DNA of 46,831 nt from Candidatus Omnitrophota bacterium (GTDB lineage Bacteria; Omnitrophota; Gorgyraeia; Zapsychrales; Fredricksoniimonadaceae): contig JADFZK010000005.1 in NCBI GenBank assembly GCA_015232565.1, forward strand, positions 1 to 46,831, written 5' to 3'. Position numbers and translations under genes: made by a program. The notes under the pieces were generated by a model that ran no database searches, had not been told where the DNA came from, and was given only the letters and a program-made list of their open reading frames with translations. Of the stretch, positions 1-46,831 are shown piece by piece (position 1 is the first letter of the stretch; the number at the start of each line of letters is the position of its first letter).

Positions 1-1890
1 ATGGGTGAGCGAGGTTCATCGGAATGGGTGAGCGAAGTTGACCGGAATACGCACAACGGAAATATAAAAACGATTCTATTGTCAAGTGGCGTTAGGGTAA
101 CGCGGTCGCTATATTTTCAGAAAGAAATGCGGATTGATACAGCGCTTTCTCTTGATTACAGACAGGCGGCATGGAGTTTTGAGAGGATTCTTTTGGATGG
201 CGTGCAGAATCATCTTAAAACGGACTCGGGTGCAACGGAAATCCATGCGGAGTTTCAAGTGAGTGGAGAGGATGCCTGGCGGGATATCGGCGATATTGAT
301 GGCTATAAGAATGATCAAGTTGCTTCAGTCAGGATCCGTGATAATGGGCACGGTTATGATTATCCTCTTTTGGGTATTTTGCATTCAACAAAAGGGAAGA
401 CGTCTCAATCTGCTGGCGGCTGGGGTGAGGGGCTTAAGATGTTGTCTGCCGCGGTGCTAAGAGAAGGAATGGGCCTCCGTTTGAAATCAAGAGAATGGGA
501 GGCAGAAGCCGGAACTGTGAATCAGTATTACAAAGACGCTAATGAAGAAACGGTCAAAGTAGAGACATTGGTGTATAAAATGAAGTTGTTTCATGAGAAA
601 GAAAATGGATCGTCTACCGTTTTTTATAACCTCAAGCCGGAATTGATTGATTTATTTCGCGGTTTAAAGAAAAAAGTCCTTTCGCTTGATCCGAATTACG
701 TCCCTGTCAGTAAAGCCGGAGATGGCGAAATCGTTTCTTTGGAAAGCAAAACTTTGTTTGTACAGGGGCTCGAATTTGCTGATATTCTGCACGGCAATCA
801 TGGCGCCCTTATGGCGTATAATTTTATAGGAATTCCAGAGATCGTCACTTCACCGGATCGCAATGTTTTGCATCCCGGGAAAGTCCATGAGACTATCGGG
901 AATATTCTCGCAACGACTACATCCGTTGACGCCTTGCAAAGGGTTCTGGCCGCCGCGATTGATGATTCTCGAGGGCGCCATCCAGAATTTCAGAATTATA
1001 TGATGAAAAGCGGTGTAACAAATAGGGATGCTTGGCAAGAGGCGTGGAAAAAACTAGTTGTTGGGAGAGGCTGGAATCCAGATCGTTTGGTTCTAGGAAC
1101 GCGGAGAACGCTGTTTGATCCTGACGCTCAAATATTGTTAAGGAACATGGGGTATCAAGTAGTTTTTATAGAAGACCATTTTCTTGAATTTATTCACAGC
1201 TTCGGAGTACCGTTGGACACCGATCTGTTGCAGGAGAAGTTTGAATACGCGGATTCATTAAGTGGTGATGAACAGGCTGTTTTGTCGTTTAGAAAGAATT
1301 TAGACGATTTGCTTATGCGAATCTTACGATCACAAGACACTTCAATCAATATTACAGACGAAGATAGGCGTAAACATGAAGAGTGGGCCGATAGAATTCA
1401 GCAGGCACCAAGAGAAATTGAGGTATTTTCATCGGTCAAGAGTAGAGTAACGGGCGTGGAAATTACTGGATGGTTAGGTTATTTCAATAAGGTTACTGAG
1501 AAGATCGGTGTGGCGCGTTCGCGGCTATCTAGCAGATGGCAGTTTGCTGAAACATACATTCATGAGACGTTGCATTGGTTGTCCGGTGAGAATGATGATA
1601 CTCGTGCTTTTGAGACGGCCATATTCTCAGTTTTGACGAAGTCAGTCTTTGAGCTGAATAAAGGCGAAGATGATCGTGCTATGAATACCCCCGGTGGTAT
1701 TGATTTCAATATTGAGAAGATGAACTTACAGATTAGGAATTCTGGTGATGCAATTAAGTTCAACATCGATATGGCCATGCTCGAACAATTACACAGTGCG
1801 ACGGGTTTTGCGCCGATTATTATTGATATTCAGCCGATGATAATTACGGTGCCGATGTTCCTGGATCTGAATGATGGAGTGGTAAAGTAG
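1..1890 (+). CDS. GHKL-type ATPase domain plus HExxH metallopeptidase-like protein (possibly C-terminal part of a larger protein)
   Basis: The 629-residue reading frame is open from base 1, so the ATG there may be internal and the true start may lie upstream. The N-terminal third has the marks of a GHKL (HSP90/MutL/histidine kinase) ATP-binding fold: an acidic/Asn box around E61-N70, DNGHG at residues 114-118 and GGWGEGLK at 139-146. A second module carries HETLH at residues 521-525, which fits the HExxH zinc site, with acidic residues downstream as possible third ligand. The last 60 residues (GFAPIIIDIQPM and surroundings) resemble, from memory, the closing segment of giant Omnitrophota proteins. 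Codon use is visibly more A/T-rich than in the following genes. Function is unknown; an ATP-dependent chaperone or remodelling role coupled to proteolysis is speculation. Confidence 0.7.
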   Translation: MGERGSSEWVSEVDRNTHNGNIKTILLSSGVRVTRSLYFQKEMRIDTALSLDYRQAAWSFERILLDGVQNHLKTDSGATEIHAEFQVSGEDAWRDIGDIDGYKNDQVASVRIRDNGHGYDYPLLGILHSTKGKTSQSAGGWGEGLKMLSAAVLREGMGLRLKSREWEAEAGTVNQYYKDANEETVKVETLVYKMKLFHEKENGSSTVFYNLKPELIDLFRGLKKKVLSLDPNYVPVSKAGDGEIVSLESKTLFVQGLEFADILHGNHGALMAYNFIGIPEIVTSPDRNVLHPGKVHETIGNILATTTSVDALQRVLAAAIDDSRGRHPEFQNYMMKSGVTNRDAWQEAWKKLVVGRGWNPDRLVLGTRRTLFDPDAQILLRNMGYQVVFIEDHFLEFIHSFGVPLDTDLLQEKFEYADSLSGDEQAVLSFRKNLDDLLMRILRSQDTSINITDEDRRKHEEWADRIQQAPREIEVFSSVKSRVTGVEITGWLGYFNKVTEKIGVARSRLSSRWQFAETYIHETLHWLSGENDDTRAFETAIFSVLTKSVFELNKGEDDRAMNTPGGIDFNIEKMNLQIRNSGDAIKFNIDMAMLEQLHSATGFAPIIIDIQPMIITVPMFLDLNDGVVK

Positions 1891-2193
1891 AGTCCGTCTC
1901 AAAGAATCGCCTTCGGCGTGAGCTTCAGCGTAAGACGGGTGAAATAATTAATTTAGTAGAAAAGTGCGCACTTGAAGTCAGTATAATATATATTGAACGA
2001 TGGATTGCATTTTTAAAGCTCCCCGGTCAGTGTTCCCTTAATGCATCTTGCCGGGCATGATTTTTCTGAAAATACTTTGTAACTTTCTGCCGATTGCCGC
2101 GTTTAAAGGATAGAAGAGAGAGTAGCCCCTGCAGGGGCGCGTACCGGGGAACAGCCGAAGTGCTAGCCAAGGCGGTCCCCAGCGAGGAAAAGG
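1891..2193. other. Intergenic stretch upstream of the sigma factor, probable structured leader
   Basis: No gene is visible. It holds the stem-loop after the first gene, a TATAAT-like box at 1982-1987 without a convincing -35, and a GC-rich segment directly before the sigma-factor start. That segment has a 14-base perfect palindrome GCCCCTGCAGGGGC at 2125-2138 and a second helix (GGGGA/TCCCC) closing an arm of about 35 bases that ends just before the Shine-Dalgarno sequence. I could not match it to a riboswitch class I know. It may be a structured 5' leader controlling the sigma-factor operon. Confidence 0.35.
1894..1938 (+). terminator. Possible stem-loop after the first gene
   Basis: Arms CCGTCT (1894-1899) and AGACGG (1933-1938) enclose a small inner hairpin CGCC-TTC-GGCG. 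There is no clean T-tract after it, so termination is uncertain. Confidence 0.3.
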
Positions 2194-2775
2194 ATGATGG
2201 AAAGAACGGACGAAGAATTGTGGCTCGATTACAATTCGGGTGATGCAGGCGCGTTTGACGCGCTCTTCCAGAGGCACAAAGGGCGGATCTTCAACTTTGC
2301 CTTGCGCCTCACCGGCAACCGTGCGGATGCGGAAGACGTTACCAGTGAAGCGTTCGTTCAGCTCTTTCACAGAAAGTTCCAGGACAACGGAAAGGCCAGG
2401 CTTGTCACCTGGCTTTTTACGGTAGCCAGGAACGCCTGCCTGTCACGGATGCGCTCGGCAAAACGCTTGGTGTCTTTATGGTTCAAAAACAATGCCGATG
2501 ATGGATACGAACAATGGGATATCCCCGATGACAGCGCTCCACCGGACGCTGAACTCGGTAAAAAGGAAACAGCGCAAGTGGTCAGGCGGGCGCTCCGGAA
2601 ACTGCCGGTAGAGCAAAGGGAAGCCCTGATCCTTAGGGAATATTTCCAGAAGGATTATGCCGAGATCGCCCAAATACTGGAATGCTCCCTGGAAAATGTT
2701 AAGGTGCGGATCTTTCGCGGCCGGGAAAAACTGCGGGAAGATCTTTCAGCGCGTATTTTGGAGGATGGTAAATGA
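2194..2775 (+). CDS. ECF (RpoE-type) RNA polymerase sigma factor
   Basis: A 193-residue protein, the usual size for extracytoplasmic-function sigma-70 factors. Region 2 covers about residues 20-90 (AFDALFQRHKGRIFNFALRL, then ADAEDVTSEAF and TWLFTVARN), which binds core polymerase and melts the -10 element. Region 4 lies near residues 130-185 (LPVEQREALILREY, then YAEIAQILECSLENVKVR), the -35 reading helix-turn-helix. The ATG at 2194 sits six bases after GAGG; a second ATG follows immediately. The gene overlaps the next one by ATGA, so the sigma factor and its probable membrane anti-sigma partner are translationally coupled. The target regulon cannot be read from the sequence, though factors of this type usually autoregulate. 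Confidence 0.93.
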   Translation: MMERTDEELWLDYNSGDAGAFDALFQRHKGRIFNFALRLTGNRADAEDVTSEAFVQLFHRKFQDNGKARLVTWLFTVARNACLSRMRSAKRLVSLWFKNNADDGYEQWDIPDDSAPPDAELGKKETAQVVRRALRKLPVEQREALILREYFQKDYAEIAQILECSLENVKVRIFRGREKLREDLSARILEDGK

Positions 2776-5066
2776 GCCCGCAAGAGTGGAAAATATTGCT
2801 TTCTGTTTACGCCGATGGCGAGGCTTCCCCTGAGGAAGCGGCCCAGGCCGAACAGCTTTTACTGGAACGGGCCGAATGCCGCGCTTACCTTGCGGAACTA
2901 AAGAAGCTCTCTTTGTCTTTACGCACTATTCCCGACGAGACTCTCTCTCCCGACGCGGAAATCAAGGTCGTTTCAGCATTTAAAAAGGAGCATGATATGA
3001 AACCAGTCTATTGGAAAACCAGCGCCGCGTTAGCGGCTACAGTATTAGTGGCGGTTTTGGCGCTTAATCAGTACGTACACCAGGGAGTACAAGGCCGGTT
3101 AAGGTCGGCCTCGGATAATGTGGGCGGCCAGTTCGCGGGAACTCCGGGCTTTAAGGGCCATGGGGTGAAGATCGACCTGGCGTCGGCGGTGCGCAAGTCT
3201 GCGGCTCCGCAGGGAAGCACGCGGGGAGGCTCTTTACCCATGAGCGTAAGCGCCGGGTCAGGCGCTCAGTACGAGCCTTATTATGCCAATACTTCAGAAG
3301 GCAAGGCCGGGGTGTCGGCACAGTATCAGTATCGTTCGAAAGACAGCGCTCGCTATGGACTGGGCGCTAATGACAAGGCTGTCCTATATCAATATTCGGG
3401 TTCGCGAGCGATTGTTGCCCCGGCTGCGCCTTCAGTAATGCATTCGGCAATGTATGATCAGTCCCTGGCTGTATCCGGCACCGGCACTTACCTAATGAGA
3501 GAGTCTCAGGAAACTTCTTATTATTCTTCTCCAGTCCGATATATACAGCCTATGCCGGTTGACACTGAAGAGTATAAAAGGATCAACGAGAACGAATTCC
3601 TGCTGGCGTCAGTGGACCCGCTTTCTACTCTTTCCACCGACGTTGATACTGCATCATACAGCAATGTGCGCCGTTTTCTTTCCCAGCGCCAGATGCCTCC
3701 GGCCGACGCGGTGCGGATAGAGGAGATGGTTAATTATTTCTCCTATGATTATCCCCAGCCCTGGTTTGGCCAGCCGTTCTCTATTACCACGGACCTGGCG
3801 GCTTGCCCCTGGGCGCCCGGGCATCAATTGATGCGGATCGGCCTGAAAGGGAAGATCCCGTCCGGCACTAATTTGCCTCCCAGTAACCTGGTATTCCTTA
3901 TTGATGTTTCCGGTTCGATGAGTGATGGCGACAAACTGCCTTTGCTGAAAGAAGGCTTCAAGATGATGGTCCAGCAATTGCGTGCGCAGGACTATGTTTC
4001 TATTGTGGTATATGCCGGCAACGCCGGGCAGGTCCTGGCGCCGACCTCGGGTGCGGACAAATATCGTATCCTGAGCGCTATCGACAGCCTCAATGCCGGT
4101 GGTTCGACCGCGGGCGGCGAGGGCATTCAGCTGGCTTACCGGGTGGCCCAGGAGAGTTTTATTTCCGGGGGCAATAACCGCGTGATCCTGGCTACCGATG
4201 GCGACTTTAACGTGGGTATAGCCGATACAGCTTCTTTGGAGAGAATGATAGAAGAGAAGCGCAAGGCCGGGGTGTTCCTGACGATCCTGGGTTTTGGCCA
4301 GGGCAATCTGAAGGACGGCCGCATGCAGTCTATTGCCGATAAAGGTAACGGTAATTATTCCTATATCGACAGTTTGCAGGAAGCGCGCAAGGTGCTGGTG
4401 GAGGAGCTGGGTTCAACGCTTTTCACTATTGCCAAGGATGTAAAGATCCAGGTGGAGTTTAATCCGGCGGCGGTTAAAGCGTACCGCCTTATCGGGTACG
4501 AAAAACGTTTGCTGGCCAAAGAGGACTTTAATAACGACCAGAAAGATGCCGGCGAAATTGGCGCCGGGCATACGGTTACCGCTCTTTACGAGATCGTGCC
4601 GGCGGGTGCGGTGGAAGGGTGGTCCTACGTGCGGCCAGGCGTAGATCCGTTAAAGTACCAGGCACAGTCGCCGGTTTATACCGGTGCGGTGAACGACCAT
4701 GAAGTAGCTACGGTCAAATTGCGCTATAAAGAGCCGGATGGTGATGCCAGCAAGTTGATCGCGAAAACGGTCAAGCGCAGTGATGCCGTGCGTTATCCCA
4801 AGGGAGATTTTGCCTGGGCCAGCGCGGTGGCGGAATTTGGCATGCTGTTACGCGGTTCCGAGTTCCGGGGCTATGCGTCGTACGACCGGGTCCTGAATGA
4901 TACGCGTAATAATATCGGTAATGACCCCAACGGGTTGCGCGCGGAGTTTATTTCTTTGGTCGAGACCGCCCGCAGTATCATGCCCCAGCCGCAACCGGTC
5001 GGGTATGATGAACCGGTGTATCGCATATATTCGGCCCAAGGTGACGGGCAGATCAACTTTAAGTAA
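2772..5066 (+). CDS. Anti-sigma-like membrane protein fused to YfbK-type von Willebrand factor A domain
   Basis: 764 residues. Residues 1-75 resemble the cytoplasmic anti-sigma head (SVYADGEASPEEA, then ECRAYLAEL) but keep only the single cysteine C37, so the zinc site of classical ZAS domains is incomplete. A membrane span follows at about 83-98, then a low-complexity Gly/Ser/Tyr linker to about residue 260. The extracytoplasmic part is a VWA domain with an intact MIDAS start, D378-x-S380-x-S382 (FLIDVSGSMS), preceded by the VWA N-terminal extension and followed by the DUF3520-like C-terminus (AVAEFGMLLRGSEFRGYASY). This architecture matches YfbK-family proteins. Overlap with the ECF sigma gene suggests one polypeptide both holds the sigma factor and senses or binds a metal-dependent ligand outside the inner membrane. 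Role of the VWA part is inference. Confidence 0.88.
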   Translation: MSPQEWKILLSVYADGEASPEEAAQAEQLLLERAECRAYLAELKKLSLSLRTIPDETLSPDAEIKVVSAFKKEHDMKPVYWKTSAALAATVLVAVLALNQYVHQGVQGRLRSASDNVGGQFAGTPGFKGHGVKIDLASAVRKSAAPQGSTRGGSLPMSVSAGSGAQYEPYYANTSEGKAGVSAQYQYRSKDSARYGLGANDKAVLYQYSGSRAIVAPAAPSVMHSAMYDQSLAVSGTGTYLMRESQETSYYSSPVRYIQPMPVDTEEYKRINENEFLLASVDPLSTLSTDVDTASYSNVRRFLSQRQMPPADAVRIEEMVNYFSYDYPQPWFGQPFSITTDLAACPWAPGHQLMRIGLKGKIPSGTNLPPSNLVFLIDVSGSMSDGDKLPLLKEGFKMMVQQLRAQDYVSIVVYAGNAGQVLAPTSGADKYRILSAIDSLNAGGSTAGGEGIQLAYRVAQESFISGGNNRVILATDGDFNVGIADTASLERMIEEKRKAGVFLTILGFGQGNLKDGRMQSIADKGNGNYSYIDSLQEARKVLVEELGSTLFTIAKDVKIQVEFNPAAVKAYRLIGYEKRLLAKEDFNNDQKDAGEIGAGHTVTALYEIVPAGAVEGWSYVRPGVDPLKYQAQSPVYTGAVNDHEVATVKLRYKEPDGDASKLIAKTVKRSDAVRYPKGDFAWASAVAEFGMLLRGSEFRGYASYDRVLNDTRNNIGNDPNGLRAEFISLVETARSIMPQPQPVGYDEPVYRIYSAQGDGQINFK

Positions 5067-5091
5067 GAATCGTTATCAAAACGCATGCCCC

Positions 5092-5122
5092 AAAGGCGCC
5101 AGGTAAAACCCCGGCGCCTTTT
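5092..5122 (+). terminator. Rho-independent terminator of the sigma/VWA operon
   Basis: Perfect arms AAAGGCGCC (5092-5100) and GGCGCCTTT (5113-5121) with a 12-base loop, followed by T-rich sequence. Confidence 0.8.
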
Positions 5123-5160
5123 CTGTAGTTACTTAGCACAGCGAGAGCTAAATATGTACC

Positions 5161-5189
5161 TTGAAAATGTGGCTATATCATGTTATGCT
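5161..5189 (+). promoter_or_regulatory. Sigma-70-type promoter of the toxin-antitoxin operon
   Basis: TTGAAA at 5161-5166 and TATGCT at 5184-5189 with a 17-base spacer. A transcription start is expected near 5196, inside the operator described next. Confidence 0.6.
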
Positions 5190-5191
5190 AT

Positions 5192-5219
5192 ATTCAGAAT
5201 GATTCAGAATTTCTGAATC
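5192..5219 (+). promoter_or_regulatory. Probable autoregulatory operator of the AbrB/PIN operon
   Basis: Perfect inverted repeat GATTCAGAA-T-TTCTGAATC at 5201-5219, preceded by an extra direct half-site ATTCAGAA at 5192-5199. It covers the predicted transcription start, a position typical for binding of an AbrB/MazE-like antitoxin alone or with its toxin. Confidence 0.6.
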
Positions 5220-5250
5220 GGTCGTATATTATTCATGAAAGGCGGTTATT

Positions 5251-5529
5251 ATGATATCTACATTGCCCAGGTCGGTACAAATGCGGGAAAGGGGACAGTT
5301 GACCATTCCTAAAGAAATGCGGGAAGCGCTGAAACTGGACGAAGAAGGCCAATTGAGTGTTTTTACGGTTGGTCAATGCCTGATGCTGACTCCGAAACGT
5401 TTAACCCGGGCCGCCCTAGCTGGCAAAGTTGAAAAGAGCATGAAAGAACAAGCGCTCAGCCTGGAAAGTTTGCTGGATGACTTGAAAGCCGAGCGCAAGA
5501 GCTATTTTCGGGAGCAGCATGGCCGGTGA
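5251..5529 (+). CDS. AbrB/MazE/SpoVT-family antitoxin
   Basis: 92 residues. Residues 10-45 have the swapped-hairpin AbrB signature (MRERGQLTIPKEMREALKL, then GQLSVF), which dimerises and binds DNA. The tail (about residues 55-92) is helical and charged, as expected for the part that wraps and inhibits a PIN toxin. The ATG at 5251 follows AAAGGCGG with good spacing. The stop overlaps the start of the PIN gene by 11 bases. Known role of such proteins: neutralise the cognate RNase and repress their own promoter, here through the 5201-5219 palindrome. No transfer signs such as integrase or direct repeats are seen around it. Confidence 0.9.
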   Translation: MISTLPRSVQMRERGQLTIPKEMREALKLDEEGQLSVFTVGQCLMLTPKRLTRAALAGKVEKSMKEQALSLESLLDDLKAERKSYFREQHGR

Positions 5530-5971
5530 ACGTTGGCGGGTGTTTCTTGATACGAACGTGTTTATTGCCGGACTGGTTTCCCGAACAGGCGCCTCCGCCG
5601 CGATTCTGGACCTGGGTGAGGCCGGAGAGATCCGCATTCTTATAAGCCGGCATGTTTTGGTAGAAGCTGACCGGGTTTTTAGTAAAAAGTTTCCGCAATT
5701 AACCGACCAATTCCGGTTGTTCATCAAGAATCTTGCACCGTTGCTGATTGATGATCCGGCGCCTGCGGCGGTCATGGCGGCAGGCAAGGTTATTGAGCCC
5801 GGCGATGCGCCGATCCTGGCGGCGGTTAAGGCCGAGCCGGCGGATTATTTGGTTACGCTTAATACTCGCCATTTTATTACTTCTCAAGTGCGGGCGTATG
5901 TTTCAACGCCTATCGTAACACCGGCCGAATTCTGCACCGCCTTCCGGGCGTTCTGGGAACGGGCGGGCTAA
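5519..5971 (+). CDS. PIN-domain toxin (putative VapC-like ribonuclease, COG1569 type)
   Basis: 150 residues. The PIN fold begins at once with VFLDTNVFIAGLV (first Asp near residue 11), followed by LVEADRVF (acidic Glu near 48) and GDAPILAAV (Asp near residue 102), three of the usual acidic metal ligands. The expected final T-x-D or TGD motif reads TLNTRHF, so the fourth acidic position is changed; this is common in the COG1569 group. Known family activity is Mg-dependent RNA cleavage. Its 11-base overlap with the upstream AbrB-type gene supports a type II toxin-antitoxin pair. Confidence 0.88.
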   Translation: MAGERWRVFLDTNVFIAGLVSRTGASAAILDLGEAGEIRILISRHVLVEADRVFSKKFPQLTDQFRLFIKNLAPLLIDDPAPAAVMAAGKVIEPGDAPILAAVKAEPADYLVTLNTRHFITSQVRAYVSTPIVTPAEFCTAFRAFWERAG

Positions 5972-6022
5972 GCAAATCTTTCTGCTTCCTTTTTTCAGAC
6001 ACCCTGTTAAAATGTCGCCCTT

Positions 6023-7639
6023 ATGATCACGGTAAATAATGTTTCTCTCCAGTTCGGTTCGCGCAAATTGTTCTCCGGCGTTAATATTACGTTCACGCCC
6101 GGGAACTGTTACGGGCTTATCGGCGCCAATGGCTCCGGCAAGTCCACGTTCCTGAAAGTGCTTTCGGGCGAGATCGATTCTACCGAAGGCGAAGTGGCGA
6201 TCACTCCCGGCCAGCGGATCTCGGTGCTTAAGCAGGACCAGTTCGCTTTCGATGATTATACGCCTTTGCTGACCGTGATGATGGGCCACAAAAGGCTTTT
6301 TGACGTAATGCGTGAGAAGGATGCCATTTATGCCAAGCCGGATTTCTCCGACGCCGATGGTATGCGCGCTTCCGAGCTTGAGGGCGAGTTCTCCGACCTT
6401 AACGGCTGGACCGCGGAGTCCGACGCCGCCAAGCTCTTGAACGACCTGGGTATACCGGAAGATCTGCATGCTATTCCCATGAAACAGCTGGAGGGCGGGC
6501 AGAAGGTGCGGGTGTTGCTGGCCCAGGCCCTGTTCGGCAGTCCGGATGTTTTACTGCTTGACGAACCTACCAACCATCTGGATGTGGAAACCTGCCTGTG
6601 GCTGGAAGAATTCCTGTCCAAGTTCGAGAATACGGCCATTATCGTGTCTCACGACCGTCATTTCCTGGACAATGTCTGCACGCAGATCGCGGATATCGAT
6701 TTTGGCAAGATCAAGCTTTATACCGGCAATTACACTTTCTGGTCCGAGTCCAGCCAGCTGGCCTTGCGCCAGCGTTCCGAGGAGAATAAAAAGAAAGAGG
6801 ACAAGCGCAAGGAATTGCAGGAATTCATCGCCCGTTTCAGCGCCAACCTTTCCAAATCCAAGCAGGCCACTACCCGCAAGAAAATGCTGGAGAAGCTGAC
6901 GATCGAACAGATCGAGCCATCTTCCCGCAAGTATCCCTTCGTCGGATTTGAACAGGAACGCGAGGCCGGTAACGACCTTTTGTCGCTGGACAACCTGACC
7001 AAACTGGTGGACGGCAAGCCGCTTTTCTCAAAACTGAACATTAACATTGAGAAAGGCGACAAGGTGGCTTTTGTCGGCCCCAATGACCAGGTTAAAACGG
7101 TTTTGTTCCAGATCCTCATGGGCGAGCTTCCGCCGGATTCCGGCGCCCTCAAATGGGGTTTCTCCACCAAGCGGGCTTATTTGCCGAAAGACAATTCCAA
7201 ATATTTCGAGAGCGAACTGACTATCATCGACTGGTTGCGCCAGTTCTCGGATGATACCAGCGAAATGTTCATCCGCGGCTTCCTGGGCAAAATGCTCTTT
7301 AGCGGCGAGGAATCTTTAAAGCCGGTGAATGTGCTTTCCGGCGGCGAGAAGGTGCGTTGCATGCTTTCGCGCATGATGTTGTTAAAACCCAATGTCCTCA
7401 TAATGGACGAACCCACCAATCACCTGGACCTGGAATCGATCTCCGCATTGAACAAGGGCCTGGAGCGCTTTAAAGGCACCATTCTTTTTTCTTCCCATGA
7501 CCATACGCTGGTCTCGACGGTGGCTAATCGTATTATTGAAGTTACGCCTAAAGGTTGCATAGACCGCTCCGGCACCAATTTCGACGATTATCTTGCCGAC
7601 GAGCGCCTTAAAGAAATGCGTCATCAGCTTTACTCTTGA
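6023..7639 (+). CDS. ABC-F family ATPase (YbiT-like)
   Basis: 538 residues with two ABC domains and no membrane spans, the ABC-F layout of ribosome-associated translation factors. Domain 1: Walker A GANGSGKS at residues 34-41, signature LEGGQKVRV and Walker B VLLLDEPTNHLD. Between the domains lies the charged P-site tRNA-interaction linker (about residues 240-310, rich in Lys/Glu). Domain 2 has an intact signature (LSGGEKVRC) and Walker B (VLIMDEPTNHLD), but its Walker A is degenerate: G352-PNDQV-K358-T359 lacks the second and third glycines. The first ATP site may therefore behave differently from the second. Length and linker fit YbiT better than EttA or Uup. The start follows TCGCCCTT with no strong ribosome site. 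Confidence 0.9.
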   Translation: MITVNNVSLQFGSRKLFSGVNITFTPGNCYGLIGANGSGKSTFLKVLSGEIDSTEGEVAITPGQRISVLKQDQFAFDDYTPLLTVMMGHKRLFDVMREKDAIYAKPDFSDADGMRASELEGEFSDLNGWTAESDAAKLLNDLGIPEDLHAIPMKQLEGGQKVRVLLAQALFGSPDVLLLDEPTNHLDVETCLWLEEFLSKFENTAIIVSHDRHFLDNVCTQIADIDFGKIKLYTGNYTFWSESSQLALRQRSEENKKKEDKRKELQEFIARFSANLSKSKQATTRKKMLEKLTIEQIEPSSRKYPFVGFEQEREAGNDLLSLDNLTKLVDGKPLFSKLNINIEKGDKVAFVGPNDQVKTVLFQILMGELPPDSGALKWGFSTKRAYLPKDNSKYFESELTIIDWLRQFSDDTSEMFIRGFLGKMLFSGEESLKPVNVLSGGEKVRCMLSRMMLLKPNVLIMDEPTNHLDLESISALNKGLERFKGTILFSSHDHTLVSTVANRIIEVTPKGCIDRSGTNFDDYLADERLKEMRHQLYS

Positions 7640-7663
7640 TTTCCTTTCGTGGAATGTTATTAT
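7636..7663 (+). promoter_or_regulatory. Candidate promoter of the rubrerythrin gene
   Basis: TTGATT at 7636-7641 and TATTAT at 7658-7663, 16-base spacer, overlapping the stop codon of the ABC-F gene. Confidence 0.45.
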
Positions 7664-7671
7664 TCGTTGAC

Positions 7672-7686
7672 CCGTCAGCCTGACGG
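7672..7686 (+). promoter_or_regulatory. Palindrome at the rubrerythrin transcription start
   Basis: CCGTCAG-C-CTGACGG, perfect 7-base arms, directly at and after the predicted start point. It could be an operator for a redox regulator or a short leader hairpin; there is no T-tract, so a terminator is unlikely. Confidence 0.4.
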
Positions 7687-7724
7687 TGGTCATTTTCGAA
7701 CGGCCTTTAATCAGGGAGGTTTTT

Positions 7725-8342
7725 ATGAAAGCAGAATTACGGGAACGCTTTGCTTCTTATCGCGCGGGCAAGACTCTTAAGGGTACTGCAACGGAGAAGA
7801 ACTTGCTTAAGGCTTTTGCCGGCGAGTCACAGACGCGGAATCGTTATAATATGTTCGCCGAGAAGGCGCGCGAGGACGGCTTCGACCAGATCGCGGCTAT
7901 TTTCGATGAGACCGCGCATAATGAGAAACATCATGCCCAGGTTTTCTTTGCTTTCCTGGAGGGCGGGGCTTTGGAGATCACGGCTGCTTATCCGGCAGGG
8001 GCAGTGGGGAATACCCTCCAGAACCTGCTGGCCGCGGCCGCCGGCGAGCATGAGGAATTTGTGGATCTTTATCCGGCTTTCGGGGCTATTGCCGAGAAAG
8101 AGGGTTTCCCCAAGATCGGTGCCCAGTTTAAAATGATCGCCAAGGTCGAGAAGGAGCACGAGGATCGGTATCGCAAGCTGGCGGAGAATTTGCAGAACAA
8201 CAAGGTTTTTGCCCGGGACGAGGAAACTACCTGGATCTGCCGCGAGTGCGGGCATATTCATGTGGGCAAACAAACGCCGAATGCCTGTCCGGTCTGCCAG
8301 AATCCTAAAAGTGTATTCGAAGTCCGCGCCAGGAATTATTAA
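7725..8342 (+). CDS. rbr: Rubrerythrin
   Basis: 205 residues from the ATG at 7725, chosen over an upstream in-frame GTG because AGGGAGGT lies just before it. The N-terminal four-helix bundle carries the non-haem diiron ligands in LLKAFAGESQTRNRY, AHNEKHHAQVF, AAGEHEEFVDLYP and KVEKEHEDRY. The C-terminus is a rubredoxin-like knuckle with two CxxC pairs (WICRECGHIH and NACPVCQNP). Known family role is reduction of hydrogen peroxide in anaerobes, with electrons passing from the rubredoxin centre to the diiron site. It stands alone with its own promoter candidate, next to polyamine genes that are probably unrelated in function. Confidence 0.95.
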   Translation: MKAELRERFASYRAGKTLKGTATEKNLLKAFAGESQTRNRYNMFAEKAREDGFDQIAAIFDETAHNEKHHAQVFFAFLEGGALEITAAYPAGAVGNTLQNLLAAAAGEHEEFVDLYPAFGAIAEKEGFPKIGAQFKMIAKVEKEHEDRYRKLAENLQNNKVFARDEETTWICRECGHIHVGKQTPNACPVCQNPKSVFEVRARNY

Positions 8343-8384
8343 TGAGCGGTCGGCTTTTGATCCCGGTATACATTGGAGAGGGTG

Positions 8385-9278
8385 ATGAGTAAAGTTAATA
8401 TCGCATTGTTGCAACATTCCTGCCAGGCTCAGACTGCGGCAAATTTTGCCAAAGTCGCGGGCCTGATCGCGGTCGCCGCCCGGCAGGGGGCGCAGATCAT
8501 CGCTACCCAGGAGCTTTTTAAGTCGCGTTATTTCTGCCAGCACGAAGCGTATGATCTTTTTAAACTGGCCGAGCCGGTCAACGAGAAAGCCGCTACCGTG
8601 AAGGCTTTGTCCGGGCTGGCCAGAAAACACAAAGTGGTCATTGTGGCCTCGCTTTTTGAACGGGTGGCGGGCGGGGTTTATTACAATACCGCCGTGGTTC
8701 TGGATGCCGATGGCAAGTATCTGGGCAAGTACCGCAAGATGCATATCCCCGACGATCCGCAGTTTTACGAAAAATTTTATTTTGCGCCCGGGGACCTGGG
8801 GTTCAAGGTTTTCAAGACCCGGTATGCGGATATCGGGGTTTTGATCTGCTGGGACCAATGGTATCCGGAAGCCGCGCGCCTTACCGCGCTACTGGGCGCG
8901 CAGATCATCTTTTATCCTACGGCTATTGGCTGGCTGCCGGCCGACAAGAAAGTTTACGGCGAGCGCCAGCATGCTTCCTGGGAAACTATTCAGCGGTCCC
9001 ATGCCATTGCCAACGGTTGTTTCGTGGCCGCAGCCAACCGGGTGGGAAGCGAGCCCAATCCCGAGAAGGGCAAGGAAGGCATAGAGTTCTGGGGCCAGAG
9101 TTTTGTGGCCGATCCTTATGGTACGGTCATCAAACGCGCTTCGAGCAATAAGGAAGAAGCCTTTATCGTTCCGGTGGACCTGGCGGTAATCGAGACCAAA
9201 AGGGTGCAATGGCCTTTCCTGCGCGATCGCCGCATTGACAGTTACAATGGTATATTGAGCCGTTTCCATGAAGAATAA
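8385..9278 (+). CDS. aguB: N-carbamoylputrescine amidase
   Basis: 297 residues of the carbon-nitrogen hydrolase (nitrilase) superfamily. The catalytic triad is visible: E43 (ATQELF), K118 (YRKMHIPDD) and C155 (LICWDQWYPEAARL). The family member AguB hydrolyses N-carbamoylputrescine to putrescine, CO2 and ammonia. The assignment rests on the YFCQ and DDPQFYEKFYF segments typical of AguB and on the agmatine deiminase gene that overlaps its 3' end by 11 bases. The ATG at 8385 follows GGAGAGGGTG. A TTG twelve bases upstream is in frame but lacks a ribosome site. Confidence 0.94.
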   Translation: MSKVNIALLQHSCQAQTAANFAKVAGLIAVAARQGAQIIATQELFKSRYFCQHEAYDLFKLAEPVNEKAATVKALSGLARKHKVVIVASLFERVAGGVYYNTAVVLDADGKYLGKYRKMHIPDDPQFYEKFYFAPGDLGFKVFKTRYADIGVLICWDQWYPEAARLTALLGAQIIFYPTAIGWLPADKKVYGERQHASWETIQRSHAIANGCFVAAANRVGSEPNPEKGKEGIEFWGQSFVADPYGTVIKRASSNKEEAFIVPVDLAVIETKRVQWPFLRDRRIDSYNGILSRFHEE

Positions 9279-10317
9279 GTTCCCTTTCCATAATTTATCG
9301 TCACTGGGTTATACCATGCCGGCCGAGTGGGAGCCCCATCGCGGCACCTGGTTAACCTATCCGCATAACCCCAAGAGTTTCTTTACCAAGCTTAAAGGCT
9401 CGCAGGAGGCTTTTGCCGATATCGTTATGCATTTGGCTAAGGTCGAGGAAGTGCATGTAAATGTGAATGATGAAGCCATGGCGCGTGACCTGGCGGGCAA
9501 GCTTAAGAAGCGCCAGGTTACGAAGAATGTGTTCTGGCATCGCTTTGTTTCCAATGACGCCTGGTGCCGGGATCATGGTTGTATCGTGCTTAAACACCGC
9601 CAGACCGGAAGCCTGGTGGCTACCGACTGGATCTTTAATGCCTGGGGTGGTAAATATCCGGCGGCTAAAGATAACCGCATCGCCAAAAAGATGGCGGAGT
9701 TTTTGGGGCTTCAGTGTTTTTCTTTTCCGGTGGTGATGGAAGGCGGCTCTTTGGAAGTGAACGGCCAGGGGGTTTTGCTGACCAGTGAAAGTTGTTTGCT
9801 AAACAAGAACCGCAATCCCCAGTACAGTAAGGCCCAGATCGAGGCCTTGCTTAAAGCTGGCTTGGGAGTAAAAAAGATCTTGTGGTTGAAAGACGGCATA
9901 GTGGGGGACGATACCGACGGCCATATCGACGATATCGCGCGGTTCACCGATCCGCGCACTATTGTGACCGTTATCGAGCCCAATAAGGCGGATAAGAACC
10001 ATGAGATCTGTGCGGAGAATCTGGCGCTCTTAAAGTCGTTCCGTGACCTGGATGGCCGGCCTTTTCGGATCGTTACTTTGCCGATGCCCGATCCGGTCTA
10101 TTACCGTAAGGATGAGCGCCTGCCGGCGAGTTATGCCAATTTTTATATTGCTAATGGTATTGTATTGTTGCCGGTGTTCGGGTGTCCGCAGGATAAGCAG
10201 GCAATAAGTATTCTACAGAAACTTTTCAAAAGCCGCAGTATTGTTCCGGTGGACGCTTCAGACCTGATAGTGGGTTTGGGGACCTGCCATTGTTTGTCTC
10301 AGCAGATACCTGGGTAA
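9268..10317 (+). CDS. aguA: Agmatine deiminase
   Basis: 349 residues, the normal length of this pentein-fold family. Motifs seen: MPAEWEPHRGTWLTYP near the start, WCRDHG near residue 97, DTDGHIDDIARF in the middle, and the C-terminal nucleophile C342 in TCHCLSQQIPG. The enzyme converts agmatine to N-carbamoylputrescine, the substrate of the gene just upstream. The coupled pair therefore turns agmatine into putrescine in the cytoplasm. The agmatine source in this window is the pyruvoyl arginine decarboxylase 9 kb downstream. Confidence 0.95.
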   Translation: MKNKFPFHNLSSLGYTMPAEWEPHRGTWLTYPHNPKSFFTKLKGSQEAFADIVMHLAKVEEVHVNVNDEAMARDLAGKLKKRQVTKNVFWHRFVSNDAWCRDHGCIVLKHRQTGSLVATDWIFNAWGGKYPAAKDNRIAKKMAEFLGLQCFSFPVVMEGGSLEVNGQGVLLTSESCLLNKNRNPQYSKAQIEALLKAGLGVKKILWLKDGIVGDDTDGHIDDIARFTDPRTIVTVIEPNKADKNHEICAENLALLKSFRDLDGRPFRIVTLPMPDPVYYRKDERLPASYANFYIANGIVLLPVFGCPQDKQAISILQKLFKSRSIVPVDASDLIVGLGTCHCLSQQIPG

Positions 10318-10321
10318 GGAA

Positions 10322-10389
10322 GGTCTTGTTTGGTAATTGTTTTGATTCTCTCTCTAAATATCGAGAATCAAAACGGAATAAACAAGACC
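10322..10389. repeat. Nested palindrome after aguA (possible terminator or REP-like element)
   Basis: Outer arms GGTCTTGTTT (10322-10331) and AAACAAGACC (10380-10389) enclose inner arms GTTTTGATTCTC (10339-10350) and GAGAATCAAAAC (10363-10374). All arms are perfect. It lies between the convergent aguA and tRNA genes. It may terminate transcription from both sides or be a small palindromic repeat element. Confidence 0.6.
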
Positions 10390-10413
10390 GATTTTTTGCG
10401 GAGCAAAAAATCG
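10389..10413 (-). terminator. Hairpin directly at the 3' end of tRNA-Arg
   Basis: Arms CGATTTTTTGC (10389-10399) and GCAAAAAATCG (10403-10413) with a 3-base loop, starting at the last bases of the tRNA on the minus strand. It could serve as processing signal or terminator. Confidence 0.45.
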
Positions 10414-10483
10414 CCCCCTGGGGGAATCGAACCCCCATCCCAAGCTCCGGAGGCTTGTGCTCTATCCGTTGAGCTAAGGGGAC
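10412..10483 (-). tRNA. tRNA-Arg (anticodon CCG)
   Basis: 72 bases on the minus strand. The acceptor stem pairs GTCCCCT with AGGGGGC (one G-U), the D arm starts TAGCTC, the anticodon stem CAAGC/GCTTG holds loop CTCCGGA with anticodon CCG, and the T arm is GGGGG-TTCGATT-CCCCC. Discriminator base is G; the 3' CCA is not encoded. It reads CGG codons, common in this G/C-rich window. Confidence 0.96.
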
Positions 10484-10527
10484 AGCAGAACGGATTCTAA
10501 CACAGCAATATTAAAAAGCAAACAAAA

Positions 10528-10551
10528 AGTCCCGACATAATCGTCGGGACT
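10528..10551 (-). terminator. Terminator of the proline-repeat gene
   Basis: Perfect arms AGTCCCGAC (10528-10536) and GTCGGGACT (10543-10551), 6-base loop. Read on the minus strand it is followed by TTTTTGTTTG, a good T-tract, and lies downstream of the minus-strand gene. Confidence 0.85.
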
Positions 10552-10578
10552 CTTTGTTTGTGCTCATGCGCATAGGCG

Positions 10579-11310
10579 TTATTCTTCCGCGGCTATCGGA
10601 AGCCGGGATGATCCCGGAGGCGGCAAAGGAGCCGGTTCCGGTTCAGGCACGGGCACGATCACCGGGTCTGGCGCAGGGGGAATAATCGGATCCGGCTCAG
10701 GCACGGGAATGATCACCGGGTCTGGCGCAGGTGGAACAATTGGATCCGGCTCAGGCACGGGAATGATCACCGGGTCTGGTGCAGGCGGAACGATCGGATC
10801 CGGCTCAGGCACGGGAATGATCACCGGGTCTGGTGCAGGTGGAACGATCGGATCCGGCTCAGGCACGGGAATGATCACCGGGTCTGGCGCAGGTGGAACA
10901 ATTGGATCCGGCGCAGGAGTCGGTACTATTACCGGATCAGGCGTCGGCGGCACAACTGGCGCTGGCGGTGTTACTGGCGCCGGAGGCGTTACAGGCGCTG
11001 GCGGTGTTACTGGTGCCGGGGGTGTTACCGGAGCCGGCGGGTTATGGTCTTTATGCTCCTTATGTTCCTTATGCTCCCGGTGTTCACGTTTCTCAATGCG
11101 GGCTTCTTTTTTCTCCTCTTTCCTGGCGGCATGTTCTTGCTTGCGCTCGGCCCGGGCTTCTATCTTAATAATGACCGGTACGATTTTGGCGGCCTTTTCG
11201 ATTCTGACCGGAGGAGGAGCTTCTTTCTTTGAAGCAAAAGCGGGAGGAGCGGCGATCAGTACTGCGAGTGAACTGGAAAGGATGATTGAGAGGACGACGC
11301 GCGGCTTCAT
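10579..11310 (-). CDS. Secreted proline-rich repeat protein
   Basis: 243 residues from the ATG at 11308-11310, chosen because GGAGGTGGAT lies just before it and because it begins a signal peptide (hydrophobic core VVLSIILSSSLAVLIA, cleavage after AFA). Then come a Lys/Glu/Arg/His-rich stretch (about residues 45-90, probably helical), four or five PAPVTP units, and five copies of an 18-residue unit of the type PDPIVPPAPDPVIIPVPE. The protein is likely periplasmic or surface-exposed and extended (polyproline II), a spacer or wall-spanning rod. I recognise no enzyme domain. It is divergent from the alpha-2-macroglobulin gene. Confidence 0.75.
   Translation of the reverse strand: MKPRVVLSIILSSSLAVLIAAPPAFASKKEAPPPVRIEKAAKIVPVIIKIEARAERKQEHAARKEEKKEARIEKREHREHKEHKEHKDHNPPAPVTPPAPVTPPAPVTPPAPVTPPAPVVPPTPDPVIVPTPAPDPIVPPAPDPVIIPVPEPDPIVPPAPDPVIIPVPEPDPIVPPAPDPVIIPVPEPDPIVPPAPDPVIIPVPEPDPIIPPAPDPVIVPVPEPEPAPLPPPGSSRLPIAAEE
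10641..10910 (-). repeat. Five tandem 54-base repeats coding the 18-residue proline units
   Basis: The phrase beginning GCTCAGGCACGG recurs at 10641, 10695, 10749, 10803 and 10857, exactly 54 bases apart and nearly identical, with a degenerate sixth unit after 10911. Near identity at the DNA level suggests recent expansion by slippage or recombination, so copy number may vary between strains. Confidence 0.9.
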
Positions 11311-11519
11311 ATCCACCTCCACTGCTAAGAACGGTTCCGGTAAGATAATAACGCTCATTCTTCAAGCGCTATCCTATCGGTTGAAGCCGCGAACCCCCGT
11401 TCTCCCTATAAGTATGCCATGAGAATTAATAAAAAACAAGGGGCGGGGACCTCGCGCGGATATATAATGTAAGTGCTTGAGGGTGAAGGACTAAAGGCAA
11501 CTTATAACCAGGAGCGGCT

Positions 11520-14500
11520 ATGTTTTTTTTATTGACAAAAAAGAGGGCTTTCTTTTTCGCCATCCTTATTGCCGGTTTGACAGTGTTTTCGGCCCAACCG
11601 GTCTACGCGCAGAATGGCGAGTCCGGGGCATATCAGTCTGCTGAGAAATTGTTTTCCGAGAAGTCTTACCAGCTGGCTTTGGAACAATACCAGATCTACT
11701 CCGAACAGCCTGCCTTGACCGCTGAACAAAAACGCGAAGCCGCTTTTCGGATCGCGGATTGTTCCTGGCGGAGCGGCAATGCCGAGTTATATGCCCAGGC
11801 TTCGCTGGCGTTGAAACAACAGGTGATCGCGCCCGACCATGACCGTTGGTGGGCCGAGGCCAATCAGTCCCTGGCTGAATTCTTTATTAAGAACGACCGG
11901 TATTCACATCAGGAAAATATCAAGCTTTTGTTAATGGCTGCCCGGGATTTCTGGGGTTCCTACATCGATGCGGGGCTGGCTCGTCCGCGGTTTATCGGTA
12001 TTACTTTCGAACTGGCGGAGTACGTGTCTGGTAGATGGGGTTGGCAGTTGGAGTCTCTGGCTAATAATGGTTATCCGGTGCGCAAGGAAGATGATCTGTT
12101 GCCCGTAGGCGAAAACGCCGGGCCGATGGGAATAAAAGACCTGATGCTGGATATTTTAAAAGTCGCCGATCAGGATCAGGATAAAGCCAAAGCAATTTAC
12201 ATGCTCATTATGGCTTACCGCAATACTTATGACGATCTGAAGCATAAGGAGGCTGATAAATATCTGGCCGACTTTCTTAAGGCTTACAGCAATACTGAAT
12301 GGCTGGATGATGTTTATTACCAGGCCGGCCAGATGTATGAACAGCGCCAGGATTGTGTGAAGGCTTTGGAAATGTACCAGGCTTTACTGGCCCGGTTTAA
12401 GACCGGTGAATCGCAGTTCGTAGAGGATGCCCGGCAACGGATAAAAGACATAACCTCGCCGGTTATTCAGCCGGGGGTGGGGTATAGTTTCCTGCCCAAT
12501 TCGCCGGTACGTTTTTCCTTGCGCTGGCGTAACGTTAAGGAAGCCGAATTTATTTTCTACAAAATTGATCTGGTGGATGAATTGCGTTTTGATCCGGCCA
12601 GGAAAGCGGTCGACGAAGATTATGGCGCAAAGACTTATAGCGATTTGTTGAAGACCCTGGTGGCGGGCCGGCAATTTGAACGTTTACCGGTGGCTTTGCG
12701 GTTTCATCGTGAATTAAAGGAAGAAGGCAAATATATGTGGTCCAGCGCGGACCACAGCCTTGCCGAATGGCAAAGTCCGGAGGGTAAGGAAATAAAGCCC
12801 GATAGCCGTGATGGAGTGCTGGCCCCGGGAGCGTATCTGTTGTTGGTTAAAAGCGGAACAACGTTGGGCTATGAACTGGTAATGGTGTCCGACCTGGGCC
12901 TGGTGGTAAAAGGCGCGGGTAATAGCGCGCTTTTTTATGCGTTTGATACGGCTACCGGTGCCCCGCAGGCGAACGCGCGGGTTAAGTATCATTACCGTTA
13001 TTATGGCACCAGGGACTGGGTGTGGGCGGAGGGGGACGGGGTTACCGATGAGCAGGGTTTGCTCAGGGCCCGCTTTCCCGGTATTGAGCGGGTTGGCGGG
13101 GGGCGGCAATATGAGCTCTTCGCGGTGCTTTCTGCCGGCGCCCGGCAGGCGTTCTCCCAGGGCGCTCATTTTTCTTCAAATAGCGGGTCAGGTGAATATT
13201 GGCTCTATGCTTTTACCGATCGGCCGGCGTATCGGCCGAATGAGCAAGTGTCGTTTAAGGGCACTTTGCGGCGTTATGATGGCAGTGCGTTTACTACTCC
13301 GTCGGGCAAGCAGGTGAGAGTGTGTATTTACGATGCCCGCAGTACCAAGGTGTTGGACAAGGTGTACACTTTGAATTCGTTCGGTTCTTTTAATGACAGC
13401 CTGATTTTGGACGAGAATGCGGCGCTGGGTGAATATCGCCTGACGCTTACAGATGCCGAAAGGCTGGGCACTTCGGCCCAGGCCACTTTGTTCCGCCTGG
13501 AAGAATATAAATTACCGGAATTCACCGTGAATATTAAGCCGCGGCCAAAAGGTGAGGGCCAGTTTGCGGGGGCATACCTTTTGGGAGACCAGCTTAGGCT
13601 GGACCTGGATGTCCGGTATTATTTCGGCGGACCGGCAGCGAAGGCCAAGGTGGAATATCTGGTTTATGTGCGCCCGGACCAGCATTTTTACGCTCCGAAG
13701 AAAGCGTATGATTGGTATTACGGCGCCAGTGAGCGGTATCGTAATTATTATGGCGATAGCCAGTTATTGACCAAGGGTAATGCGACTACTGATGCTGAGG
13801 GGAAGGCATTGATCGAATTCGCAACGGATAAGTCCGGCGGGCAACACCTTCTTTATCGCGTGGAGGCCCGGGTGGTAGACGAAAGCCGCCGCGAGGTCCA
13901 GGCAGTGTCCGAGATCAAGGTAAGCGCCCGGTCGTTTTATATATACCAGACTCCCCGGCGTAATCTTTATCGTCCGGGAGACAAGGCGGAGATCGATGTC
14001 CAGGCTATGACCGCCAATAATGACCCGGTGGCCATGGAAGGCAAGGTAACGGTAAGCCGTAACTGGTGGCAGGATCCGTTGGCTAAAAACCGGAGCGATA
14101 GTTCGGCGGTGAGTTTGGCAAATGAGCGAGCCGGGAATGCCGATTATCAGCCCGAGGTGCTTTTTAGTAAATTTATTCAGACCGATAAGAAAGGCCAGGC
14201 GGTATTTGAATTCACACCCGAGAAGAACGGTTATTACAGCGTGGCGGTTACCGGGTTTGATGCCGAGGGTAAGCCGGTAGAATCTATTGCTAATATTTAT
14301 GTTTGCGATCAGGCGGCCAACGATATCGGCTATCGTTACAGCGGTTTGCAGATCATTCCCGAACAGGACACTTATAAAGTGGGCGATACCATGCGCCTGA
14401 TGCTGGTAGCCGATAAACCGGGGGCCAATGTCCTGCTTTCCCTGGAAGCCGATGAGCTCGAGGCTGTCAAGTTGGTGCATATGGACGGCACGGTCAAGCT

Positions 14501-17345
14501 GTTGGAGTTGCCGGTATCAGGTACGTACACACCGAATATTTTTGTCAGCGCGCTTTCGCCCGCCGACCAGCAGATCCGGATGCATCACCTGGAGCTGATC
14601 GTGCCTCCCGAAGAGCATTTCTTGAACGTCAAGTTAAGTTCCGAGAAACCGGTTTACGGCCCGGGAGAGGACGGCGAGTTTGCGGTCGAGGTCACCAACC
14701 AGAATGGCCAGCCCGTAGCGGTGGAAATGGCTTTGAGCCTGGTGGATGCGAGCGTGTTCTACATCCAGTCGGAGTTAGTTGGCGATATACGCCAGTTCTT
14801 CTTTGGCAACAAGCGCCAGCATGGCGTGCAAACAAATTCATCTTTGTACGGCCGGCCATTTTTATTGCCCTCCCCTTCTGCGCTAGGCAAGGAAGAGGAA
14901 ACCGGTGCGGGCAAGCCCATGATTGCGGGCAGGTATAGGTCTTCTGGTGAGGATATAGGTAGTGTGTATGCTAAGAAAGCGGAAGCCAGCAGTTTCATTC
15001 GAAACGATCAGTTAGTGTTATCGCTCGAAGGCAAGGTCGATGCTGATAAGAAAGTCAGCTTGGAAATGGATGAGTCTTCCGGAGCGGTCGGGGAGAATTT
15101 AGCCACAGCTCAAGTGCGCCAGGATTTTCGATCCACGGTGTTCTGGGGGCCTTCAATCATAACCGACGAGCAGGGTAAAGCCCGGGTTTCGGTAAAGTTT
15201 CCGGATCCGCTTACCACCTGGCGGGCGACTGCGCGGGTTATCAGTACCGGTACCGATATCGGGAATGCTACTTACGAGGTCACCACCAAAAAAGATATCA
15301 TCGTGCGCTTGCAGGCGCCCCGATTCTTTACCGAGCGCGACCGGGTTACGGTTTCGGCCAATGTGCACAATTACACCGCCGAGAAACAGCGGGTTAAGGT
15401 CAGTCTGCAAGCCGCGGGCCTTAGTCTGGAAGGAGAGCCCCAGGTGTGGGTAGATATCGAGCCGCAGGGTGAAAAGCGCGTGGATTGGCCAGTGGTCGCC
15501 TTAAAGGCCGGTGCGGCGGAGTTGACCGCCATGGCCCAGACCGCCACTGTGTCGGACGCTATGCTGAAGAAATATCCGGTTATCCCGCACGGGATCGAAA
15601 AGTTCATTGCCCGCGCTCTGGCTTTGCACACGACCGCGGGTCAAGGGGAGAACGGCGCGGCCGGAGCCGCCGGTGAGGTGGAATTTGAGGTGCCCGTGGA
15701 GCGGCTTAAGGAATCGGCGTCTTTGCGTCTTACCCTGGCGCCTTCCATGGCGGCGGCTATGCTGGATGCCCTGCCATACCTGGCGGAATATCCGTATGGT
15801 TGTGTGGAACAGACCATGAGCCGGTTCTTGCCGGCGGTAGTGGTGGCCAAGACCATGCGCGAGCTGGGCCTGGATGCCAAAGATGTGAATGATTATATGG
15901 AAAATGTCCTGGCGGCCCGTAAAGATCCCCAGGGCCATCCGCAAAGACAGGACACGGTTACTTCTACGCGTTTACCAGAGATCACCAAGGCTAGCCTGAA
16001 CCGCCTGTACGATTTTCAGCACGCCGATGGCGGCTGGGGCTGGTGGAAAGAGGGTGATTCCGACCGGTTTATGACCGCGTACGTAACCTGGGGCTTGTTG
16101 CTGGCGCGGAATGCGGATCTCGACGTGCGTTCAGATGTGATATCACGTGCGGTGCAGTATCTGGACCAGAACCTGGTGCAGGAAGAAAACAATCCCGACC
16201 AGCTGGCCTGGATGTTGCACGCTTTGGCATATGCCGGGGAGCAAAGCGCGTTTCAGGAGAAACAGACTGCCCGTTTATGGGATATGCGCGAGAAGTTAAA
16301 TCCATATACCCGGGCCCTTTTTGCCATCAGCCAGAAGGTGCGCGGCAAGGACGATGAGGCGGTCATCCTGGCGCGGAATGTTGTTAACGGCATGATGCAG
16401 GATAACGGGAATCAGACCGTACATTGGGGCGAAGCCGGAGTAAATTACCGCTGGAGTGAAGGCGGGGTGGAGGCTACGGCCTTCAGCCTGAAGGCTTTGC
16501 TTAGTATCGACCCGCAAAGCGATTATATTGCGCCGGCCGTCAAATGGCTGTCGCTTAACCGTCGCGGAGCAAGCTGGAAGAATACCCGGGATACGGCTAT
16601 TGCCATCCTGGCGCTGGCGGATTACCTGAAGGCTTCGGGTGAGCTTAATCCGCAGTATGCTTACGAGGTTTTCTTTAATGACCGTTCGGTGGCCAAGGGC
16701 CAGGTAAGCGCGCGCAATATGTTCACCTTTGATCGTTATATCGACCTGCCCCCGGAAGCTCTTCAGGACGGTGCGAACAAGGTGCGAGTGGCAATTACCG
16801 GCAATGGTGCACTGTATCTTTCGGCATATTTGCAATACTTTACCCTGGAGGAAGGCATTACCGCCGAGGGTAATGAGGTCTTGGTGACCCGCAAGTATGC
16901 GCGGCAGGCGCAGAAAGAAACCCTGCTCAAGGGGTATGTGGACGACTGGAAGGCGCTGGCCGATGGCGATACTTTGCGCAGTGGCGAGCGCGTAAAAGTG
17001 GAGCTGGCGGTGGAGGCCCGGAATAATTATGAGTACCTGATCTTCGAGGATCCCAAGCCCGCCGGGCTGGAAGCGGTGGAATTAAAAAGCGGTTATGCGT
17101 TCGCGGAAAAGGTGGGCTCTGATGGCCAGCCTACCGGTGAGCGGACAGCCTTGTATTGTGAGTTCCGCGACCAGAAAGCGGTGTTCTTTGCGAACAAACT
17201 TAAACAGGGCCATTACCGGATCTCCTATGAATTGCGCGCCGAAGTTCCCGGAGACTTTCATGCCTTGCCCGATCAGGCGCACGCGATGTATGTCCCCGAG
17301 ATCCGCGCCAACAGCGCCGAAAATCGCTTTAAAGTAACCGATTAA
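11520..17345 (+). CDS. Bacterial alpha-2-macroglobulin family protein (thioester-containing)
   Basis: 1941 residues. A signal peptide (about residues 1-30, cleaved after VYA) is followed by a helical TPR-like region (about 35-320), a string of MG beta-sandwich domains, a bait-like region around residues 1080-1180 with little conserved sequence, the A2M core (about 1200-1400) and the thioester domain. The thioester site is C1428-V-E-Q1431 in YPYGCVEQTMSRFLP, with the following helical toroid (WGWWKEGDSDRFMTAYV) and a receptor-like C-terminal domain. The family traps proteases in the periplasm by covalent thioester capture after bait cleavage. There is no lipobox, unlike E. coli YfhM, and no penicillin-binding protein 1C gene next door. 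The ATG follows GGAGCGG; a TATAAT box lies at 11463-11468 without a good -35. Confidence 0.93.
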   Translation: MFFLLTKKRAFFFAILIAGLTVFSAQPVYAQNGESGAYQSAEKLFSEKSYQLALEQYQIYSEQPALTAEQKREAAFRIADCSWRSGNAELYAQASLALKQQVIAPDHDRWWAEANQSLAEFFIKNDRYSHQENIKLLLMAARDFWGSYIDAGLARPRFIGITFELAEYVSGRWGWQLESLANNGYPVRKEDDLLPVGENAGPMGIKDLMLDILKVADQDQDKAKAIYMLIMAYRNTYDDLKHKEADKYLADFLKAYSNTEWLDDVYYQAGQMYEQRQDCVKALEMYQALLARFKTGESQFVEDARQRIKDITSPVIQPGVGYSFLPNSPVRFSLRWRNVKEAEFIFYKIDLVDELRFDPARKAVDEDYGAKTYSDLLKTLVAGRQFERLPVALRFHRELKEEGKYMWSSADHSLAEWQSPEGKEIKPDSRDGVLAPGAYLLLVKSGTTLGYELVMVSDLGLVVKGAGNSALFYAFDTATGAPQANARVKYHYRYYGTRDWVWAEGDGVTDEQGLLRARFPGIERVGGGRQYELFAVLSAGARQAFSQGAHFSSNSGSGEYWLYAFTDRPAYRPNEQVSFKGTLRRYDGSAFTTPSGKQVRVCIYDARSTKVLDKVYTLNSFGSFNDSLILDENAALGEYRLTLTDAERLGTSAQATLFRLEEYKLPEFTVNIKPRPKGEGQFAGAYLLGDQLRLDLDVRYYFGGPAAKAKVEYLVYVRPDQHFYAPKKAYDWYYGASERYRNYYGDSQLLTKGNATTDAEGKALIEFATDKSGGQHLLYRVEARVVDESRREVQAVSEIKVSARSFYIYQTPRRNLYRPGDKAEIDVQAMTANNDPVAMEGKVTVSRNWWQDPLAKNRSDSSAVSLANERAGNADYQPEVLFSKFIQTDKKGQAVFEFTPEKNGYYSVAVTGFDAEGKPVESIANIYVCDQAANDIGYRYSGLQIIPEQDTYKVGDTMRLMLVADKPGANVLLSLEADELEAVKLVHMDGTVKLLELPVSGTYTPNIFVSALSPADQQIRMHHLELIVPPEEHFLNVKLSSEKPVYGPGEDGEFAVEVTNQNGQPVAVEMALSLVDASVFYIQSELVGDIRQFFFGNKRQHGVQTNSSLYGRPFLLPSPSALGKEEETGAGKPMIAGRYRSSGEDIGSVYAKKAEASSFIRNDQLVLSLEGKVDADKKVSLEMDESSGAVGENLATAQVRQDFRSTVFWGPSIITDEQGKARVSVKFPDPLTTWRATARVISTGTDIGNATYEVTTKKDIIVRLQAPRFFTERDRVTVSANVHNYTAEKQRVKVSLQAAGLSLEGEPQVWVDIEPQGEKRVDWPVVALKAGAAELTAMAQTATVSDAMLKKYPVIPHGIEKFIARALALHTTAGQGENGAAGAAGEVEFEVPVERLKESASLRLTLAPSMAAAMLDALPYLAEYPYGCVEQTMSRFLPAVVVAKTMRELGLDAKDVNDYMENVLAARKDPQGHPQRQDTVTSTRLPEITKASLNRLYDFQHADGGWGWWKEGDSDRFMTAYVTWGLLLARNADLDVRSDVISRAVQYLDQNLVQEENNPDQLAWMLHALAYAGEQSAFQEKQTARLWDMREKLNPYTRALFAISQKVRGKDDEAVILARNVVNGMMQDNGNQTVHWGEAGVNYRWSEGGVEATAFSLKALLSIDPQSDYIAPAVKWLSLNRRGASWKNTRDTAIAILALADYLKASGELNPQYAYEVFFNDRSVAKGQVSARNMFTFDRYIDLPPEALQDGANKVRVAITGNGALYLSAYLQYFTLEEGITAEGNEVLVTRKYARQAQKETLLKGYVDDWKALADGDTLRSGERVKVELAVEARNNYEYLIFEDPKPAGLEAVELKSGYAFAEKVGSDGQPTGERTALYCEFRDQKAVFFANKLKQGHYRISYELRAEVPGDFHALPDQAHAMYVPEIRANSAENRFKVTD

Positions 17346-17414
17346 GCCAATTACCGGTGAGCTCGAATTGAAAGAGAATTCGATAACACTAATCAAATAT
17401 GCACGCAAGTAAGC

Positions 17415-17442
17415 TTGACCTGCGTATCCAGGATGGCATAAT
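17415..17442 (+). promoter_or_regulatory. Candidate promoter of the porin gene, nearly leaderless
   Basis: TTGACC at 17415-17420 and CATAAT at 17437-17442, 16-base spacer, five of six matches in each box. The expected start point lies only two to four bases before the ATG at 17452. Confidence 0.5.
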
Positions 17443-17451
17443 GATACGCAT

Positions 17452-18849
17452 ATGAGACGGATCCTGTTGTTCTTGTTTGTCGGCCTGGCTTTCGCGGGGC
17501 GGGTGTTGGCGGCCCAGGCCACGGTCACTGACCGCCGGATCGAAGAGAAGAAACGCCGTTCGGCGGATGCCGCGCCTTCGCATACTCTTTTACGTTCACC
17601 GCCTTTCTGGGTTCAAGCGGGCGGCCAGGTTAATTACCGCTATATTTACTACCGCAACATCGATAAAGATTCTTCGCTCAAAGATTATTACAGTGCTTAT
17701 CGTTCCACCGACCTGCGTTTGTGGAGCCGCCTGGTTTATCAAACCAGTGAAATGCGCCAGAGTAAGCAGATGCATTTTCTGTATGCCCGTTTCAAGTCGG
17801 CGTACATTGAGCAGGAAGGCACTGCGCCGGGCTTAAAATACGACCTGGCCGGCCCGGCGGTCGATTATGCCTATGGTTCTTTTGACTGGCGCCCCTGGAA
17901 GCTGGAAGCGGGCCGGAAATATTTCAGTGTCGGCCGCGGGTTCGCCTATGGCGCGGTGAATGACGGAGCCAGCCTGGATTATAGTTGGCAACAGGTAAAA
18001 CTTGGCGTGCTGGCGGCGCGCTCACTGCCGCATCAGGCCAATATTGATACCAGCGTGCCGGGTTACGATAAGGCGAGCCAAAGATATTTTTACGGTTCGG
18101 TGTTAGGTTACAGTGGTGTCCCCGACCAAAACTTCTACGCTTTCTGGCTGGCGGAGCAGGATCACAGCCGGGAACGTCCGGCGGATCCCGAGCAGGATTA
18201 TCGTTACCAGGCCCGGTTCAGCGGTTTGGGTGCGCGGGGTGATCTTGGGCAAAAGTGGTCTTACTGGAGCGAGGTGGTGCGGGAGAATGGCCGATCGTAT
18301 GCGTATCCTTCCAGTGAGGGGTCGGCGGTCTCGGCCTGGGGAGCGGATAGCGGCGTGGAATACGCGGTGGGCACTCTAAAGGAATTGAAATTAAGCGCCG
18401 AATACGGTTTTGGTTCGGGCGATGGTGAACGCCGCAGCGTTACCAATACTGTATCGGGTAATGCTTCCGGCAATGACCGCGGGTTTAGGTATTTCGGGTA
18501 TTTGCCCACCGGCGCCGCACTGGCTCCGGCGCTGGCTAACTTGCATATGGCGCGGGCGGGTTTTTCATTCTATCCGTTTATAACCAGTGAGCGGTTTAAA
18601 GGCCTTGAGTTGGCGGCCGACCATTATCGTTACTGGAAAGCCGAACCGGCCGGCGGTATTGACGATCCCGAGGCCCTGGGCAGCGGCCGTAATGTGGGTT
18701 ACGAGAACGACCTGCGCCTGGACTGGCATGTTAACGCCCGGCTGGCCTGGTCTTTGGAGTGGGGAGTCTTTACGCCGGGGAATTCTTATTCAGCCCCGGC
18801 CGACGACCGGGAAACAGTATTTAATGCCAGTATGACATTGGTATTTTAA
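17452..18849 (+). CDS. Outer-membrane beta-barrel protein, alginate-export (AlgE-like) porin family
   Basis: 465 residues with a clear signal peptide (RRILLFLFVGLAFAGRVLA). The mature part alternates polar and aromatic residues typical of membrane beta strands and ends TLVF, the terminal Phe recognised by the BAM machinery. Segments such as DLRLWSRLVYQTSE and WKLEAGRKYFSVGRGFAYG resemble the alginate_exp/porin group; the substrate is unknown. The start is fixed by the signal peptide, but no Shine-Dalgarno lies within ten bases, in line with a leaderless transcript from the promoter at 17415-17442. It follows the alpha-2-macroglobulin gene by about 100 bases. Confidence 0.82.
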   Translation: MRRILLFLFVGLAFAGRVLAAQATVTDRRIEEKKRRSADAAPSHTLLRSPPFWVQAGGQVNYRYIYYRNIDKDSSLKDYYSAYRSTDLRLWSRLVYQTSEMRQSKQMHFLYARFKSAYIEQEGTAPGLKYDLAGPAVDYAYGSFDWRPWKLEAGRKYFSVGRGFAYGAVNDGASLDYSWQQVKLGVLAARSLPHQANIDTSVPGYDKASQRYFYGSVLGYSGVPDQNFYAFWLAEQDHSRERPADPEQDYRYQARFSGLGARGDLGQKWSYWSEVVRENGRSYAYPSSEGSAVSAWGADSGVEYAVGTLKELKLSAEYGFGSGDGERRSVTNTVSGNASGNDRGFRYFGYLPTGAALAPALANLHMARAGFSFYPFITSERFKGLELAADHYRYWKAEPAGGIDDPEALGSGRNVGYENDLRLDWHVNARLAWSLEWGVFTPGNSYSAPADDRETVFNASMTLVF

Positions 18850-18871
18850 GTTACTTAAAACAGGAGGATTT

Positions 18872-19021
18872 ATGCAGGAAAAGAAAAGCGAAAAGAAGCC
18901 GGTAAAAAAAGGTTTTTGGGCGGGACTGATGGACAAGATGGACCAGAAAATGGCGGACATGTCCTGTTCCGGCGGATGTTGTTCGGGCAAAGATAAAGAA
19001 AAGGGCAGTAAATGTTGTTGA
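18872..19021 (+). CDS. Small cysteine-rich protein, 49 residues
   Basis: A short gene with a strong AGGAGG at 18862-18867 and ATG at 18872. It begins with a Lys/Glu-rich segment, then an amphipathic stretch (KGFWAGLMDKMDQKMADM), then cysteines C32, C36, C37, C48 and C49 in a Gly/Ser/Lys context (CSGGCCSGK and KCC at the end). No signal peptide. The cysteine pattern suggests metal or Fe-S binding or a redox role, but I know no assigned function. It sits 22 bases after the porin stop and could share its transcript. Confidence 0.75.
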   Translation: MQEKKSEKKPVKKGFWAGLMDKMDQKMADMSCSGGCCSGKDKEKGSKCC

Positions 19022-19410
19022 TTTTCCGCCTTTGGCTGGCTATTTAGTGCTGTTTCTAACCGATAGTTGCGATTAATTCCCGGAATATTCGGGAAAAATT
19101 AAAAATAATTTTTTCTGTCGACGGGAAACTGCGGCCCCGGGCCGTAATTATTTATTGCATTTCATCATAATAGATGTTAAATTTTCCTGTCGACATTAAC
19201 TGTTGGCGGGAGGTTGTGGATTTTGATAGTGCGTTTGCAATAACCAGGGTTTTTTGTCGTCGTGGTTTTCAGTTATCGCCAGGCTTTGGCCTGGGCTGTT
19301 AAAAAGTCAAGATTTATATCGCATCACGGGTTGTTTTTTGTAAAAATAACCCGTGGTTGAACAAAGGGTTAGTGGTTCCATAAACAATCCGGTAAGAGGG
19401 CAGAAGAGAA
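19022..19410. other. Long intergenic region upstream of the arginine decarboxylase gene
   Basis: No gene seen in 389 bases. It is A/T-rich and contains two copies of CTGTCGAC (19115-19122 and 19187-19194), each followed by AACTG after three or four bases, a hairpin GCCAGGC/GCCTGGGC near 19275, and a hairpin with arms CACGGGTT (19325-19332) and AACCCGTG (19348-19355). The last hairpin lies about 55 bases before the pdaD start and might act as leader control. I could not place a confident promoter. Confidence 0.4.
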
Positions 19411-20037
19411 ATGAAACAATCCGTCGCTGTTTTGAAGGAGCCGTTGAACGCCGAAGAAGTTGTCCGGGTGGCCGAGGGCCTGCTTTCCGAGAAGCAGATC
19501 TCTTCCATTACGTTCGGCACACGGATCCCGAAGGATTATTTTGTTACCAGCGGTACAGGCGAGTGCGATATTACGGTGCACGCCGGGTCATTCCACCTGG
19601 CCTTGCGCGACGCGGGGATCGAGCGTTATAATATTATGACGTACTCTTCGATCATGCCCGGTATTTCCAACGAGATCAAGAAACCCAAGGACCTGGTCCA
19701 CGGCTGTGTGGTGGAAACCATCATGGCCTGCGCCAGCATGGAAAAAGGTGTTCGGGCAACTGCCGGGATCATTTACGGCTGGCTGTTCAACCGCAAGACC
19801 AAACAGCGCTATGGCGGGCTGGTGTGTGAATATAACGGCTCTTTGCCGGAAGAAGAGGCCGGCGCCCAGTTACGGGCCAGCCTGCAAACGCTGTACACCA
19901 ACGGCTTCGACGATGAGTTCGAACTGCGGAATGAGCGCCTGACCATGAAAAGCTTTGTGCCCAAAAAGAAGTACGGCACATCCCTGGTGGCGATCTGTTT
20001 TACGAATTATGTTTGTCCGGTCCTGAGTGTCCGTTGA
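19411..20037 (+). CDS. pdaD: Pyruvoyl-dependent arginine decarboxylase
   Basis: 208 residues. The self-cleavage site is visible as S79-S80 in NIMTYSSIMPG: cleavage between the serines turns S80 into the catalytic pyruvoyl group, as in the archaeal and chlamydial enzymes. Other family segments are SGTGECDI, VHGCVVETIMA and the C-terminal acidic/aromatic TLYTNGFDDEFELR. The reaction converts arginine to agmatine and CO2. The product feeds AguA and AguB (8385-10317), giving putrescine for the DHS-like enzyme encoded just downstream. The ATG follows AAGAGGG at slightly long spacing. Confidence 0.92.
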   Translation: MKQSVAVLKEPLNAEEVVRVAEGLLSEKQISSITFGTRIPKDYFVTSGTGECDITVHAGSFHLALRDAGIERYNIMTYSSIMPGISNEIKKPKDLVHGCVVETIMACASMEKGVRATAGIIYGWLFNRKTKQRYGGLVCEYNGSLPEEEAGAQLRASLQTLYTNGFDDEFELRNERLTMKSFVPKKKYGTSLVAICFTNYVCPVLSVR

Positions 20038-20049
20038 TCCTGATCTTAT

Positions 20050-20098
20050 ATCCCTGGCTTGTCCGGCGCTGTTCACTGGTTTCCGGAGAGCCAGGGAT
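20050..20098 (+). terminator. Strong stem-loop between pdaD and the DHS-like gene
   Basis: Perfect arms ATCCCTGGCT (20050-20059) and AGCCAGGGAT (20089-20098), with an inner helix TCCGG/CCGGA, followed by TTCATTT. It may terminate or attenuate transcription before the next gene. Confidence 0.55.
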
Positions 20099-20136
20099 TT
20101 CATTTGCACTAAAAATCCAAAATTACGGAGAATAAA

Positions 20137-21156
20137 ATGACCAAGAAAGAGTTGTTAAAGAACACGGTTAAGCACATTGATATCAAGTCTTTCGACTCCA
20201 CCGCGATCATTAACGCTATGCGGGACATGTCTTTCACCTCGCGCGATACCGCCCGTGCGGCCGATATCCTGGTAAAAATGATCAATGAAAAAAGCTGTGC
20301 CAATATCCTCACCCTGGCGGGCAGTACTTCGGCGGGCGGTTGTATGCAGGTTTATGTGGATATGGTCAAGTCCGGCATGATCGACGCTGTGGTAGCCACC
20401 GGCGCCAGTATCGTCGATATGGATTTCTTTGAAGCGCTGGGGTTCAAGCATTACAAGGGCTCGCCTTTTGTGGATGATAAAGTTTTACGTTCTTTGTATG
20501 TCGACCGGATATACGACACTTATATCGACGAGGAAGCTCTGCAGGTTTGCGACCGTACTATTAAAGAGATCGCCGATGGCCTGGAGCCGCGTCCGTATTC
20601 CTCGCGCGAGTTCATCGCCGAGATGGGTAAATACCTGGTCAAGAAATCCAAAAAGAAAGATTCGCTGGTGCAGGTGGCCTACGAGATGAATGTGCCGATC
20701 TTTTGTCCGGCGTTCAGCGATTCTTCCGCCGGGTTCGGGCTGGTCTTACACCAGGTAAAGAATCCCGGGGCTCATATGTCGATCGATTCCGTGAAAGATT
20801 TTTACGAGCTTACGCAGATCAAGATGAAGTCGGCCACGTCCGCCTTGTTCATGATCGGCGGCGGGGTTCCCAAGAATTTTGCGCAGGATACGGTGGTGTG
20901 CGCAGAAGTGCTGGGGGTGGAAGTGCCGGTGCATAAATATGCCGTGCAGATCACCGTGGCCGATGTGCGCGACGGCGCTTGTTCCAGCTCGACCTTGAAG
21001 GAAGCGGCTTCCTGGGGTAAGGTGGACACGGCGTTCGAGCAGATGGTTTATGCGGAAGCTACCACGGTCCTGCCTTTGATCGTCAGTTATGCTTACAATA
21101 ATTCAAACTGGAAGAGCCGTAAGCCGCGCCAGTTTGCCAAACTTTATTCTAGATAA
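20137..21156 (+). CDS. Deoxyhypusine synthase-like protein (probable homospermidine-synthase-type enzyme)
   Basis: 339 residues of the deoxyhypusine synthase (DHS) family. The catalytic lysine region is kept: EAASWGKV with K295, equivalent to the lysine that forms the enzyme-imine intermediate in the eukaryotic enzyme. NAD-binding Gly-rich segments (LAGSTSAGG, GATASIVDMDF-like, MIGGGVPKNF) are present. Bacteria lack eIF5A, so the protein substrate of true DHS is absent; bacterial homologues have been shown in several cases to make homospermidine or related polyamines from putrescine or spermidine. Position after pdaD agrees with a polyamine role. The exact product cannot be read from sequence. 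Confidence 0.88.
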   Translation: MTKKELLKNTVKHIDIKSFDSTAIINAMRDMSFTSRDTARAADILVKMINEKSCANILTLAGSTSAGGCMQVYVDMVKSGMIDAVVATGASIVDMDFFEALGFKHYKGSPFVDDKVLRSLYVDRIYDTYIDEEALQVCDRTIKEIADGLEPRPYSSREFIAEMGKYLVKKSKKKDSLVQVAYEMNVPIFCPAFSDSSAGFGLVLHQVKNPGAHMSIDSVKDFYELTQIKMKSATSALFMIGGGVPKNFAQDTVVCAEVLGVEVPVHKYAVQITVADVRDGACSSSTLKEAASWGKVDTAFEQMVYAEATTVLPLIVSYAYNNSNWKSRKPRQFAKLYSR

Positions 21157-21164
21157 AGGCGTCG

Positions 21165-21599
21165 ATGAACCGTAAAGACTACTTAGGCGTTATCGATCAT
21201 GCGGCTTTGGAAAATGGCCCGGCGCTTTTGATCGATTTTGAAAAACTGCGCAAAGTTTCCGCCTGCGGGGAACCGGTAGTACCGGTCATCGTGCAGGATG
21301 CGTCTTCCCGGGAGGTTTTGATCCTGGCTTATGCCAATGAAAAGGCTTTGCGCCATACCCTGGAGTCCGGGCTGGCCACTTTCTGGAGTACGTCGCGCAA
21401 TGAATTGTGGATCAAGGGTAAAACCTCGGGTGATGAATTGAATATCGTGGAAGTGCGGGTTAATTGCGAACAGAACTCGCTTCTTTATCTGGTAAAGTTG
21501 GCCGGCCAGGGGTCCTGTCATGTCAAGGATGCAAAAGGCCGTACGCGTTTTGGCTGTTATTATCGCCGGGTAGGTCCCGGCGGGTTGGAAATGATCTAA
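21165..21599 (+). CDS. hisI: Phosphoribosyl-AMP cyclohydrolase homologue (HisI-like) with altered metal motif
   Basis: 144 residues. The HisI signature FWSTSRNELWIKGKTSGD is intact, as are three cysteines of the zinc site, C101, C118 and C131 (NCEQN, GSCHV, GCYYRR). HisI opens the purine ring of phosphoribosyl-AMP in histidine biosynthesis. The usual Mg-binding Asp-Cys-Asp-x-Asp motif reads N100-C-E-Q-N104 here. The gene starts eight bases after the DHS-like gene and no other his gene is nearby, so it may be an ordinary HisI of a variant clade or a repurposed homologue. Known family and unusual context are stated separately; a changed function is only a possibility. Confidence 0.85.
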   Translation: MNRKDYLGVIDHAALENGPALLIDFEKLRKVSACGEPVVPVIVQDASSREVLILAYANEKALRHTLESGLATFWSTSRNELWIKGKTSGDELNIVEVRVNCEQNSLLYLVKLAGQGSCHVKDAKGRTRFGCYYRRVGPGGLEMI

Positions 21600-21631
21600 C
21601 GCAATGTGGGTGGTTTTATTGTATTTAAGTC

Positions 21632-21658
21632 GAAGCCCGGTTTTTTAAGCCGGGCTTC
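21632..21658 (+). terminator. Rho-independent terminator after hisI
   Basis: Perfect arms GAAGCCCGG (21632-21640) and CCGGGCTTC (21650-21658) with a 9-base T/A-rich loop, then ACTGTTTTCTC. Confidence 0.75.
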
Positions 21659-21693
21659 ACTGTTTTCTCGGGATAGGGATTTGCATTGTGGTA

Positions 21694-21722
21694 TTGTCAG
21701 TTCGGCGGTTCTGCATTAAACT
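21694..21722 (+). promoter_or_regulatory. Candidate promoter of the binding-protein/kinase genes
   Basis: TTGTCA at 21694-21699 and TAAACT at 21717-21722, 17-base spacer. Confidence 0.4.
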
Positions 21723-21779
21723 GCTCTGGTGATGTGTTTTCAGCCTAAGCTTGGAGTGGCTTAAAGAAAGGGTTTCATT

Positions 21780-23084
21780 ATGATAATGCGCGCTTTGATC
21801 GTTTTGTTCATCCTGGCCGGGCTCGGCGGCTGTTCTACCCGGGTGGAACAGAAACAGGAAGAATCCATTGTTATTTTATGGGCCAAATGGGCGCCCTCGG
21901 ATTATCTGCAGAAACTTTCCGAGGATTTTACCAGGGAGACCGGCATCAAGGTCTCGGTCGTTCAGGTTTCGTGGGACAAGTTCTATTCGGCTTTTTTCGA
22001 CCACTCCCAGGAATACGATATGGTGGGCGGCGATTCCCAGTGGCTTGGGCGCGGCGCGACGGATGGCTATTATGTGGACCTGACCAAATGGATCCTGGAT
22101 AACAATGTAAATAACCGGATGACCGAAGCTTCAGTTATAGGTTACGCCGAGTATCCTAAAGGCGTGCAAAGATATTGGGCTATTCCTTTGATGGGGGATG
22201 CCATGGGGTTTGCCTATCGCAAAGACCTTTTTGAGGATCCGGCGGAAAAGAACGCGTTCCTGGAGCAGTTTGGTTATCCGCTGGCGGTGCCCAAAACCTG
22301 GCAGGAACTTAAGGACATTGCCACGTTTTTTTATCGTCCGGAGACAGGGTTTTATGGCGCCAATATCTGGGCTGCGGAAACTTATGACGGTACGACCATG
22401 GGCGTGGAATCTTTTATCTGGGCCTGGGGTGCGGACCTGGGTGATCAGAAAACCTATAAAGTAAAAGGTGTCCTGGATGTTCCGGCCAGTGCGGAAGCCC
22501 TGGAGTTCTACAAGAAACTGCATGCTTTAGGTGCTCCGGAGTGGAAACACGCCTATCTGGAGACTAATCAGGCTTTCCTTAAAGGCAAGGCGGCTATGGT
22601 CATGAGTTATTTTGCGTTCTTTCCCGATCTGCTGGATCCGGCCAAGAACCCTTATGCCGCGGCGACCGGGTTCTTTGCTAATCCGGCGGGGCCCAAGGGG
22701 CGCTTTTCTTCGCTGGGCGGCCAGGGGCTGTCGGTGGTAAGTTCTTCAAAGAAGAAAGACAAGGTTTTCCGGTTCCTGGAGTGGTTCGTGCGCCCTGGGG
22801 TCCAGCAGAAATGGGCGCGCCTGGGGGGCTATTCGTGCGACAAGTTTGTAATTAATTCGGAAGAGTTCCTGAATGCTACCCCTTATAACCGTCCTTTGCG
22901 TGATTCCATGGAGATGCTTAAAGATTTCTGGACGGTGCCGGAGTATGCCGGTTTGCTGGAGATCTCGCAGAAATACTGGAGCCAGTATCTTTTCACGGAT
23001 TCTATTACCGCCCAGGACGCGATGTCCAATGTGGCGCGCGAATGGGAAGAGCTTTTTGAAGCGGCCGGGTATTATAAGGAATGA
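21780..23084 (+). CDS. Extracellular solute-binding lipoprotein, family 1 (sugar-type)
   Basis: 434 residues. A lipoprotein signal ends in LGGC at about residue 19. The mature protein has the cluster B (MalE/UgpB-like) binding-protein layout: an N-terminal lobe with FTRETGIKVSVVQVSW, a SQWLGRGATDGYYVDLT segment, then WAWGADLGD and the late SLGGQGLSVVSSSKKKD stretch with a C-terminal helix bundle. Such proteins usually deliver sugars to an ABC permease, but none is encoded next to it. Instead a Cache-domain histidine kinase begins 21 bases later, which suggests it may present a ligand to that sensor. The ATG at 21780 follows GAAAGGG. Confidence 0.88.
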   Translation: MIMRALIVLFILAGLGGCSTRVEQKQEESIVILWAKWAPSDYLQKLSEDFTRETGIKVSVVQVSWDKFYSAFFDHSQEYDMVGGDSQWLGRGATDGYYVDLTKWILDNNVNNRMTEASVIGYAEYPKGVQRYWAIPLMGDAMGFAYRKDLFEDPAEKNAFLEQFGYPLAVPKTWQELKDIATFFYRPETGFYGANIWAAETYDGTTMGVESFIWAWGADLGDQKTYKVKGVLDVPASAEALEFYKKLHALGAPEWKHAYLETNQAFLKGKAAMVMSYFAFFPDLLDPAKNPYAAATGFFANPAGPKGRFSSLGGQGLSVVSSSKKKDKVFRFLEWFVRPGVQQKWARLGGYSCDKFVINSEEFLNATPYNRPLRDSMEMLKDFWTVPEYAGLLEISQKYWSQYLFTDSITAQDAMSNVAREWEELFEAAGYYKE

Positions 23085-23105
23085 TAGCGGGAACGGAATG
23101 ATATT

Positions 23106-25214
23106 ATGGCTAGAATGTTCTTAAGCATAAAATGGAAATTCCTGATGGTCGGCATCGTTTTGGTATTCCTGCCGACTTTTATTTTAGGGCTGGTGATCTA
23201 TCGCACTTACCGCCAGGAGGCGGCGGACACCATCCGCCGTGACCTGCGGCTGATCGCGGCTGGTTGGTATACTGCCGCAGATATCTACTATCAGGAAGTT
23301 CAGCGCATCCTTAAGCGCGAAGAATACCTGGTGGAGAAACGCCTGGGTTCAATCGCTCTCGACGTCAAGAAGATGGTGGCGCTGGAAGCCGCGGCGCATT
23401 CTTCGGCGAGTGAAGCGAGATTGCTGGATCAGGTTTCCCGGATCAAGGTGGGCCGCAGTGGTTATGTATTTATTATTGACGGTCAGGACCGTTTCGTCTT
23501 GTCTGGCGGGCGGAAGGATGATGGTCAAAAGGTGGCGGATACATCTCCCGGAGCCAAGACTGCAGAGTATCTGGCCATAATCAGCTCCGCACGCCAGTTA
23601 AAGGAGGACGAATCCCGGACTTTTCATTTCGACTGGTCCGAGCCGGGAAGTGTTGATCTGCGTAAAAAGATGTCGGTGCTGGTTTATGTTCCGGAGCGGA
23701 ACTGGGTAATAGGTGTGGGTACTTATTATTCAGATTTTAAAAGTTACGATATGGAGCGGATCGTCCAGGATGAGCTGAAAACACGCATGGCCAGCCAGAA
23801 GATCGGCGAACGCGGTTATGTCTGGGTGCTGAATACCGCGGGTTCATATGTGGTTTCCAAAGACCGTTTTCGCGACGGTGAGAATGTTATGGCGGCCCGG
23901 GACGCCCGCGGCCGGCTCTTTGTGCTCGATATTATCCAGCTGGCGCGCGGTCTGGGCGCCGAGGGCTATTTTGCGTATGAGTATCCCTGGAAAAACATCG
24001 GGGAGCAGCAGCCGCTCAACAAAATGGCGGCGGTCATGTACTATCCCAAGTGGGACTGGATCATTGGGGCCAGTGCTTACGAGACGGATTATTTGAAAGG
24101 TTTGGCGACCATAAAATGGCGGGTTTTTCAGATCTGTGCTTTGTTCATGGTGCTGGGGTCACTGGTGGCGTATGTGTTTGCTTTGTGGATATCGCGGCCT
24201 ATTCGTAAACTTGAAGGGGTGGCCGCCAGCGGCAACCTTAATGCGATAATCGACCGCAAGATCCTGGATTCCAACGATGAGATCGGCAGTCTGGCCCAGG
24301 CTTTTCTGTCCATGATGCGCCATTTGAACGACAAGATCAACGAGATCGAGAAGTCCCGGATGGCCTTGATCAAAAGTAACAGCGACCTGGAAAGCGCGCA
24401 CGGCCGGCTGGCGCAGTCGGAGAAACTGGCCGCGATCGGGCAGTTGGCGGCGGGCGTGGCGCACGAGGTTAATAATCCGCTGGCGTACGTGATGAGCAAT
24501 CTGGGGACGCTGGAACAGTATGTGAAGACCTATGAGGAAGTCCTGGATGGCTACGACTCGCTATGCAATCAAGAGCCCGGAGCTGAGCGCCAGACGGGAT
24601 CCTGCCTGCGGAGCGGGGCGGCGCTTAAACTGCGCGAACAATTGCGCCTGGACGAAGTGCGCCGCGATATGGCCGACCTGCTGGTGGAGCTTAATGACGG
24701 CCTGGAACGGGTAAAGCGTATCGTTATTGATCTGCGGGCTTTTGCCCGTAGTGAATCCGATGTAAAAGTGGCGGCGAACGTGCGGGATATCATTGAGAAA
24801 GTAATTACTATCGCGGGTAATGAGATCCGGAGCAAGGCCCATTTGGAGAAAGATTACGGCGACCTTCCGCCGATAAATTGCTTCCCTTACCGCCTGGGCC
24901 AGGTGTTCATGAATATAATCGTAAATGCGGCGCAGGCGGTCCCGCCGGGTGAGGGGGTTATCCGCATACGCACTTTTGTGGAAGGAGCTTCGGTGGTCGT
25001 GGAGGTCACGGACAATGGTTGCGGCATATTACCGGAGAACCGGGACCGGATCTTCGAGCCGTTCTTTACTACCAAGCCCGTGGGCCAGGGTACCGGACTG
25101 GGGTTGAGCGTGAGCTACGAGATCATCAAGAGTCATCATGGCGAGATCGCGGTTGCTTCCGAGCCGGGTAAAGGCTCGATTATAACTATCCGCCTGCCGA
25201 TCAAGGCGGGATGA
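23106..25214 (+). CDS. Membrane histidine kinase with double Cache sensor domain
   Basis: 702 residues. A first membrane span (about 12-34) is followed by a periplasmic region with two similar Cache_2 units, each marked by [17 protein letters not shown] (about 118-134) and [17 protein letters not shown] (about 236-252). A second span lies near 337-360, then HAMP, a short coiled coil, HisKA with the phospho-acceptor in [17 protein letters not shown], an inserted 50-residue stretch, and HATPase_c with N box ([13 protein letters not shown]), G1 (DNGCGI) and G2 ([11 protein letters not shown]). The subtype resembles the NtrB-like HPK4 group. The response regulator at 25288 is the likely partner. 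Confidence 0.93.
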
Positions 25215-25287
25215 TGCAAGAATAATTAAATTTAATGGTCAGCGGACCGCGAGCTTGATATATTGTACAAAAGTGAGGTTGGTGTTT

Positions 25288-25647
25288 ATGAAGAAAGTAC
25301 TTGTTATCGATGATGACCCGGTGATCGTGGCGCTTCTGGAGAAGCGACTGCAATCGGCCGGGTTTCAGATCATGGTGGCGTCCAATGGCGCGACCGGCAT
25401 GGAGCGTATGTGTGCCGAGCCGCCGGACCTGGTGATCTTCGACGTAATGATGCCGGGGCTGGACGGCTACTCTTTCCTTTCCGAGGTGCGTTCCAACGAA
25501 CAGGTCAGGGATATCCCGATGATAGTCATTACCGGCCGTGGCGAACTGGGCGATCTTTTTCGCACGGAAAGCGTGGCCGCGTTCTTCCAGAAACCATTTA
25601 ATATGGACGATCTGGTTGGTGAAGTGCGGGCGATCCTGGGGAATTAA
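25288..25647 (+). CDS. Single-domain response regulator (CheY-like receiver)
   Basis: 119 residues from the ATG at 25288, chosen for GAGGTTGG upstream and because the receiver fold begins at once (KKVLVIDDDPV). The phospho-acceptor Asp lies in IFDVMMPGLDG; the conserved Thr and Lys positions are in VITGRG and FFQKPF. There is no output domain, so it acts by protein contact or phosphotransfer. It follows the histidine kinase by about 70 bases. Confidence 0.92.
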   Translation: MKKVLVIDDDPVIVALLEKRLQSAGFQIMVASNGATGMERMCAEPPDLVIFDVMMPGLDGYSFLSEVRSNEQVRDIPMIVITGRGELGDLFRTESVAAFFQKPFNMDDLVGEVRAILGN

Positions 25648-25698
25648 CGCGCTGTAGCCGTGGTTTTTAACACTTACGGATTACGGCGTTTTTTATTC

Positions 25699-25726
25699 TT
25701 GACAAATGATACCATAGTGGTATCAT
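25699..25726 (+). promoter_or_regulatory. Promoter of the Rrf2 regulator gene
   Basis: Perfect -35 TTGACA (25699-25704) and TATCAT (25721-25726), 16-base spacer; the operator palindrome fills the spacer and the -10 box. Confidence 0.7.
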
Positions 25727-25727
25727 T
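25705..25727 (+). promoter_or_regulatory. Rrf2 operator, copy 1
   Basis: Perfect inverted repeat AATGATACCA-TAG-TGGTATCATT covering spacer and -10 of the regulator gene. A near copy precedes the ferredoxin/hcp operon, so repression by the regulator itself is likely. Confidence 0.8.
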
Positions 25728-25736
25728 CAATTTCTT

Positions 25737-26138
25737 ATGAATTTATTAACGCGCAATACAGATTACGCAGTACGGGCTTTGATCTACATGGCCGGCAAGG
25801 TTCCGGCGCGAGTGTCGGCGCGTGATATCGGGCGCGACCTTGGCCTGCCCGGGCCGTTCATGCGAAAAACTCTGCAGGTTTTGCAAAAAGCCGGATACCT
25901 GATCTCTACCAAGGGTAAAAGCGGCGGCTTTGAGCTGGCGCAAGATACAAAAAAGATCCGCCTGGTCGATCTGGTGACACTTTTTCAGGGCCCGGTTTCA
26001 ATGGGGGATTGTTTGTTCAAGAAAAAGATCTGCTCGGGGATCAAATCTTGTCCGTTACGCCGGGAGATCCTGGATATTGAGGCTCTGGTTCTGGAGCGTT
26101 TGCAGGGAGTGACGGTTGCCTCTTTAATTAAAGGGTGA
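25737..26138 (+). CDS. Rrf2-family Fe-S transcriptional regulator (NsrR/IscR-like)
   Basis: 133 residues. The N-terminal winged helix is typical of the family (LTRNTDYAVRALIYMAG, then PGPFMRKTLQVLQKAGYLIST and SGGFELA). Three cysteines, C92, C99 and C105, match the spacing that holds the Fe-S cluster in IscR and NsrR. The cluster lets the protein sense nitric oxide, oxygen or iron status. Because it lies just upstream of a ferredoxin and Hcp, and because the same operator stands before both units, sensing of nitrosative stress is the best guess. The ATG is ten bases after the operator. Confidence 0.9.
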   Translation: MNLLTRNTDYAVRALIYMAGKVPARVSARDIGRDLGLPGPFMRKTLQVLQKAGYLISTKGKSGGFELAQDTKKIRLVDLVTLFQGPVSMGDCLFKKKICSGIKSCPLRREILDIEALVLERLQGVTVASLIKG

Positions 26139-26162
26139 CCGTTTCAGTTCGGGTGGACAGCG

Positions 26163-26186
26163 CCCCGGATAAGTGTTCGGGGTTTT
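26163..26186 (+). terminator. Terminator after the Rrf2 gene
   Basis: Arms CCCCGGA (26163-26169) and TTCGGGG (26176-26182, one G-T pair), followed by TTTTCTTC. Confidence 0.65.
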
Positions 26187-26200
26187 CTTCGCAGGAATAC

Positions 26201-26219
26201 TGATACCATGCCGGTATCA
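26201..26219 (+). promoter_or_regulatory. Rrf2 operator, copy 2, before the ferredoxin/hcp operon
   Basis: TGATACCA-TGC-CGGTATCA has the same arms and 3-base centre as copy 1, with one mismatch. It lies 20 bases before the ferredoxin start codon. Confidence 0.78.
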
Positions 26220-26238
26220 TTTAACCGAGGGAGCAATA

Positions 26239-26949
26239 ATGCAACGCAGTATTGTCAAGATCGACCAGGATAAATGTAATGGTTGCGGTTTGTGTGTGCC
26301 TTCCTGCCATGAGGGGGCTATTCGAATATTAAATGGCAAAGCGCGGCTGGAGGCCGATGCTCTGTGCGATGGATTGGGTGCTTGCCTGGGAGAATGCCCA
26401 CAGGGGGCGATAACTATCGAACAGCGTGAAGCCGCGCCCTTTATTGAGGAAGTAAAGCTCAAGCCGGCCAGTGAGTTAAAGCCCTTGGCTTGCGGGTGCC
26501 CGGGCAGTATGATCCAGGACTTTCGCCAGTCAGGTGCGGTTGAGCCGATGGTTAAACCGGTGGATGTGAGTGCGGCGATGCCGACTGCTTTGTCCCAGTG
26601 GCCGGTGCAATTACGTTTGTTGAATCCCCGTGCACCATTCTTTCAGGATGCCGAGTTGGTGGTTTGCGCGGATTGTGTGCCGTTCACGTACCCGGATTTT
26701 CAGCAAAAGTTCCTGAAAGGCAGGATCCTGGCGGTGTTTTGTCCCAAGCTCGATGAAGGGCTGGAAGAATATATTGCCAAGCTGGCCGCGATATTGCAGG
26801 GCAACAATATTCGCTCGGTAACAATATTGCGGATGGAAGTGCCCTGTTGCGGTGGTACGGTAAGCATAGTTGAGGAAGCCGTGCGCCGTTCGGGCAAGGG
26901 AATGGTAATAAAAGAATTCACGATCTCCCTGAGGGGCGAGATCATTTAG
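26239..26949 (+). CDS. Ferredoxin-like 4Fe-4S protein, probable Hcp electron donor
   Basis: 236 residues from the ATG at 26239, preceded by GAGGGAG. Cluster 1 has C13, C16, C19 and C23 ([11 protein letters not shown]). The second motif reads [11 protein letters not shown], with C43, C49 and C53 but Leu in place of the second cysteine, so it may hold a 3Fe-4S or a labile cluster. The C-terminal half has further cysteine groups ([18 protein letters not shown]) that could bind another centre. It is followed by hcp after 47 bases and shares its operator, which fits an electron-transfer or maturation partner. Confidence 0.85.
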
Positions 26950-26996
26950 TATTTATTTGCGGGCCAGGAAAAACTGTAATAACCAGGAGGCGATCA

Positions 26997-28655
26997 ATGA
27001 GTATGTTCTGTTATCAGTGTCAAGAAGCGGCGGGCGGGACGGGTTGTAGGGTCAAGGGAGTTTGCGGCAAGACCGATGAAGTGGCTGGTTTGCAGGATCT
27101 GTTGCTCTTTGTGGTCAAGGGGATCGCGGTATGGCTGGATAAGGGACGGCAGAAAGGCCAGGCTATTGACCTTAAAGCGGGAAGATTTATGACTACGGCG
27201 ATCTTTACGACTATCACTAATGCTAACTTTGATGAAGCGGCGATAATTGCCCGTATCAAGGAGGCGTTGCAGGTGCGTGAAGATTGTAAGCTCCGGGTTT
27301 CCGGCGGGTCAGCGGGCTGTGGTTGTCAGGCGGTGCTTGCGGAATGCGCGGTCTGGACCGCGGATTCTGACGCGCAGATCCGTGCCAAAGCCGGCAGTGT
27401 GGGCGTGCTAACAACGCCGAATGAAGATATACGGTCTTTACGTGAACTGATTGTTTATGGTTTGAAAGGCGTGGCGGCTTATGCTAACCATGCCGCAGAC
27501 CTGGGCGCAGAGGATCCGGCGATCTACGGCCAGATGGTCGACGCGCTGGTGGCGACGGTTAAAGACCTGGGAGTCGACGAGCTGGTAGCGATGGTAATGA
27601 AGACCGGAGGTAACGCGGTGGCGGCACTGGCGCTTCTGGACAAGGCCAATACCGGGCGGTATGGCGATCCGGAGATCACCAAAGTTAATCTGGGGGTGCG
27701 GAAGAATCCCGGAATTCTCGTCTCCGGCCACGATTTGCGTGACCTGGAGGATCTGCTGGAAGAAACCAAAGGTACCGGTGTTGATGTCTACACGCACAGT
27801 GAAATGTTGCCGGCACATTATTATCCGAAGTTCAAGAAGTACGACAACTTCGTCGGGAATTATGGCAGTTCCTGGTGGCATCAGGGTGCGGACTTCGAGT
27901 CTTTCAACGGGCCTATATTAATGACGACCAATTGCATTATTCCGGTCAAGGGCGCGTACTTAAACCGCTTGTTCACAACCGGTGCGGCCGGATATCCGGG
28001 GGCCGGGCATATAGGCGAGCGTCCGGCGGACGGGCGCAAGGATTTCTCGGCGGTAATAAAGCTGGCCAGGTCTTGTCCGGCGCCGAAAGAGATCGAGACC
28101 GGTGAGCTGGTGGGTGGTTTTGCTCATAATCAGGTGCTGGCGCTGGCCGATAAAGTGGTGGCGGCGGTTAAAAGCGGAGCGATCAAGCGTTTTATTGTTA
28201 TGGCTGGTTGTGATGGACGTAATAAAGACCGCCAGTATTTCACCGATGTGGCGGCCGCACTGCCCAAGGACGCGGTGATCCTTACGGCGGGTTGTGCCAA
28301 GTACCGGTATAACAAACTGAAGCTGGGCGACATTAATGGTATTCCCCGCGTTCTGGATGCCGGACAGTGCAATGATTCGTACTCGCTGGCGGTTATCGCT
28401 TTGAAGCTTAAGGAAGCTTTCGGCCTGGATGATATTAATAAATTGCCGATATCTTATGATATTGCCTGGTATGAGCAAAAAGCGGTAGCGGTGCTGTTGG
28501 CTTTACTTTTCCTGGGTGTCAAGAATATCCGCCTGGGACCGACTTTACCGGCGTTCCTTTCGCCCAATGTAGCCAAGGTGCTGGTGGAGAAGTTCAATAT
28601 TAAACCGATCACAACCCCGGAAGTTGATGTTCCGGCAATGATGGCTGGCGTATAA
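26997..28655 (+). CDS. hcp: Hybrid cluster protein (hydroxylamine reductase), class I
   Basis: 552 residues. The N-terminal cysteine motif [22 protein letters not shown] is the spacing of the class I enzymes from strict anaerobes. Later ligands of the hybrid Fe-S-O cluster are in [44 protein letters not shown] and DAGQCND. Known activities are reduction of hydroxylamine in vitro and nitric oxide reduction or nitrosylase chemistry in vivo. The ATG at 26997 follows AGGAGG. Control by the Rrf2 regulator upstream is inferred from the shared operator. Confidence 0.97.
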
Positions 28656-28682
28656 GATGACGTAATCATCAGCCGAAGTTCC

Positions 28683-28710
28683 AAGGGCGGCCAGTTCGGC
28701 CGCCCTTTTG
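28683..28710 (+). terminator. Terminator of the ferredoxin/hcp operon
   Basis: Perfect 10-base arms AAGGGCGGCC (28683-28692) and GGCCGCCCTT (28698-28707), 5-base loop, then TTG. Confidence 0.85.
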
Positions 28711-28819
28711 CTTTGATTTTCTTCTTGTTTCAGTATCGTAAAGATTATAAGATGTTTACCAATATAACAATGCAGTACCGGAAGGTTTTTGTATTGGCGG
28801 ACAGGCGGGGATATTTCTT

Positions 28820-29167
28820 ATGCAGGAATCGCGAGAATGGCGTAGAATAGCAGTGGATATTAGCGCGCATGGCGAAGTGCTGGCGGCGCCGATTCGACTT
28901 TTTGCCAGTAAAGTGGTCAACGTTAATCCCGACGGGATTTGTTTCACTGCCCCCGAGGGCTTGTTACCCGGGCAGGAGGTGCGCCTGGTTATGGATTTGC
29001 CGGGAGAAGGCCGGATGGAGGCGCGTTTAAAGGTCGGCTGGGCCGGTTTTTTCGAACAAGACCAAACGTTTCGGGCTGGCGGAAAATTTGAGGCTTTGCC
29101 CGAGCGGGAGAAAGAAAAATTTCAGCGTTTTTATCATTTGAAGCTTATGTCTTTATTGGGAGGGTAG
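28820..29167 (+). CDS. PilZ-domain protein
   Basis: 115 residues. The Arg motif of cyclic-di-GMP binding appears near the start (REWRRIAVD), followed by NVNPDGICF, a weak form of the D/NxSxxG motif, and a beta-rich core with GQEVRLVMDLP. The degenerate second motif leaves actual nucleotide binding uncertain. It is followed after four bases by a response regulator and then by the first radical SAM gene, so these may be one transcript. PilZ proteins often act on pili or surface export. Confidence 0.78.
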   Translation: MQESREWRRIAVDISAHGEVLAAPIRLFASKVVNVNPDGICFTAPEGLLPGQEVRLVMDLPGEGRMEARLKVGWAGFFEQDQTFRAGGKFEALPEREKEKFQRFYHLKLMSLLGG

Positions 29168-29171
29168 TGCG

Positions 29172-29552
29172 GTGGCGGAAGAGAAGAAGATCCTGATCGT
29201 TGATGATGATCATGAGATGGCTAATGCCCTGCGCCGGGTATTGATCAATCAGAAGAAATATATCGTCGATACTGTTTACGACGGGTTAGCGGTCGAGCCG
29301 AAATACGCGGAGTTCAAGCCCGATCTGATATTGCTGGACTTGCGGATGCCGGGCATGGACGGGTTCGAAGTATGTGAGCGCCTCAGGAAAGATCCGTCGG
29401 CGAAAGATGTCAAGATCATGGTGGTTTCCGGCGCCCTGGACCTCGACTGTGTGGAGCGGTTCATGAAGGCGGGCGCTAACGATTATATTACCAAGCCTTT
29501 CCGTAATGAATCCCTGGCCTTCAAAGTGGAACGCTTGCTTAGCACAGCGTAA
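29172..29552 (+). CDS. Response regulator receiver protein
   Basis: 126 residues starting with GTG at 29172, with TTGGGAGGG just upstream inside the PilZ gene end. The receiver fold starts KKILIVDDDHE, with the phospho-acceptor Asp in LLDLRMPGMDGFEV and the conserved Lys in YITKPF. There is no output domain. No cognate kinase is adjacent. Confidence 0.92.
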   Translation: MAEEKKILIVDDDHEMANALRRVLINQKKYIVDTVYDGLAVEPKYAEFKPDLILLDLRMPGMDGFEVCERLRKDPSAKDVKIMVVSGALDLDCVERFMKAGANDYITKPFRNESLAFKVERLLSTA

Positions 29553-29595
29553 TTCTTTTATCATTAATTAGGCTTTCGGGGAGTAAGGTGGTCGG

Positions 29596-31326
29596 GTGCT
29601 TAAAAACGGCGGCGACGGACGTTTGGTGTTTAAGCTGGATATAGGCAATATCTGCAATAATCTCTGCAACAATTGTTATCAGAAGAACTCACGAATTAAA
29701 GGCGATCTTTCATTGGTGGCGGCCAAGAATATTTTGCGTAAAGCCAGAAAAGATCGGGCGTTGTTGATCTTGTCCGGCGGTGAGCCTACCGCCTGGCCAT
29801 CTTTGGCGCCAATATTGACTTATGCCCGTAAGGAACTCAATTTTCAGCATATTCAGCTGGAAACTAATGCGCGGGTGCTTTCTTATCGGCCTTATCTTGC
29901 GGCCCTGATTCGTCTGTTGCAGGATTCCCGCCCTCAGATCGAAGACCGGTTTGTTAATCTGCGGGAAGATTTTTCGTTTCGGGTCAAGATTCATTCTCAT
30001 CGGGAAGAGGTGCATGATGCCGTAAGCAAAGTGCCGGGATCGTGGCGGCAAACTATGCAGGGGCTGGATTTTTTAATTGAGGCCGGGCAGGTGGTAACTG
30101 CTAATACCGTGATCCTGCCGCAGAACTACCAGGATTTACCGGTGATCTCCGATGATCTGCATAAGCGTGGTGTTCTGGCGCAAGAGTTCAGTCAATTGCA
30201 TGGCGGTATGCCGGGATATGATGCGAAAATAGTGCGTTATCAGGTCTTGCAAAGTGTTTTTACAAAATTGCTGGCTCATCGGGATAAAAGGGTTATTTTT
30301 CTGGAGAATGTGCCTTATTGCTATTTGCAGGGGTGCGAGCAGGTAATGGCCGATAATTATTATGCCTCGGGAAAATCCCGCCGGATCCGTTATTATGCCT
30401 GGCCGGGAGTTTGGCGTAAGGATGAGTACAAAAGAGTCCAGTGTCTTCATCGCCGGTCCTGCCGTTATGAATTTGTCTGCCGGGGGGTTGATCCGTACTA
30501 TGTTAAGAAGTTCGGGTGGGATTGTATTAAACCCGCCGCTTGCAAAGAAGAGTGCAAACTGTCGGCAGATAAAAGTTCGCAGCTTTTGGGTGAGCAAGCG
30601 GCAGATGCTTTTGTGCTCTTTAGCGGAGGAGTAGATTCCAAATGTGCCGGGGCGATCTTCGCCGGGAATAATCCGGGCAAGAAAATATTCCTGCTTACCC
30701 TGGATAATAATTGTTTGTATCCCGATAGCAAGGTCATCACCAGGACTGCCCGTGATGTTTTAAAGAAATACCCGAACATCTTCGGGCATGTTTTCTGGCA
30801 GATGCCCAGGGATCTGGCGCGAAAAGAATTTATCGGCCGGATCGCCTATTGGGAAAAGATCAAAGGGTTTAATCCGGGTTGTCATTTGTGCGTAATGACG
30901 GCGCTTTGCGGGGTTATTGGGTCGATTCGTAAATTCGACAGTAAACCCAAAGACTTGATCTATGGTTTCCGTTTGGGAAGTAATTTTCCGAGGATATTTA
31001 TTCACTATTTGGAGCTATTTCTGGCGCAGTATGATTTTATTCTGCATGCTCCGGTGTTGGAATTCCGCGATAAGACCGCGGTCCTGGAACGGCTGGATAA
31101 GATGGGTTTAAGTGCAGAATCCAATCAGCCTTTGTGCCTTTTGACCGATGTGCGTTTTTCCGAAGTTAAAGGCGATGTCAACAATGCTTCCGGTTTTGAC
31201 AGTTTTAATGATGCGCAATGGGAGCGGCAGATCAAAACGGCCAAGGTTTCGGCCGAAGCTTTCTTCGAGTCTTTCTCCCGGGTGCTTCTGGAGCGTTATG
31301 GTGTGGCAAAAACCAGGGAGCTCTGA
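29596..31326 (+). CDS. Radical SAM protein fused to a PP-loop ATPase domain
   Basis: 576 residues from a GTG start after GGGGAG. The N-terminal half is a radical SAM core with C20, C24 and C27 (CNNLCNNC) and the GGE motif in LSGGEPTAWP. A cysteine-rich middle (about 250-330: CYLQGC, CLHRRSCRYEFVC, CIKPAACKEEC) could hold extra Fe-S clusters. The C-terminal half is a PP-loop adenylating domain with S343-GGVDS-S348, followed by GCHLCVMTALCG. PP-loop enzymes activate substrates with ATP, as in TtcA, QueC or ThiI. I do not recall this fusion as a characterised enzyme. It shares the HSHxxEVHDxxxxVPGSWRxT stretch with the radical SAM protein at 35946, so the two are related. Confidence 0.88.
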   Translation: MLKNGGDGRLVFKLDIGNICNNLCNNCYQKNSRIKGDLSLVAAKNILRKARKDRALLILSGGEPTAWPSLAPILTYARKELNFQHIQLETNARVLSYRPYLAALIRLLQDSRPQIEDRFVNLREDFSFRVKIHSHREEVHDAVSKVPGSWRQTMQGLDFLIEAGQVVTANTVILPQNYQDLPVISDDLHKRGVLAQEFSQLHGGMPGYDAKIVRYQVLQSVFTKLLAHRDKRVIFLENVPYCYLQGCEQVMADNYYASGKSRRIRYYAWPGVWRKDEYKRVQCLHRRSCRYEFVCRGVDPYYVKKFGWDCIKPAACKEECKLSADKSSQLLGEQAADAFVLFSGGVDSKCAGAIFAGNNPGKKIFLLTLDNNCLYPDSKVITRTARDVLKKYPNIFGHVFWQMPRDLARKEFIGRIAYWEKIKGFNPGCHLCVMTALCGVIGSIRKFDSKPKDLIYGFRLGSNFPRIFIHYLELFLAQYDFILHAPVLEFRDKTAVLERLDKMGLSAESNQPLCLLTDVRFSEVKGDVNNASGFDSFNDAQWERQIKTAKVSAEAFFESFSRVLLERYGVAKTREL

Positions 31327-31349
31327 TCCCGGAAACTATGGTTAACTAT

Positions 31350-31378
31350 TTGTTTTCTCGGTCGGAATAGTATATACT
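31350..31378 (+). promoter_or_regulatory. Candidate promoter of the main peptide-modification operon
   Basis: TTGTTT at 31350-31355 and TATACT at 31373-31378, 17-base spacer, about 55 bases before the start of the secreted cysteine-rich gene. Confidence 0.5.
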
Positions 31379-31433
31379 TCTGATAGAAAGCGGCAATAGA
31401 TCATTGTTGTGCTAATTGTTGAAGAAAGGGCCT

Positions 31434-32489
31434 ATGCGCTTCATTCTTTGTTTGATCCTGGGATTTTTCTATTTGACGGCGAATGTTCAGGCTGGCCAAT
31501 CTGCTCAATGTACGGTCTCGCCTGACTGCGAGCTAGATTTGCAGGAGTCTATTAGCGATGAGACATCAGGTTTGGCGGCGTTAAAGTTGGGTGATCCAAT
31601 ACCCGATTATAGTTGTACAGCTACTTGTGATTGTTCGGTAACAATATATCCAGCTTCACTTAATCCAATTTGTTTGGCTTTGAGGGAAATAGGCTCAGGC
31701 ACGGTTTTTAATACCATCATTGCGGCAATTGACTCAAATCCTCTTGCTTACGCTGTTGACCTAGGGGTTTTGGATAACAAAGTCAGGCCCTTGTTGGCGG
31801 CGAGTATTTCGGCCCCCACTACTGCGGCCAATGCAACTTTTATCAATGAGCAGGTGGACAAGATAAAGGGTTGGTGGGCTTTCAAAGTTTGTCGCAATCA
31901 GTCTGAATGTGGTAAAGTTGCGAATTCAACACCGATTCCGGATCCGGTCGCACCTGCCTGTAGCGCGTGCTCTGCGATAAAAGACAAGCCGGGCAGTACT
32001 CGTACTGCATGTGCCGATTTTAGTTTTGTGCCAGATTCTAGGTTCCCTGGTTTTGAGCAGGCTTGTCAGGTTTTGAGTTCGCCCGTGTATAACAAAGCCA
32101 CATTTGATGTGTTTTATAGGCAGGTTTGCCCTTCCGGGAATTGTCAGAATACAGCGTCTCGGGTTGCTGTTGCGGGGACTTTTGCTTTGACGTTGGGATA
32201 CAGGTTTAATGGGCTGGATACCTGCCGTCAGTACATAATTGATTATGTGGATCAGGAAGAGGGGAATGTGTGGTCGACCAGCACTTATGGCCTTTTATGG
32301 AATTGCCGGAGAGCTTTTGGCCCCAGCAATGCTCTGGCTATAATCAAGTCTGATCTGACCAAGTGGCAGAAGAAGATGTGCACTTCGGCATGTGATGTCT
32401 CCATACAGGATCCTTTGGTTCAAGAATTCTGTGCAAAGTCTCCTAGTAACAATTATCCCTGGCCAATACCAATTAAACAGGCGCAATGA
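31434..32489 (+). CDS. Secreted cysteine-rich protein of unknown function
   Basis: 351 residues from the ATG at 31434 (GAAGAAAGGG upstream; an in-frame TTG further up is less likely). A signal peptide (RFILCLILGFFYLTANVQA) is followed by about 19 cysteines spread along the mature chain, with pairs such as CTATCDC and CSAC. I recognise no domain. The cysteine density suggests many disulphides or metal sites. The DNA is more A/T-rich than the genes around it. It is the first gene after the candidate promoter, directly upstream of the HxsD-like genes, so it may be a target or a scaffold of the modification system; the pilin-like protein at 44085 is another secreted cysteine-rich candidate. Confidence 0.72.
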   Translation: MRFILCLILGFFYLTANVQAGQSAQCTVSPDCELDLQESISDETSGLAALKLGDPIPDYSCTATCDCSVTIYPASLNPICLALREIGSGTVFNTIIAAIDSNPLAYAVDLGVLDNKVRPLLAASISAPTTAANATFINEQVDKIKGWWAFKVCRNQSECGKVANSTPIPDPVAPACSACSAIKDKPGSTRTACADFSFVPDSRFPGFEQACQVLSSPVYNKATFDVFYRQVCPSGNCQNTASRVAVAGTFALTLGYRFNGLDTCRQYIIDYVDQEEGNVWSTSTYGLLWNCRRAFGPSNALAIIKSDLTKWQKKMCTSACDVSIQDPLVQEFCAKSPSNNYPWPIPIKQAQ

Positions 32490-32517
32490 TATTAGGCGCG
32501 ATCTTTATAAAGGCTGA

Positions 32518-32844
32518 ATGTTGATACGGGTAAGTAAAGAGATCTATCCTCTTGAGGCGGTTTTGCAAGCCTGTTATCAGTTTCTGGAGCGGGCTTATTT
32601 TTTTATAGATATGGACCAGCCGGGTAATAAGATCCGGGTTCATATAACCGGGAAGGGCCGGTCCTTAAATCGCAGTTTCCGGAATATTTTTTTGGAAGAG
32701 TTATTGCATTCGGCTCTCAGGTATCGTTTGGCGGGCCGAAATCGCAAGTTGCGGGAGTATATTGTGGGCAGTGCTCTTTTTTCCCGGGATATGGTTAAAG
32801 GAAAAAAGTTTACCCAGCGAAAGAGTAAAGATGCCCTCAGATGA
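32518..32844 (+). CDS. hxsD: HxsD-like small protein of a His-Xaa-Ser-type system
   Basis: 108 residues. The pattern IYPLEAVLQACYQFLERAYF, then IRVHITGKG and FLEELLHSALRYRLA, matches what I know of HxsD, the small companion protein of His-Xaa-Ser radical SAM systems, in which a Tyr-initiated helix, a beta strand pair and a C-terminal helical segment are conserved. Its role is unknown; it may recognise the precursor leader. The gene overlaps the next one by 14 bases. Confidence in family is moderate because it rests on memory of short motifs. Confidence 0.68.
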   Translation: MLIRVSKEIYPLEAVLQACYQFLERAYFFIDMDQPGNKIRVHITGKGRSLNRSFRNIFLEELLHSALRYRLAGRNRKLREYIVGSALFSRDMVKGKKFTQRKSKDALR

Positions 32845-33061
32845 AGCAACAGCTTGGCGTTTGCTGTTTGACAAGCGTGTGTATAATCTACGCGCAGTAC
32901 GTAAAGCGGTTAAAGCTTTTGGCCATTTGGCGCGTTTTCAGGTGCGCAGTTCTGGTAATTTTATTGAAGTGTCAGGTGCGGGGAAGAATGCCCGGGTATG
33001 TTCATTGCCGGATGAATTCGCGAATTATGTGCTGGGGGTGTTATGTCAGGGCGGAGGTTAA
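32831..33061 (+). CDS. Second small HxsD-like protein
   Basis: 76 residues from the ATG at 32831, in frame within a longer open frame, chosen because earlier starts would overlap the upstream gene deeply. It reads LLFDKRVYNLRAVRKAVKAF, then FIEVSG and LPDEFANYVLG, a shortened version of the HxsD pattern (Tyr-led helix, beta segment, final EFxNYVL helix). It overlaps the preceding gene by 14 bases and the HxsB-like gene by 19 bases. Two HxsD-like proteins in a row suggest a heterodimer or two leader-recognition subunits. Confidence 0.6.
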   Translation: MPSDEATAWRLLFDKRVYNLRAVRKAVKAFGHLARFQVRSSGNFIEVSGAGKNARVCSLPDEFANYVLGVLCQGGG

Positions 33062-34518
33062 AGGAAGCGGGGGATCTTAAGTTTCCGTATGCTTTCTTTC
33101 GATTTAAGAAGTTGGGGCGCGGTTTCTTATTAACCAATGAGTCTGGCGAGTTTGTTATTTTGAGCCGGGCTGAATTTGAGGCGCTTTCCTCGGGTGATCT
33201 GAAAACTGTTTTTCCTCGTGCTTACGAGGTAATGGAGCGAAAGAATTTTATTCGGTCGGTTATTGACCGTCAGCAGTTGAGTGAGCGTTACGCGGCCAAA
33301 TATTTTGTGGGCGGCGGCACCAGTTTGCATATTGTTGTTCTTACTTTGCGCTGTGATCAAGCTTGCGTTTATTGCCATGCCAGCGCGAAGTGTGGGGATG
33401 GAAAAGAACTGGATATGCTTTTGGCCACGGGTAACACAGTGGTCGATAAGATATTCGGTTCCCCGGCGCAGAGGATAAACATCGAGTTTCAGGGCGGCGA
33501 GCCTTTATTGTGTTTTGCTGGTTTGCGGAATATTGTGCTTAAGGCGCGGGAGCGGGCGAAAAGCCTGGGGCGGGTGGTAACATTCACCGTGGTTTCCAAT
33601 CTGGCGCCCTTGAACGGGGAAATGTTGCGGTTCTTTGTCAGGCACCGAGTGCAGGTTTGTACTTCGCTGGATGGTCCGCGCCGTTTACATGATCGCCAGA
33701 GGCCCCGGGCAGATGGCCGCTCTTCTTACGAAATTGTGGTGCGCGGCCTTAAGCGTTTGGCTAAGCTGAAGAAGGGCCACTCGGCATCGGCTTTGTTAAC
33801 CGTTACCCGGAATTCTTTATCTTGTTATCGTGGAATAATTGATGAATATTTGGCCCGGGGTTTTACCGGAATACATTTGCGGCCCTTGAACCCATTAGGG
33901 GCGGCCGAGAAAAAGATCGGTTCAATAGGTTATTCGGCCCGCGATTTCTTGCGGTTTTATGTGCAGGCGATGGAGTATATTCTGGCCATTAATCGTCAGG
34001 GTCGAAGCTTTAACGAACGAACGGCAGTGATCTTCTTAAGAAAGATCCTGGGGGTTGACGATCCGGGCTATCTGGATATACGCTCTCCGTGTGGCGCCGG
34101 GATCGGGCAGATAGTATACAACTATAACGGGGATGTTTATACTTGTGATGAAGGGCGTATGCTGGGGGCGGTGGGGGATCATTCTTTTCGCATCGGGCCT
34201 TTGGGCGCGTTCTCTTTTGCTGATCTGGCGCGTAACCCGGTAGTCAAGGCTTGTGCCACCGCATCTTGTTTGGAGGTGGTTCCGGGGTGCTCGGAATGTG
34301 TGTATAAACCTTATTGCGGGGTGTGTCCGGTGTTGAATCATGCAGTGAACGGGAATCTATTCCGCTCGGCATCTTTTGGTTGTGATATTCGCAAGGGTAT
34401 ATTGGATTATATTTTCAGTAAACTGGCTGAGCCCGGGGATCGGGCGATCTTGTATCAATGGATCGGATTTAAGAAAGACGCTTTTTTGGGTCGCGAGCCA
34501 AACCAAGGAGGCTTTTGA
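33043..34518 (+). CDS. hxsB: Radical SAM/SPASM peptide maturase, HxsB-like
   Basis: 491 residues. The N-terminal 100 residues (FPYAFFRFKKLGRGFLLTNESG) match the HxsB-type recognition region. The radical SAM cluster is C104, C108 and C111 in LTLRCDQACVYCHASAKC, followed by FQGGEPLL. The C-terminal SPASM part has CGAGIGQIVYNYNGDVYTCDEGRML, then CSECVYKPYCGVCPV, ligands for auxiliary Fe-S clusters. HxsB proteins modify His-Xaa-Ser precursor peptides; the precise reaction is not known to me. Directly downstream lies the candidate precursor, joined by a one-base stop/start overlap and a strong AAGGAGG. Confidence 0.85.
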   Translation: MSGRRLKEAGDLKFPYAFFRFKKLGRGFLLTNESGEFVILSRAEFEALSSGDLKTVFPRAYEVMERKNFIRSVIDRQQLSERYAAKYFVGGGTSLHIVVLTLRCDQACVYCHASAKCGDGKELDMLLATGNTVVDKIFGSPAQRINIEFQGGEPLLCFAGLRNIVLKARERAKSLGRVVTFTVVSNLAPLNGEMLRFFVRHRVQVCTSLDGPRRLHDRQRPRADGRSSYEIVVRGLKRLAKLKKGHSASALLTVTRNSLSCYRGIIDEYLARGFTGIHLRPLNPLGAAEKKIGSIGYSARDFLRFYVQAMEYILAINRQGRSFNERTAVIFLRKILGVDDPGYLDIRSPCGAGIGQIVYNYNGDVYTCDEGRMLGAVGDHSFRIGPLGAFSFADLARNPVVKACATASCLEVVPGCSECVYKPYCGVCPVLNHAVNGNLFRSASFGCDIRKGILDYIFSKLAEPGDRAILYQWIGFKKDAFLGREPNQGGF

Positions 34519-34820
34519 TGGCAAACAAGAAAAAGGTTAAAAAGACGGGCGTAATCCCCCGTATCTCAAAAGAAGTCAAGGATTTCATGACTGATGAAGA
34601 GGGTAAGATTAAAAAGAAAGACATTGTCCGGCTGGGCGTATCTTTGGCTGCTCTGGGGATGATGATCCAGCCGGAAGCCGGGGCGGATGCGTCCTGTGGG
34701 GATGTGGTTACTGATGTTCATAGCAATGCCCTGGTTAAGGACGACAAATGTTATCAGCACGCCAATACCCACGCCAATCATTGCAGTCATAACAGTCATA
34801 GTCAGGGTGGGTGGTGTTAG
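34518..34820 (+). CDS. Candidate RiPP precursor peptide with His/Cys-rich core
   Basis: 100 residues. It starts at the ATG at 34518, preceded by AAGGAGG with ideal spacing, implying strong translation. Residues 1-50 form a basic, charged leader (DFMTDEEGKIKKKDIVRLG) running into a short hydrophobic segment (VSLAALGMMIQ). The tail from about residue 58 has four cysteines (C60, C78, C89, C100) and six histidines (H68, H81, H85, H88, H91, H94) spaced every three or four residues in His-Ala-Asn, His-Cys-Ser, His-Asn-Ser and His-Ser-Gln units, ending GGWC. This resembles the His-Xaa-Ser core of HxsA-type precursors but is shorter and adds cysteines. Metal binding or thioether formation are possible fates. 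Confidence 0.75.
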   Translation: MANKKKVKKTGVIPRISKEVKDFMTDEEGKIKKKDIVRLGVSLAALGMMIQPEAGADASCGDVVTDVHSNALVKDDKCYQHANTHANHCSHNSHSQGGWC

Positions 34821-35911
34821 CGGGTTGTCAGAACGAATTGCAAATTTCCCTGACTGATCGTTGTCAGTTGTCCTGCCGGTATTGTTATCTTGATCGTGAT
34901 GTGCAGTATGATCTATCATGGCCCGCGGCTAACAAGGCGGTAAGCGACTTTCTGCAAGGTGCGGCCGCTCCCAGGACTATTTCTTTTTATGGCGGAGAGC
35001 CGCTTTTGGCTTTCCCTTTGCTTAAGAAAATAGTCAATGCCGTGCGCCGCAATTATTCTTCTTCCAGTGTTGCGCTTAATCTTGCTACTAACGGTATTTT
35101 GCTGGATCGTAAGGTCGCGGAGTTCTGTGCGGCGCGTGCGATCAGTGTTTCTTTGAGCCTTGATGGCGTTAAAGAGCGGCACGAGAGCCAGCGGGCAGGT
35201 GGCGGCTCGGGTGGCAGTTATGCCGCGGTTTTACGGGCCAGCCGGCATTTACAGGTTTGCCGGGTACCGGTAGTGGCCAACATGGTGATCCGGCCAGCGG
35301 ATGCGGCTGGTTGGCTGGATGATTTTCTTCATATTATTGACCTTGGTTTTACCCGGGTCCATTTACTGCCGGATGTGACCGCGGTCTGGAGGCCGGTAGA
35401 TATAAATTGTTTTCGGCGGACATTAGCTGACTTTGTGCGGTGTAACATTGACCGTTTTCAGACCGGAAACAGTAAGGTTTTTGCGCTTGAACAGGTGCGC
35501 AGGCTTTTATATCGTGATCATAAAGCGCGGACAGTAGTATGTAATAAACGTATTTTAGCGGCAGATGGCCAGTACTATGGTTGTGATAAAGTCCTGGGAT
35601 GTGCCGCAAGCCGGCGGGAAGAGTACCAGTCCGGGGAGGCCTTGGTGAGATTTGATCAGCTCAAACGGCGCAAGGTTTTAAGCAAGCTCAGGCGTAAATT
35701 GCCGATGGCGGGGAGTTGCCAAAGTTGCCGTTGGCGGGGGGTCTGTTTTTGTCCGGCCGGGATCCCTTTGGTAGCGGCTTTCGCAAAAAATCCCGAGCGG
35801 TGTTGGCGTTCATTCTGCCGTATATCCGGGTTATTGCTTACGGCTTGTTCCCGGATCATTTCGGCTGTGGGTAAGGACCCCGGGTTTCGTCGGATTTATG
35901 GTTTACACTAG
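34811..35911 (+). CDS. Radical SAM protein with C-terminal SPASM-like cysteines
   Basis: 366 residues from a GTG at 34811 (another GTG three bases later is equally possible), overlapping the precursor stop by ten bases. The cluster motif C18, C22 and C25 (LTDRCQLSCRYCYLD) comes almost at the N-terminus, followed by SFYGGEPLLAFP. The C-terminal part has CNKRILAADGQYYGCDKVLGC and CQSCRWRGVCFCP, consistent with auxiliary clusters. It has no N-terminal recognition domain, so it would need a partner, perhaps an HxsD-like protein, to find its peptide. I do not assign it to HxsC because the HxsC-type cluster context I recall is different. Confidence 0.85.
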   Translation: MVLAGCQNELQISLTDRCQLSCRYCYLDRDVQYDLSWPAANKAVSDFLQGAAAPRTISFYGGEPLLAFPLLKKIVNAVRRNYSSSSVALNLATNGILLDRKVAEFCAARAISVSLSLDGVKERHESQRAGGGSGGSYAAVLRASRHLQVCRVPVVANMVIRPADAAGWLDDFLHIIDLGFTRVHLLPDVTAVWRPVDINCFRRTLADFVRCNIDRFQTGNSKVFALEQVRRLLYRDHKARTVVCNKRILAADGQYYGCDKVLGCAASRREEYQSGEALVRFDQLKRRKVLSKLRRKLPMAGSCQSCRWRGVCFCPAGIPLVAAFAKNPERCWRSFCRISGLLLTACSRIISAVGKDPGFRRIYGLH

Positions 35912-35945
35912 TGTAGAGTAGAGTGCTTCCGGGATAATTTGCACG

Positions 35946-36677
35946 GTGGTGGATATGGGTAATACTTTGGTGATCGATCTGGATGGCAAGTGTAATTGCC
36001 ATTGCTTATTTTGCATGAAGCAGGAGGTGTTGGCTCGAGCTCCGGGTCGTTCTCTGACTGGTACAATGCACTTGATTCGTCAGGCCCTTGCGGCTGGGCA
36101 GGCAGGAGTGGATTTTTTTGGTGGTGAACCGACTATGTATCCTTTTCTGAAGAAAGCCATCTTGTTTGCCCAGGATAATGGTTTGCAGTGTTCTTTGGCT
36201 ACTAATGCAATAAAGTTTTCGTCGCCCCGATATGCCTTGAACTTCTTTCAGGGTCTTTCATTGAAAGGTTTGCGTACAACTTTGCATAGCCATAAGGCTG
36301 AGGTGCATGATCGTATCACAGGTGTGCCGGGAAGTTGGCGCAAGACAGTGCTGGGTATACGTAATATCCTGGTTTATGAGCAGAAATTAACGGTCAACAT
36401 AGTCATTAATCGTTGGAATTATCAAGATCTGGCTGCTTGTACGCAGGCTATCTATGATTTAAAAGTTTTGGGTATAAAGTTTTCTGCCCTGCAGAATGCA
36501 GGTGGAGCTTTGGCTCACCGGGATCTTTTTGTTAAAGACGATGAATATGGCGCTTATCTTTTGGATGCTTTGCGTCTGGCTTCTCGGCTGGGGTTTTATA
36601 TGATCGAGCTGGAGCGGATGCCGAAAGATATTCTAAGTAAAGCGCGGCTAGCGAAGGTTAAGTTCAAAAGTCATTAG
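35946..36677 (+). CDS. Short radical SAM protein without SPASM domain
   Basis: 243 residues, starting GTG at 35946 or ATG at 35955. The cluster motif is C16, C20 and C23 (GKCNCHCLFCMK), with FFGGEPTMYP following. It ends after the core barrel with no auxiliary-cluster cysteines. The stretch HSHKAEVHDRITGVPGSWRKT, then NYQDL, is shared with the radical SAM/PP-loop fusion at 29596, so the two proteins are paralogues, one with and one without the ATPase. A stand-alone core of this size suggests a simple hydrogen-abstraction enzyme acting on a small or presented substrate. Confidence 0.85.
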   Translation: MVDMGNTLVIDLDGKCNCHCLFCMKQEVLARAPGRSLTGTMHLIRQALAAGQAGVDFFGGEPTMYPFLKKAILFAQDNGLQCSLATNAIKFSSPRYALNFFQGLSLKGLRTTLHSHKAEVHDRITGVPGSWRKTVLGIRNILVYEQKLTVNIVINRWNYQDLAACTQAIYDLKVLGIKFSALQNAGGALAHRDLFVKDDEYGAYLLDALRLASRLGFYMIELERMPKDILSKARLAKVKFKSH

Positions 36678-36690
36678 GTTCGGGGGACTT

Positions 36691-37605
36691 ATGAAGGATT
36701 CAGTTTTTTCAGTGGACGGATTCGGTAAGACCGGGGCATCCAGCCGGGACATTAAATTCGTGAAGGATATTACTCAGCTATTGCAGTATTTTGATCCTTT
36801 ACAGAAAACTTATTTTGAATATTCATTTAAAGTGCGGCCTTCCGGGCTTGATCCGGCTGTGCGGGTCCTTAATATTGATGGCAATGGCTATTCAAATAGC
36901 AGTCCTAATTTATTTCAGGCCCGGCTGGATATTTTCTCGGCGATTCTCAAGCGATTCTCCAATAACAAGAAAGCCGCCGGCATTGTGCGTGCTTTACGGA
37001 AAGCGGCTGCGTTTCCCATGGATTTGTATTTTGGAGTGGATTCATTGGCTGGACAGCCGACTTTTGCTTTTTGGCTGGTCTTTGGCGGTGTTAAAAGAGA
37101 CGGCAAATTAAATTATGTTCGTTATGATGTCCCGGCTATTATGCGCGAGCTTTTGCAAGCGGCCGGGATGGTGGTTCCCGTGATCGGACGTGCCCGGGTC
37201 TTGAACTTTGGCTTTGATGTGGGTCCTGATGAGTGTTTTTATAAATTGTATTATTTGTGTGATAAGGCGTCTGTTAGCGCTGGATGGGGCGCGGTTATCG
37301 GCCGGATCAAGAAGGAGATGGAGGGGGTGAAGTTATTTATTTTTCGCAGTGAGTTGTTCGACCGTGAAGGGAAACTGCGGAAAGAAAAATTGTTTGTGGA
37401 GTTCCTGGAGGATATTCCGCTTTCGTCCCGGGCCGCCCTGAATGAATTAATGCCAGGGCTTTTTGCGGTGGCGGGAACGCAGGGCCATTTGCCGGCTTCG
37501 TGTCGAGCAGCGGCTATGCGAGGATTAAAGGCGATCGGCGGGCGCTTGGCGCTGGCAAGTTTTGAACAGGATGGCACCATTACATTTTATATTCGTCCGC
37601 AATAA
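36691..37605 (+). CDS. Unknown conserved protein, first of a paralogous pair
   Basis: 304 residues, no signal peptide or membrane span. I do not recognise the family. It is clearly related to the next gene: shared blocks are LNIDGNGYSNSSP with MNIDGNAFSCKSP, FPMDLYFGVDS with HPMDIYGGLEV, FWLVFGGV with FWLIYGGA, and RSELFDREGKL with SGELFDARGRV. Alternating hydrophobic strands and spaced Asp, Asn and Tyr residues suggest an alpha/beta barrel enzyme rather than a structural protein. It lies 14 bases after a radical SAM gene and is co-directional with the whole cluster. Confidence 0.8.
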   Translation: MKDSVFSVDGFGKTGASSRDIKFVKDITQLLQYFDPLQKTYFEYSFKVRPSGLDPAVRVLNIDGNGYSNSSPNLFQARLDIFSAILKRFSNNKKAAGIVRALRKAAAFPMDLYFGVDSLAGQPTFAFWLVFGGVKRDGKLNYVRYDVPAIMRELLQAAGMVVPVIGRARVLNFGFDVGPDECFYKLYYLCDKASVSAGWGAVIGRIKKEMEGVKLFIFRSELFDREGKLRKEKLFVEFLEDIPLSSRAALNELMPGLFAVAGTQGHLPASCRAAAMRGLKAIGGRLALASFEQDGTITFYIRPQ

Positions 37606-37621
37606 AGGGAAGGCCTGTCGG

Positions 37622-38533
37622 GTGATATTAAAACGGGTAAATGATTATTTGGATACTTGTGTTATTTCCCGTAGGGATCGGGAATGGATGGCGCGCGGCA
37701 TGGGCCGTTTTGTCCAGGCTGATCCGCAAGGCTTAACCAAATTCCAGTTCGGGTATGGGTCAGGCCGCGGCTTGCTTGCCTCCGGCGCGCTGGCGATGAA
37801 TATAGACGGCAATGCATTTTCCTGTAAATCGCCAGAGGCTTTTGCCGGACGGATCGGGTTGTTTAGAAAAACCTGGGGCCGGCATGCCGGCGGCCAGGTC
37901 ATGTCCGCCGCAGCTTTGGTGGCGAGCCGGCATCCCATGGATATCTATGGTGGGCTGGAGGTGCGGTCAGGCCGTCGGTTTATATGGTTCTGGTTGATCT
38001 ATGGAGGGGCGGATAAACAGGGTCGGGTGCAATATTGTCCGGTGGACCGGTGCGCCTTGACAACCGATATTCTGCGGTCTGCCGGTTGCCGAATGCCCGC
38101 AATATGGCGCCCCAAGGCTTTTCATTTGGCTTTGTGCCATGATGGCAGGGATATAGGGTACGAGGTTTATTATGAAGGCATCCCGTCCGGCTTTAAACTG
38201 GGGAAGGAACAGCGTAAGTTGGGATCGCTTTTTACCGGCCGGCCAAGTTATTTTTGTTCCGGCGAATTATTTGATGCTCGGGGGCGGGTTCGGCAAAGAA
38301 GGATCTTCCTGTATTTTCCGGCTGGAGTATCAACGGGTTCCCGGGAAGCGCTGCGGGATCTGTTATTGCGGATAAAACGCCTGGGAACGTTGGCTTTTCC
38401 GGTGGATGATATGGCGGGGGCGTTAGCCCGGGTTCCGGGTGAACTTAATTTGTTCGGGTTCTCCGATAACGGAGATTTTGCAATGTATCTGGATACCTGG
38501 AAAGGCTATGAAAATAATTGCGCCTTTGGTTAA
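37622..38533 (+). CDS. Unknown conserved protein, second of a paralogous pair
   Basis: 303 residues from the GTG at 37622, chosen because AAAGGGAAGG lies just before it and the length then equals that of its paralogue; longer in-frame starts would run into the upstream gene. It shares the IDGNxxS, HPMDIYxG, FWLIYGG and ELFDxxGR blocks with the preceding protein over most of its length, but the two have diverged strongly, so the duplication is old. The last 26 bases overlap the start of the U32 gene. Two diverged copies side by side suggest a heterodimer or two related steps. Confidence 0.8.
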   Translation: MILKRVNDYLDTCVISRRDREWMARGMGRFVQADPQGLTKFQFGYGSGRGLLASGALAMNIDGNAFSCKSPEAFAGRIGLFRKTWGRHAGGQVMSAAALVASRHPMDIYGGLEVRSGRRFIWFWLIYGGADKQGRVQYCPVDRCALTTDILRSAGCRMPAIWRPKAFHLALCHDGRDIGYEVYYEGIPSGFKLGKEQRKLGSLFTGRPSYFCSGELFDARGRVRQRRIFLYFPAGVSTGSREALRDLLLRIKRLGTLAFPVDDMAGALARVPGELNLFGFSDNGDFAMYLDTWKGYENNCAFG

Positions 38534-39449
38534 TGCCGACGAAGTGTTGCCGCTGGCCGCCGCCGGGGCCGATGAATTTTATTTCGGGCTGGGCCTGACG
38601 CGTAACATCGACGACCGGTCCGGGTTGAACGTTATGGCAATTAACCGGGCCAATTTGCGTTCTATTCCCGAGGCGCGCAGGGCGATCGCTTTGGCGCATA
38701 AGGGTGGCCAGAAGATGGCGGTATGTTTTAACAGCGAAGTTTATTCGCCTGTGCAGATCCGCGAGATCATTCGTTTGTTGCGACTGATCCCGGCAGTTGA
38801 TTCCGTGGTGGCTTGCGACATTATGTTGATCCGCCGTATTCGCCAGGCAGTGCCGGACTTGGCGATCACTGTTGGCACACGAGCTAATATAATGAATTCC
38901 GCGGCGGTTGATTATTATAAAGGGCTGGGTGCGCGCCGTTTTGTATTGCCTCGCCATCTTGACCTGCGTTCTGTGCAGATGATCCTGGCTGGGAATAAAG
39001 GGCTGTCTTTCGAGATATTTGTGAAGAATGAAGATTGTCCGTATGTTAACGGCCTTTGTACTTTAACGCATAACCTGTGGAATGATGCGCAGGGTAGTCA
39101 GATATTTTGCCGCGGTTCGGCCTGGAAGCGTGTGCATTCCTGGTGCGGCGGGCCGGCGGGTGAAGGGAAAGAGCAGGCAGTAAATGCTTTTATGCAAAGG
39201 CTGGTGCCGGGATGTGCCGCCTGTTTTCTACCGGAAATAGCGCAGGCCGGGAACCGGAGGGTGGCGTTAAAATTAACCAGCCGATTAAGGCCGCTTCCGG
39301 ACAGGCTTAAGGATGTGATCTTTTTTCGGCAGATCAGTGGTCTTTTAAAGCTCAATTTGCGTTCAAATGCGTTTCGGACCCGTTGTTGTCAGGCGTACTT
39401 GACGGTGTTTGGGCGGAGTTGCAGCCGGAATTGTTATTATGAAAAATAA
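38508..39449 (+). CDS. U32-family (UbiU-like) Fe-S protein
   Basis: 313 residues from the ATG at 38508, preceded by GGAAAGG and giving the typical family beginning (KIIAPLVNADEVLPLAAAGADEFYFG). The U32 barrel continues with VMAINRANLRS, a GTRANIMNS segment and the cysteine region NEDCPYVNGLCTL, FCRG, WCGG, PGCAACFLP and C-terminal RTRCCQAY/CSRNCYYE. U32 proteins were first called peptidases, but UbiU, UbiV, RlhA and TrhP are hydroxylation enzymes or partners that hold a 4Fe-4S cluster; UbiUV works without oxygen. Here, next to a second U32-like protein and inside a peptide-modification cluster, an anaerobic hydroxylase role is a reasonable inference. Confidence 0.82.
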   Translation: MKIIAPLVNADEVLPLAAAGADEFYFGLGLTRNIDDRSGLNVMAINRANLRSIPEARRAIALAHKGGQKMAVCFNSEVYSPVQIREIIRLLRLIPAVDSVVACDIMLIRRIRQAVPDLAITVGTRANIMNSAAVDYYKGLGARRFVLPRHLDLRSVQMILAGNKGLSFEIFVKNEDCPYVNGLCTLTHNLWNDAQGSQIFCRGSAWKRVHSWCGGPAGEGKEQAVNAFMQRLVPGCAACFLPEIAQAGNRRVALKLTSRLRPLPDRLKDVIFFRQISGLLKLNLRSNAFRTRCCQAYLTVFGRSCSRNCYYEK

Positions 39450-40224
39450 TATGCTGGAAAAAGCCCTGGCGGTGTCGACGCTTGATGATCTATCCGTACG
39501 CACGGTAAGCGGGTATCAGCGGATATATTTTGGGGATGAATTTTGTGAGGAGCTTTTTCCCTCGGCTGGCGATATTCGCTCGGTTTTGCGTTGGTGCGCG
39601 GGAAAAGGCCTGGCCGTATCAGTAGTTACGCCTTTTTGCAGTGAGGCGCGTTTCGACCGGATCTGCCGGGCTGTTACCGGTATGCCTGCCGGGGTAGAGC
39701 TGGTTTGTAATGATCCGGGCCTTCTGGCCCGGGCTGGTCGGGAGCCGGGTCGACGTGGTTCATTGGTCTTGGGCCGTTTAATGTTGCGGAGCAAGCGGGA
39801 TCCCCGTTTGGGAACGCTGGCGGCTTCTGAAGATGTTAGGCGTGCGTTGGCTGTTTCCTGTCTGGATGATCCCGCCTTTCAGCGGTTGCTTCTTTCTTAT
39901 GGTGTTAAAAGAGTTGAATTGGACAATTCTTTTCAGGGTTATTTGTTTAATTTGATCCCGCAATTGCGGGCGGCCTTGCACTGGCCGTATGTTTATCTGA
40001 CCGCTACCACAGAGTGCTTGTTCCGGCCGGCCTTGCGGAAGACGGGCTGTGGTCGGGAGTGCCGTTCCGGCCAGCTGGTTTCGAAAATAGCCAGTGCTGG
40101 CGTGGCTATCATCACGTCAGGCAAAGCCGAAGTATATCGCAACACCAGGATGCCTTCGTCCGCGCAGTTGCAGGCTTGGGGCGTGGATCGCCTGGTGTAT
40201 GCCCGGGAGAAGAATATATGTTAG
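39439..40224 (+). CDS. U32-like (UbiV-like) partner protein
   Basis: 261 residues from the ATG at 39439 (an ATG at 39451 is also possible), overlapping the preceding gene by 11 bases. The sequence YQRIYFGDEFC, then SVVTPFCSEARFDRI, GVKRVELDNSF, YVYLTATTECLFRPAL and the pair GCGRECRSG resembles UbiV-type U32 proteins, which lack the protease-like C-terminal part and form heterodimers with UbiU. Cysteines placed in the second half could ligate a 4Fe-4S cluster. The family call is less certain than for the upstream gene. Confidence 0.65.
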   Translation: MKNNMLEKALAVSTLDDLSVRTVSGYQRIYFGDEFCEELFPSAGDIRSVLRWCAGKGLAVSVVTPFCSEARFDRICRAVTGMPAGVELVCNDPGLLARAGREPGRRGSLVLGRLMLRSKRDPRLGTLAASEDVRRALAVSCLDDPAFQRLLLSYGVKRVELDNSFQGYLFNLIPQLRAALHWPYVYLTATTECLFRPALRKTGCGRECRSGQLVSKIASAGVAIITSGKAEVYRNTRMPSSAQLQAWGVDRLVYAREKNIC

Positions 40225-41270
40225 CGGTCATGCAGATCACTGAACGTTGTGATCTGCGCTGTCACTATTGTTATTTACCGCCGGCTTCCGCGCGGGATAT
40301 GCCTTTGGCGCTGGCTTTGCGGACAATCGACCGTTTGGTGGATATTGCCCGGAGCCAAAAGGTGAAAGACCCGGTCTCAATTTGTTTTCATGGCGGGGAA
40401 CCCACTTTGGTGCTGGCCCGGGTGGCCCGGGTGATGGCTTATGCACGAAGGCGCGGGATCAACGATTTTATTATTGCCACCAATGGCGCCGGGCTTGACC
40501 GTAAAATGGTTGATTATATTGTGGCTAACCGGATTAGTATAATTATGAGCGTGGACGGAGTGGCGCCGGCCCATGATCACCAGCGGGTCTTTCCCGATGG
40601 CCGGGGATCATGGCGGCTGGTGGATCGTGCGCTTGATCTGCTGTCGGAACATGCCGATTCCTGGGCGGCCGGTTTACGGCGTAATCCGTTCCGTTTTCGG
40701 GTTACACTTACTCCGGCCAGTAGTGTTTTCCTGGCGCGGACGGTGCGTTATTTAGCGGCCAAACCGTTAGCGCGGCATGGATATATCACCCTGGTCCCGG
40801 GCAATTATCCCGGAGCCAGGTGGCCGGAGTACAAAGAGTTATTAAAGTTGTTCAGGGGTCAGGTTGAAGAGATCAAAGGCTTATTTCGGGAATGTGATCT
40901 GGCTGGACAGCCGCGCCCCAGGGTGTGTCTGAATGAGTGTTTAGGGGCCGCCAGTACATCTTTGGGGTATTTGACTGCTACTCAGGCCGAGCCTTTTTGC
41001 GGCCCGGGAGAACAGGTCATGGGCGTAAGTATCGACGGGCGTATCTATGCTTGTCATTTACGGGCGGTTAATTGTCAGGAAAAGGATAACGACCTTTATT
41101 GTGTCGGCACGGTTCAGAAGGGCTTAAGTCAGCCGTTGCAGGACGGGCTTTTTACTGTCCTGGGTCGGAATCCAAAATGTTCCTGTTTATACTGGAATGC
41201 CCGGGAGTCGGGTTTGCCGGAAACACCGGTCCGCGCCAGCGCGGCTCTTTACGAAGCGTGGTGTTCATGA
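40218..41270 (+). CDS. Radical SAM/SPASM protein
   Basis: 350 residues from the ATG at 40218, overlapping the upstream gene by seven bases. The cluster motif C11, C15 and C18 (ITERCDLRCHYCYLPP) is near the N-terminus and is followed by CFHGGEPTLV, TNGAGLD and MSVDGVAPAHDHQR, typical of the SPASM maturase group. The C-terminal part has FCGPGEQVMGVSIDGRIYACHLRA and later CSCLYW, fitting an auxiliary cluster. The next gene begins within its stop codon (ATGA), so the two are translationally coupled and may form a pair. Confidence 0.87.
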   Translation: MLAVMQITERCDLRCHYCYLPPASARDMPLALALRTIDRLVDIARSQKVKDPVSICFHGGEPTLVLARVARVMAYARRRGINDFIIATNGAGLDRKMVDYIVANRISIIMSVDGVAPAHDHQRVFPDGRGSWRLVDRALDLLSEHADSWAAGLRRNPFRFRVTLTPASSVFLARTVRYLAAKPLARHGYITLVPGNYPGARWPEYKELLKLFRGQVEEIKGLFRECDLAGQPRPRVCLNECLGAASTSLGYLTATQAEPFCGPGEQVMGVSIDGRIYACHLRAVNCQEKDNDLYCVGTVQKGLSQPLQDGLFTVLGRNPKCSCLYWNARESGLPETPVRASAALYEAWCS

Positions 41271-42340
41271 ACAAGTTAACGGTCCGAAAAGTTAAACTGG
41301 CGTTGACCACGGATTGTAATCTTTCCTGCCCGTATTGTTTTGTGGAACAGGATGAAGGCGTTATGTCCTGGGGAGTGGCCCGGGATGCGGTCGACCTGTT
41401 GCTGCGATCGGCGGGCCGGGAGAAATTGTTGTCTCTTTATGGTGGTGAACCTTTGTTGTGTTTCGACCTGGTCGCACGCGTTGTGCGGTATGCCCGCGTC
41501 CAGGCTGGCAAAACGGGCAAGATCCTGACTATAAATTTGTGTACCAATCTGCTTTTGCTGGATCCGCAGATGGCTCTTTTCTTTGCTCGTGAAGATGTCA
41601 AGGTCATCGTCAGTGTGGTTGGACTGCGCCGCGATCACGACCGTATTCGGCTATCGGCCACAGGGGTTGGCTCATATTCGGGAGTTGTCAAGAACCTGCC
41701 TTTGCTTTTTGAATATTTGCCCAGGTTAAATATCGGGGCGGCTTTTTGTGTGCATCCATTAACGGTCGGGTCGCTGTTAATCAATTGGGCTCATCTGTTG
41801 GAGCTGGGGTTTAGGCATGTGAATATTGAGATCATTCGTGATCAACATGGCTGGACCGAAAGGCGTCAGAGTTTGTTCGCGGTGGCTATGAAGGCAATAG
41901 CCCGGGAAGTGCTGATTAGAGCGAGTAGTGCGGATCCGGTATATCTAAATCCGGTAAATTGGGAGATCCGTAATGGGTTATTAACTCGTCCTGGGGCGTC
42001 CTGGTGCCCTTTCGAATATTTTCTGGAAGTTTATCCGCGCGGAGGCGTGGCTTGCTCGCCTTTTTTGCATAATAGTCCTGATATCGCGCGTTATCAGGTG
42101 GCGGTTCAGCCCGCCAGGGTGGCGCGTCCGGCGTATTGTAATGGCCAGTTAAGGCCCGCTGTTTGCGCAGAATGCCGGCAAAAATATTTGTCGGCAGAAT
42201 GTTCTTTCCCTGGTGCGGACCAGGTCCGTCGGGAGTATTTACGCCAGGCAGTGGCGGTGGCCCGGGCCTTGCAGTCTTCATCCCGCAGGCGCGATGTTCG
42301 GCGGTATCTGGATTCAATAAGGCAGGAGGTATGTTTCTAA
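41267..42340 (+). CDS. Radical SAM protein with C-terminal cysteine region
   Basis: 357 residues from the ATG at 41267, which overlaps the previous stop as ATGA. The cluster motif is C17, C21 and C24 (TTDCNLSCPYCFVEQDE), followed by SLYGGEPLLCF and MALFFARED. The C-terminal region has WCPFEYFLEVYPRGGVACSP and YCNGQLRPAVCAECRQKYLSAEC, a SPASM/twitch-like cysteine set. The overall plan resembles the protein at 34811 (short N-terminus, GGEPLL, strong C-terminal cysteines). It is the sixth radical SAM protein of the cluster. Confidence 0.86.
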   Translation: MNKLTVRKVKLALTTDCNLSCPYCFVEQDEGVMSWGVARDAVDLLLRSAGREKLLSLYGGEPLLCFDLVARVVRYARVQAGKTGKILTINLCTNLLLLDPQMALFFAREDVKVIVSVVGLRRDHDRIRLSATGVGSYSGVVKNLPLLFEYLPRLNIGAAFCVHPLTVGSLLINWAHLLELGFRHVNIEIIRDQHGWTERRQSLFAVAMKAIAREVLIRASSADPVYLNPVNWEIRNGLLTRPGASWCPFEYFLEVYPRGGVACSPFLHNSPDIARYQVAVQPARVARPAYCNGQLRPAVCAECRQKYLSAECSFPGADQVRREYLRQAVAVARALQSSSRRRDVRRYLDSIRQEVCF

Positions 42341-42377
42341 TGTCGGGAACTGATCGTAACTTTTGTGAAATGATAAT

Positions 42378-43286
42378 ATGTCAATAAGCCTGGAGCTTCT
42401 GTTGTTCCTGGGAATTATCGTCTTGGGGGTGGTTTCTTTTCGTCAGGATGTCCGGACCAGTCGCATATCGAATGTATGGATGTTGCTGGCTTTGGGGTAT
42501 GCTCTGGTGGTGAGGTTGTATTATATTCTCCCGGGTATCGAGGGCTTGGTTTTCAGGCCGCAGAGCCTGGTTAACTGGGTGGTTAGCCTGGTGGTAGCGG
42601 TCTTTTTCTGGCGCAAGAAATGGTGGGGCGGAGGTGACGCCAAGCTTTTTGTTTGTTATGTGGCGTTGATCCCAAGCTCGCGTTATGGTTTAGTGTATTT
42701 CAGTCATTATTTCTCGGCGTTCCTGCTTTTGCTGAGCACGTTCATTCCGGCGGCGTTATGGATCATGTGGCGGGCACGTAGGGAATTGTTTCTTCCTTCG
42801 GCCGGTAATGTTGCGAGTGTACCAGCCCGGACCCGGCGTCCCTGGCAGGAAGATCTGCGGGTAATGGCTGGTTTTGCGGCGCTTTTTTTTGCTACGCATT
42901 GGTTGGCGAAAAGCCTGGGAGCTTACGTGCCGCTTTTGGGTTCTTGGGTCTGGTTGTTTTACTTCATTATTAGTAAAGGTTTGCGCCGGTTGTTTCGGGT
43001 GCACCCGTTCGCGGTTGTGGCGGTGTGGTTATTATCTGTTGTGGGCATGTTATATTCTGCGGCGGATGTGTGGGGTATTCTAAAGCCCCTGGGATTGAGC
43101 TTCTTGTCGGCGGGGGTATTCCTTTTTCTGTCTGGCCAGGTATTTAGTGCGGTGGATGAGCATCTTACGCGTGTTCGTGCGCAAAATATGGCTTTTGCCG
43201 GATGGCTGTTCCTGGGAGCCTTGTTGGTCTGGTTCTCACGCGATATATTGTTTTGGTTAAATTGGTTGCGGGGTATATTTTCCTGA
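42378..43286 (+). CDS. Type IV prepilin peptidase (A24 family), enlarged
   Basis: 302 residues with about seven to nine hydrophobic spans. The two catalytic aspartates of the GxGD family are present: D24 in FRQDVRTSRISN and D87 in WWGGGDAKL. Spacing and the small soluble loop match TadV/CpaA-like peptidases, but the protein is about 130 residues longer than those, with extra membrane spans after residue 160. Family role is removal of the leader from type IV pilins at the inner membrane. A Flp-like pilin gene lies 1.8 kb downstream on the opposite strand and is the obvious substrate candidate. Confidence 0.85.
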   Translation: MSISLELLLFLGIIVLGVVSFRQDVRTSRISNVWMLLALGYALVVRLYYILPGIEGLVFRPQSLVNWVVSLVVAVFFWRKKWWGGGDAKLFVCYVALIPSSRYGLVYFSHYFSAFLLLLSTFIPAALWIMWRARRELFLPSAGNVASVPARTRRPWQEDLRVMAGFAALFFATHWLAKSLGAYVPLLGSWVWLFYFIISKGLRRLFRVHPFAVVAVWLLSVVGMLYSAADVWGILKPLGLSFLSAGVFLFLSGQVFSAVDEHLTRVRAQNMAFAGWLFLGALLVWFSRDILFWLNWLRGIFS

Positions 43287-43299
43287 CAGGAAAGGTTGG

Positions 43300-44115
43300 A
43301 TGAAAAAAGGGTTAATTAAACAGGACCATGAACTGGCTGCCGACCTGGCTTTGGTTGATCAGAAGCGTGCGGCATTAACTGCCGCGGTGCGGGTCAAAGG
43401 ACGGATCGTGCGGCCTCCGTTGAAAATGGCGGTGGGTTGGAGCGGGGGTAAGGATTCCATGGCGCTGGTGCAGGCGGTGGCGGCCTTGCCAGGAGTACAA
43501 ATGTTCTTGTTTAATATCCAGGATAAATTAATGCGTTATTCCATCGCGGCGCCGTTTAATCCGGCCTTGATCCGTATGCAGGCTTCTTGTTTAGGTTTGA
43601 CAATCAAGTCGGCAGGTCTGGAGGGCGATTATCGGGCCGGACTGGACCGTTTGTTGCGGCGGTATGTCCGTGAAGGGGTGGATGCCCTGGGAATGGGGTA
43701 TATTGCTTCCCGCGGACAAAGGGATCTGGTCCATGACTTGGCCAGCAGGCATGGCCTGTTCTGTTTTGAGCCTTTTGTCGGGCGTTCTCATGGTGCGTTG
43801 ATCCGGGAAAGGCTGGCTTCAGGTATTCAGGCGATAATCGTTGGTATAGACCCTCGGGTCTTGGACGAGTCCTGGCTGGGGAGAACGGTGGATAAGGCTT
43901 TCGTAGATAATTTAAAGCTTTGCCGTGGAGCCAGCCTGTGCGGCGAGAACAACGAGTATCAAACCTTGGTGGTGGATGGGCCGCTGTTCAAGAAAAAGAT
44001 CGAGATAATTTCCGGCCGGATGATCAAAGTGCGCGGCCGGGCGTATCTTTACGTGGATCGGGCTCGGGTGGTAAACAAGAAGGTTTATTCTTCACAGCCA
44101 ACGATCGTGAAATAA
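43300..44115 (+). CDS. PP-loop ATPase, diphthine-ammonia ligase (DUF71/Dph6)-like
   Basis: 271 residues from the ATG at 43300 after AGGAAAGG. The PP-loop is S48-GGKD-S53 (VGWSGGKDSMAL). The C-terminal family signature is CGENNEYQTLVVDGPLFKK, close to the GExGEYHT-type motif of DUF71. In eukaryotes and archaea Dph6 amidates diphthine on elongation factor 2, but bacteria lack diphthamide, so bacterial members must act on something else, probably an ATP-dependent amidation. A 45-residue N-terminal extension precedes the fold. It closes the peptide-modification operon, and its last 31 bases overlap the convergent pilin gene. Confidence 0.85.
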   Translation: MKKGLIKQDHELAADLALVDQKRAALTAAVRVKGRIVRPPLKMAVGWSGGKDSMALVQAVAALPGVQMFLFNIQDKLMRYSIAAPFNPALIRMQASCLGLTIKSAGLEGDYRAGLDRLLRRYVREGVDALGMGYIASRGQRDLVHDLASRHGLFCFEPFVGRSHGALIRERLASGIQAIIVGIDPRVLDESWLGRTVDKAFVDNLKLCRGASLCGENNEYQTLVVDGPLFKKKIEIISGRMIKVRGRAYLYVDRARVVNKKVYSSQPTIVK

Positions 44116-45677
44116 AGATCTTTGTTATCGCAACTGAATTTCGCTGGCATTGTATTGCTGATCTGGTCCCGGTCTGCTCCGGTGGCCGGCAATATTTTGT
44201 AGCAATAAGCTTTCTGTCTTCGGCGATCTAATATCTTTCTTTCTTTATCACCGCATTGTTGATAGATATCAGCAAGCTGGCGGACGGGCTGAACATTGCT
44301 GGAATATGCCTGGTAGCAAATCTCTCCTTTAGTGTCGAAGCATATTCCAATATAACCGCAAATGTCGTTGTTCTTTCCCGGAGTGCCGGTATAGCATATT
44401 TGCGGGTCTTCTTGGGAGTCGCAGATCTTGCGCGCGGTCAATATGCCATTGGTTTCCTCGCGGAACATGCCATACCAGCAGGCGATCTGTTCACAGCTTT
44501 CATTCTCACGCAGGCTTTTTGATCCCTCAGTGTTTGGCGCATAACCTGCCGGGCAGGTCCGTTCGCAGAAACGGGTGGCGGAGCATTGTCCGGTCACTGT
44601 GCCGGAAGCATCGCGTACAACTTTTAAATATGTGTAATGATTGCGGTAAGCATTCAACTTCATTACGTCGGAGGTCTCAAAGTTCTTGGTCAGGATCCTG
44701 TATGGGGCGTGCCCGGCGGTCTTGCTGAGAGCATGGTGTTCTTCGATTTTGGCAATTTCTAATTTCTTACTGGTCAGACTGGTTGGTGGAGGTTCTTCGA
44801 CCAAATAAGACTGACGGGCAATAACCTCTTTGGTAAGTTCCCGGCGTTGGGGCAGGTCGAGGCTGTCGTCGTTCTCGAGCAAAAAGTTTTCGTCGACCAT
44901 ATAGTTGTCGTTTTCCAGGGTGTTAGACCCGGAGGTTGTAGTGCAGGGCTTGGATCCGGGAAAAGGATACTGCCAGCAGGAGGGAAGACAATTCAGTTCG
45001 GTTTCGGCATCCGGACCTTTACAGGCGTAAATAGTGTCGGTGGCACCGGCCGCGGGTGCGGGGTTTCCGGCAGTGGCTTTTTTAGCACAGGTTTTAACAT
45101 ATAGCCGCGCTCCCACAGAGCAATCGAAATCGTTGGCGGTTGCTTTGCAGGTTGGTTTATAGCTGGCGGAGTCAAATCGGCTATCCAGCCCGGCCGGGTT
45201 ATCCTGGCATTTCTTTTCCTCGACCGTATTGGCCGAGCTTAGTGCGAACTTGGTGCCACAGCCTACCGGCTTGTCCTGGGTACAGCATTCGCTATCGTCC
45301 AGCCAGGCTTCTTCTGCGCCGCATTTTATGGGGGAACAGGTGCGGGAGTAATAGCGCTGGGAGGCGTTGTTGTTACCTGCTCCGCAATCGCCTTTGGACC
45401 AGGTTTGCACGGCGGCGGCATATTCGGGATATTGGGTTTTAATGTTGGGCAGGACTGCTGGCCCGGGTGTGCAGACGCATTCCCTCGCTTTAAGGCCGTT
45501 CGCGCCGCCTTGCACAAAACGCTCCGAGGTCGAGTCTTGCACGCTGTCATCGGTGAGCTTGAAATAGCCCTGTACGGACTTTAGCAGTAATGGCCCGCCG
45601 ATTATAATACCGACAATGATTATGGTGGCGAGCAAGACATACTCGAGAACGGACTGGCCATTATTTTTTATGCGCAT
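44085..45677 (-). CDS. Flp-like pilin with a large cysteine-rich C-terminal domain
   Basis: 530 residues on the minus strand from the ATG at 45675-45677, with AAAGGACC upstream. The N-terminus NGQSVLEYVLLATIIIVGII is a class III (Flp/Tad) prepilin signal: cleavage after Gly and a Glu at position 5 of the mature helix. Normal Flp pilins have 50-80 residues; here a roughly 480-residue exported domain with about 30 cysteines follows. It could be a pilus-tip adhesin or a scaffold for disulphides or metals. The A24 peptidase gene ends 0.8 kb from its 3' end. It has its own promoter candidate, and its 3' end overlaps the PP-loop gene by 31 bases. Confidence 0.82.
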   Translation of the reverse strand: MRIKNNGQSVLEYVLLATIIIVGIIIGGPLLLKSVQGYFKLTDDSVQDSTSERFVQGGANGLKARECVCTPGPAVLPNIKTQYPEYAAAVQTWSKGDCGAGNNNASQRYYSRTCSPIKCGAEEAWLDDSECCTQDKPVGCGTKFALSSANTVEEKKCQDNPAGLDSRFDSASYKPTCKATANDFDCSVGARLYVKTCAKKATAGNPAPAAGATDTIYACKGPDAETELNCLPSCWQYPFPGSKPCTTTSGSNTLENDNYMVDENFLLENDDSLDLPQRRELTKEVIARQSYLVEEPPPTSLTSKKLEIAKIEEHHALSKTAGHAPYRILTKNFETSDVMKLNAYRNHYTYLKVVRDASGTVTGQCSATRFCERTCPAGYAPNTEGSKSLRENESCEQIACWYGMFREETNGILTARKICDSQEDPQICYTGTPGKNNDICGYIGICFDTKGEICYQAYSSNVQPVRQLADIYQQCGDKERKILDRRRQKAYCYKILPATGADRDQISNTMPAKFSCDNKDLYFTIVGCEE

Positions 45678-45713
45678 AGGTCCTTTGGTTGATTTTCCTG
45701 ATATCGTAATTCA

Positions 45714-45742
45714 AGTATAAAAGATAAAACTGGTTTTAGCAA
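45714..45742 (-). promoter_or_regulatory. Candidate promoter of the pilin-like gene
   Basis: On the minus strand, TTGCTA (45742-45737) and TATACT (45719-45714), 17-base spacer, about 37 bases from the start codon. Confidence 0.5.
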
Positions 45743-45798
45743 CCTTTTGATGATAAATCAAGACGTCCGCCAACGTCCGGTCAAGCTCTGAATTCTCC

Positions 45799-45827
45799 TT
45801 GACGAAAAAAAAGTCGTAAGATATACT
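45799..45827 (+). promoter_or_regulatory. Promoter of glmU
   Basis: TTGACG (45799-45804) and TATACT (45822-45827), 17-base spacer; start codon about 80 bases downstream. Divergent from the pilin promoter. Confidence 0.7.
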
Positions 45828-45906
45828 ATCCCACTTTGACGTTCCGGATGTGTTTTTATGCCCCGCGGGACACGCTTATATTAGTGTATGCCGGTTTTTT
45901 GTATTT

Positions 45907-46831
45907 ATGAAAAATGACCTGAAAGTTATCATTCTGGCGGCAGGTAAGGGCACGCGCTTTAAGTCTTCGGTGCCTAAGGTTTTACATCCGTTGGCCGGCA
46001 AACCGGCTTTGCATTATGTACTGGATGTAGCAAAAGTGGTGGGTTCTTTGACAACATATGTGGTGGCCGGGTTTCAGGCCCAAATGGTGGCCGACGCTGT
46101 TGGTGAGCGTGCGGTCATAGTAGAGCAAAAAGAACAGCTGGGTACGGGCCACGCGGTTAAGATGTGTGCCCCGTATTTTAAGGATCCAAAGGGTACGGTT
46201 CTGGTTATGTGCGGGGACACGCCCTTGCTCGACTATGGCATTATACGCCGCCTGATCTCTCGCCATGAACGCGCTGGTGCGGCGGTTACGGTCTTGTCGT
46301 GCTTGCTGTCTGATCCCGGGGTGTATGGCCGGATCATTCGTGATGCCAAGGGCGGCCTGGCGGCTATTCGTGAGCATAAAGATGCTTTGCCGGAAGAAAG
46401 AAAGATTGCTGAGATAAACACCGGGGTGTATTGTTTTAATGCCCGGGAGTTGTTTAAAGCCATAGGTGACATTAAGCCTAATGCCAAAAAGAAAGAGTAC
46501 TATTTAACGGACATTATCGAGCTTTTTCTGGCTCAGGGTTTGACGGTTGGAATTCAGTGCACCGAGGACTGGACCGCGAATTTAGGCCTTAATACACGCA
46601 CCGACCTGGCGCTGGCGGAAAGTATTTTGCGGAAAAAGATCCTGGCTCGTTTGCTGGATAGCGGGGTTACGATAGTCGATCCGAACACAACATATGTTGA
46701 GAATGACGTTTCAATTGGACAGGATACGGTTATTTATCCGTGCTCTTATATTCATCATGACGTAAAGATTGGGCGGAATTGTTCGGTGGGGCCTTTTGCC
46801 CGTCTTCGCCCGGGAGCCCGGCTGGGCAATA
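45907..46831 (+). CDS. glmU: Bifunctional UDP-N-acetylglucosamine pyrophosphorylase / glucosamine-1-phosphate N-acetyltransferase, 3' end missing
   Basis: 308 codons are visible before the window ends; the full protein is normally about 450 residues. The N-terminal uridyltransferase domain is clear: VIILAAGKGTRFKSSVPKVLH (nucleotide-binding loop), then EQLGTGHAV, VMCGDTPLL and EINTGVYCF. The left-handed beta-helix of the acetyltransferase has begun (GVTIVDPNTTYVENDVSIG, IYPCSYIHHDVKIG). The product UDP-GlcNAc feeds peptidoglycan and lipopolysaccharide. The start has no Shine-Dalgarno; the ATG was chosen because the conserved loop begins six codons later. It is a housekeeping gene and marks the end of the accessory region. 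Confidence 0.95.
   Translation, partial: MKNDLKVIILAAGKGTRFKSSVPKVLHPLAGKPALHYVLDVAKVVGSLTTYVVAGFQAQMVADAVGERAVIVEQKEQLGTGHAVKMCAPYFKDPKGTVLVMCGDTPLLDYGIIRRLISRHERAGAAVTVLSCLLSDPGVYGRIIRDAKGGLAAIREHKDALPEERKIAEINTGVYCFNARELFKAIGDIKPNAKKKEYYLTDIIELFLAQGLTVGIQCTEDWTANLGLNTRTDLALAESILRKKILARLLDSGVTIVDPNTTYVENDVSIGQDTVIYPCSYIHHDVKIGRNCSVGPFARLRPGARLGN

What the first reader, a model, noticed from the sequence alone, without database searches (positions are those of the whole stretch)
29596..44115. Expanded His-Xaa-Ser-like peptide-modification cluster with six radical SAM proteins
Same-strand, mostly overlapping genes encode six radical SAM proteins, two HxsD-like small proteins, an HxsB-like maturase, a precursor with a His/Cys tail, two unknown paralogues, a U32 pair, two PP-loop modules and a prepilin peptidase. 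The Hxs systems I know have two radical SAM enzymes (HxsB, HxsC), one HxsD and a HxsA precursor. This set is far larger and adds enzyme types (U32, PP-loop) not usual there, so it may be an undescribed multi-step RiPP or surface-protein modification system.
Basis: partly seen in the sequence, partly recalled or inferred. Interest (0 to 1): 0.95.

Follow-up and report, generated by a model that had tools for sequence, protein, structure and literature searches.

The report
Swappable prenylated-peptide island beside pilin gene
In the genome of a likely Omnitrophota bacterium, a 14.5-kb gene block beside a gene for a pilin-like protein encodes a small histidine-rich peptide, six radical SAM proteins and two proteins predicted to fold like prenyltransferases, so the cell likely makes a heavily modified, lipid-tagged peptide for its surface; a relative of the same genus lacks the block at exactly this spot.

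The parts
29596..31326 (+). radical SAM protein (HxsC-like N-terminal half) fused to a PP-loop domain (SGGVDS at residue 343)
   Evidence: PF04055 54.3 bits; NF038332 HxsC4 72.2 vs 500, TIGR03977 62.9 vs 267.9; motif
31416..32489 (+). secreted Cys-rich protein (signal-like N-terminus by eye), likely extracellular partner
   Evidence: no Pfam/NCBIfam hit; homologue next to the precursor in congener G003; secreted or anchored Cys-rich proteins near HxsB or the precursor in a good part of the loci, by a simple rule that missed this very gene because my gene caller had started it too late
32518..32844 (+). HxsD-like protein 1
   Evidence: TIGR03976 48.6 vs cut-off 50; model with ferredoxin-like b-a-b-b-a topology, pLDDT 86.4; fold matches weak
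32831..33061 (+). HxsD-related protein 2
   Evidence: NF038315 HxsD_rel 59.2 vs cut-off 41
33043..34518 (+). HxsB radical SAM/SPASM maturase
   Evidence: TIGR03978 468.9 vs cut-off 370
34518..34820 (+). His-rich precursor, HxsA3-like: leader ...TDEEGKIKKKDI + hydrophobic stretch + core ...HANTHANHCSHNSHSQGGWC
   Evidence: NF038309 41.7 vs 65; shared leader and HxS/HxN tail in homologues; 69% identical Omnitrophota homologue
34811..35911 (+). radical SAM protein (PapB-like)
   Evidence: PF04055 56.3; NF047865 129.7 vs 340
35946..36677 (+). short radical SAM protein (HxsC-like, 243 residues, six Cys in all)
   Evidence: PF04055 35.9; TIGR03977 63.5 vs 267.9
36691..37605 (+). predicted ABBA/DMATS-fold prenyltransferase
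37571..38533 (+). diverged paralogue of the prenyltransferase; several conserved residues changed
   Evidence: 27% identity, E 5e-25; profile A1, which does not contain it, 115.6 bits, E 2.2e-33; K185E, D176C, K233R, E237Y
38508..39449 (+). U32 protein, UbiU-like (CX6CX16C in the window; CX6C conserved)
   Evidence: PF01136 64.8; Cys columns and positions
39439..40224 (+). U32-pair partner, UbiV-like four-Cys pattern
   Evidence: no Pfam hit; C36, C193, C204, C208 conserved in 6 of 6; adjacent pairing in relatives
40218..41270 (+). radical SAM protein
   Evidence: PF04055 53.2
41267..42340 (+). radical SAM protein (start ATG 41267 likely; ORF open from 41099)
   Evidence: PF04055 40.6; start
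42378..43286 (+). island-type prepilin peptidase (A24)
   Evidence: PF01478 28.7 vs 26.5; on the island side of the A24 tree, on a long branch
43300..44115 (+). Dph6-like PP-loop ATP pyrophosphatase
   Evidence: PF01902 111.6 vs 23.2; TIGR03679 92.4 vs 197.3
44085..45677 (-). pilin-like Cys-rich protein with class III-type start G|QSVLEY; flank of the island
   Evidence: motif; present with and without the island; no Pfam/NCBIfam hit

Best explanation
This is an exchangeable 14.5-kb island that encodes an HxsB-type peptide system (HxsB, two HxsD-like proteins, an HxsA3-like His-rich precursor) with five more radical SAM proteins, two proteins predicted to be prenyltransferases, a UbiU/UbiV-like U32 pair, two PP-loop domains and its own class of prepilin peptidase, and it likely makes a multiply modified, prenylated peptide that is exported to the cell surface beside the pilus machinery. 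Proposed order, all inferred: the HxsD proteins and HxsB likely bind the conserved DEEGKI leader; HxsB and the other radical SAM enzymes would modify the His/Ser/Asn/Cys-rich core; the U32 pair would hydroxylate without O2; the PP-loop enzymes would add an amide or sulfur; the prenyltransferase would alkylate the GGWC tail (Trp most likely, Cys or His possible); the peptide would then cross the membrane by its internal hydrophobic stretch and lose the leader at an A-x-A-like site. The prepilin peptidase would serve the adjacent pilin-like protein or another prepilin-like substrate. Shown: gene content, synteny, the fold match of the model, the separate peptidase clade, the island-free site and the genome co-occurrence. 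Not shown: any enzyme activity or modified residue.
Against: No activity or mass shift is known. HxsC is absent by profile; HxsD and HxsA3 are under cut-off. The two prenyltransferase families occur in only 7 of 35 HxsB genomes, so they are not core. Five Elusimicrobia loci end in GGWC without a profile-detectable prenyltransferase (flanks of 10 kb), and prenyltransferase-like proteins also turn up by iterated profile in islands with other tails. The second paralogue lacks several conserved residues. No Pfam prenyltransferase model matches any of the 23 A1 rows; the few weak hits are to unrelated families, best E 2.3e-4 for two rows; no solved-structure sequence hit. The A-x-A export reading is by eye; no signal-peptide predictor was run. 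The prepilin peptidase's substrate is unknown: 13 of 45 precursors carry a prepilin-like motif, the window's does not. The window's A24 row has one of the longest branches of its tree, so its place is unsure. The island's pilin link could be a shared insertion spot. DPH6 and U32 pairs are patchy.
Confidence: 0.5

Rival explanations
1. The precursor is a scaffold on which a small redox cofactor, metallophore or electron carrier is built and then released, as in PQQ or mycofactocin (recalled); the prenyl group would make it membrane-soluble.
For: Many sequential enzymes, hydroxylase-like U32 pair, PP-loops and prenyltransferase resemble a quinone-like pathway; relatives add DegT aminotransferase, PanE-like reductase, AMP-binding enzyme, deacetylase-like and glycosyltransferase-like genes.
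Against: The HxS core is repeated up to about 20 times in relatives, odd for a one-site scaffold; a secreted Cys-rich protein and export-like leader accompany it; no peptidase other than A24 was recognised in the window's island.
Confidence: 0.2
2. The true substrate is the adjacent class III pilin-like protein or other pilins; the radical SAM, glycosyl-type and prenyl enzymes decorate the pilus, and the Hxs core is a passenger.
For: Islands sit beside the pilin gene in two different genomic settings and carry their own clade of prepilin peptidase.
Against: HxsB-precursor pairing is far more constant than pilin adjacency: pilin within 30 kb of HxsB in 9 of the 21 genomes with a near-full HxsB match among the 55 relatives, and the pilin occurs in genomes without HxsB.
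Confidence: 0.15
3. An ordinary HxsB-type system with unrelated enzymes that happen to be clustered at an integration hot spot.
For: Accessory content varies greatly between islands.
Against: Overlapping same-strand genes; G207, in another family, repeats HxsD-HxsD-HxsB-secreted Cys-precursor(GGWC)-radical SAMs-prenyltransferase-A24; in 384 genomes both prenyltransferase families were found only in HxsB genomes.
Confidence: 0.12

Closest known systems
Classical His-Xaa-Ser systems (hxsD-hxsB-hxsC-hxsA)
   Same: HxsB over cut-off, HxsD-like partner, exported-type precursor with HxS repeats
   Different: The Aeromonas and Klebsiella plasmid operons have just these four hxs genes and HxsA with an ordinary Sec-type signal by eye; here no HxsC, HxsB in a separate clade (quick tree), five extra radical SAM proteins, prenyltransferases, U32 pair, PP-loops, A24
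NCBIfam variants HxsA3, HxsD_rel, HxsC4
   Same: HxsD_rel over cut-off; HxsA3 is the only hit of the precursor and HxsC4 the best hit of the fused radical SAM protein
   Different: HxsA3 41.7 vs 65 and HxsC4 72.2 vs 500, both below cut-off
ABBA/DMATS prenyltransferases, incl. RiPP enzymes PatF, PagF, LimF
   Different: No detectable sequence-family match for the window's family; partner enzymes are radical SAM, not cyanobactin enzymes (recalled)
UbiU-UbiV O2-independent hydroxylases
   Same: U32 pair with CX6CX16C and CXnCX10CX3C cysteines (PMC6747719 passages)
   Different: Partner 1 scores 51.9 vs 440 for UbiU and 16.3 vs 275 for UbiV; partner 2 has no NCBIfam hit
Prepilin peptidases (TadV/PilD, A24)
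   Same: PF01478 over cut-off; two-Asp motifs visible (recalled motif)
   Different: Separate island-associated clade

Membership tests
Classical Hxs system | HxsB equivalog | tested here: met
   TIGR03978 468.9 vs 370
Classical Hxs system | HxsC equivalog | tested here: not met
   best TIGR03977 63.5 vs 267.9
Classical Hxs system | HxsD equivalog | tested here: inconclusive
   TIGR03976 48.6 vs 50; NF038315 HxsD_rel 59.2 vs 41 met
Classical Hxs system | HxsA-type precursor | tested here: inconclusive
   NF038309 41.7 vs 65; leader and HxS/HxN tail shared with homologues next to HxsB
ABBA prenyltransferase | PT-barrel fold | tested here: met
ABBA prenyltransferase | sequence-family profile | tested here: not met
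   no Pfam or NCBIfam hit for either window protein, no prenyltransferase model among the hits of the 23 A1 rows, no solved-structure sequence hit
ABBA prenyltransferase | prenyl transfer activity | not testable with these tools
   needs assay
UbiU/UbiV | equivalog score | tested here: not met
   partner 1: 51.9 vs 440 (UbiU), 16.3 vs 275 (UbiV); partner 2: no hit
UbiU/UbiV | paired U32 with four-Cys patterns | tested here: met
   2 Cys columns in 7 of 7 for partner 1 (its other cysteines read from the window protein only), 4 columns in 6 of 6 for partner 2
Diphthine-ammonia ligase (Dph6) | equivalog score | tested here: not met
   TIGR03679 92.4 vs 197.3; PF01902 met
A24 prepilin peptidase | family profile | tested here: met
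   PF01478 28.7 vs 26.5
RiPP | modified mature peptide | not testable with these tools
   needs mass spectrometry

The most novel reading that the evidence does not exclude
A new class of prenylated radical-SAM RiPP: HxsB-family enzymes and ABBA prenyltransferases together turn a His-Xaa-Ser peptide with a GGWC tail into a lipid-anchored surface peptide, encoded by cassettes that are swapped like serotype loci next to the pilin gene in host-dependent candidate phyla.
Probability: 0.33. Interest if true: 0.88.

Novelty: new variant of a known kind. Interest (0 to 1): 0.74.

Why it matters
Hxs systems have been named from genomes, and my searches of the held open papers (listings, and passages of one paper) showed no experimental product. 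This locus offers defined, testable chemistry: which residue the predicted prenyltransferase alkylates, what HxsB does to His-Xaa-Ser, and whether U32 enzymes act on peptides. It also suggests that a phylum for which type IV pili are linked to attachment and predatory lifestyles (PMC10066038 passages) carries swappable peptide-modification cassettes at a pilin locus.

Tried and rejected
Prepilin processing of the precursor: 13 of 45 precursors (plus one in G019 counted among the others) read G|FVSKE or close to it + hydrophobic, like a prepilin, but the window's precursor and the other 31 fail the same scan; 15 of 1500 other proteins passed, nine of them pilin-like and one that G019 precursor. 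Rejected for the window, kept as a lead.

Horizontal origin by base composition: island GC 0.506 against 0.524 and 0.515 in flanks, too close to argue from. The HxsB tree is a quick tree with SH-aLRT only, because the careful search did not finish. From the A24 tree one 95-residue fragment was dropped before building. The hhalign and hmmsearch scores of the window's and G054's prenyltransferases, and of G207's, are by construction, since those proteins were in the profile; the same holds for G034, G139 and G250 with A3. The independent results are, and G389.

Solved-structure searches with the PP-loop half of the fused protein and both U32 proteins gave nothing useful. Elusimicrobia 285-aa proteins as prenyltransferases: hhalign 11.4% and 1.0%, unproven. 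Rows labelled radical SAM come from my own profile, mostly with CxxxCxxC required, and were checked with Pfam only for the window and one protein of a relative, so counts in relatives are approximate. A stricter precursor filter found 44 of 59; the 53 of 59 are, where the G206 and G091 tails read oddly and may be frame-shifted.
Full report
1. What is there. The window is contig C78:1-46831 of a 2.64-Mb, 93.9% complete genome. The nearest named relatives of its HxsB and precursor are Omnitrophota records. Between a response-regulator gene (ends 29552) and a convergent pilin-like gene (44085-45677, minus) lie sixteen plus-strand genes; 9 of the 15 junctions overlap. Family scans give six radical SAM proteins over the Pfam cut-off, HxsB over its cut-off (468.9 vs 370), an HxsD-related protein over cut-off (59.2 vs 41), a second HxsD-like protein just under (48.6 vs 50), a precursor under the HxsA3 cut-off (41.7 vs 65), a U32 protein and its partner, an A24 prepilin peptidase and a Dph6-like protein. 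The genome has 42 radical SAM places at E<=0.001; six in 12.7 kb is no chance cluster.

2. Is it an Hxs system? Of seven plasmid regions opened, two are annotated hxsD-hxsB-hxsC-hxsA, three with a subset of these genes or hxsA2, one with no hxs names and one without gene annotation. The four HxsA-type proteins read begin like ordinary signal peptides by eye. Here no protein reaches HxsC. HxsB of the window and of its relatives in candidate phyla forms a group apart from six plasmid HxsB (plus L060) in a quick tree. The precursor family nevertheless is clear: a leader around E(E/D)G, a hydrophobic stretch, often an A-x-A-like end, and a tail of H-x-S/N repeats, in most cases ending in an aromatic residue or GGWC. 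Precursor ORFs of this form were found near HxsB in 53 of 59 stretches (41 of 47, 12 of 12; tails of G206 and G091 read oddly). The verdict is an HxsB-type peptide system, a variant and not a classical member.

4. These predicted prenyltransferases belong to HxsB islands. In 384 sampled Omnitrophota genomes profile A1 hits 3 (G000, G054, G207); a second family, A3, linked to A1 by hhalign (68.8%, E 4.5e-5) and, without significance, to Pfam Trp_DMAT (2 of 10 rows, best E 0.11), hits 4 (G034, G139, G250, and weakly G389); HxsB hits 35 at E<=1e-60, 26 of them over its cut-off. All 7 are among the 35, at 1-14 kb from HxsB. Since the profiles were seeded from islands (window, G139), the fair count is 5 of 5 other genomes, about 4e-6 by my arithmetic, without correction for kinship; G034 and G250 had been seen in islands before the genome-wide search, which then found none elsewhere in the sample. 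G207 repeats the window's plan in another family: HxsD, HxsD, HxsB, secreted Cys-rich protein, precursor ending GGWC, radical SAM, prenyltransferase-like, two radical SAM, prenyltransferase, radical SAM, A24, short radical SAM. The six strong carriers all have precursors ending GGWC; of 25 other Omnitrophota loci with a precursor only G389 (tail GQW) has a weak match, though several of the 25 have little flank. Against a strict link: five Elusimicrobia loci (L051, L054, L055, L058, L059) also end GGWC but have no profile match, and iterated profiles pick up related proteins in G015, G006, G019, G012, G054 and G207, of which G015 and G012 have other tails.

5. Prepilin peptidase. 51 of 55 genomes (own included) have an A24 match, many of them two kinds. 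In a tree of 48 rows, 20 housekeeping and 28 island-type, 27 of the 28 fall on one side of a 100/100 branch; L041, next to a T2SSF gene, falls with housekeeping. The window's own row is on a long branch, so its exact place is unsure. Of island-type A24 genes that are not on HxsB contigs, five lie among several radical SAM and other island-type genes (L162, L164, L166-L168), L163 has one radical SAM neighbour and L165 none. An A24 was within 25 kb of HxsB in 29 of 59 stretches and in 26 of 40 with at least 8 kb downstream (this counts L041 and a 95-residue fragment in L051).

6. The island moves and sits by pili. In congener G001, which has no HxsB-level match, the response regulator and the pilin-like gene end 80 bp apart where the window has 14.5 kb. 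In congener G002 the same two neighbours enclose 30.3 kb with a different island, whose HxsB belongs to the 18-row group that excludes the window's HxsB. In genus g11 the islands of G013, G021 and G023 lie downstream of T2SSE/T2SSF-type genes and before the pilin and genes that read as pilM-pilQ (recalled motif and order; Pfam checked for T2SSE, MshEN and T2SSF only), while G031 and G026, without HxsB but only 51% and 69% complete, have that locus without an island. Parcubacteria L041 has prepilins, T2SSF and A24 just upstream of HxsD, and G207 four prepilin-like genes upstream by eye. The pilin-like gene itself is in 36 of 55 genomes, including some without HxsB; it lies within 30 kb of HxsB in 9 of the 21 genomes with a near-full HxsB match.

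7. U32 pair and PP-loops. Partner 1 keeps CX6C in 7 of 7, and in the window reads CX6CX16C; partner 2 keeps four Cys in 6 of 6 in the UbiV-like order. UbiU-UbiV are O2-independent hydroxylases with one 4Fe-4S each (PMC6747719, passages read). Low-scoring PF01136 matches lie on island-type contigs in G000, G030, G053, G019, G027, G004 and G006; those in G004 and G006 are partial and may be other barrels. Dph6-like genes are over cut-off in 8 of 55 genomes, three of the nine places near HxsB, so this link is weak. That Dph6 amidates a modified histidine (diphthamide) is recalled and makes the His-rich core a tempting substrate.

8. Mechanism and weight. The best reading is a multi-step RiPP island whose likely product is a prenylated, exported, His-rich peptide tied to the pilus region. 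Gene content, synteny, fold match, peptidase clade, island-free site and co-occurrence are shown; order of steps, target residues, export and function are inferred. The main rival is a scaffold-built cofactor; the next is decoration of the pilin itself.

9. Literature. Searches for His-Xaa-Ser, HxsA-D, Omnitrophota with radical SAM, radical SAM with prepilin peptidase and RiPP, and RiPPs in candidate phyla listed no title or abstract start describing such an island; listings only. PMC9062424 passages mention HxsB and HxsC as putative maturases. PMC10066038 passages report type IV pili in Omnitrophota, and a term count of its main text gave none for radical SAM, RiPP, His-Xaa-Ser or prenyl. PMC10853753 passages report that a C-terminal Trp of another RiPP is prenylated by PalQ, an enzyme of the isoprene synthase superfamily, not of the ABBA fold. 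The held library lacks most subscription papers, including the Hxs founding paper (recalled DOI, not held).

Noticed in passing
L085, L088, L092, L076 and other relatives (precursors after HxsB): A large group of precursors reads DEDG|FVSKE followed by a hydrophobic stretch, close to a prepilin cleavage motif, in genomes most of which carry the island prepilin peptidase: a possible pilin-RiPP hybrid.
   Followed up: partly
L047:1405-1827: A Myxococcota precursor leader reads TRRQVLTG, like a twin-arginine signal, at the place where others read ITKKDII or VSKETIL.
   Followed up: no
L036, L035, L186, L192, L194 upstream of HxsD: A small secreted protein with a motif like TYYPSPYG stands just before HxsD in several islands; a YYPSP scan of the window's contig found none.
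   Followed up: partly
L050, L052, L053, L056: Three long precursors in a row (about 265-315 aa, many H-x-N/S) follow HxsB, with Ala in place of the conserved leader Gly.
   Followed up: no
L074/L075 (G014): Two HxsB genes with their own precursors about 17 kb apart in one region.
   Followed up: no
window 5281-5971: A small AbrB-like gene followed by a PIN-like gene, resembling a VapBC toxin-antitoxin pair (by eye, not searched).
   Followed up: no
window 11520-17345: A 1941-aa secreted-looking protein of unknown role (not searched).
   Followed up: no
plasmids collection: HxsB-like matches at E<=1e-30 occur in 340 plasmid records, 315 of them Klebsiella; the one Klebsiella region opened carries hxsD-hxsB-hxsC-hxsA.
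   Followed up: no
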